Assembly: GCA_016234405.1 (NCBI GenBank)
Contig: JACRCC010000043.1
Span: 1-32,928, forward strand
Direction: 5' to 3'
Origin: Deltaproteobacteria bacterium
GTDB taxonomy: Bacteria > Desulfobacterota > GWC2-55-46
DNA: 32,928 nucleotides
Shown: piece by piece, positions 1 through 32,928 of the stretch
Layout: each line of letters opens with the position of its first letter
How positions within the stretch are numbered: the stretch's first letter is position 1
The notes under the pieces: model-generated
What the model was told of the DNA's origin: nothing
Seen by the model: only the letters and a program-made list of their open reading frames with translations
The model's database searches: none
Made by a program: the position numbers and the translations under genes

Positions 1-264
1 CTTTGAACCCGTTCGCTTCGCTCAGTGATGACGGAAACGAAAGACTCGCAAAGACGTCTTGGGGTCTGCGCTGCTGATGCGGGAAGACCGGTCATCGAAG
101 CCTCCGGGATGAAGGTTCAAGCTGAAACCCCGCGCTGCAAAGCAAAACCAGATCATCGAGGAAAACGGCGAGGGCGGAAAATACGGCAATGCGACGTTAG
201 ATGATTGTTACCGGATTGGGCGGGGAGTGTCAAGGGGAAAATGAGATGTTGGTTTTTGCGCTCA
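1..264. other. Intergenic stretch, no gene recognised
   Basis: No convincing coding sequence or RNA gene is visible. A 43-codon open frame (113-244, plus) has no ATG and no recognisable content. The first 35 bases contain the GTTCGCTTCGCTCAGTGATG type of string, which looks like part of a dispersed repeat, but no second copy is present in this window to prove it. Confidence 0.5.
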
Positions 265-334
265 CCCAGCGCCACTTTGGATCACCGTTGTTTGTCGGGT
301 GCATCCAGCTTCGGTAAACCAAAGTGGCGCTGGG
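265..334. repeat. 16-bp perfect inverted repeat behind polA
   Basis: CCCAGCGCCACTTTGG (265-280) is mirrored exactly by CCAAAGTGGCGCTGGG (319-334), with 38 bases between the arms. The right arm stops one base before the polA stop codon (336-338). A transcript of polA would fold this into a long stem. The loop is long and no U-run follows on the minus strand, so it is more likely a REP-like or mRNA-stabilising element than a classical rho-independent terminator. Confidence 0.75.
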
Positions 335-335
335 C

Positions 336-2960
336 TCATTCAACCGCGCCCCAGTTCGCGCCTTGCTTGATGTTGACCTTTACCGGAACCTTGAGAGATA
401 CAACCCCTTCCATCTCTTTTTTTATAAGACTGCAAAGCTCACCCTGTTCACTAACCGGCGACTCGAAGATAAGCTCGTCATGGATTTGAAGGAGCATCCT
501 CGACTTTAACCCGGCATCTTTTAAACGATCGAATATCCGTATCATCGCGGCCTTGATCATGTCCGCGGCAGTGCCCTGCACCGGCGTATTTATCGCCGCC
601 CTCTCGCCGAACCTGCGCACCGCCTCCACCGGGCTTTTAAGCTCATGGATAAAACGCCGTCTGCCGAAAAGGGTGGTCGTAAAACCCGCGCGTGCCGCCT
701 CTGCCACGGTATAATCAATAAATTCCTTAACGCGGCTATAATGGCTGAAATAGGCGGTAATGTATTCCTCAGCCTCTTTCACCGGAATGCCGAGTTCAGT
801 CGAGAGGCCGTAAGCCCCCATGCCGTATATTATCCCGAAGTTTATGGCCTTGGCCCTCCGTCTCATCTCCGGGGTTACAAGACCCGGCAACACTCCGAAA
901 ACCCCGCTTGCGGTCGCGGTGTGGATGTCCGCGTTTTTTATAAATGCCTCGATAAGGGCGGGGTCTTCCGAAAAATGGGCCACGATGCGCAGCTCTATCT
1001 GCGAATAGTCCGAGGATATGAAGACGCAGCCCGGGTCCGCCACAAAGGCCTCCCGGATGCGGGACGCCAACTCTCCCCTGACCGGTATATTTTGCAGATT
1101 GGGACGCGAGCTGGAAAGTCGCCCCGTAGCCGTCACCGTCTGATTAAAGGTCGTGTGGATACGGCCTGTTTTTGGGTTTGTAAGCTCAAGTATAGCGTCC
1201 ACATAAGTTGATTTTAGTTTGCTTAACTGCCTGAATGCTATTATCTTCTGAGGGACATCGTGTTGGACCGCGAGCTTCGTGAGCACCTCTTCATCCGTTG
1301 AAAAACCGGTCTTGGTCTTTTTAACAGGTTTTAATTTCAACTTATCGAAAAGCACCTCGGACAATTGCTTGGGCGAAGATATGTTAAAGGCGCAGCCTGC
1401 GCAATTATAAATTTCACGCTCCGTCTCAGTCAATTGCCCCCCGATTTCCCTTGAGAGCATCTCTAATTTTACGGCATCAACCCGCACCCCGGCCTCCTCC
1501 ATATCTGCGAGCACGGCAGACATCGGCAACTCCATGCCCTGATAGAGGTTAAGTAACCCGTCTTCTTCAAGTTTTTTGTGAAGTATTTCAGATACCTCAT
1601 TTATAGTACGCACTTTTTCAGAGGCAATTTTAATGGCGTCTTCACCGTGATTTTCAAACGCCTTGCCGAGATACTCCTGCGTCAGCCCTGCGATGGAGTG
1701 GTCTGATTTAGACGGATTTAAGACATAGGAGGCCAAAGACGTATCCATAGAAATGCCCCTGAGCGTTACCCCTCCACTCATAAAAAAGCGGTAGAGGGCC
1801 TTAGAATCGTCGGTGTTCTTTTGAATGCCTGCGTCTTCGGCAAAAACCCGTAAACGCCTTAACGCCGCGTCTTCCGATACGCCTTCGGGGAAATTACCAG
1901 CTTCAATGGCAAGACGGATACAGAAACACGAGTCTTTGCCCGCCGAAATCGCAAGCGCGAGGGGTTCGCCATTCTCATCCTGCATGAGCGTTATCGCGGC
2001 GGTCTTAAGTCCCTTCAATGATTCTGCGGCCTCCCCAAGCGACTCGTTTGTCAAAACCTCACGGACTTCCATCGTCGGGGTGAACGTTTTTCCCTCATCT
2101 TTAAACATCTCTTGAACTAATTTTTTGAATTCAAGTTCCACGAGCAGGGGCTTTAGCGCCTCCATGTCAAAACCCCTGAACTCAAGCCCTGTCAAGCTGA
2201 CGTCAATAGGCACGTCCGGATGGAGGGCAACGAGTTCGCGGGAGGTTAATGCGTCATCTTTGTGCTCAATCAAGTTTTTTCTAAGCTTCTCGTTGCGCAC
2301 CGAGGCGATATCGGCATAGAGCGCGTCAAGCGTTCCGTACTCCTTGATGAGTTTTACCGCGGTCTTAGTGCCCACGCCCTTCACTCCGGGGATATTGTCC
2401 GAGGCGTCTCCCGCAAGCGCGAGAAAATCCTTGATGGCCGTGGGCGGCACGCCGAACCTCTCCTCCGTTTCGACCGGGCCCCACTCCTTGCCTGTGAGAT
2501 AATCAAGCACTTTGGTGTCCGTTGAAACAAGCTGATACATATCCTTGTCGCCGGTTATCATCGCGGTCTTGACTCCTGCGGCGGAGACATTTTTAACGAT
2601 GGTGGCCATCACGTCGTCCGCCTCAAAGCCCTCCTTTTCGATAGAGCGGACGCGCATGGCACGGAGCATCTTTTTGATATACGGCGCCTGTCGGCTCAAG
2701 GCGTCCGGCATCGGTGGCCTATTGGCCTTATAGTCATCATATATTTCTTTTCTGAAAGAAGGCCCTTTTACGTCGAAGGCCACCGCAAGATATGCGGGCT
2801 TGTATTCGTTTATGATTTTCAGGATGCTTTGAGTGAATCCATAGACCGCGTTAGTGGGAATGCCCTTGGAGGTCATAAAACTTGCGGGCACCGCATGAAA
2901 GGCGCGGTACATGAGCGAGTTGCCGTCAATGAGGATGAGCGTTTTTTTCTCTTTATCCAT
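336..2960 (-). CDS. polA: DNA polymerase I
   Basis: An 874-residue family A DNA polymerase for Okazaki-fragment processing and repair synthesis. Residues 1 to about 290 are the 5'-3' exonuclease domain, with the start LILIDGNSLMYRAFHA, acidic EADDVMA and the TGDKDMYQL and DNIPGVKGVGTKTA segments. The C-terminal half is the polymerase, with motif A (DYSQIELR), motif B (RRRAKAINFGIIYG) and motif C (HDE, about residues 827-829). The central 3'-5' exonuclease region is degenerate: where active enzymes have an FDTET-type motif this protein reads AAITLMQDE, and the third motif also lacks its aspartate. It probably does not proofread, as in Taq-type enzymes. Length is normal for the family. The gene is divergent from the small exported-protein gene at 3028. 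The ATG at 2960 leads straight into conserved sequence. Confidence 0.98.
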   Translation of the reverse strand: MDKEKKTLILIDGNSLMYRAFHAVPASFMTSKGIPTNAVYGFTQSILKIINEYKPAYLAVAFDVKGPSFRKEIYDDYKANRPPMPDALSRQAPYIKKMLRAMRVRSIEKEGFEADDVMATIVKNVSAAGVKTAMITGDKDMYQLVSTDTKVLDYLTGKEWGPVETEERFGVPPTAIKDFLALAGDASDNIPGVKGVGTKTAVKLIKEYGTLDALYADIASVRNEKLRKNLIEHKDDALTSRELVALHPDVPIDVSLTGLEFRGFDMEALKPLLVELEFKKLVQEMFKDEGKTFTPTMEVREVLTNESLGEAAESLKGLKTAAITLMQDENGEPLALAISAGKDSCFCIRLAIEAGNFPEGVSEDAALRRLRVFAEDAGIQKNTDDSKALYRFFMSGGVTLRGISMDTSLASYVLNPSKSDHSIAGLTQEYLGKAFENHGEDAIKIASEKVRTINEVSEILHKKLEEDGLLNLYQGMELPMSAVLADMEEAGVRVDAVKLEMLSREIGGQLTETEREIYNCAGCAFNISSPKQLSEVLFDKLKLKPVKKTKTGFSTDEEVLTKLAVQHDVPQKIIAFRQLSKLKSTYVDAILELTNPKTGRIHTTFNQTVTATGRLSSSRPNLQNIPVRGELASRIREAFVADPGCVFISSDYSQIELRIVAHFSEDPALIEAFIKNADIHTATASGVFGVLPGLVTPEMRRRAKAINFGIIYGMGAYGLSTELGIPVKEAEEYITAYFSHYSRVKEFIDYTVAEAARAGFTTTLFGRRRFIHELKSPVEAVRRFGERAAINTPVQGTAADMIKAAMIRIFDRLKDAGLKSRMLLQIHDELIFESPVSEQGELCSLIKKEMEGVVSLKVPVKVNIKQGANWGAVE

Positions 2961-2992
2961 AATTGTTTGATAGAGGGTTATGCCCTCTTAGG

Positions 2993-3021
2993 TTGACAGG
3001 TACCCGGCTATTATATATACT
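2993..3021 (+). promoter_or_regulatory. Sigma-70 promoter, possibly giving a leaderless mRNA
   Basis: TTGACA (2993-2998) and TATACT (3016-3021) are separated by exactly 17 bases, a near-consensus sigma-70 promoter. The expected start of transcription, about seven bases past the -10 box, falls on or next to the A of the ATG at 3028. No Shine-Dalgarno sequence precedes that ATG, which fits leaderless translation. The promoter lies in the divergent gap with polA. Confidence 0.75.
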
Positions 3022-3027
3022 TTTTAC

Positions 3028-3552
3028 ATGATAGGCATTTTATTCGCTTTTTTCATCATCTTTATCCCCCTTATTCCTTCGTCCGCCATCGGCCAGACGG
3101 ACAGCGTATCCACGGCGCGAACGGCAATCGAGGAGTTCCATGCCGAGATAACGAAAGCCGTAAAGATCGTTGCAATGAATGAAGGATTAATGACGCAACC
3201 CGTTTTTGCCGGGAAGAAACAAGCCGCCTTAAAGGAACTCGATACCATAAGGTGGTCGCAGGAACCCGGTGCAAGGCGACACAGAAGGGTTATGACGATT
3301 TTTGAGGCTTACACGGCGGACGTGATAAGCGCAATAAAAGAGGCGTCTTCAAAACTGCCGGGCATGGACGCCGCAAAAATGGACGGGCTTATGTCCAAGA
3401 TGACGATTATAAAGGAAAAAAAGACCCGCGTGGTAAAAGAGTCTTTAAAGAACGAGACATATCGGAAAGAATCCCCTAAACCCGTGCCCTCCGTTGACCG
3501 CCCGCCCCGCGAAAAGGACGCTGAAGGAGGCGCCGACATCTGGGACAGGTAA
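3028..3552 (+). CDS. Small exported protein of unknown function
   Basis: I do not recognise this 174-residue protein. Residues 1 to about 22 form a signal peptide or membrane anchor (MIGILFAFFIIFIPLIPSSA). The rest is charged and looks largely helical, with no cysteine, and ends in a proline-rich basic stretch (PKPVPSVDRPPREK) and the tail DIWDR. It is expected in the periplasm or attached to the inner membrane. It stands alone: divergent from polA, convergent with the DUF218 gene. The start was chosen because the next in-frame ATG would remove the export signal. The near-consensus promoter directly in front suggests real expression. Confidence 0.7.
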   Translation: MIGILFAFFIIFIPLIPSSAIGQTDSVSTARTAIEEFHAEITKAVKIVAMNEGLMTQPVFAGKKQAALKELDTIRWSQEPGARRHRRVMTIFEAYTADVISAIKEASSKLPGMDAAKMDGLMSKMTIIKEKKTRVVKESLKNETYRKESPKPVPSVDRPPREKDAEGGADIWDR

Positions 3553-3555
3553 ATC

Positions 3556-3607
3556 GGTTATCGGTTGCCGGTTTAAGGACGATTATTTTTTACCTTCACC
3601 GATAACC
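3556..3607. repeat. Inverted repeat between convergent genes
   Basis: GGTTATCGGT (3556-3565) is mirrored by ACCGATAACC (3598-3607) in the short gap between the exported-protein gene and the convergent DUF218 gene, so it could act as a hairpin for both transcripts. A run of T's (3585-3591) lies inside the loop, not behind the stem. The string TCGGTTATCGGTT at 3554-3566 recurs at 32491-32503 behind the moaA fragment. Confidence 0.6.
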
Positions 3608-3608
3608 T

Positions 3609-4214
3609 TTACGCAAGCCCGCAGTTAAAGAGAAAAACGTGCCAGTAGTATTTGAAAAACTCGCCGGCCGATATGGCCAATGCGTCAAGCGCAGAGAATT
3701 CTTTTTTACGCGCTGGAGTCTCCGTATAAACCGCAGACGGATATTTAGCCGTTATATCCATGCCGGGCGGCATAATCTTAGTGAAGATATAATATGCCCG
3801 CTTCATGTGGTAGTCCGACGTTACAAGCGTCATTGATTTAAATCCCTTTTCCGACATAATACGTCTCACCTCAACCGCGTTCCCATAAGTGCTTTTCGAT
3901 TTCTTCTCAAGGATTATCTTAGGACGCTCCGAAATCGTCAATCTCTTTAAAAATATCGCGTCAACGCCGGAATCTTCATTTACCCCGCTCAGGATGAGCG
4001 CCCCGGCAGCGCCTTTTCGGAGGAGAGTCAGCCCCTCGTCCGTCCTCCCCCTGCCTCCGGTCAACACGACTATGGCGTCGGCATGGAGGGAAACCCCCGC
4101 GCCATCGGGGGGCAAGCGTCCGGGCGGCTCGTCAAACACAAAACAATAGAAGAGATACCCGGCGACGACGATAAAAACAACCGCCCAAGAGTATATGTAT
4201 GTCTTGACCCTCAT
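3609..4214 (-). CDS. DUF218 (YdcF/SanA-like) membrane protein
   Basis: A 201-residue protein with one N-terminal membrane segment (YIYSWAVVFIVVAGYLFYCF) and a DUF218 domain facing the periplasm. Typical family segments are visible: ADAIVVLTGGRGRTDEGLTL, ALILSGV, STYGNAVEVRRIM and LVTSDYHMKRAYYIF. Members such as SanA, ElyC and YdcF are linked to envelope integrity, but the reaction is unsettled. The frame is open further upstream, but the added sequence is basic, cysteine-rich and unlike the family; the ATG at 4214 puts the membrane segment right at the N-terminus, so I use that. It is divergent from rpmB. Confidence 0.85.
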   Translation of the reverse strand: MRVKTYIYSWAVVFIVVAGYLFYCFVFDEPPGRLPPDGAGVSLHADAIVVLTGGRGRTDEGLTLLRKGAAGALILSGVNEDSGVDAIFLKRLTISERPKIILEKKSKSTYGNAVEVRRIMSEKGFKSMTLVTSDYHMKRAYYIFTKIMPPGMDITAKYPSAVYTETPARKKEFSALDALAISAGEFFKYYWHVFLFNCGLA

Positions 4215-4236
4215 TTGTTTATCGCCATAATAACCC

Positions 4237-4265
4237 TTGCATCGAAAGGTTCGATACGTTATAAT
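4237..4265 (+). promoter_or_regulatory. Sigma-70 promoter of rpmB
   Basis: TTGCAT (4237-4242), a 17-base spacer and TATAAT (4260-4265) match the sigma-70 consensus closely. They are followed by a strong AGGAGG ribosome-binding site (4285-4290) seven bases before the rpmB ATG. Confidence 0.85.
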
Positions 4266-4297
4266 AAAAAAATTATTTTCTCTTAGGAGGCAGCGCC

Positions 4298-4489
4298 ATG
4301 TCAGCCGTTTGCGATATCTGCGGAAAAGGGCCGTCTTTCGGCAACAACGTAAGCCACGCCAACAACAAGACCCGCAGGAGATGGAACCCAAATCTCCAGA
4401 GCGTGCGCGCCGTAAAAGACGGGCGCGTGAAAAAGATCCGCGCGTGCACGAGGTGCATCCGCTCAGGGACGGTAGTCAAGGCCGCCTGA
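4298..4489 (+). CDS. rpmB: 50S ribosomal protein L28
   Basis: A 63-residue bL28 protein of the large ribosomal subunit. The start [20 protein letters not shown] and the middle [12 protein letters not shown] are characteristic. Two cysteine pairs (CDIC near the N-terminus, CTRC near the C-terminus) mark the zinc-binding form of L28. The start is fixed by AGGAGG seven bases upstream. The gene is monocistronic here, with its own near-consensus promoter and a repeat-rich hairpin region behind the stop. Confidence 0.97.
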
Positions 4490-4490
4490 A

Positions 4491-4576
4491 GGCCGTGAAT
4501 CGTGAGTCGTAAGGCGCATGGGATTAAAATCGTTTACATGGAATTTTCACGTTTCACGAATCACGGTTCACGGCCG
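4491..4576. repeat. Heptamer-phased inverted repeat between rpmB and ridA
   Basis: GGCCGTGAATCGTGAGTCGT (4491-4510) is mirrored imperfectly by the TTTCACGAATCACGGTTCACGGCC side ending at 4575. Units of the form CGTGAxx repeat with a period of about seven. It fills the whole gap between two convergent genes, so it may serve both as a transcript end. Related copies lie at 4984-5073 and 18062-18115. Confidence 0.65.
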
Positions 4577-4963
4577 TTAATCGCTTACCGCCGCTATCGC
4601 GTCAATCTCTATGTCCACGCCCTTGGGGAGCCTCGCGGCCTCGACCGTAGCGCGAGCAGGATACGGGGGTTTAAAGAAATCCCCGTACACGCCGTTCATG
4701 TCTCCGAATTGCGCCATGTCTTTTAGAAAGACGGTCGTCTTTACGACGTCATTCATGCCTGCGCCGGCCTCTTCAAGCACGGCCTGCAAATTGCGCAAGA
4801 CCTGACGGGTCTGAACTACGATATCCCCGTCAATTATCTCGCCCGTAGCCGGTTCTAACGGTATCTGACCTGACAGAAAAATAAACCTGCCCATCCTTAC
4901 GCCCTGCGAATACGGCCCTATGGCCGCAGGGGCATTGCCGGTCTTTATCTCCTGTTTTATCAT
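4577..4963 (-). CDS. ridA: RidA family enamine/imine deaminase
   Basis: A 128-residue member of the RidA/YjgF/YER057c family, which hydrolyses reactive 2-aminoacrylate and related enamines or imines released by PLP enzymes. Family segments seen: APAAIGPYSQGV, FLSGQIPLEPATGEI, NDVVKTTVFLKDM, and the active-site arginine and glutamate region PARATVEAARLPKGVDIEIDAIA. The frame is open upstream but only the ATG at 4963 gives the usual length; GGAGG lies about 13 bases before it, a slightly long spacing. It sits directly downstream of the rel gene on the same strand, a common pairing, and may be cotranscribed with it across a repeat-filled gap. Confidence 0.95.
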   Translation of the reverse strand: MIKQEIKTGNAPAAIGPYSQGVRMGRFIFLSGQIPLEPATGEIIDGDIVVQTRQVLRNLQAVLEEAGAGMNDVVKTTVFLKDMAQFGDMNGVYGDFFKPPYPARATVEAARLPKGVDIEIDAIAAVSD

Positions 4964-4983
4964 CTGCTCTGTAAAACCTCCTT

Positions 4984-5073
4984 TAACGGCCGTGAACCGT
5001 GTAAATACCGTCATCCGTGACCGTGTCCGTGAAAGGATTTTTTCTTTACGGTTACGGTTCACGGTCACGGCCT
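4984..5073. repeat. CCGTGA-type inverted repeat between rel and ridA
   Basis: The gap holds many CCGTGA/TCACGG units on both sides of a short A/T-rich centre (about 5034-5048), forming an imperfect stem that starts and ends with GGCCGTGA-type sequence. It belongs to the same repeat family as 4491-4576. It stands in front of the ridA ribosome-binding site and could process or dampen read-through from rel. Confidence 0.65.
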
Positions 5074-5075
5074 CA

Positions 5076-7268
5076 TCACGGTATCGCTTCGGTTTCGCCG
5101 TCTTTTGAAACGTCTTTTCTGACCCTCTCGACCTTAGTAACGTTCTTTATCTTCTGAATCGCCTTTATGATGGTCTTCAAATGAGCGGCGTCGTTCACCT
5201 CCACTTCGAACCTGCACAACGCCTTATTGTCCTTGCTGGTCTTTATCTCGGCGCTCGATATGTTGGCGTCAGCCGCCTTTATTGCGTTTGTTATCTCGGC
5301 GAGCAGCCCTTTTTCGTTCCTGCATACGATATCAATCTTCACGGGGCGCGTCGTCTTTTCTTTTTTATCCCACGCCACGTCTATCCTTCTGTCTTTGTCT
5401 ATATGGAGCATGTTAGGACAACCCTTCGAGTGCACGGCTACTCCCTGACCCTGCGTTATGAAACCGGCAATCTCGTCTCCCGGCAGCGGGTTGCAGCATT
5501 TGGCGAATCTAACCAACATGTCTTCGGCGCCGCCGACTATTACCGGGCTTTTCTCCTTCTTGCCGCGCGGCGTAATCTTATCGAGCACCCTCTTGAAGAC
5601 GGCGAGATTATACTTGGTTTCGAGTTTTTCCGGCGGGAGGAGTTTACCGAGTACCTGCGCGACGGAAATTTTACCGTAACCCACGCTCGCAATCAGACTT
5701 TCGACCCCCTGCAGCCCGAATCCATCCTTTGCTGTCTTTTCCATTTCACCGGTCTTCAAGAGTTTGGGGAAATCCAGCCCGTGTTTGGCAAACTCATTAA
5801 CGCATATCTCTCTGCCAAGACCTATGCTCATCTGGCGCTCTTCGGTCTTTATCCAATGACGGATGCGCGTGCGCGCCCTCGGACTCTTTACGAAACCGAG
5901 CCAGTCCTTGCTGGGATGATGGTTCGGCGACGTGATTATCTCCACCACGTCGCCGTTTCTGAGCTGGTATTTAATCGGCGACATCCGCCCGTTCACCCTT
6001 GCGCCGTAACACCTGTTGCCGACGTCCGTGTGGATTGAGTAAGCGAAATCAACGACCGTGGCGCCCGCGGTAAACTCCTTTATGTGCCCCTTGGGGGTGA
6101 ATACGTAGACCTCGGTCGGAAAAAGATCAATCTTGAGGGTTTCGAGGAACTCATCCGAATCCTTCAGGTCCCTCTGCCACTCGACGAGCTGGCGCAGCCA
6201 CGCGAAGTTCTTCGTGTCTTTCCCCTCCCCCCCCTTCCCCTCTTTGTACTTCCAGTGCGCGGCTATCCCGCACTCCGCCACGCTGTGCATCTCCGTAGTG
6301 CGTATCTGAACCTCCATCCTGACCCCGTAAGGGCCGATGACGGTGGTATGAAGCGACTGATACAGGTTGCCCTTGGGAAGCGCGATGTAGTCCTTAAACC
6401 TGCCCGGCACCGGCTTCCACGCTGAATGCGTGATGCCCAGCACCTCATAGCATTCCTTTACGGTCTTCACTATGACCCTGAAGGCGATGATGTCGTAGAT
6501 GTTCTCGAAGTTCACGTCCTGCGACGCCATCTTTTTGTAGATGCTGTAGAGCTGTTTGGGCCTTCCGGTCACCTCGCCCTGCACCCCGTGCTCCTTGAGC
6601 TTTTCCTCTATCATCACCTTGACGTGCTCGATGTAGTTCTCCCGGACGACCTTTTCCTGCGCGACCCGCTCCGAGAGGTTGGCGAATTTTTCAGGTTCGA
6701 GGTGTTTGAAGGCGAGGTCTTCAAGCTCGGTCTTTATCCATCCAATGCCGAGCCTGTTGGCAAGCGGGGCGTATATGTCGAGGGTCTCACGCGCAATCAT
6801 CTTCTGCTTTTCGGGCGGCATGGCCCCGAGGGTGCGCATGTTGTGGAGCCTGTCGGCGAGTTTGATAAGGATGACCCTGATGTCGCGCCCCATCGCGAGT
6901 ATCATCTTCCTGAAGTTCTCGGCCTCGTGGTCTTCCTGCTTATCGAAAGTGACGCGGCTCAACTTCGTGAGGCCGTCAACGAGGACCGCAATCTCGGGGC
7001 CGAAGGTCTCTTCTATCTTTTCGATTGTAGTATGCGTGTCTTCCACGGTGTCGTGGAGGAGGCCGGTTGCGACGCTCTGGACGTCGAGTTTCAAGGCCGT
7101 AAGGATATTTGCGACCTCAAGCGGGTGGTCGAGGTAAGGCTCTCCTGAAAGGCGGGTCTGCCCTTGGTGCACCACGCCCGAGAACACGTACGCCTTTTTA
7201 ATTATCTCCGTATCGGCGGACGGGTTGTAGGCAGCTACCCTGTCAATTATATCCTCAAGCCTTACCAT
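5076..7268 (-). CDS. Bifunctional (p)ppGpp synthetase/hydrolase (Rel/SpoT)
   Basis: A 730-residue long RSH protein that makes and degrades (p)ppGpp in the stringent response. In order: HD hydrolase domain with the metal-binding HDTVEDT segment; synthetase domain with YSIYKKM, YDIIAFRVIV, PGRFKDYIA, YQSLHTTV and AAHWKYKEG; TGS domain (VYVFTPKGHIKEF); conserved-cysteine domain (FAKCCNPLPGDE, then HSKGCPN); and a C-terminal ACT domain. RFKD matches the RxKD form typical of bifunctional enzymes, and the intact HD motif also argues that both activities are present. An in-frame TTG at 7319 would add 17 non-conserved residues; I use the ATG at 7268, although no clear ribosome-binding site precedes it. 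It is divergent from the PBP gene and followed by ridA. Confidence 0.96.
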   Translation of the reverse strand: MVRLEDIIDRVAAYNPSADTEIIKKAYVFSGVVHQGQTRLSGEPYLDHPLEVANILTALKLDVQSVATGLLHDTVEDTHTTIEKIEETFGPEIAVLVDGLTKLSRVTFDKQEDHEAENFRKMILAMGRDIRVILIKLADRLHNMRTLGAMPPEKQKMIARETLDIYAPLANRLGIGWIKTELEDLAFKHLEPEKFANLSERVAQEKVVRENYIEHVKVMIEEKLKEHGVQGEVTGRPKQLYSIYKKMASQDVNFENIYDIIAFRVIVKTVKECYEVLGITHSAWKPVPGRFKDYIALPKGNLYQSLHTTVIGPYGVRMEVQIRTTEMHSVAECGIAAHWKYKEGKGGEGKDTKNFAWLRQLVEWQRDLKDSDEFLETLKIDLFPTEVYVFTPKGHIKEFTAGATVVDFAYSIHTDVGNRCYGARVNGRMSPIKYQLRNGDVVEIITSPNHHPSKDWLGFVKSPRARTRIRHWIKTEERQMSIGLGREICVNEFAKHGLDFPKLLKTGEMEKTAKDGFGLQGVESLIASVGYGKISVAQVLGKLLPPEKLETKYNLAVFKRVLDKITPRGKKEKSPVIVGGAEDMLVRFAKCCNPLPGDEIAGFITQGQGVAVHSKGCPNMLHIDKDRRIDVAWDKKEKTTRPVKIDIVCRNEKGLLAEITNAIKAADANISSAEIKTSKDNKALCRFEVEVNDAAHLKTIIKAIQKIKNVTKVERVRKDVSKDGETEAIP

Positions 7269-7327
7269 AGTTACGCCCAAAGAACGTGAGATTGGATGCC
7301 TCTGTCCCGATAATGACAATCTAACTC

Positions 7328-7396
7328 AAACCGGTTTTTATTTCAACAAGCACAACGAATACCGGAATTCTCATCCCTTGCGTTGAAAACCGGTTT
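7328..7396. promoter_or_regulatory. Repeated palindrome AAACCGGTTT in a divergent promoter region
   Basis: The perfect 10-bp palindrome AAACCGGTTT occurs twice in the 156-bp gap between rel and the PBP gene, at 7328-7337 and 7387-7396, 59 bp centre to centre. Two copies in a divergent promoter region suggest a dimeric regulator's operator. The second copy overlaps a possible promoter for the plus-strand operon (TTGAAA 7383-7388, 17 bases, TTATAT 7406-7411). Both assignments are inference. Confidence 0.4.
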
Positions 7397-7424
7397 TGTT
7401 ATATATTATATAGAGGACTATATT

Positions 7425-9854
7425 ATGATTGACCGAATTAAGACCCTAAACATCAAGAAATTACTGGTTTATGCGGCCATAGCAACCGTAATCTTTTCGG
7501 TTGGGGGATACTTCTATCTCACCTACAACCTGCCTACGATAGATTCACTTGACGACTACCATCCCGACCTCGTCACAAAAGTCTATTCGCATGACGGCCG
7601 CGTCGTGGCTGAATTTTTCACTGAGAGAAGAATCGTTGCGCCGCTCAACAAAATGCCCAAGCACCTTATTAATGCCTTCCTCGCGGCCGAGGACTCGAAG
7701 TTCTACGAACATGAAGGGCTTAATTACATGAGCATACTGCGCGCCGCTTACAAGAATATGCTGGCCGGACGGGTGGTGCAGGGCGGGTCTACCATCACAC
7801 AGCAGGTGGCGCGGAGTTTTTTCCTCACGCAGGAGAGAAAGATTTCAAGGAAGATCCGCGAGGCCATCATGGCCTACAGGATTGAAAGGCGGCTTACTAA
7901 GGACGAAATTCTAAACCTCTATCTCAACCAGATATATCTCGGCAACGGGGCCTACGGCGTGCAGACCGCGTCGGAAACCTACTTCGGCAAAAACGTTCAA
8001 GACTTGAATCTGGCCGAGGCCGCCATGCTCGCGGCCCTGCCCAAGGCCCCGAGCAAGTATTCCCCGCTCGTAAACTTCGAAGTGGCCAAAAAGAGGCAGG
8101 AGTTCGTCCTCTCCCGCATGGTTGAGGAAAACTCAATAACCCCTGAGGAGGCCAAAAAGGCGGGGGCCGTAAAACTTAGGTTAAACCCCGACAAGAACGA
8201 CAGCCTGTGGGTCGGGCCATACTTCACGGAGCACGTGCGAAGGTATATCGAGGAAAAATACGGCGAGGACATGGTTTACAAAGGAGGACTTTCCGTATAC
8301 ACCACGATGGACGTCGAGGAACAGAGGGCCGCTAACGAGGCGGTAAAGGAAGGGCTCCGTGAGCACGACAAACGCAGAGGCTACAGGGGCCCGCTTTTGA
8401 CCCTCAGAACCAACGAGGAGTTGAACCTCTTCAAGGCCGAAGCTGCCCGGACGCTCGACGGCGCTCCCTTTGAAGTTGGCCGCCGCTATCAGGGCGTCAT
8501 TGAAGCGGTAAACACGAAGGACATGACAATAACGGTTGACATAGGAAGCCGCAAGGGAGTGATAGCCCGGCCTGATTTGGAGTGGGCCAAACTCTACAAT
8601 CCGACGGGTGATCCCGAAGGAGGCGTCCAGCAGGACTTGAAAAAGACCTTCCATGCCGGAGAGGTCGTTTTGGCGGCCGTGAAGACACTTCCCGACAAAC
8701 CCGGAGACACGGTTAAACTCGCGCTTGAGCAGGACCCCGTTGCTCAGGCCGCTTTATTTGCCATTGAGCCGGCCACGGGTTACGTGCGCGTCATGATCGG
8801 AGGGGGGGACTTCTCGAAGACTCAGTTCAACCGCGCGGTGCAGGCCTTACGCCAGCCCGGCTCCGCGTTCAAGCCTTTCATATATACGGCGGCGATAGAT
8901 AAAAATTACACCCCTGCCTCCGTCGTCGTTGACTCACCTCTTGTCTTTGACAACGAGACCGACAACACAATCAAAGAGGGCGAAGAAAAAGTCGAGGCAT
9001 GGCGCCCGAAAAACTATGACGAGCAGTTCGCAGGCCCGACGACCGTAAGGGAAGGACTCGCAAAATCAAGAAACGTCGTAACCGTGAAGATATTGCAGGA
9101 CATCGGCGTTAGTTACGCCGTGAACTACGCAAGGCTTTTGGGCATCACCTCTCCTCTTGCAAACGACCTGTCTCTTGCCCTCGGCTCATCCGCCGTTACG
9201 CTGCAAGAGATGGTTACGGCATTCGCCACCCTTGAAAATCAAGGAGGAAGACCCGCGCCGATATTCGTCACTAAAATCGTTGACTCGTCCGGCAGGACAA
9301 TAGAAGAGAATATGCCCATTGTTACGCCCGTCTTAAGCCCCCAGACCTCTTATATCATGACAAACCTCCTGCAAGGCGTCATAGAAAACGGGACCGGCAT
9401 GAGGGCCAAGTCCCTGGGCAGACCGGCGGCGGGCAAGACCGGCACCACTAACGACCTTAACGACGCATGGTTCATCGGCTACGTGCCGGGGCTTGCCGCC
9501 GGCTCATGGATAGGTTATGACGACGAGAGAAGACTCGGGGCGCACGAGACAGGCGCCGTGGCCGCGCTGCCCATCTGGCTCAAATTCATGAAAGAGGCTG
9601 TGGCGGATATGCCGGTGAGAAACTTCCCGGTGCCCGAGGGCGTTGAATTCGTGAAGGTTGACTCCAAGACCGGCGAGCCTGCAATCGCCGCTACACCTGA
9701 GACTATATTCGAGGTCTTTAAATCAGGCACCGGCCCCAAGGCCTCTTCCGCGGTATTAAAAAGACGCTCGACCGAGGTGTTTATGGACGACTCTGACGCT
9801 AAACAAGCCCCTACCCCTGTACCGGCGCCTCAACCGGCACAGGCAACGCACTAA
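7425..9854 (+). CDS. mrcA: Penicillin-binding protein 1A (class A, bifunctional)
   Basis: An 809-residue class A penicillin-binding protein that polymerises and cross-links peptidoglycan at the outer face of the inner membrane. After one membrane segment (about residues 12-31) comes the GT51 glycosyltransferase domain with EDSKFYEHEGLNYMSILRA and QGGSTITQQVARSFFL. A long insert with an OB-like domain follows, then the transpeptidase with SAFK (in QPGSAFKPF), SRN and KTGTTND as the three active-site motifs. The C-terminal tail is proline- and alanine-rich. An upstream TTG start (7383) would add 14 odd residues; the ATG at 7425 has GAGG eight bases before it. moaA begins two bases after its stop, so the two are probably cotranscribed. 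Confidence 0.95.
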   Translation: MIDRIKTLNIKKLLVYAAIATVIFSVGGYFYLTYNLPTIDSLDDYHPDLVTKVYSHDGRVVAEFFTERRIVAPLNKMPKHLINAFLAAEDSKFYEHEGLNYMSILRAAYKNMLAGRVVQGGSTITQQVARSFFLTQERKISRKIREAIMAYRIERRLTKDEILNLYLNQIYLGNGAYGVQTASETYFGKNVQDLNLAEAAMLAALPKAPSKYSPLVNFEVAKKRQEFVLSRMVEENSITPEEAKKAGAVKLRLNPDKNDSLWVGPYFTEHVRRYIEEKYGEDMVYKGGLSVYTTMDVEEQRAANEAVKEGLREHDKRRGYRGPLLTLRTNEELNLFKAEAARTLDGAPFEVGRRYQGVIEAVNTKDMTITVDIGSRKGVIARPDLEWAKLYNPTGDPEGGVQQDLKKTFHAGEVVLAAVKTLPDKPGDTVKLALEQDPVAQAALFAIEPATGYVRVMIGGGDFSKTQFNRAVQALRQPGSAFKPFIYTAAIDKNYTPASVVVDSPLVFDNETDNTIKEGEEKVEAWRPKNYDEQFAGPTTVREGLAKSRNVVTVKILQDIGVSYAVNYARLLGITSPLANDLSLALGSSAVTLQEMVTAFATLENQGGRPAPIFVTKIVDSSGRTIEENMPIVTPVLSPQTSYIMTNLLQGVIENGTGMRAKSLGRPAAGKTGTTNDLNDAWFIGYVPGLAAGSWIGYDDERRLGAHETGAVAALPIWLKFMKEAVADMPVRNFPVPEGVEFVKVDSKTGEPAIAATPETIFEVFKSGTGPKASSAVLKRRSTEVFMDDSDAKQAPTPVPAPQPAQATH

Positions 9855-9856
9855 AC

Positions 9857-10858
9857 ATGAAGACGCTCGTAGACGGATATAAAAGAAAGATTGACTACCT
9901 GAGGGTCTCCATCACCGACAGGTGCAACCTGAGGTGCGTCTACTGCATGCCGCCGGAAGGCATCGAGTTAATGGAATCTAAAAACATACTCCGATACGAA
10001 GAGATACTGCGCATAGCCGGCATCGCGGCAAAAAACGGCGTTACAAAGATACGTCTCACGGGCGGAGAACCTTTGGTCAGAAAAGGTCTGCTGGATTTTA
10101 TAAGGAAATTATCTGAAGTCCCCGGCGTGGAGGATTTGAGCCTCACCACGAACGGCGTGCTCTTGAAGGGATTCGCTAAACCGCTCAAGGACGCCGGACT
10201 CAAGAGGATTAACGTAAGCCTCGATTCCTTGAAGCGCGAGAGGTTTGCGAAAATGACGCGCGGGGACGACCTTGACCGCGTCCAGGGCGGGCTTGAAGAA
10301 TCGCTAAAGGCCGGACTCAATCCCGTCAAGATAAACATGGTGGTCATAAAGGGGTTTAACGAAGATGAGGTGCTCGACTTTGCCCTCCTCTCGAAGACAA
10401 AACCCTATCACGTCAGGTTCATCGAGTACATGCCCTTTGACGCCGAGGCCGGATGGCAAAAGGATAAATGCCTCTCGGTAAACACAATGAGGGAGATCAT
10501 CGAGGCGCACGCCGGCCCGCTCGAGCCTGTCCGCGGCGCGGCCGCAGGCGCAGGCCCGGCCATACGTTATAGGTTCAAGGACGGAGATGCAATCGGCGAG
10601 GTCGGTTTCATAAGCCCGGTTTCCGAGCACTTCTGCGGAAGTTGCAACAGACTGAGACTTACCGCTGACGGCAAGTTGAGGACGTGCCTTTTCTCGGACA
10701 ACGAGATTGACTTGCGCACCGCGCTGCGCGACGGTTCGGGGGATGGAATAATAGAAAAACTAATATTCCGCGCCGCCGCGGAAAAACCGGAAAGACACCA
10801 CATAAACGAAAACGTCTTTAAAAAATGCAGCCGGACGATGAGCCTGATCGGGGGGTGA
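9857..10858 (+). CDS. moaA: GTP 3',8-cyclase (molybdenum cofactor biosynthesis)
   Basis: A 333-residue radical-SAM enzyme catalysing the first step of molybdenum cofactor synthesis, GTP to 3',8-cyclo-GTP. The N-terminal CxxxCxxC cluster site reads CNLRCVYC, followed by LTGGEPLVRKGL. The second Fe-S site has FCGSCNRLRLTADGKLRTC. The C-terminus ends in the expected Gly-Gly (MSLIGG), needed for activation in this family. Length is normal. It starts two bases after the PBP stop codon without an obvious ribosome-binding site, so translation is probably coupled. A broken second copy of its last 64 codons lies at 32295-32482. Confidence 0.97.
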   Translation: MKTLVDGYKRKIDYLRVSITDRCNLRCVYCMPPEGIELMESKNILRYEEILRIAGIAAKNGVTKIRLTGGEPLVRKGLLDFIRKLSEVPGVEDLSLTTNGVLLKGFAKPLKDAGLKRINVSLDSLKRERFAKMTRGDDLDRVQGGLEESLKAGLNPVKINMVVIKGFNEDEVLDFALLSKTKPYHVRFIEYMPFDAEAGWQKDKCLSVNTMREIIEAHAGPLEPVRGAAAGAGPAIRYRFKDGDAIGEVGFISPVSEHFCGSCNRLRLTADGKLRTCLFSDNEIDLRTALRDGSGDGIIEKLIFRAAAEKPERHHINENVFKKCSRTMSLIGG

Positions 10859-10869
10859 GTCCCTTAACT

Positions 10870-12123
10870 ATGAGACCGTTTGACTATGCAAAAACCACCG
10901 TTGAGGCGCCTTTGCCGTATCTCATCTCATGGAACATAACCAAGAGGTGCAATCTCAAGTGCGCCCACTGCTACCTTGACGCAAGTGAATTAGAAGGCCG
11001 AGGAGAGACCTCAACCGAGGAGGCCAAGAGGGTCATCGCTGAGATTGCATCCTTAAACCCCTCGTCAATGCTCATCCTCACCGGCGGAGAGCCTCTTTTA
11101 AGGCCCGACTGTTTTGAGCTTGCGGCAGAGGCAAGCAGCAAAGGTCTCATGGTGGTCATCGGCACTAACGGGACGCTCCTTGACGATAATATCGCCGCCA
11201 AACTTATTGACGGCGGGGTGAAAGGCGTCGGTATAAGCCTTGACTCGACGACCCCTTCATATCACGACAGGTTCAGGGGCGTTGAGGGCGCGTGGAATAA
11301 AACCGTTTTCGGCATCGAGGCCTTGAAAAGACGCGCCGTTCCCTTCCAGCTCCAACTTACCGTAACAAAAGAAAACAGAGAGGACATCCCAAGGATTATC
11401 GAGTTCGCCCGCGAAAAGGGCGCTAAGGCCATAAATATATTTTTTCTCGTGTGCACCGGAAGGGGTCAGGATATGACTGATTTGAGTCCGCAGGAATACG
11501 AAGAGACCATGACCTGCCTCGCATCCGCCGAAAAAGAGTTTGAAGACAGGATAATGGTTAGGGCGCGGTGCGCCCCGCATTTTCTTAGGGTGGTGGCCGG
11601 GCTGAACCCGGAAAGCGGCATAGTCAAAGGGCACACGAGCGGGTGCATAGCCGGCTCAGGGTATCTTCGCATAACCCCTGACAATGAAGTAACCCCATGC
11701 CCGTATATGCCGGCAACAGGGGCAAGCCTCAGGACAAAAAGCCTGAAAGACATCTGGAACAACGAACCGGCTTTCCGCGCGCTCCGCACACGCGATTATT
11801 CGGGAAAATGCAGGGACTGCGAGTTCAGCGGCGCATGCGGAGGATGCAGGGCGCGCGCGCTGTCTTCGGGCAACACGTTGATGGGCGAAGACCCGTGGTG
11901 TGTCTACGAGCCTGCTGGCAAAAAACAAAATGTAGTTATGAAGGGATTACCCGCTTCAGCGGGAACCGAGTGGACAAAAGAAGCGCAAGAGAGGCTTTCC
12001 GCCGTGCCTGCCTTTTTAAGACAGATGGTAAAAAACGGCGTTGAAAAATATGCAGCGTCTAAGGGTTTAAAAACCATAACGCCGGATATAATGGCTGAAA
12101 TTAAAAAGAGGGCCTCAAGATAA
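10870..12123 (+). CDS. SPASM radical-SAM protein with C-terminal PCP_red domain
   Basis: A 417-residue protein. Residues 20-40 carry the radical-SAM CNLKCAHC cluster motif, followed by ILTGGEPLLRPD. The C-terminal SPASM region binds extra Fe-S clusters (GCIAGSGYLRITP...CPYMP, then CRDCEFSGACGGCRARA and DPWC). This layout fits the NirJ/AhbD/PqqE group that modifies haem precursors or peptides; haem-related chemistry is plausible but not shown. Residues about 365-417 (EWTKEAQERLSAVPAFLRQ...TITPDIMAEIKKRA) match the small helical PCP_red domain first known from the C-terminus of light-independent protochlorophyllide reductase. The open frame continues upstream over moaA, but the ATG at 10870, eleven bases after the moaA stop, is the sensible start. 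Confidence 0.88.
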   Translation: MRPFDYAKTTVEAPLPYLISWNITKRCNLKCAHCYLDASELEGRGETSTEEAKRVIAEIASLNPSSMLILTGGEPLLRPDCFELAAEASSKGLMVVIGTNGTLLDDNIAAKLIDGGVKGVGISLDSTTPSYHDRFRGVEGAWNKTVFGIEALKRRAVPFQLQLTVTKENREDIPRIIEFAREKGAKAINIFFLVCTGRGQDMTDLSPQEYEETMTCLASAEKEFEDRIMVRARCAPHFLRVVAGLNPESGIVKGHTSGCIAGSGYLRITPDNEVTPCPYMPATGASLRTKSLKDIWNNEPAFRALRTRDYSGKCRDCEFSGACGGCRARALSSGNTLMGEDPWCVYEPAGKKQNVVMKGLPASAGTEWTKEAQERLSAVPAFLRQMVKNGVEKYAASKGLKTITPDIMAEIKKRASR

Positions 12124-12131
12124 CGTCTCAG

Positions 12132-12154
12132 GAGGGTAATTCCCTCTTCGAGGG
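12132..12154 (+). promoter_or_regulatory. Two mutually exclusive hairpins in a short leader
   Basis: GAGGG (12132-12136) can pair with CCCTC (12142-12146), and the same CCCTC can instead pair with GAGGG (12150-12154). The second GAGGG is part of the likely ribosome-binding site (GAGGGAG) of the gene at 12165. The arrangement could switch that site between open and closed states, but the stems are only five pairs long. Confidence 0.35.
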
Positions 12155-12164
12155 AGTCAATGAT

Positions 12165-12365
12165 ATGCAGGGAAATACAGAACGGGAAAAACCTAAAAAG
12201 GGCGCAGCCTTGCAGTTTTTCGGGATGGTCTTGCTCTCATTGGGGCTTCTTAACGCCATGCTCGCGCTCAAAGGCGCGCTTACGCCAGACTGGTTCATTT
12301 ACGTTTTAATCGTGCTCGGCTCCGCGCTCCTCGCCGCCGGCGTCTGGCGGTCGGGAATAAAATAA
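12165..12365 (+). CDS. Small two-helix membrane protein
   Basis: I do not recognise this 66-residue protein. After a charged N-terminus (QGNTEREKPKKG) it has two hydrophobic segments (about 16-35 and 42-60, FIYVLIVLGSALLAAGVWR), consistent with a helical hairpin in the inner membrane. It has a GAGGGAG ribosome-binding site eight bases before the ATG and follows the radical-SAM gene by 41 bases, so it probably belongs to the same operon. No motif suggests a function. Confidence 0.7.
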   Translation: MQGNTEREKPKKGAALQFFGMVLLSLGLLNAMLALKGALTPDWFIYVLIVLGSALLAAGVWRSGIK

Positions 12366-12496
12366 CACCCTCGTAGCAGCTCAGACCTTTAGGTCTGATT
12401 ACGTTAGAGGAGACGATTATGTCAGGGCTGCAAGCCCTGAGCTGCAAGCCCTGAGCTGCAAGCCCTGAGCTGCAAGCCCTGAGCTGCAAGCCCCGT
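12366..12496. repeat. Hairpin plus five-copy 14-bp tandem repeat
   Basis: The gap between convergent genes is filled with repeats. TCAGACCTTTAGGTCTGA (12381-12398) is a perfect hairpin with an 8-bp stem. From 12427 to 12496 the 14-base unit GCTGCAAGCCCTGA occurs five times, the last copy slightly altered. The first copy makes AGGGCT-GCA-AGCCCT (12424-12438), so it is also a hairpin. The array ends exactly at the stop codon of the cytochrome gene (12497-12499). Similar hairpins lie at 18538, 29074, 32545 and 32603. Confidence 0.85.
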
Positions 12497-14053
12497 TTAA
12501 CGCATCCCTTGCCCCGTGTCCCGTTTTTTCCTTGCGCTCCTCCACCACAAAAATTCCACCCCTGCTATCACAAGGCCTATCACAATGGGCCAGACGTATA
12601 CCGTGCTTTTCGTCGCCGGCTGCATGAGCAGCCAATGCCACGTCGTCATCACGTGTTTTGAGCCTTTTTCCTGATTTGAGCCGTCCCACGCGGCGAATGC
12701 AATTGGTATGAATTTGCCTTCACTGAACTGTATGTCCTTTTCCGCGTCCTTGGTCGTTAAAGCCCTTTTCATAACCACGCGCCACGTGCCGTTGTCGTAA
12801 ACGCCCGTTGCCTTAAGGCCGACGGAGGCGGGGTCCCTTGTCTGCGCGTCCTTGAACCCCTTTGCATCCAAGAGTCTGACGGTCTGCCCGGCCCCCGCCG
12901 CAGACTCACTCTGCCAGAACCAGACGTTGACCGGATTAGCGGCGTCTCCCATTCCGAAATATGGTTTTTCACCTTCGGCGAGATTTCTCGGCCACTGCAC
13001 CGCCACGCCGTCAACGAAGACATCGCCGTCGGCAATCTCAATGGCCTTTGCGTCCCCGGGCAGACTTCGCGTCCTGTCGTCCCATTCAAGGAGGATGGCA
13101 ATCTCATCGGAGTTATAGACCGCACCCACGGAGACGGTATCGAGCGAAGGCGTAAAGTGCCTCTCCTGCGCGATTATCTGAGGCACGAGATAAAAACTCG
13201 TTACAGACGCGGCGTTCCATGCGGGGTCGTCCGTTTTATCCGGCAGCGCGCCTTCGATCCTCATGGCCTTTATCACGGTGTTGTCCGTGGGTTTTTTGCG
13301 CGGCGCATCGAGGGAGTTGACGTAGACGGCCGCGTCCCATCTTTCTTCATCGCTGAGTTTCTTGTTGCTCCCCGGGTCCGCGAAGCTCGGCATCTGGGTG
13401 CCTGGGATGCCGACGGTTACGCGGGTGTAAATATCCTTCACGTCGTTGCCGACCCTGAAACTCCACGCCTTCGTGAGATTCCGGGGCCACGTCCGCGCCC
13501 CCCAATCGTCCTTGAGTTTTTTCGTGCCGCTGCCTTTGCCCTCCCGTCCGTGACACTCCGCGCACCTGTTCTCGAATATTTTTTTACCGCGCTCAATGCC
13601 TTCTTTCGTGGACTTTGGCGCATTCGCGGTGTTTATCGCCGGCTTCTGAGGCGTGCCAAGTTCGGCGAACTTTTTTATGTAAGCGGTAACGTCGGCTGCA
13701 TCCTTATCGCTGAGGATATCCGACCAGCCAGGCATTGACGTCCCGTTCATGCCGGTCCAGCCTGAGATGCCGTTGTGCGAGGGGTCGCCCTTTATCATCC
13801 TCATAAAATCTTCATCGGAGGGAACCATCTCGTCAAAGGGCGTGGACTTCCACTTATAAACCCCTGCGGTAAAATCCCTTGGAGGCGGAGAGAGAAAACT
13901 GGAGGCAGGCCCGTCGCCAGCACCAGTCTCACCGTGGCACCAGACGCAGCGCTTTTCATAGACACCTTTACCCGCCTCAACGCTGCCTCCCGCAAAGGTA
14001 ATACTTGGCGCGGCAGAGAGCAGCAAGGCCAACAATGGCGCATATATTTTCAT
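12497..14053 (-). CDS. Dihaem cytochrome c with ethylbenzene-dehydrogenase-gamma-like domain (module 1)
   Basis: A 518-residue exported, membrane-anchored protein. A signal peptide (1-21) precedes two c-type haem sites, CVWCH (36-40) and CAECH (164-168), with likely sixth ligands in TSMPGW and TQMPSF. Residues about 260-480 resemble the haem-b-binding gamma subunit domain of ethylbenzene dehydrogenase, selenate reductase and nitrite oxidoreductase. Methionine 368 (FGMGDAANPVNVW) and lysine 429 (WRVVMKRAL) are in place as the expected haem-b ligands. A C-terminal helix (about 487-504) with a basic tail anchors it. Electron transfer in the periplasm is the expected role. It is the last gene of module 1, four bases behind the previous stop, and is paralogous to 25161-26768. 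No molybdenum enzyme subunit lies nearby. Confidence 0.88.
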   Translation of the reverse strand: MKIYAPLLALLLSAAPSITFAGGSVEAGKGVYEKRCVWCHGETGAGDGPASSFLSPPPRDFTAGVYKWKSTPFDEMVPSDEDFMRMIKGDPSHNGISGWTGMNGTSMPGWSDILSDKDAADVTAYIKKFAELGTPQKPAINTANAPKSTKEGIERGKKIFENRCAECHGREGKGSGTKKLKDDWGARTWPRNLTKAWSFRVGNDVKDIYTRVTVGIPGTQMPSFADPGSNKKLSDEERWDAAVYVNSLDAPRKKPTDNTVIKAMRIEGALPDKTDDPAWNAASVTSFYLVPQIIAQERHFTPSLDTVSVGAVYNSDEIAILLEWDDRTRSLPGDAKAIEIADGDVFVDGVAVQWPRNLAEGEKPYFGMGDAANPVNVWFWQSESAAGAGQTVRLLDAKGFKDAQTRDPASVGLKATGVYDNGTWRVVMKRALTTKDAEKDIQFSEGKFIPIAFAAWDGSNQEKGSKHVMTTWHWLLMQPATKSTVYVWPIVIGLVIAGVEFLWWRSARKKRDTGQGMR

Positions 14054-14057
14054 ACGT

Positions 14058-14858
14058 CTATCCGTCCTTCTTTGAATTAGCGCTTACCCATGATCTGGGC
14101 GCGTTGTCCGTATAATCGTATATAAAGAGTATCGCCTTCCATACCTCATCCTCGGAGAGGAAGGTGTGCCACACGGGCATCGCGGAGAGCCACGGGGTCG
14201 CCTCTTTAGGCAGGCCCGGGCCGCCGGTTGAAATCCTCCAAAATACAAATGATTCTTGGAGCTGCGCAATCGTGTCCTTGCCCTGAAATGGAAGCGGGAG
14301 CGGATTGAAGCCTTGCGCAAAATGACCCTTGCCGTCGAGCTTGTCGCCGTGGCAGAAAAAACAGTTCTTGAAATAAACTGCCCCACCCTCCTTCACCGCC
14401 TCTTTGAATTTTTCAGGATTTTCCGTCTGAAGTTTCCTGAACGGATTTTCAAGGGTTGCAAGGTTGAAGGTTTTGTCGTACGCCTTCATAATCGTCGGCG
14501 GCGCGGGGTGCGTGGCCCTCAACTCCACCGGGGCATCAAACCCGGGTTTGATCTGGTTATACGTTATGAGCGCGCCAACGATAGGCGCTATGACGAAGAC
14601 CGCGTTCCTTATAATCTTTTTTGAGGGGTCTTCCACAAGCGCCTTTATCGGCGCAAAAAGCCCCTGCGTGGATTCATCGGTTGAGGTCATTACAAGAAGC
14701 GCGGCAACTACGGCGAAGAACATGTACATCATTATGAGGCTTCCGGGTATCGGCTTATTCATAAACCAACCCGGGGACTTAAATATCACGTAGGCTATAA
14801 ACACGATGACGACGAACCAAAGCAGCTTTGCGGGGTTTGCCCCATCAGGTTTCTTCAT
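14058..14858 (-). CDS. Three-helix membrane protein with one c-type haem (module 1)
   Basis: A 266-residue protein with three hydrophobic segments (about 12-26, 39-57 and 84-101) and then a periplasmic domain with one c-type haem site, CFFCH (166-170). The segments FVFWRISTGGPGLPKEATPW and SAMPVWHTFLSEDEVW are shared with the module 2 paralogue at 26838-27908 and supply a likely methionine ligand. It probably passes electrons within a membrane complex. An upstream TTG (14864) is possible, but the ATG at 14858 has a GAGAGG site at suitable distance. It lies 11 bases after the preceding gene and four bases before the next, so the four genes look like one transcript. Confidence 0.87.
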   Translation of the reverse strand: MKKPDGANPAKLLWFVVIVFIAYVIFKSPGWFMNKPIPGSLIMMYMFFAVVAALLVMTSTDESTQGLFAPIKALVEDPSKKIIRNAVFVIAPIVGALITYNQIKPGFDAPVELRATHPAPPTIMKAYDKTFNLATLENPFRKLQTENPEKFKEAVKEGGAVYFKNCFFCHGDKLDGKGHFAQGFNPLPLPFQGKDTIAQLQESFVFWRISTGGPGLPKEATPWLSAMPVWHTFLSEDEVWKAILFIYDYTDNAPRSWVSANSKKDG

Positions 14859-14869
14859 CCCCAACCTCT

Positions 14870-15685
14870 CTATTTGGATTTGGCCAGATAGTCCACGATA
14901 ACCTGCAACTCGCCGGCCGTCATCTTGTCCTTGAAGTCCTGCGGCATCATGCCGGGCGGAAAGCCTGGCGCTATGTCGGCGTTCGGGTCAAAGACGGCTC
15001 TGCGCAGATAATCGGCGTTCTTCTTCGCGCCTATCTTCGTAAGGTCTGGCCCGATAGCCCCCTGCTCTCCGGCTATCTTGTGGCATAAGCCGCAGCCGAA
15101 TTTTTTCACTATTTCCGCGCCCGTCTTGGCCGGAAGGGTGGCTGCCTGCGCGGAATCCTTACCCTCTGCCATTGGAGGACCTTTGGGTATCTCGACCGTC
15201 ACCTCAGCGCCGCCCAAATTCTGAAGATATGCAATAACGGCCTTTATCTCCACGTCATTAAGTCCGATAGCGCCCTCAGATATGACGGGCATGGGGCTGA
15301 CCGTGTCGTTGCTGCCCGTCACACCGTAACCGGCAACCACATAAGCCGAGGGCTTGCGCATGGACTCCTCTATATACCCAGCCAAGTCCTTTGCCCCGCC
15401 CTTATACCTTGTGTCTTTTAGCCTCTCACCAATTCTACCGGCTACGCCGTCAAGGAGGGGCGCCCTTTTTACGACTGGGTTGTGACAAAGCGTGCACGTC
15501 CCCTTCCCGTGAAATATCTTATCCCCCAAGGCAATAAACTGCTGTATGGTCATCTGAGCGAGGTCAATCGTCTCTTCCGCCGGCACAGGCGCGGAGTTCA
15601 TGGGTGGAATATAGTTGGTCGCAAAAAGGGTATAGATGCCCATCGTCAGGAGGCTGAATATAATCACCTTAAAAAATATATTCAT
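14870..15685 (-). CDS. Membrane-anchored dihaem cytochrome c (module 1)
   Basis: A 271-residue protein with one N-terminal membrane helix (about 4-22) and two cytochrome c domains with haem sites CTLCH (64-68) and CGLCH (198-202). Possible methionine ligands stand in the SPMPVI segment and in GMMPQDF near the C-terminus. It should sit on the periplasmic face and carry electrons to or from the CydA-like protein. The start codon overlaps the stop of the CydA-like gene by four bases (ATGA), with GGAGGG before it, which shows translational coupling. It is the counterpart of 27908-28915 in module 2, which is longer. Confidence 0.9.
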   Translation of the reverse strand: MNIFFKVIIFSLLTMGIYTLFATNYIPPMNSAPVPAEETIDLAQMTIQQFIALGDKIFHGKGTCTLCHNPVVKRAPLLDGVAGRIGERLKDTRYKGGAKDLAGYIEESMRKPSAYVVAGYGVTGSNDTVSPMPVISEGAIGLNDVEIKAVIAYLQNLGGAEVTVEIPKGPPMAEGKDSAQAATLPAKTGAEIVKKFGCGLCHKIAGEQGAIGPDLTKIGAKKNADYLRRAVFDPNADIAPGFPPGMMPQDFKDKMTAGELQVIVDYLAKSK

Positions 15686-17565
15686 CTAATCCCTCCCCCC
15701 TCTTTGGGGTTTTTGGCGTCTGACCCTAAAGGCAGCGGTTTGTCTTGTTTTTTGGAACTCAGGGCGCTCAGCCAAAATATGAAAATGACCATAGCCATAA
15801 ATATTATCGCGGCAGCCGAGACCGTCTTCGCTGCTGAGGCTATGGTCAGCGTGTAGGCGTTAACGGATGCGTCCCTCATAACCGAGTAAACGTGCCAGTG
15901 CTGCCTTATGGACGACCTGATAAAACCCATAAGCCCCATGAGCCACGTGAAAGAGACCGCCAAGAGGAAAAGCGCGTACTGGCTCCTTTGAGGAATACCC
16001 CCCCAGCGCAGCTCGCCAACGTCCTTTGCGCCCTTGAACATAAAAAAATCAATCACCATGCAGGCCGCGATGACGGTTAAAGTGGATGCGACCTGCGGGA
16101 CGGAAGAAGCAACCTTGTAGACCGTGTTGGTGAAGTACCCGTAGTAGACGCCGAGGAAAACGATATTCAATATCGCGCCTGCGAATACGGCGGCCTGCGC
16201 GGCGCGGCCGAGCGGCGCCCATGAGACTACGGCGATCTTATTGGCCCTCCTGTAGAGGAGAAAGGAAAGAAACGTGAATATCAGCATGATGTTGACGGCC
16301 GTATTTTTGGCAGGCATGATGCCCAGAGGCCCGAGGAACGGATGATACTGGCCGCCCAGGGCCTTCAATTCCCAGGGCTTGAGTATGAGCGTGTGCGGCG
16401 TAAACCAAACGAGGAAACAGACGACTATCACGGCGGCGATGTATTTTATATACTTCGTATACCTATACGCCCCAGGACTTCTTTCCATGCCGCACCAGAG
16501 GTAGTAGTTGGCGGAAAGAAAAAGCGCGCCTATGATGACCGCCTGAGTGATGAAGAGCCACGCGAATGCCCCGCCCATGAGCGTTATCCCCATCTGCTGG
16601 CTGTAGGCGTATATCTCGGCGGTTAGCCAATAGCCGGCGAACGGAAGCGGCAGGAGCGCGGATATTGCGATGAGGTTGGCGGTATATCCCATCCAATCGT
16701 AATGCGCCCTGTCGGAATCGGACCTTGCGCTTAAAAACCTGTAGGCCGCATAAGCCCCGACTATTGAGCCGCCGAACGCGATGTTGGCCACGAACCTGTG
16801 CAGGTTTATCGGATTCCACAGGTGATTGTGTATCACGTGCCAGATGTTGCCGTCGAAAACTCCCCCCGCGTCAACGCCCGACGGGGACATCATAAATGTG
16901 ACCCATGCGTTGGCCAAAAACATGAGGGTAGTGCCGACCGCGTTAAGGAGCAGCCCGATCGTGAGGTGCGCCCATTTACTGAACCCGCGCTCCATCGCGT
17001 GCCAGCCGTAATAATAAATATAGAGCGTCGCGCTTTCGGCGAAAAAAAGGAGCGCGTAGAGCAGCATCGTCTGCCCGAAAAGCCGCGTCATATATCTCAT
17101 TAAATCGGGGTAGAATACGAAGAGGCTGAAGGCGAGGAGACCTCCGATGAGCGCCGTGACCGAGTAGGCCGTGAGCGAGACCTTTATGAACTCGTAGGCC
17201 ATCTTGTCGTAACGCTCGTCCTTTGTCGCCATGCCCACGGCCTCGATGATGAAGACGAATATCGGCACGGCGAGAACAAAGGCCGCGAACCAGAGGTGCA
17301 ATTGCGCCGCCATCCATACAAAGACCCTGCTGTTTATCCCCATGACGATTGGATAATCTTGCGCCTTGAGTTTCGGGGCCGGGGGATGGGTATATGTTTC
17401 CTCATGCGCAACGGGGCTGACAGCGTCGGTCCCGGCATAAGCCGCCGCAGGGCTGAAACTTGCGGAGAAACCCGTATTTAAAAATGCGGGGAAAAACATG
17501 ACGGACAGGACGAACAAAAAAACTGCCTTTCCTGCCGTTCTCTTTTTCATCAGGCATGAAACCAT
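15682..17565 (-). CDS. Divergent cytochrome bd-like oxidase subunit (CydA-like), module 1
   Basis: A 627-residue integral membrane protein with about 13-14 helices, longer than classical CydA (about 9 helices). Matches to CydA: His90 (AAQLHLWFAAF) for the haem d ligand, Glu177 (LFFAESATLYIYYYGW) for the conserved FFxES helix, and Glu317 (PLPFAGYWLTAEIY) for the haem b595 ligand. Differences: the first conserved glutamate of that helix is Tyr170; the haem b558 histidine position is alanine, with His256 four residues earlier; and the quinol-site GRQPW motif and Q-loop are absent. No CydB gene is near. The N-terminus adds a signal-like helix and a short periplasmic stretch. Oxygen reduction fed by cytochrome c, not quinol, is my inference from these changes and the neighbours. 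Divergent bd-like proteins of this general kind are known from Nitrospira. Confidence 0.85.
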   Translation of the reverse strand: MVSCLMKKRTAGKAVFLFVLSVMFFPAFLNTGFSASFSPAAAYAGTDAVSPVAHEETYTHPPAPKLKAQDYPIVMGINSRVFVWMAAQLHLWFAAFVLAVPIFVFIIEAVGMATKDERYDKMAYEFIKVSLTAYSVTALIGGLLAFSLFVFYPDLMRYMTRLFGQTMLLYALLFFAESATLYIYYYGWHAMERGFSKWAHLTIGLLLNAVGTTLMFLANAWVTFMMSPSGVDAGGVFDGNIWHVIHNHLWNPINLHRFVANIAFGGSIVGAYAAYRFLSARSDSDRAHYDWMGYTANLIAISALLPLPFAGYWLTAEIYAYSQQMGITLMGGAFAWLFITQAVIIGALFLSANYYLWCGMERSPGAYRYTKYIKYIAAVIVVCFLVWFTPHTLILKPWELKALGGQYHPFLGPLGIMPAKNTAVNIMLIFTFLSFLLYRRANKIAVVSWAPLGRAAQAAVFAGAILNIVFLGVYYGYFTNTVYKVASSVPQVASTLTVIAACMVIDFFMFKGAKDVGELRWGGIPQRSQYALFLLAVSFTWLMGLMGFIRSSIRQHWHVYSVMRDASVNAYTLTIASAAKTVSAAAIIFMAMVIFIFWLSALSSKKQDKPLPLGSDAKNPKEGGGIR

Positions 17566-17635
17566 AATGCAAACGCTCCTGAATTGGATTCTTCACCATT
17601 TCTCTGACAACCCTCAGTCCGGTCTGGGCTGCTTG

Positions 17636-17755
17636 TCAACCGTTGAACCTGAACGAAATGCCCTGTGCGTTGAAGAGGGCGACGTCGAGCATCAGAAACA
17701 ACGCCGCGCAAATTACCAAGGCTATCACAAAAGGTATTATCGGGAATGACTTCAT
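17636..17755 (-). CDS. Single-helix small protein, 39 residues
   Basis: ATG at 17755 with GGAGG five bases upstream opens a 39-codon frame. Nearly the whole N-terminal two thirds is one hydrophobic helix (IIPFVIALVICAALFLMLD), followed by a short polar tail ending FRFNG. It lies 70 bases upstream of the CydA-like gene on the same strand. Small single-helix subunits such as CydX and CcoQ are typical of terminal oxidases, so an accessory subunit role is a reasonable inference. I recognise no sequence family. Confidence 0.65.
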   Translation of the reverse strand: MKSFPIIPFVIALVICAALFLMLDVALFNAQGISFRFNG

Positions 17756-17788
17756 AAACCCTCCATGAATTTATTTTAAACCCGTGCC

Positions 17789-17887
17789 CTACTTATGGCC
17801 GAGAAACCAATAGAAAAAAACGAGTATTGCAACGAGGACGACCGTAAATAAAATCGGGCCGGCCTTTGACGAAGAGCCTTTGTCCAT
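17789..17887 (-). CDS. Single-helix small protein, 32 residues
   Basis: ATG at 17887 with GGAG seven bases upstream opens a 32-codon frame: a short charged start (MDKGSSSKAG), one membrane helix (PILFTVVLVAILVFFYWFL) and a GHK end. It is the middle one of three consecutive tiny membrane proteins in front of the CydA-like gene. The three share size, orientation and good ribosome-binding sites, which argues they are real genes rather than chance frames. Confidence 0.65.
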   Translation of the reverse strand: MDKGSSSKAGPILFTVVLVAILVFFYWFLGHK

Positions 17888-17897
17888 GTCAATCTCC

Positions 17898-17937
17898 GCG
17901 GGTTCAAGCTTGCAACCTGCACCCTTGATTTCGTAAT
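17898..17937. repeat. Dispersed 40-bp repeat, copy 1
   Basis: This 40-base segment, starting GCGGGTTCAAG and ending TTTCGTAAT, recurs at 31585-31624 with about 35 of 40 identical positions counted by eye. It fills the gap between two of the tiny membrane-protein genes. The copy at 31585 lies upstream of the second CydA-like gene, so both copies stand before a CydA-like gene on the minus strand. Confidence 0.8.
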
Positions 17938-17938
17938 G

Positions 17939-18043
17939 CTACCTGCCAAAAAGATAAAAGGCCGTGATTGCGGCTATTGCGAGCAGGTTAACCGCGGCCC
18001 CGACACCTATAACGGCATCCACGATACCCAGCTTTAAGTTCAT
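17939..18043 (-). CDS. Single-helix small protein, 34 residues
   Basis: ATG at 18043 with GGAGG about eight bases upstream opens a 34-codon frame. Residues about 8-32 (VDAVIGVGAAVNLLAIAAI and onward) form one hydrophobic helix ending FYLFGR. An in-frame ATG at 18061 would add six residues but would place the ribosome-binding site inside the gene. It is the first of three tiny membrane proteins preceding the CydA-like gene. No family is recognised. Confidence 0.65.
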   Translation of the reverse strand: MNLKLGIVDAVIGVGAAVNLLAIAAITAFYLFGR

Positions 18044-18061
18044 TGATAATTCCTCCGCCAT

Positions 18062-18115
18062 ACGGCCGTGAGACGTGAATCGTAAAAGCCGTTCACGTCT
18101 CACGAATCACGGCCG
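18062..18115. repeat. Heptamer-phased inverted repeat
   Basis: CGGCCGTGAGACGTGAATCG on the left is matched on the right by the reverse of CGTCTCACGAATCACGGCCG, offset by one extra seven-base unit. It begins directly after the stop of the cytochrome gene and is the same repeat family as 4491-4576 and 4984-5073. As a hairpin it could separate expression of the cytochrome genes from that of the tiny membrane proteins and CydA-like module. Confidence 0.7.
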
Positions 18116-18484
18116 TTAGTTACCCTTGCACTTGCAAAGTTTACGGAGATAGTCCTTGAGCGCGGCAACCTCCGCATCGGTCAGCGTCTTGCCGAAGGGC
18201 GGCATCATCGTGGATTTGCTCGTGGCCGCGCCCCCGCCCTTTATGACGTTTATTATGTCCTGGTCCGACAACTTGCTCATCTCCACGGTGTTGGTATGGT
18301 TCCTCGGGCTTACGGGCTGACTTTTCGTGGCGTTTGGCCCGTCGCCCTTGCCTTCAAGCCCGTGACACTGCGCGCAGTAAAACTTGTAGTTGGCCTCGGC
18401 GGCCGCGGCTTGCGCGTCCGACATACGCGAGAGCGCTAAAAACGCCGACAACGCTGCAACCGCGATTAATGTCTTTCTAATCAT
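18116..18484 (-). CDS. Small monohaem cytochrome c
   Basis: A 122-residue exported cytochrome c: signal peptide (1 to about 27, MIRKTLIAVAALSAFLALSR), haem site CAQCH (37-41) followed by GLEGKGDGP as in class I cytochromes, a likely methionine ligand in MMPPFG, and a C-terminal helix (EVAALKDYLRKL). It is a probable soluble periplasmic electron shuttle. An unusual CKC near the C-terminus adds two cysteines. The ATG at 18484 is chosen because AGGAGG stands before it and the export signal starts there. It follows the dihaem cytochrome gene on the same strand and precedes the tiny membrane proteins. Confidence 0.92.
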   Translation of the reverse strand: MIRKTLIAVAALSAFLALSRMSDAQAAAAEANYKFYCAQCHGLEGKGDGPNATKSQPVSPRNHTNTVEMSKLSDQDIINVIKGGGAATSKSTMMPPFGKTLTDAEVAALKDYLRKLCKCKGN

Positions 18485-18537
18485 TTGCTTATTACCTCCT
18501 GCGAGGGGATAACCCTCCCTCGGATATTTTCGCTTTA

Positions 18538-18555
18538 TCAGGGCTAAAGCCCTGA
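18538..18555. repeat. Hairpin repeat TCAGGGCT-AA-AGCCCTGA
   Basis: A perfect hairpin with 8-bp arms and a two-base centre in the gap between two cytochrome genes. The same core recurs at 32603-32620 and, in altered form, in the array at 12424-12496. A second imperfect stem (GAGGG/CCCTC, 18508-18526) lies between it and the next ribosome-binding site. Confidence 0.75.
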
Positions 18556-18580
18556 GTTGGCGCCGCTTCACTTTGAACCC

Positions 18581-19255
18581 CTACTTTAATCCGGCCACGA
18601 ACTCGGCTAAGTTTTTCAACTCCGAATCGCTCAACGCCCCAGTGTAGACCGGCATATCCTTCACCGGTTTGAAGACCTTGGGGTTCGTGAGATAGGCGTA
18701 TATCCAATCTGGATTGAGCCTGTCGCCTGCGCCTACGAGCGTCGGCCCAGTGAGTCCTCCGACGACCCCGGCGCCTTTTTTCACCTCGTGGCACCCGTAG
18801 CAGCCCTGCTTCTTCTCAAAGACAACCCTGCCCTGCGGGCCGCTCTTTGGCTGAATGTTAGCCGCCTTAACATCCGAGGATTTCAGCGACATGAGATAAT
18901 CGCTCACGTCCTTTGCCGCCTTCGCGTCAAGTTTTGCGTGGTTTGCGCCGTTCTTTTTCGTCAGAGAATAAAACTCCATCGGCCTTATGGGTTTTGGGTC
19001 TTTTAGCCATTTTTCAAGAAATTCCTTCCGGAACTTGCTCCCTGCATACCAAAGCTCAGGGGCTTTCTTGGTGAGCATGTCCTCAATCGTCTTCTCTTTA
19101 GCTGGGCCTTGAATCTGATGGCATCCCCCGCAGTTCTTGGAATCGAAGATCCCCTTGCCCTCCGATACCCCGGCAAAGGCGATGGCCGCAAAGGCCAATA
19201 CACCCGCCGCAAATATTGAAAATACCGCGATACTTGAAAACACACTCACTCTCAT
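18581..19255 (-). CDS. Dihaem cytochrome c
   Basis: A 224-residue exported protein with a signal peptide (1 to about 28) and two cytochrome c domains, haem sites CGGCH (42-46) and CYGCH (152-156). The first domain carries KPIRPMEF and the second KDMPVY as likely methionine ligands; the GLTGPTLVGAGDRLNPDWIY segment is typical of cytochromes found with respiratory complexes. Role: periplasmic electron transfer. The start ATG at 19255 has GGAGG six bases upstream; a longer frame upstream is not supported. It lies 35 bases behind the thioredoxin-like gene. Confidence 0.92.
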   Translation of the reverse strand: MRVSVFSSIAVFSIFAAGVLAFAAIAFAGVSEGKGIFDSKNCGGCHQIQGPAKEKTIEDMLTKKAPELWYAGSKFRKEFLEKWLKDPKPIRPMEFYSLTKKNGANHAKLDAKAAKDVSDYLMSLKSSDVKAANIQPKSGPQGRVVFEKKQGCYGCHEVKKGAGVVGGLTGPTLVGAGDRLNPDWIYAYLTNPKVFKPVKDMPVYTGALSDSELKNLAEFVAGLK

Positions 19256-19290
19256 GTAATGCCTCCTTTTACCGTCTGTAATCTGTGTAA

Positions 19291-19761
19291 TCACTGCCGA
19301 AGGACTTCTTTCAACCCTTTTTCAATCTCACCCTTTTCGACAAACCCCCTGAATATCCGCCTGATTATCCCTTTCTTATCTATAAGAAAGAGCCACGGCT
19401 CCCCTATTACGCCATAAGTCTCGCCGAGGGCAACCGACTCGCTCACCGGCCCCCAGAACTTCGATGCCCTGTGCTTAGTAAGGACTCCGGCTGCGTCTTT
19501 TTCGTATTGCTCCTGCAAGTCGCTCACACTCCTCCATACCCTCTCGCAATATACGCAATGGTCAGGATTGCCGAACATGAGGAGTATGACCTTGCCTTCT
19601 TTATTGGCCTTTTTCAATTCTTCCGTATTCAGCGGGGCAGACGACCCCAACCCGACCGCTGGAGCGCCCTCAGGTAATCCCCTAAGTCCGGCCTCAGATG
19701 ACAACGGCAGAAAATGTATTAAGGCAACCGCGAATATTAGAAGCGGTAATTTTTTAATCAC
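19291..19761 (-). CDS. Exported thioredoxin-like protein (CVYC)
   Basis: A 156-residue protein with a signal peptide (1-24) and a thioredoxin fold: VILLMFGNPDHCVYCERV carries the redox pair Cys69/Cys72, and GEPWLFLIDKKGIIRRIFRGF provides the cis-proline side of the fold. It is expected to reduce or oxidise thiols in the periplasm, for example during cytochrome c or copper-site assembly. It starts with GTG overlapping the stop of the NirK-like gene (GTGA), so the two are translationally coupled. It is one of three related proteins within 2.5 kb. Confidence 0.85.
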   Translation of the reverse strand: MIKKLPLLIFAVALIHFLPLSSEAGLRGLPEGAPAVGLGSSAPLNTEELKKANKEGKVILLMFGNPDHCVYCERVWRSVSDLQEQYEKDAAGVLTKHRASKFWGPVSESVALGETYGVIGEPWLFLIDKKGIIRRIFRGFVEKGEIEKGLKEVLRQ

Positions 19762-20735
19762 TTCACTTTCCCTTTTACGTCCAACACAAGGCCGATTTCC
19801 TCATTGAGGGACGTGTCCTCTTGAATTTTTTTTACATCATATTTTTGTCCGTCATGTCCGTGACCCGACGCCTCCGCGCCGCCCTTTTCCGCGGCAGACG
19901 GCCTTTCGACGTTGTGATATAGAGGCCATTTTCCCTCGACGGCGGCAATGGAAATATCATGGCTCTTGCCCGGGTATATGGTCAGGGTCTCTTGGGTCTT
20001 AGGCTCTGAAATAGGATACCCGTCCTCATGGGTGACAAGGAAACCTTTGGGAAATCTCAGCTTGTGCGGGAGATACCCGATGTTGGCTATCCTCACACGG
20101 ACCCGTTCGCCGTCCTTTGCATCCATTACTTGAGGGGCGTGTGCGGTAACGGCCTTATTATTTATCGTCGTTATGTCGTTATCCATAATATTTGCAGGAT
20201 GGCCTTGCCCGTGACCGCCGGAATCGGCCCGGCTGTTCCAGTCGCTTATGACATACGCGAACTCCCTGTCAAAACCCTTTTCTTCCTTCGCCTCCACTAT
20301 GAAGAGGCCGAACATCCCCCGATTGAGATGCTCAGCCATTTTCCAACTGCAGTGATAGAGATGCGTTCCGGCAGGCTGCGCCTCAAACTCATAGACGTAT
20401 TCGTAACCCGGGTCGACCGGCACCTGCTCCTGCAGCGCAATTCTATTGTCTACACGGAGGCCGTGAAAAAACATGCCGTGCTTTGCCCCGCTCATATTCC
20501 TCAGCTTAATCCTGACGGTATCTCCCTCTTTGACCCTGATGACTGGGCCCGGAAACTCGTTGTTGTACGTCCATACCGGAAACTTCACGCCCTTCAATTC
20601 AATCTCCCCTTCCGTTACCGTGAGGGTAAACTCCTTTACCTGCGCGCCGGAAATAGACGGGACAGTCAAGATTAAGGAAATACATATAAACCAATGACGC
20701 AAACGGAATAACGCGCCGTTCTTAAAGTCTTTCAT
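19758..20735 (-). CDS. Two-domain cupredoxin protein, NirK-like
   Basis: A 325-residue exported protein with two cupredoxin domains. Domain 1 has a full type 1 copper site: His86, Cys129, His136 and Met141 (GTHLYHCSWKMAEHLNRGM). His91 and His128 match the type 2 copper ligands of copper nitrite reductase, and domain 2 offers His224, His236 and His274 (LYHNVER). Placing type 1 copper only in domain 1 is the NirK arrangement. However, the catalytic aspartate of NirK is phenylalanine here (HGMFFH instead of HNVDFH), so nitrite reduction is doubtful. It could be a divergent two-domain multicopper oxidase. An upstream GTG (20741) overlaps the previous stop; the ATG at 20735 has GGAG at better spacing. 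Confidence 0.82.
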   Translation of the reverse strand: MKDFKNGALFRLRHWFICISLILTVPSISGAQVKEFTLTVTEGEIELKGVKFPVWTYNNEFPGPVIRVKEGDTVRIKLRNMSGAKHGMFFHGLRVDNRIALQEQVPVDPGYEYVYEFEAQPAGTHLYHCSWKMAEHLNRGMFGLFIVEAKEEKGFDREFAYVISDWNSRADSGGHGQGHPANIMDNDITTINNKAVTAHAPQVMDAKDGERVRVRIANIGYLPHKLRFPKGFLVTHEDGYPISEPKTQETLTIYPGKSHDISIAAVEGKWPLYHNVERPSAAEKGGAEASGHGHDGQKYDVKKIQEDTSLNEEIGLVLDVKGKVK

Positions 20736-20737
20736 CT

Positions 20738-21229
20738 TCACTTCTCCATTGCGTCGAGGGTCGTCTCAAGCTCATCTTTCGTAAACTCGCCGATGAATAT
20801 CTTTTTGAGTATTCCATTTTTATCGATTACAAACGTCCATGCCTCGCCCATTGTCACGAAGCCGAAGAGCCTTTTTAACGTGACGGTCTCCTCATCCGCC
20901 GCGCCGAGCATGTCCTGCCCTCCCTTTACGACATAGACCGTCCCGCCCCCGCGTGAAACCGCTTCCTTTATAACCCCTTCAACCAAATCGCAGCTTCGGC
21001 ACTGCATCGGGTTTGACAATAATAAGAGCACGACTGCTTTACCTGCGACGTGAGCGTCTTTGATTGAACCCTCAAGAGGGGCCTTTTCGCCGACTTTAAC
21101 CTTAGACGTCTTCAAGACCTCGGTTGAGGCATAGAGGTCATCCGGCAAGACGGTGAATATATTTACCTGCGCCAATATAAACATCGCCGCAAGGAGGTAA
21201 ATGTTTTTTAGGAAACTCCCCTCTTTCAT
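20738..21229 (-). CDS. Exported thioredoxin-like protein (CRSC)
   Basis: A 163-residue protein with an N-terminal hydrophobic signal or anchor (about 9-26) and a thioredoxin-like fold. The redox pair is Cys77/Cys80 in LLLLSNPMQCRSCDLVEG, and GEAWTFVIDKNGILKKIFIG matches the later part of the fold, with alanine where the sister proteins have proline. Its role may be thiol or copper handling for the neighbouring cupredoxins. Its start overlaps the stop of the CPWC gene by four bases (ATGA) and its stop overlaps the NirK-like gene start region, marking a tight operon. Confidence 0.83.
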   Translation of the reverse strand: MKEGSFLKNIYLLAAMFILAQVNIFTVLPDDLYASTEVLKTSKVKVGEKAPLEGSIKDAHVAGKAVVLLLLSNPMQCRSCDLVEGVIKEAVSRGGGTVYVVKGGQDMLGAADEETVTLKRLFGFVTMGEAWTFVIDKNGILKKIFIGEFTKDELETTLDAMEK

Positions 21230-21726
21230 TCCTTTAAAAGCCCCTCTATGTTTTCTTTGATGTCTTCGCTTGCCGCAAACACTTTGTAGATAAACCGCAC
21301 ATGGCCGGATTTATCAATAATAAACAGCCACGGCTGCCCTTGCACTCCGTAGGCCTCTTTCAACCGGACGCCTTCGGGCGGCGGGACGATCATTTTTGCG
21401 TGCTCTATCTGTTTCTGGAGAAAAAAAACCCTGTTGTTGAAATTCTTCGTATCCTTCATCATCGCGTAGATATATCTATCCATCCTATCGCACCACGGGC
21501 AATGGTCCGGAAAACCGAGCATAAGGACGATAACCTTACCCTCCCTGTTTGCATCCTCCAACTCCTTCAATATGAGAGGGGCAATATCACCGACCCTTAT
21601 CTTCGATTCGCCGCGCGCAATGCCCCTTAACGGCAGGTTTGTGGCGCGGGCATCCGTTGTGCCAGCAATTAAAAAACAAAGGACTAAAAGGCTAAAAAAG
21701 GTTTTAACGGCCGCAAGAGAATTCAT
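21226..21726 (-). CDS. Exported thioredoxin-like protein (CPWC)
   Basis: A 166-residue protein with a signal peptide (1 to about 29) and a thioredoxin fold containing Cys76/Cys79 in VLMLGFPDHCPWCDRMD and the cis-proline segment GVQGQPWLFIIDKSGHVRF. It is close in layout to the CVYC protein at 19291. It is the first gene after the terminator at 21778, so transcription of this sub-operon should begin in the 50 bases before it; no clear promoter could be picked by eye. Function is probably periplasmic thiol exchange. Confidence 0.85.
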   Translation of the reverse strand: MNSLAAVKTFFSLLVLCFLIAGTTDARATNLPLRGIARGESKIRVGDIAPLILKELEDANREGKVIVLMLGFPDHCPWCDRMDRYIYAMMKDTKNFNNRVFFLQKQIEHAKMIVPPPEGVRLKEAYGVQGQPWLFIIDKSGHVRFIYKVFAASEDIKENIEGLLKE

Positions 21727-21777
21727 TCGATTTTTTTCCGTTTATTCGTCAGCCCAATCAGCCATAACATAAGAGGA

Positions 21778-21817
21778 TAAAAATCACGGCAGGCCGCCTT
21801 ATTGCGGCCCGCCGTGA
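21778..21817 (-). terminator. Rho-independent terminator behind the multicopper oxidase
   Basis: Read on the minus strand, TCACGGC and GGCCGC-type arms (21804-21817 with 21784-21797) form a GC-rich stem of 13 pairs with one mismatch and a six-base loop, followed at once by TTTTTA (21783-21778). It starts six bases after the stop codon of the multicopper oxidase gene and should end that transcript. Confidence 0.9.
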
Positions 21818-21822
21818 CAAGG

Positions 21823-23100
21823 CTATTTCTGTGAGGCTGCTTTTTTATCCTTTTCAAGTTCCGATTCCGGTATCTTCGTCGGCTTGCCGAGCGGGTAGGC
21901 GTCAAGGTCTATGCCTTTGGGATAGAGGCCGCCCTTTTCATCCTTGCCCAAATAAACCACGGCCATCAGAAGTCCCCCGTGATAGACGCCGTCATTTGTG
22001 GCATGCGGGACCACATGGCAGTGCCATACCCATCTGCCTTCTTGATCGGCTGTGAAGATGTAGTCCTTCCTCTCGCCCGGAAGCAGCGACGCTGAATCCG
22101 ACCTCATGTCCTTGTCGGATATCAAGCCGTTATAAGGGGGGACATACCTGCCGTCCCATGCAACCCAGTGGAGGGTATGGCCGTGAAAGTGCATATTATG
22201 CGGCCAGCTTCCGAAGTTTATGAACCTAACCCGTATCTTCTGGCCGGACTGCGCAAGGAGCACGTTGGGATACTCATCCGTCCACGCATTTCCGTTAAGC
22301 GTAAAGAGATTCATGCGGGCGATGTTCCTCGGATGTCCGACCTCAACGCTCTGCTTCTGAGTGCTGGTAGTCGGCGAGAATCCCTCTTCCTTCGAGAACT
22401 TGCTGTCCCACTCATCGAGCATAACGACGACGTCCTGATCCACCTTCTCTTCGTCCTTATCGTGGATGACTATCGCGCCGTAAAGCCCCATGTCCATGTG
22501 TTCGTTGGCGTTAACGTGGCAATGATAGATATGTGTGCCCACAGGAGACGCCACGAATTCATAGGTGAACATCTGGTCCATCTTTACCGGCACCTGCGCC
22601 ACGTTTTGGGTGCCGTCATGGTCGTATGCTATGATCGTCGGCCCGTGTATGTGTATGGTATGATTATTTTTGCTCTTATTCCTGAAGATGATCCTCACGA
22701 CGTCGCCTTTATTGGCGATGACGGTCGGCCCAGGCACAGGGCCTTGCGGATACGCCTGCTTCTTGCCGTGCGGAACGAATGCCCAGACCGGAAACACCAC
22801 GCCCGCGATGTCCTGCGTGCCCTCGACCGCGTCTATCTCGTATTCCACGGTCTTGCCGCTCAACGGGACACCCAACTTCTTCGCCTGCCCCAACGCCCAT
22901 TTTCCGCCGTCGGTCTGCGCGTCTACTTTGTTGATTACCTTGGCAAACCCGGCCTTAACCGCGACATCCACGCTGCTTACATCAATGAGCGTCCTTACCT
23001 CTTTGATGGGCAACCCGATGGTCACGGCCCAAGCTGGGGCAGCCGTCATGACGAATAACGCCGCTGTCGCGGATACTAAAGCTGCCGTAATCTTACTCAT
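21823..23100 (-). CDS. Two-domain multicopper oxidase
   Basis: A 425-residue exported protein with a signal peptide (1-25), a non-conserved stretch of about 60 residues, and two cupredoxin domains. Both carry the multicopper-oxidase pairs: domain 1 has HTIHIHG (147-153) and YHCHVNANEHMDMG (192-205); domain 2 has PHNMHFHGH (300-308) and WHCHVVPH (359-366). This fits a two-domain oxidase in which trimers share trinuclear copper centres between subunits. The axial methionine is present in domain 1 (Met204) and not obvious in domain 2. Substrate is unknown; reduced metals, phenols or cytochrome are options. The ATG at 23100 follows GGAGG; the upstream in-frame ATG (23118) is less likely. A strong terminator follows. 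Confidence 0.9.
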   Translation of the reverse strand: MSKITAALVSATAALFVMTAAPAWAVTIGLPIKEVRTLIDVSSVDVAVKAGFAKVINKVDAQTDGGKWALGQAKKLGVPLSGKTVEYEIDAVEGTQDIAGVVFPVWAFVPHGKKQAYPQGPVPGPTVIANKGDVVRIIFRNKSKNNHTIHIHGPTIIAYDHDGTQNVAQVPVKMDQMFTYEFVASPVGTHIYHCHVNANEHMDMGLYGAIVIHDKDEEKVDQDVVVMLDEWDSKFSKEEGFSPTTSTQKQSVEVGHPRNIARMNLFTLNGNAWTDEYPNVLLAQSGQKIRVRFINFGSWPHNMHFHGHTLHWVAWDGRYVPPYNGLISDKDMRSDSASLLPGERKDYIFTADQEGRWVWHCHVVPHATNDGVYHGGLLMAVVYLGKDEKGGLYPKGIDLDAYPLGKPTKIPESELEKDKKAASQK

Positions 23101-23144
23101 CTTTCTTAGCCTCCTCATTGATTGTTATGGATCCCCGCACAAAA

Positions 23145-23903
23145 TTATTTCAACTCGAAGTTCGCGTGAACAATGCCCTTTGCGGGCACCACCACCTCCT
23201 TTGTCAGTAGTATCGGCTTGTCATAAAGAGGCCTGCCGTCATCATCCAACCCCTTTACCTTCCAACTCTCGTGCCATACCTTGAGGGTATATTTGCCCGG
23301 AGGGACGTTGTCGAGGATGAATGAGCCGGTCTCGTCGGTAACGGCGTGATAGGGATGTTCAAAGACCATCGCGTAGCTCCTCATGTGGGTATGGGAGTCG
23401 CAAGTGATATCAACCTGCCCGGTCTTCCTCACCCTCTTGACTATCACCTGATTTTGCTTAGGCTGTCCGAAGTTGAACATCTGTCTGCCTTCCACGTCCA
23501 TATTCGCGTTATGCAGCACCGTATCCGAATTCGTGGTGGCAAGCTCTGTCCCCTTTACCATCGTGATTACATGCGGCGTAAAAGCGCATTTCTTTTGGTC
23601 CAAGTCGGTCTGCTTCTTCCTGTCTATAGCCTTGCCGGTTTCTATCTTCTCTAAATAACCTATCGCAAACTTTACGCCGTTGTCACGGCCCACGATAATC
23701 GCCTCCGACGCCTTCTCCTTGCCGCAGACATCCTGATTCTTGTTGACCTTGACGGCCGCGAGCTTAGGCGCCGCGCCGATAAACTTCACGTGCCCTATTA
23801 TCTGTCCGCCGTCTTTAACCTCTACTTCGTCATAAGCAAGGGCCGTATTCCCCGTCCAGAGCGCCGCAACGGTTAAGAGCGCTGCGACTGAAAGCCTTTT
23901 CAT
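23145..23903 (-). CDS. Exported cupredoxin-like protein with carboxypeptidase-regulatory-like domain
   Basis: A 252-residue exported protein (signal peptide 1-23). The middle resembles a cupredoxin, with His131 (VLHNANM), Cys168, His171 and Met174 (ITCDSHTHMRSY) forming a likely mononuclear copper site of the CxxHxxM type. Cys60 and Cys106 may form a disulfide. From about residue 183 a small beta-sandwich of the carboxypeptidase-regulatory type follows (VTDETGSFILDNVPPGKYTL). Similar proteins are often found beside periplasmic cytochromes and multicopper oxidases, so electron transfer is a fair inference. The ATG at 23903 follows GGAGGA at a 12-base distance; upstream codons lack a signal peptide. 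It lies 44 bases before the multicopper oxidase gene. Confidence 0.82.
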   Translation of the reverse strand: MKRLSVAALLTVAALWTGNTALAYDEVEVKDGGQIIGHVKFIGAAPKLAAVKVNKNQDVCGKEKASEAIIVGRDNGVKFAIGYLEKIETGKAIDRKKQTDLDQKKCAFTPHVITMVKGTELATTNSDTVLHNANMDVEGRQMFNFGQPKQNQVIVKRVRKTGQVDITCDSHTHMRSYAMVFEHPYHAVTDETGSFILDNVPPGKYTLKVWHESWKVKGLDDDGRPLYDKPILLTKEVVVPAKGIVHANFELK

Positions 23904-23962
23904 TTGATATGATTCCTCCTTTTTGTTTTTAATCCTTGCGCCGATACCGGACATCCCGCATC

Positions 23963-25144
23963 TCACATCCCGAAACGTTTCTTGGCCTCATCCACTATCT
24001 CGTCGGTTATCTCCCTGTGTCCTTTTTCCGAGGCAAAGTCCTCGATGGCCTTTACGGCCATCCCCCTCGCAAAGACCGGTATCTTGTCGAGCCTTGCAAT
24101 CGCCGACGGGGTCCACTCAAGCGTTATCCCGCCTTGAGAGGACTTATCCTCTATTTTGAACTCGCCGCTTGCCACAAAGACGTTTGCGGGCGCAAGTCTC
24201 AACACGTTTTCCGCCGTATTCCCCATCAACGGAATAGCGGCCTTGTGCAGCCCATGACGGCCGACAACCGCAAAGGATGCCTTACGTTCATGCACGGCCT
24301 TTAAAATCTCGTTGAATGACTTGCCGGCAAGAAGCGTGGTCTTTATCTCAACCCCTCTGGCCTTTGCAACCTTATAGGCCGTGTCAAGATGCGCTTGATA
24401 AAGTTTAGCAAGCCCCTTGTCTATAATCTCATCATGGAGTTTTTCCTGCTCCTTGAACTTAAAAACCTTCGCGGCCTCCTCGGAGAGAGCGCCCGCGATA
24501 TTTCTGAAGGCGACCTGATGAAAATACGGGTCAAAGGCGGCCACGGCCTCCACCTCTCCGCCGAAGACCTTTTTGAGACCTATCGCCGCCATCAGGGCAG
24601 CGTATGAACACGGACTGCCGTCTATCCCAACGAGGATCCTGTCGTCAAATGAAGGCGTTTTAAGGACGAGCATATCCGCGCTTATATGCCTTGCCACGCG
24701 CTCGCATACGCCGCCAAGGAGGCTTGATTCGACGGTTCCCATGCCAAGCCCGCCCATGACAACTAGGCCGTAGCCGCCTTCAGTTGCCTCCGCTATAAGC
24801 TCAGAATAATTCTTGCCTTCCCTGTTTTTTCTCTTGATATTACCTGTGCCCTTAGCGGCCGCGAGCGCCTCGAACTTGTCAAGGTAAGAATCCGATATTA
24901 TGCCCAATCCCTTCGCTATCAAGCTCTCATGTATCGTCCGCTGCCGCGCAAGCACGGCCTCGGACTGGTATTCCTGAGGCAGCCCTGTCTCCATATCCAT
25001 GAAGCGCGACTCGTGTAATTTGGCCGCATAGACGTGGCACCCCGTTATCTCGGACATGAAGACGCCGCCTATGGCCAAAGCGGCCTCGGCGCCCCAGTCC
25101 GAGTACTTCGAGTTATCGAGGGCAGTTAATATCTTTCCGAACAT
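23963..25144 (-). CDS. Tandem universal stress protein with C-terminal PCP_red domain
   Basis: A 393-residue cytoplasmic protein. Two universal-stress-protein domains follow each other (about 1-163 and 166-326). Each starts with a typical strand (KILTALDNSKYSDWGAEAAL; RILVGIDGSPCSYAALMAA) and has a nucleotide-binding type loop (VMGGLGMGTVESSLLGG; VVGRHGLHKAAIPLMGNTAE). Residues about 339-393 (LEWTPSAIARLDKIPVFARG...EITDEIVDEAKKRFG) match the PCP_red domain seen also at the end of the radical-SAM protein at 10870. It sits between the second cytochrome module and the copper proteins, 16 bases behind the cytochrome gene, so it is cotranscribed. A sensor or regulator role is inferred only from the domains. 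Confidence 0.88.
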   Translation of the reverse strand: MFGKILTALDNSKYSDWGAEAALAIGGVFMSEITGCHVYAAKLHESRFMDMETGLPQEYQSEAVLARQRTIHESLIAKGLGIISDSYLDKFEALAAAKGTGNIKRKNREGKNYSELIAEATEGGYGLVVMGGLGMGTVESSLLGGVCERVARHISADMLVLKTPSFDDRILVGIDGSPCSYAALMAAIGLKKVFGGEVEAVAAFDPYFHQVAFRNIAGALSEEAAKVFKFKEQEKLHDEIIDKGLAKLYQAHLDTAYKVAKARGVEIKTTLLAGKSFNEILKAVHERKASFAVVGRHGLHKAAIPLMGNTAENVLRLAPANVFVASGEFKIEDKSSQGGITLEWTPSAIARLDKIPVFARGMAVKAIEDFASEKGHREITDEIVDEAKKRFGM

Positions 25145-25160
25145 AATCGCACCCGTCCTT

Positions 25161-26768
25161 TCATTTCTTTCTTTTTCGGAGGATAAACCAGTACTCGCCG
25201 AACCCGGTCAAGGCAATGCCCATGAAGGCGTAGATATAAACCCATGCCGGCGTTCCTGTTTCGAGGAAAACATAGTGCCATGAAGACAGGCTCATGATAA
25301 GCCCGTGCTCGCCGTTAGACCCGTCCCACGCATTGAGCGCAAACGGTATGAATTGGCCTTTTTCGAACTGGATATCGTTCTTATCCTTCGTAGAGAGCGG
25401 CCTTTTCATCACGACCCGCCAGCGTCCGTCCTTCCATGCGGACTTGGACAAAACCTGCCGCTCTTCGGGGGCCTCGGCCTTTAGCGGCTGATTGAACCCC
25501 CTGGCCACTGCCTCCTCCACGCCGGGTTTTCCCTGCGCCGCCAAGTCGGCATTCCAGACCCAGAGGTTTACGGGGTTGCTTGAATCGCCCCTGAAAAATG
25601 ACGGCTTTTTCGCCCCGCCCGATACGGTAACGGGGAACTGCAACGCTATCGAGTCCCTGAAGTTGCCGGGCTTTCTCGGAATATCCTCCCAGCTTAGATA
25701 GCCCTTGTAAGCCGGAGGAACATTGTATTCCAATTCCTGCTTATGCAGGGTGTCCTCGAACCTGTCGCTCCACTCCATGAGAAAGGCAATCTCAGTGGGG
25801 TTATAAACGGCCTTTATCCCAACGAGTTCAACCGAAGGGTTCTCCCATCTGGGATTCGCTATGACCTGCCCCGCAAGGCTCACGTCAATGCCTTCCGTTG
25901 AATTCCATAACGGCGCGTCCACGGTGAACGGCAGGTCGCCGCTTACAAACTTTGCCTTGAGCACGGAGGCGCTCAAGACCTCTTTTTTCTGGAGCGAGAC
26001 CACGTAATTCGCCAAGTGCCATCTTTCTTCATCTTTTAACGAATCTGCGAACGAGGGCATCGGAGTGCCGTTAAGTCCCGTGTTGAATCTCATGTAAATA
26101 TCGTCGGCGGCATTGCCGGCCTTGTACCTCCAGCCTTTCGTAAGGTCAAAGGGAAGGATGGGGTCTTTCCTGAACTTGTCCTTGAGCTTGGGCGCGTTTG
26201 GACCATTTCCCGTGCCGCTCTCGCCGTGACACTCCCAACATTTCATTTCCCCGAATATCTTACGGCCTTTCTCTATGCTCTCGGACGACGATTGTATCTT
26301 GGGGGCGGTCTTCACCACCTGCTTATAAGGGTCTGAATCCGGTTCAGTGAACCCCTTGAAAAAGGTCTTGATGTAATATATTACCTGCCATCTCTGCTCC
26401 TCCGTGAGGCCGTTCTTGCCGCTTTCTCCGCCAAACGTCTGCATCGCGGTCCCGGGGATGCCTCTGCTTATAGTTCTAAAGAGGTCCTCGTCGGTCGGAA
26501 GCTCGCCGCTTTGGGTGGTGCGGAATTTATAAAGCCCAAGCGTGAAGTCCCTCGGCCTCGGCATAAGCTGATAAGCCGCAGGGCCGTCGCCGTCGCCAAG
26601 CAGGCCATGACAGAAGCTGCACCTCTTGAAATATACCGCCTTACCCTTTTCAAGCATCTCAGGGGTCGCCGACGGTTTTGCCTTTGACGGCAGGTCCGAG
26701 GCAGCCGCTGCGCTTGCCAGCGCCGTAAAAAGCAATATCGTTGTCAACGCCTTCACGATTTCCTTCAT
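25161..26768 (-). CDS. Dihaem cytochrome c with ethylbenzene-dehydrogenase-gamma-like domain (module 2)
   Basis: A 535-residue exported protein with the same architecture as 12497-14053: signal peptide (1-23), two haem sites CSFCH (50-54) and CWECH (177-181), an ethylbenzene-dehydrogenase-gamma-like domain (about 270-505) and a C-terminal anchor helix (about 508-529) with the basic end RKRKK. The likely haem-b lysine is present (Lys455, WRVVMKRPL), but the methionine seen in the module 1 protein is arginine here (Arg393, FFRGDSSNPVNLW). Haem b may be absent or held differently. It is the last gene of module 2 and is followed by the stress-protein gene after 16 bases. Confidence 0.88.
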   Translation of the reverse strand: MKEIVKALTTILLFTALASAAAASDLPSKAKPSATPEMLEKGKAVYFKRCSFCHGLLGDGDGPAAYQLMPRPRDFTLGLYKFRTTQSGELPTDEDLFRTISRGIPGTAMQTFGGESGKNGLTEEQRWQVIYYIKTFFKGFTEPDSDPYKQVVKTAPKIQSSSESIEKGRKIFGEMKCWECHGESGTGNGPNAPKLKDKFRKDPILPFDLTKGWRYKAGNAADDIYMRFNTGLNGTPMPSFADSLKDEERWHLANYVVSLQKKEVLSASVLKAKFVSGDLPFTVDAPLWNSTEGIDVSLAGQVIANPRWENPSVELVGIKAVYNPTEIAFLMEWSDRFEDTLHKQELEYNVPPAYKGYLSWEDIPRKPGNFRDSIALQFPVTVSGGAKKPSFFRGDSSNPVNLWVWNADLAAQGKPGVEEAVARGFNQPLKAEAPEERQVLSKSAWKDGRWRVVMKRPLSTKDKNDIQFEKGQFIPFALNAWDGSNGEHGLIMSLSSWHYVFLETGTPAWVYIYAFMGIALTGFGEYWFILRKRKK

Positions 26769-26796
26769 CCTTAAATCACCTAAGTCTGCTTTTTTT

Positions 26797-26825
26797 GCCG
26801 GACAAAAAATCCCTTGTCTGCCGGC
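26797..26825. repeat. Imperfect hairpin between two cytochrome genes
   Basis: GCCGGACAA (26797-26805) pairs with TTGTC-TG-CCGGC (26814-26825), leaving a two-base bulge. On the transcribed minus strand it is followed by A's, not T's, so it is not a terminator; it may influence mRNA stability between the two genes. Confidence 0.5.
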
Positions 26826-26837
26826 CTTTTCGCGTCG

Positions 26838-27908
26838 TTAATGTTTCTCCGGCATCCTTGGGGTCTTTTGCGCCATGTCGTACTCGGCAAACATTATCTT
26901 CCACCTCTCGTCTTCCGTGAGGCTCTGATTCCATGCGGGCATGGCGGAATCCCACGGGGTCGCTTCGATAGGCAGGCCCACGCCGCCCGTTGAAATCCTC
27001 CAGAAGGTGTAGCCCTCCACGATAGTCTCGATCGTGCCGTTGTCCGTGAAGTTTATGGGTCTCAGTTTGAAACCGTCGGCCATCGGGCCGTCCCCTGATA
27101 CGCTGTCGCCGTGGCACGGGCGGCAGTTCATGGCATAAAGCGCGCGGCCCTCAAAGAGATTTTTCTCCATGAGCGCGGCCTTTGCAATTTCTTTGCTTAC
27201 GTTCCCCGACTTAAGCCCGCTCAAAAATTTTACCATCTGCTCCGACGGGATAAAACCAAGGGCATGGCTCTCCGGGTTGGCCTCCTTCCACTTGGCAACG
27301 TCCGGACCAACCTGTGAGACGAATTCAACATGGCCGGACTTGGCCTCTTCTATGAATGCGTTTACGTTTGCGTCCTCAGGATTTGCGAACGGGTTTTTCA
27401 AGTCCTCCATCTTTTTCGGGAAGTTCGACGAAGGGTGCTGTATCCTCAATGATAGAGGGGCGAGGACATTAGGAGACCAGTGGTCGTAGACCAGCCATCC
27501 GACCAACAAGGGGATTATGACGAGCGCCGCGCCCCTTGGCAGCGTCCCGTAAGAGCCGTCGAAAAATGCCTTTACCGGCCTTGTGAAATCACTAAACCTC
27601 TCGTCCGAAAAGGTAACGTAGAGGGCCATCGCCGCAGCCGCGAGCGCCATATAAAAAAGCATAAGCGTGCCCGGGACGGGAAGCGCAAACGGCATCCCGG
27701 TAATCCGCCTTGACGCAAACGGGATGAGCCATTTAACCGCTCCGTAGATGACGGCCATTGATATGCAGATGCCCCAAAAAAAACCCGGCTTCTTGGATGC
27801 GGCGGCGGGGGCGGAAGGGTCCGCCGCCCCGCGCCCCGCGCCTCGGTTCACGGCCTCTTTAAGCATCTTGACGACCGACGGTAATATTCCTTTTTTTCCC
27901 TCGCCCAT
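26838..27908 (-). CDS. Three-helix membrane protein with one c-type haem (module 2)
   Basis: A 356-residue counterpart of 14058-14858. An extra N-terminal cytoplasmic stretch rich in Ala, Gly and Pro (about 20-40) precedes three membrane segments (about 43-62, 78-99 and 127-141). The periplasmic part has one haem site, CRPCH (262-266), and the shared TFWRISTGGVGLPIEATPW and SAMPAWNQSLTEDERW segments. It is about 90 residues longer than its module 1 paralogue, mostly at the N-terminus and between helix three and the haem. Its ATG overlaps the stop of the preceding gene (TGATG) with GGAGG before it. Confidence 0.88.
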   Translation of the reverse strand: MGEGKKGILPSVVKMLKEAVNRGAGRGAADPSAPAAASKKPGFFWGICISMAVIYGAVKWLIPFASRRITGMPFALPVPGTLMLFYMALAAAAMALYVTFSDERFSDFTRPVKAFFDGSYGTLPRGAALVIIPLLVGWLVYDHWSPNVLAPLSLRIQHPSSNFPKKMEDLKNPFANPEDANVNAFIEEAKSGHVEFVSQVGPDVAKWKEANPESHALGFIPSEQMVKFLSGLKSGNVSKEIAKAALMEKNLFEGRALYAMNCRPCHGDSVSGDGPMADGFKLRPINFTDNGTIETIVEGYTFWRISTGGVGLPIEATPWDSAMPAWNQSLTEDERWKIMFAEYDMAQKTPRMPEKH

Positions 27909-28915
27909 CACTTCGCCTCCCCCTTTTGCAGCAGCAGGAACGCGAGGATATCCTGATAATCCTTCACGGTCATCGCCTCAATGAGGTCTTCCGGCATAAC
28001 GCTTTTGTTCTTGTCCATTACCAGCTCTTTCATTTCTGATTTCAGGACGCGCGCCTTGACGTCCGCGTTTATGCCTATCTCAACCGATTCGGCGTCCTCG
28101 GATATTTTTACGCCCGATATCTTCCTTCCGTCGTTGTCGAACTTCTCCTTGCCGTCTTTGCCGATTACGGTATAGGTTTCGTACCCCGGCGTAAATGACG
28201 CCGCAGGCTGCAATATGGCCTCTGATATGGGTTTGACCCCTTTAAGCCCTATCGCGCTCAGGTCCGGGCCGAGGGCCTTGCCCTTGCCCTTGAGCGTATG
28301 GCAGCCCGCGCAATTCAACCCCTCGAAAAAAACCTTCTCGCCGTTGCCGGGGTCTCCGCCGCCGGCGGCGGACGCCGCGGCGATCCTGTCATAGAATTTC
28401 TTCGCTATCTCCGACGGGTTTTTGATGATATTAATATCCACGTCGCCGCCCTGGCTCTGCAGATACGAGATGACGGCCTTTATTTCACCGAGGCTCAACG
28501 ATATCGGCGGCGCGTAGACGATGGCCATTTCGTTCTTGTATCCGTCCACCACGTAGGCGCTGGGGTTTGCGAGACTCTCCGTAAGATAATCCGTTGCGGT
28601 ATACGGCAACCCCGTGGCCTTCTCGCGGGCATGCGCTCTCTCCACCGCCCTCTGGCCTATCGGAAGCGGAAATTTTTCGCCGAATTGACCGAGGTTAGGG
28701 CACCGGACGGCGCTGCCCTTGTCGCCGATGCTGTGGCACGTAAAGCACCTGCCCTTGCCCCAGAATATCGTCTCCCCGCCTTCAGGACTGATATCCACGG
28801 GCCCGCCTGCCGTCTTTTCTCCTCCCGTCAGGTTCGTCACTGCGTTGCCGATCCAAAGGAACGCCGCCAAAATGACTACAAGGAGAATAAATACCTTCCC
28901 GACAACGCTGTGCAT
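27908..28915 (-). CDS. Membrane-anchored dihaem cytochrome c (module 2)
   Basis: A 335-residue protein with one N-terminal membrane helix and two cytochrome c domains, haem sites CFTCH and CAGCH (about residues 57-61 and 202-206). The second is followed by KGKGKALGPDLSAIG, and the domain has an extra beta-rich insertion of about 50 residues (YTVIGKDGKEKFDNDGRKIS onward) before VMPEDLIEAM, reminiscent of haem-binding domains in planctomycete-type cytochromes. It is the counterpart of 14870-15685. Two ATGs stand in tandem; the second (28915) has the better distance to GGAGG. The stop overlaps the next gene. Confidence 0.9.
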   Translation of the reverse strand: MHSVVGKVFILLVVILAAFLWIGNAVTNLTGGEKTAGGPVDISPEGGETIFWGKGRCFTCHSIGDKGSAVRCPNLGQFGEKFPLPIGQRAVERAHAREKATGLPYTATDYLTESLANPSAYVVDGYKNEMAIVYAPPISLSLGEIKAVISYLQSQGGDVDINIIKNPSEIAKKFYDRIAAASAAGGGDPGNGEKVFFEGLNCAGCHTLKGKGKALGPDLSAIGLKGVKPISEAILQPAASFTPGYETYTVIGKDGKEKFDNDGRKISGVKISEDAESVEIGINADVKARVLKSEMKELVMDKNKSVMPEDLIEAMTVKDYQDILAFLLLQKGEAK

Positions 28916-28938
28916 CATGCCCTCCGTTCAATATCTGC

Positions 28939-29093
28939 ATCTCAGGGCTTAGATTAGCAATTCCTTTTCCCCCCTCCCCCCTCGCGGGGGAGATGGGTAA
29001 CGGATGTAAAGACATGCTAAGGCATGTCTTTACGGGAGGGGGCAGCCCTGAGATAACCTTTAACCCTGATAAACTCAGACCTAAAGGTCTGAG
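28939..29093. repeat. Nested inverted repeats between CydA-like gene and cytochrome gene
   Basis: The 175-base gap of module 2 is built of stems. ATCTCAGGGCT (28939-28949) is mirrored by AGCCCTGAGAT (29044-29054). Inside lie CTCCCCC/GGGGGAG around 28975-28992 and a perfect 12-bp stem GTAAAGACATGC-TAAG-GCATGTCTTTAC (29006-29033). Separately, CTCAGACCTAAAGGTCTGAG (29074-29093) is a perfect hairpin that ends at the CydA-like stop codon. Such a block would protect or end the upstream transcript and may set different levels of the CydA-like protein and the cytochromes. Confidence 0.8.
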
Positions 29094-31295
29094 CTACATT
29101 TCACCCTTCTTTTCTTCGGGCTTCTCGGCGGACGAAGCCTTGCCTTTGGCCGCGGCAAGCCCGCCGAGCCAAAACATGAAGGCCACTCCCGCAAGAAAAA
29201 CTAACACCGAAAGACCTACCATCTGCGTCATCGTAAAATTGCTCGGCGTGAACGACCACGACGACGTGTCCCTCATCACGCCGAATATGTGCCAGTCGCT
29301 CCTAAGCCCGGACCTTATGAAACCCATAAGCCCCATGTTCATGGTTATGATTATCGTTAAAAGCAAGAGCGCGTACTGGCTCCGCGTCGTCATCTTTCCC
29401 CATTTGAGTTCCCCTATGACCTTGGCGCCCCTAAAGAGAAAAACGTCAATCGCGGTAACGAGGATGAGACAGCTTATGAGCTGAAGGAACTGGGATACGG
29501 CAATATTCCGGAGAAACGGCGACGCCTTTTCCATGACCACAAAACCGTAGACGCCGAGGAAGAGCACGACGTTGAACGCCGTGATTGCGAGGTATAGACC
29601 CTGCGCCAAAACCCCGCGGTCTTTCAACGCTAGGATAACGGCCGCGACGGCCGCGGCGCACTCAAAGGTCAGCAGATAGCCTACAATCCTAAAGTAATAC
29701 GCGCGGTCCGCGGGCAGATCCATGGCCGCAGGATTAAGCCCCAACAGATAGACCGCATACTGGCCGACTAATATCACGGCGACAGCGCCCGCGAGGGTAA
29801 TGACTATCTTAGGCGCCCTTCCCTGCGCGCTTACCGGTACCCTCTCCCCTTTATTCCCCCTCCTGTACAGGAGGAAACTTACGAACGTGGAGAGTATTAT
29901 AAGATTCACGACCGCGTTTTTTGCGGGCATAAGCCCGAGAAATTTCAGCGTTGGGTGATACTGGCTCCCTCCCATCTGCGAGACCTCGGCGCCGCTTAAA
30001 GGCAGGTTGTGCGGCGTGAGCCAGACGGCGAATGATATGACGATTGCAGCGAGGATGAACTTGATGTATTTGTAATACCTCTCTGAGCCGGGTATCCTTG
30101 TCATTCCGCTCCAGAGATAATAGTTGCTTATCAAAAAGAGCGAACCTACGAGCATGGCCTGTATGATGAACGTCCACGAGAAATCCCCGCCCATCATGTT
30201 GTTGCCCATGACCGCGCTCGTGGAGTAAATCTCTCTGCCCAAATAGTAACCCGCAAAAGGCAGCGGGATAAGCCCGGCAATGGCCACAAAGTTGCTAATA
30301 TACCCCATCCAATCGTAGTGCGCCTTATCTTCCGGCGTCTTTGCGCCAATGAACTTGACGGCCGCATACGACCCGGCCACCAACCCGCCGAAGGCGAGGT
30401 TGCCGAGCATCCTGTGGATAGCCATCGGGCTTGCAAGGATATTTTCAAAGGCCTGCCATGACGTGCCTGTAATGTCTCCCTTTTCACTCACCCCGGCTGG
30501 ACCCATCATGAACCCCGCCCACGAGTTCGCCATCTGCATGATGGCAGTTCCGAAAATATTCAAGAGTATGCCGATGAATATGTGCGCGCTCTTCCTGTCC
30601 TTTATTATCAAGAGGCCGCCGCCGAGCGGCAGAAAATAGAGGAGCGTCATAAATATCCGCGTGTCGCCCCGCATCTTAGGGCCGATGCCTCCTAAGAAAA
30701 ATATGACGCCGATGAGGAGCACTGCGGCGCCCAACGCCCTAAGGACCCACCGCACCCCCTGAGGGAAAGGCTCTCCCCCCTTCAACCAACCCCATCCGTA
30801 ATAGTAAAGGTAGAGACAAAAGGTCTCGCCGAAAAAAAGTAAGGCGTAGACGAACATGACGTTCTTGAAAATGCCCGCCATATACCCCATAAACGTGGGA
30901 TAGAGCGTGAAAAGCGCGAAGGCAAGAAGCCCGCCGAAGGCCGCGGTTGTGGCGTAGGCCACGCTCAAGAGGGACGTGAACTCATAGGCCACCTTGTCGA
31001 ACTTAACGTCTTTGTTCTTCCATCCGACTACCTCAATGAGGACCGCAAAGAGCGGAACGCCCAGAACGAACGCCCCGAAAAAAAGATGCATCTGCGCCAA
31101 AAACCAGACAACCTTCCTCGAATCAAGCCCCGCAACCTGCCGGTACTCGTTAGGCTCAAGGGCATAGGCGGCGGTGGACGCCAAGAGAATAAACAGCGCG
31201 GTTAAGAACGGTCCCCACGTTCCGAGCGAAACGAAAAATCTGCTTCTTAATGATTTGTGCATCCACGCCGTTATAAGATTACAGGTATACTTCAT
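29094..31295 (-). CDS. Divergent cytochrome bd-like oxidase subunit (CydA-like), module 2
   Basis: A 733-residue integral membrane protein, paralogous to the module 1 protein but about 100 residues longer, with extra hydrophobic segments around 185-235 and 505-580. Shared key positions: His70 (AQMHLFFGAF), Glu157 (LFFGETFCLYLYYYGW), His294 (AIHRMLGNLAFGG), Glu355 (PLPFAGYYLGREIY) and the PHNL segment near 428-431. The quinol-site GRQPW motif is missing here too, and there is no CydB. By analogy it is a membrane oxidase or redox subunit served by the cytochromes that follow. GAGGTG stands eight bases before the ATG at 31295; an upstream TTG is less likely. The gene for an Rrf2 regulator lies upstream on the same strand. 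Confidence 0.85.
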   Translation of the reverse strand: MKYTCNLITAWMHKSLRSRFFVSLGTWGPFLTALFILLASTAAYALEPNEYRQVAGLDSRKVVWFLAQMHLFFGAFVLGVPLFAVLIEVVGWKNKDVKFDKVAYEFTSLLSVAYATTAAFGGLLAFALFTLYPTFMGYMAGIFKNVMFVYALLFFGETFCLYLYYYGWGWLKGGEPFPQGVRWVLRALGAAVLLIGVIFFLGGIGPKMRGDTRIFMTLLYFLPLGGGLLIIKDRKSAHIFIGILLNIFGTAIMQMANSWAGFMMGPAGVSEKGDITGTSWQAFENILASPMAIHRMLGNLAFGGLVAGSYAAVKFIGAKTPEDKAHYDWMGYISNFVAIAGLIPLPFAGYYLGREIYSTSAVMGNNMMGGDFSWTFIIQAMLVGSLFLISNYYLWSGMTRIPGSERYYKYIKFILAAIVISFAVWLTPHNLPLSGAEVSQMGGSQYHPTLKFLGLMPAKNAVVNLIILSTFVSFLLYRRGNKGERVPVSAQGRAPKIVITLAGAVAVILVGQYAVYLLGLNPAAMDLPADRAYYFRIVGYLLTFECAAAVAAVILALKDRGVLAQGLYLAITAFNVVLFLGVYGFVVMEKASPFLRNIAVSQFLQLISCLILVTAIDVFLFRGAKVIGELKWGKMTTRSQYALLLLTIIITMNMGLMGFIRSGLRSDWHIFGVMRDTSSWSFTPSNFTMTQMVGLSVLVFLAGVAFMFWLGGLAAAKGKASSAEKPEEKKGEM

Positions 31296-31584
31296 CTCTG
31301 TCTCACCTCTATATTTCAACCCTCATAAAACAGCGCGGGCGCGGGTGCGGTTCTTGAATAAAATGACGTGTAAATATCCTTAACCGTGATGACGATGGAC
31401 AACCGCGCGCCTGCCCGACCGAAAGCAAAACAAAAAAACCTAATCTTCCGTCGTTCCCATGCCGAACTCGTTGGAACGATAATCGTCCCATCCACGCTGC
31501 CACGCCGCACAACCTAAATCAAAACAAAAAAGACCTTAATAGCATTATTTGGCGGCAAAAAAACGCCTTTTTGGAACAGACGCA

Positions 31585-31624
31585 GCGGGTTCAAGTTTGC
31601 AACCTGAATCTTTTATTTCGTAAT
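31585..31624. repeat. Dispersed 40-bp repeat, copy 2
   Basis: Starts GCGGGTTCAAGTTTGCAACC and ends TTTCGTAAT. It matches 17898-17937 over all 40 bases with about five differences and no gap. Both copies have the same orientation relative to the CydA-like gene downstream of them. Confidence 0.8.
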
Positions 31625-31675
31625 TGAAAAGACTGCGGCATTTTTCAACATAAGGAAACGTCCATATACTTCAGT

Positions 31676-31698
31676 GGAGCAGGCTGCAAACCTGCTCC
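31676..31698. repeat. Hairpin GGAGCAGG / CCTGCTCC
   Basis: Perfect 8-bp arms around a seven-base loop (CTGCAAA). The core AGGCTGCAAACCTGC resembles the TTGCAACCTG part of the 40-bp repeat and the GCTGCAAGCCCT unit at 12427, suggesting related mobile hairpins. It lies 55 bases behind the Rrf2 gene stop. Confidence 0.6.
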
Positions 31699-31752
31699 CG
31701 CCCAGCACACCCCTCATCCATCACATTCCTGAACTCATCACATCATTACTCG

Positions 31753-32199
31753 CTACGTCTGCCGTCTTTTTGCCGCCCTTGCCCTCTTTACCTTTGACGC
31801 CTTTGCAAGCGACTCAAAGGTCGTGCCCTTGAGGTGTTCAAGGAACCTCTGCTGCGCATCCTTCCAGACATCATGCACGGGACACAACTCGTCCCTTACG
31901 CAAAAACCGGAATGTATCAGACAGTCATTTAAAAAGATTGGACCTTCTACCGCCTCGATTATCTCATACAGGTTTATCTCAGAGGGCCTTTTAACGAGAA
32001 CGAAGCCGCCTTCAAACCCTCTAATAGACCTTATATGACCCTTCTTGGCCAGCGTTTGAAAGAGCTTTGCAAGATAGGCCGTTGACACACCCTGTGCCTT
32101 TGCAATCTCCCCCACGTCGGTCGGCCCCCCATTGGGCTTCATCGCAAGGTGAAGGATGCCCCTTATGGAATAATCCGCGGCCTTACTTAACCTGAACAT
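31753..32199 (-). CDS. Rrf2-family transcription regulator with three-cysteine cluster site
   Basis: A 148-residue winged-helix regulator of the Rrf2 family (IscR, NsrR, CymR, RsrR). The N-terminus MFRLSKAADYSIRGILHLA and the recognition part GEIAKAQGVSTAYLAKLFQTLAKKG are typical. Cys93, Cys100 and Cys106 (CLIHSGFCVRDELC) have the spacing expected for an Fe-S cluster, so it may sense iron-sulphur status, oxygen, redox state or nitric oxide. The C-terminus is strongly basic (KVKRARAAKRRQ). It lies upstream of module 2 on the same strand and is its likely regulator, by position only. It has its own promoter at 32246-32274. Confidence 0.93.
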   Translation of the reverse strand: MFRLSKAADYSIRGILHLAMKPNGGPTDVGEIAKAQGVSTAYLAKLFQTLAKKGHIRSIRGFEGGFVLVKRPSEINLYEIIEAVEGPIFLNDCLIHSGFCVRDELCPVHDVWKDAQQRFLEHLKGTTFESLAKASKVKRARAAKRRQT

Positions 32200-32245
32200 G
32201 AGGTCGTCCGTATACTAAAAGATTGATTTATTACTATTAAGACCC

Positions 32246-32274
32246 TTTTTATCCTATTTTCAATTTCTTGTCAA
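32246..32274 (-). promoter_or_regulatory. Promoter of the Rrf2 gene
   Basis: On the minus strand TTGACA (32274-32269), a 17-base spacer and TAAAAA (32251-32246) form a good sigma-70 promoter, leaving a leader of about 40 bases. The leader is A/T-rich and contains two TAGTA repeats that might bind the regulator itself; that part is speculation. Confidence 0.65.
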
Positions 32275-32294
32275 GTTTTTTTTGACGCCGAGGC

Positions 32295-32482
32295 GACGGC
32301 AAAGTTGAGGACGTGCCTTTTCTCGGACAACGAGATTGATTTGCGCACGGCCTTGCGAGACGGAAGCGGAGACGAGGTATGGAAAAACTTTTATTCCGCG
32401 CAGCAGCCGAAAAACCCGAAAGGCGCCGCATAAACGAAAACCTGTTCAAAAAATGCAGCCGGACGATGAGCCTTATAGGGAG
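32295..32482 (+). pseudogene. moaA: Frameshifted 3' fragment of moaA
   Basis: This segment matches the last 64 codons of the intact moaA (10667-10855) closely at the DNA level, from GACGGCAA to AGCCTTATAGGG. One base is added near the start (GGCAAAGTTG against GGCAAGTTG) and one more frame disturbance occurs about 80 bases later (GAGGTATGGAAAAAC), so the reading frame is broken twice. The 5' four fifths of the gene, including the radical-SAM site, are missing. It cannot encode an enzyme. It lies upstream of the Rrf2 promoter and directly before a block of hairpin repeats, suggesting past duplication or recombination. Confidence 0.88.
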
Positions 32483-32490
32483 GGGGGTAC

Positions 32491-32667
32491 TCGGTTATCG
32501 GTTTGGGAACGAGGAGGGCATTTGCATAAGATAGGCATTTGTAGCGCAGACCTTTAGGTCTGCGTCTTTGCCGCAGGCCGCACGGAAGACGGCCGCCGGA
32601 TGGCAGGGCTAAAGCCCTGCGCTACGCGATTTCCTTCTTGTTCCCAAGCAGAGCTTGGGAACAAGAA
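32491..32667. repeat. Cluster of hairpin repeats
   Basis: Four elements stand close together: TCGGTTATCGGTT (32491-32503, also at 3554-3566); CGCAGACCTTTAGGTCTGCG (32545-32564), a perfect hairpin related to those at 12381 and 29074; GCAGGGCT-AA-AGCCCTGC (32603-32620), related to 18538; and a 15-bp-armed hairpin at 32635-32667 whose core is GTTCCCAAGC-AGA-GCTTGGGAAC. No transposase gene is seen in the window. Confidence 0.8.
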
Positions 32668-32686
32668 CATGACCCGCATACCGCGC

Positions 32687-32928
32687 TCAACATGCCACGA
32701 AAAAAACCTTCGTTGCGACTATTTTATCGTCGAGATATAAATCCACCCTCCAATGGCCGATGAATTCATCCATACCGTAAGAAGGGTCTATGGGTTTCAA
32801 GAGCTTGCCTCCAAAGGACGGAGTCAACCTCAGCCAGAACCAAAACCTCGCATCCGCGAATGCGTTCCCACGCTGGAGCGTGGGAACGATAGCATAGTTT
32901 GCGCGGTCTTGTTCCCTGCCGTCCGGCC
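32687..32928 (-). CDS. 3' end of an unidentified gene, cut by the window edge
   Basis: An open minus-strand frame enters at 32928 and ends at TGA (32687-32689), giving about 80 residues. The last 60 look like real protein: RFWFWLRLTPSFGGKLLKP, then GMDEFIGHWRVDLYLDDKIV and the end ATKVFFVAC. The alternating pattern of the last part suggests a beta-rich domain. A perfect hairpin repeat (32863-32888) lies inside the frame and encodes IVPTLQRGN, so the gene may be interrupted or may start after the repeat. I do not recognise the family. Confidence 0.5.
   Translation of the reverse strand, partial: PDGREQDRANYAIVPTLQRGNAFADARFWFWLRLTPSFGGKLLKPIDPSYGMDEFIGHWRVDLYLDDKIVATKVFFVAC
32863..32888. repeat. 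Perfect hairpin CGTTCCCACGCT / AGCGTGGGAACG
   Basis: Twelve-base arms (32863-32874 and 32877-32888) with a two-base centre. Related to the GTTCCCAAGC hairpin at 32635-32667. It lies within the reading frame of the partial gene at the window's right edge. Confidence 0.8.

Follow-up and report, generated by a model that had tools for sequence, protein, structure and literature searches.

The window, meaning the whole stretch of DNA that was analysed, comprises 32,928 nt of contig JACRCC010000043.1 from assembly GCA_016234405.1 of a Deltaproteobacteria bacterium. It carries two modules of four genes, both on the minus strand, designated module A (31295-25161) and module B (17565-12497), which flank a block encoding two multicopper-oxidase-like proteins, three thioredoxin-like proteins, one probable type-1 copper protein and two cytochromes c. 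The features are the following:

29094-31295, minus strand: A1, CydA-like core, 733 aa (Pfam Cyt_bd_oxida_I, 2.9e-9)
27908-28918, minus strand: A2, dihaem cytochrome c with a membrane anchor, 336 aa (CxxCH at 58 and 203; one N-terminal helix)
26838-27911, minus strand: A3, three-helix monohaem c protein, 357 aa (one CxxCH, at 263, and three hydrophobic stretches)
25161-26768, minus strand: A4, fusion of a dihaem cytochrome c with an EB_dh (NxrC/EbdC-like) domain, 535 aa (Pfam Cytochrom_C twice, EB_dh 4.9e-24)
23963-25144, minus strand: protein with two Usp domains and a C-terminal PCP_red domain, 393 aa (Pfam Usp, PCP_red; a conserved module neighbour)
23145-23966, minus strand: p273, probable type-1 copper protein with a CarboxypepD_reg-like tail (VLHN...CDSHTHM read by eye; Pfam matches the tail only)
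21823-23118, minus strand: two-domain multicopper oxidase-like protein, 431 aa (Pfam Cu-oxidase_2/_3; HxH and HCH motifs read from the sequence)
21226-21726, minus strand: thioredoxin-like protein 1 (Pfam Thioredoxin_2, 8.7e-5)
20738-21229, minus strand: thioredoxin-like protein 2 (31-34% identity to proteins 1 and 3; no Pfam match)
19758-20741, minus strand: mco2, second two-domain Cu-oxidase/NirK-like protein, 327 aa (Pfam Cu-oxidase_3, 1e-22)
19291-19761, minus strand: thioredoxin-like protein 3 (Pfam Thioredoxin_2, 3.7e-10)
18581-19294, minus strand: cytc2, dihaem cytochrome c directly before module B (two CxxCH)
18116-18571, minus strand: cytc1, monohaem cytochrome c directly before module B (one CxxCH; conserved order)
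15682-17565, minus strand: B1, CydA-like core, 627 aa (Pfam Cyt_bd_oxida_I, 8.2e-20)
14870-15685, minus strand: B2, dihaem cytochrome c, 271 aa (CxxCH at 64 and 198)
14058-14864, minus strand: B3, three-helix monohaem c protein, 268 aa (one CxxCH, at 168, and three hydrophobic stretches)
12497-14053, minus strand: B4, dihaem c and EB_dh fusion, 518 aa (Pfam EB_dh 5.8e-24; Met368 and Lys466 kept)
10825-12123, plus strand: NirJ2/AhbD-group radical SAM protein carrying a C-terminal PCP_red domain (7.7e-16), convergent with module B

A gene for an Rrf2 regulator lies upstream of A1. The copper-protein mco2 was considered as a true NirK and rejected, as it scores 77 bits with TIGR02376 against a cut-off of 296 and has, in our reading, Phe at the catalytic Asp position. 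The radical SAM protein scores 318 bits with TIGR04055 and 311 bits with TIGR04545, each below the cut-off of 500.

An earlier note had described two paralogous four-gene CydA-like/cytochrome modules around a copper block, and this description is confirmed. All eight module genes are open frames at the coordinates listed above, which are those given in that note, and both modules follow the same order (CydA-like core, dihaem c, three-helix monohaem c, dihaem c with EB_dh). Pfam recognises Cyt_bd_oxida_I in both cores, cytochrome c domains in the second and third members, and cytochrome c plus EB_dh in the fourth, while the CxxCH counts of members one to four are 0, 2, 1 and 2 in each module, that is, five per module. 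Member by member, the identity between modules amounts to 42% for the CydA-like proteins, 31% for the dihaem c, 33% for the three-helix c and 39% for the EB_dh fusions. The overlaps or very short gaps that had been claimed within the modules are present throughout module B (-4, 5 and 4 bp) and only partly in module A, whose gaps measure 175, -4 and 69 bp.

The gene order is kept elsewhere, with B2-B3-B4 standing behind B1 in 57 of the 58 outside loci that had room for them, which is far beyond chance. Either cytc2 or cytc1 is found immediately upstream of module B in 46/58 loci, p273 is a conserved gene ahead of module A elsewhere, the radical SAM-PCP_red gene is conserved near module B, and a ten-gene array A-cytc2-cytc1-B occurs in Proteobacteria. 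Homologues of A and B from several phyla form separate clades (tree support 100/100 and 97/92), which rules out a recent tandem duplication; the two modules are ancient paralogues. Module B occurs without module A in many genomes, and A without B in G001 and G033 (genomes 89 and 85% complete), so that an obligate CydA/CydA' pair of A1 and B1 is unsupported. In many genomes a MauG-MauG-Rieske-Mo block of the iodate-reductase type, the Mo subunit of which groups with plasmid idr proteins at a support of 100/100, immediately precedes module A. In one genome (G048) module A stands behind an enzyme with alpha, beta and gamma subunits that comes closest to perchlorate reductase and ethylbenzene dehydrogenase, and in the present genome it follows neither. 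In the plasmid collection, no relatives of B1 were found beyond CydA-like matches at 23-28% identity, and three plasmid idr clusters have no bd-like module nearby.

The core proteins demonstrably adopt the CydA fold. The AlphaFold model of B1 (pLDDT 80.7) matches solved CydA chains with Z 30-33 over residues 68-607, the next best fold family being alternative complex III (Z 19-22). In this model we counted 14 helices of at least 15 residues after the signal helix, where hydropathy alone gives 10 (16 for A1); 14 transmembrane helices have been described for the Nitrospina bd-like oxidase. In the alignment with E. coli CydA, the equivalents of H19, E107, M393 and R448 are kept in the cores and E99, H186 and E445 are changed. 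The Q-loop is missing, with gaps at E. coli K252 and E257 in A1, in B1 and in the genome's third bd-like protein. An invariant His lies one turn ahead of the H186 position and could replace H186 as a ligand. The suggestion that the two copies differ in their ligand changes does not hold for the cores, where the mapped positions change nearly alike; it does hold for the EB_dh subunits. The haem-b Met is kept in 59/69 homologues of B4, whereas Arg occupies this position in 33/33 homologues of A4, whose Lys ligand position is mostly I/L/V. Haem b is thus predicted to be present in B4 and absent from A4. The haem b of EbDH, which has Met/Lys ligands, has a high potential (PMC8840923), and the retention of Met in B4 therefore fits a non-quinol donor.

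In the host genome, which is 97.8% complete, no CydB (PF02322) was matched and no haem-copper oxidase was found above the family cut-off, the only candidate being a 153-aa frame at 28 bits, and missing oxidase genes could sit in the unassembled 2%. Reduction of O2 through known oxidase families would hence fall to the three bd-like proteins. Matches to PF00384 are confined to three places, namely NarG (narG 1406 bits), a QrcB/ActB-like protein and an 841-aa frame taken as NuoG, and the EB_dh domain occurs in A4 and B4 only. Accordingly, no NXR was recognised as a partner in this genome, nor was an IdrA/AioA-type subunit for iodate reduction among its PF00384 matches, nor any other Idr- or Pcr-type enzyme. 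NarGHI is complete; NirS and NrfA were not found, nor were NirK and a NO reductase of the haem-copper family above cut-off.

The proposal that this is an undescribed system has to be abandoned. Nitrospira, Nitrospina and anammox bacteria share a conserved cluster in which a bd-like oxidase is encoded together with two cytochromes c and an alternative NxrC; it is sometimes present twice, the second copy lying a few genes downstream, and its function is unproven (PMC6606698, PMC8026999, PMC3578206). The modules resemble it in the CydA-like protein devoid of Q-loop, the two c cytochromes, the NxrC-like subunit and the nearby duplicate (PMC3578206, PMC6606698, PMC8026999, PMC9040806), as well as in the cupredoxins and multicopper oxidase of the surroundings. 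Unlike the published clusters, they lie in a genome with no recognised NXR and have thioredoxin-like, PCP_red Usp and radical SAM genes attached, and their cytochromes are di- and monohaem, where a di- and trihaem pair is reported for Nitrospinae. The match to bd-like_3 and bd-like_4 is drawn from gene content and from a Nitrospirae MAG carrying A, B and a third copy, rather than from the named Nitrospira sequences; TO_1 of Manganitrophus is possibly this cluster as well. What is new here is the ten-gene array, the association of A with Mo enzymes, the ligand split between B4 and A4 and the tracking of PCP_red genes.

Compared with canonical CydAB (qOR), the cores share the fold, the N-terminal half and the H19, E107, M393 and R448 equivalents, but without CydB or Q-loop and with E99, E445 and H186 changed, so that a canonical bd quinol oxidase is rejected even though H19 and M393 are kept. 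Features of the kind seen here are described for the OR-N family of the cytochrome bd superfamily, which equally combines CydA homology with absence of quinol loop and CydB and whose proposed electron source is the oxidation of c cytochromes (PMC10839748, PMC12342949). This likeness is by described features; in the tree the module cores stand apart from three CydA sequences, on long branches. The fourth subunits share the EB_dh domain with the gamma subunits of NXR and ethylbenzene dehydrogenase (7b04_C, 2ivf_C), B4 keeping the Met and Lys columns, but here the domain is fused behind a dihaem c and A4 has lost both ligands.

The picture of a CydA-like core linked to c cytochromes and devoid of CydB, in a four-gene order that is conserved, has therefore stood, and neither of the findings that the earlier note named as refuting it (an order not kept elsewhere, or a CydB-like partner with quinol oxidation) has emerged. 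The reading that we favour, with about even confidence, is that each module forms a quinol-independent, cytochrome-c-fed bd-like membrane complex of the OR-N branch, most likely reducing O2. High-potential electrons would enter from periplasmic carriers (cytochromes c, the type-1 copper protein), travel first through the dihaem/EB_dh subunit and next through the pair of cytochromes c anchored in the membrane, and end at the core, whose high-spin haem, at the H19 equivalent, would reduce a small molecule, most likely O2. Module B would be the core form, widely distributed and with an EB_dh subunit able to bind haem b, and A a sporadic sister lacking haem b and often encoded beside a periplasmic Mo enzyme. 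The assembly of the subunits, the path and direction of the electrons and the substrate O2 are what we infer from these features. Two observations count against the bd-like O2 reductase: the loss of E445 and E99, which are haem ligands in canonical bd, and the SCO1 and multicopper oxidase genes around the modules, which hint at copper, for which a copper-free bd core has no need. In addition, strong haem-copper oxidases are present in most relatives with module B, which would not need it merely to breathe.

Electrons could instead run in reverse, leaving nitrite, Fe(II) or a Mo enzyme and passing through the c haems uphill to the quinone pool, in a manner resembling alternative complex III. 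Among the named carriers of the module are Gallionella, Ferrigenium and Mariprofundus, which belong to lineages known for lithotrophy, alternative complex III is the second-best fold family of the B1 model, and reverse flow has already been proposed for the Nitrospira/Nitrospina/anammox cluster (PMC6606698, PMC3578206). Nevertheless, the CydA quinol residues are missing with no other quinone site identified, and the high-spin His is retained, which makes this direction rather unlikely. It appears distinctly unlikely that the modules serve a partner Mo enzyme (iodate-, (per)chlorate- or nitrate-type reductases) by supplying electrons or clearing O2, peroxide or other by-products. The position of A behind the iodate-reductase-type block and, in G048, behind the perchlorate-reductase-like enzyme speaks for such a service, but Idr evidently has no need of the module in the three plasmid clusters that lack it, B is often unaccompanied by A, and the host has no recognised Idr- or Pcr-type enzyme. 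Reduction or detoxification of nitric oxide or another nitrogen oxide seems improbable. It would suit a host with complete NarGHI and no recognised haem-copper NO reductase, the Rrf2 regulator (a superfamily that includes NsrR) and the nitrous-oxide-reductase-like genes that adjoin B4 in five loci; yet the lack of NirS, NrfA and NirK leaves no clear source of NO, and the Rrf2 protein scores higher with IscR than with NsrR models, both below cut-off.

Returning to the cytochrome-c-fed complex, the cited papers leave open what bd-like oxidases do in nitrite oxidisers and anammox bacteria. The modules are here seen in a genome with neither NXR nor other recognisable oxidases, and elsewhere with iodate-reductase-type genes, which separates their role from nitrite oxidation and offers new organisms for testing it. 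In other genomes, the block that precedes module A consists of the same four genes as idrABP1P2, with an IdrA-clade subunit, although no such block was recognised in this host and the plasmid idr clusters lack bd-like modules; this touches the inference, made in the literature, that any organism carrying idrABP1P2 probably respires iodate.

The analysis shows that a four-gene set known near nitrite-oxidising enzymes is found in the company of other enzymes too, and of unusual genes for handling haem. An unlikely extension is that A and B constitute an exchangeable platform docking Mo enzymes (NXR, iodate-reductase-type, perchlorate-reductase-like) and using a non-standard haem made by dedicated genes, which would be those of the NirJ/AhbD-group radical SAM and the stress-family protein, both with PCP_red, a domain of protochlorophyllide reductase, and of an FAD amine-oxidase-family protein. 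The paper searches turned up nothing relevant on PCP_red with radical SAM and Usp, or on bd-like genes in Gallionella. Across genomes, PCP_red-domain genes track the module (p = 9e-5, a statistic that ignores kinship), and an unusual haem linked to these genes is predicted.

The two four-gene modules that the earlier note placed on one strand of the window are real, all their frames being open on the minus strand at the positions given; they are conserved and known in kind, with their setting and partners being new. The genes concerned are the following:

31295-25161, minus strand: module A (A1 to A4)
23963-25144: gene for two Usp domains plus PCP_red (Usp)
23145-23966: p273, probable type-1 copper protein
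18581-19294: cytc2, dihaem cytochrome c
18116-18571: cytc1, monohaem cytochrome c
17565-12497, minus strand: module B (B1 to B4)
10825-12123, plus strand: radical SAM plus PCP_red gene (rSAM)

Both modules have the same domain order, namely Cyt_bd_oxida_I (member 1), a dihaem c (2), a monohaem c with three hydrophobic stretches (3) and a dihaem c fused to EB_dh (4), with 0, 2, 1 and 2 CxxCH motifs and A-to-B identities of 42%, 31%, 33% and 39%, respectively. Intergenic gaps are 175, -4 and 69 bp in module A and -4, 5 and 4 bp in module B; from A2 through cytc1 every gap is at most 96 bp, and cytc1 lies 550 bp from B1. An Rrf2 regulator is encoded 457 bp upstream of A1 (31753-32199), its three clustered cysteines (C-x6-C-x5-C) differing in spacing from those of IscR and NsrR.

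The gene order is kept elsewhere. A B1-based scan gave 80 loci, carried by Deltaproteobacteria MAGs, Gallionella, Ferrigenium, Mariprofundus, Rhodospirillales, Acidiferrobacteraceae and one Nitrospirae MAG, and B2-B3-B4 followed B1 in 57 of the 58 loci that had space for them. Either cytc2 or cytc1 precedes module B in 46/58 loci, module A lies upstream of module B in 25/44, and the 3' flank of module B includes a Usp or radical SAM gene with PCP_red in 29/45. In many Proteobacteria the array reads A1-A4, cytc2, cytc1, B1-B4, Usp, rSAM, amine oxidase; the window follows this order, but with Usp, p273 and a copper/thioredoxin block inserted between A4 and cytc2, and with rSAM convergent behind B4. 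A tree separated an A clade (100/100) from a B clade (97/92), each with several phyla, the outgroup branches being long. The earlier note's view of it as a candidate for an undescribed system does not hold: the four-gene module has already been published for anammox bacteria and for nitrite oxidisers, where its function is unproven. Among open-licence papers, no report was found of A and B arrayed together in Proteobacteria, of the links to idr and to PCP_red, or of the ligands lost from A4.

Several genomes have a gene for an SCO1/SenC copper chaperone inside the array or behind it (L027:9041-9772 and five further loci), a hint that copper is part of the system. Separately, the B4 flank with PCP_red genes holds in some loci a protein combining a lactonase-type propeller, a nos_propeller repeat and a cupredoxin (L008:11135-12907, also L033, L060, L063, L084), which resembles lactonase-type nitrous oxide reductase.

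Aligned to E. coli CydA, A1 and B1 retain H19, E107, M393 and R448, with E99 replaced by Tyr, E445 by Leu and H186 by Gly or Ala, and the Q-loop is missing; the quinol site of CydA is absent from these cores. Four residues N-terminal to the H186 position, an invariant His (A1 H294, B1 H256), shared with the genome's third CydA-like protein, may stand in as the low-spin ligand. B1 as modelled by AlphaFold (pLDDT 80.7) matches solved CydA chains with Z scores of 30-33 and an rmsd of 3.4-4.0 across 343-360 residues, versus Z 19-22 for alternative complex III, so that the modelled fold is that of CydA. Cytochrome c oxidation has been proposed in the literature for OR-N enzymes, the quinol-independent branch of the cytochrome bd superfamily. 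The mechanism that we infer for the modules, cytochrome-c-fed O2 reduction, has about an even chance of being right.

The genome itself (2.04 Mb, 97.8% complete) encodes three CydA-like proteins and lacks CydB. Neither a haem-copper oxidase nor an NO reductase scored above family cut-off in it (one 153-aa frame reached 28 bits); NarGHJI is complete, NirS and NrfA are absent, and no NirK exceeded the cut-off. The third CydA-like gene lies on another contig (C102), where it shares an operon with QrcB/ActB-like, FeS, membrane and c554-like genes. This locus (L131, C102:1184-12804), which also holds QrcC-like, DsrP/QrcD-like, c-type cytochrome and Usp genes, is an alternative-complex-III-like supercluster.

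EB_dh occurs in this genome only in A4 and B4. The putative haem-b ligands, which we take to be the Met of MGD..PVNxWxW and the Lys that corresponds in the alignment to EbdC RKSYS and NxrC QKNIS, are both present in B4 (M368, K466); A4 has Arg and Ile at these positions. The Met column holds Met in 59/69 B4 homologues versus 0/33 for A4 (Arg in all 33), and the Lys column holds Lys in 38/69 B4 homologues, beside a well-conserved His, and I/L/V/A/M in A4. In the EbDH gamma subunit, Met and Lys hold the high-potential haem b (PMC8840923). These columns, retained in B4 and lost in A4, suggest that B4 is able to bind haem b, which A4 probably lacks.

The B subunit of the dark protochlorophyllide reductase ends in a C-terminal PCP_red domain. 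This domain co-occurs with CydA-like relatives: of 59 relatives examined, 45 had both, 7 had neither, and the discordant ones numbered 4 and 3 (Fisher p = 9e-5, kinship not corrected); among 14 control genomes only Synechococcus had PCP_red. The rSAM protein scores near NirJ2 and AhbD, below both cut-offs. These genes would provide dedicated tetrapyrrole handling for the bd-like complexes. An alphaproteobacterial Usp protein (L022:15043-17199) seems, by eye, to have about four PCP_red-like repeats versus one in the window.

No Mo partner is encoded within the window, which is the whole contig. In about 15 loci, the genes upstream of A encode p273, a pair of dihaem proteins of MauG/MbnH type, a Rieske subunit and a Mo subunit, usually followed by a HEAT-repeat gene; the dihaem, Rieske and Mo genes equal the set idrABP1P2 (PMC8692401). 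The Mo subunit, which scored 396-419 bits in the three cases tested (cut-off 359), clusters with idr proteins from Azonexus, Vibrio and Thiothrix plasmids, with AioA separate (blastp identities of 51-53% versus 26-29%); no bd-like module is found at those plasmid clusters. Blocks of iodate-reductase type adjoin bd-like modules at L134, L153, L154, L157-L160 and L163-L170. Iodate respiration has been inferred from idrABP1P2 alone, which may not hold for every carrier of such joined blocks. The published genomic companion of the bd-like cluster is NXR. On contig 72 of a relative genome (G048), module A is instead partnered by a type II alpha-beta-gamma enzyme, closest among solved proteins to perchlorate reductase (which we take entries 4ydd and 5e7o to be) and ethylbenzene dehydrogenase.
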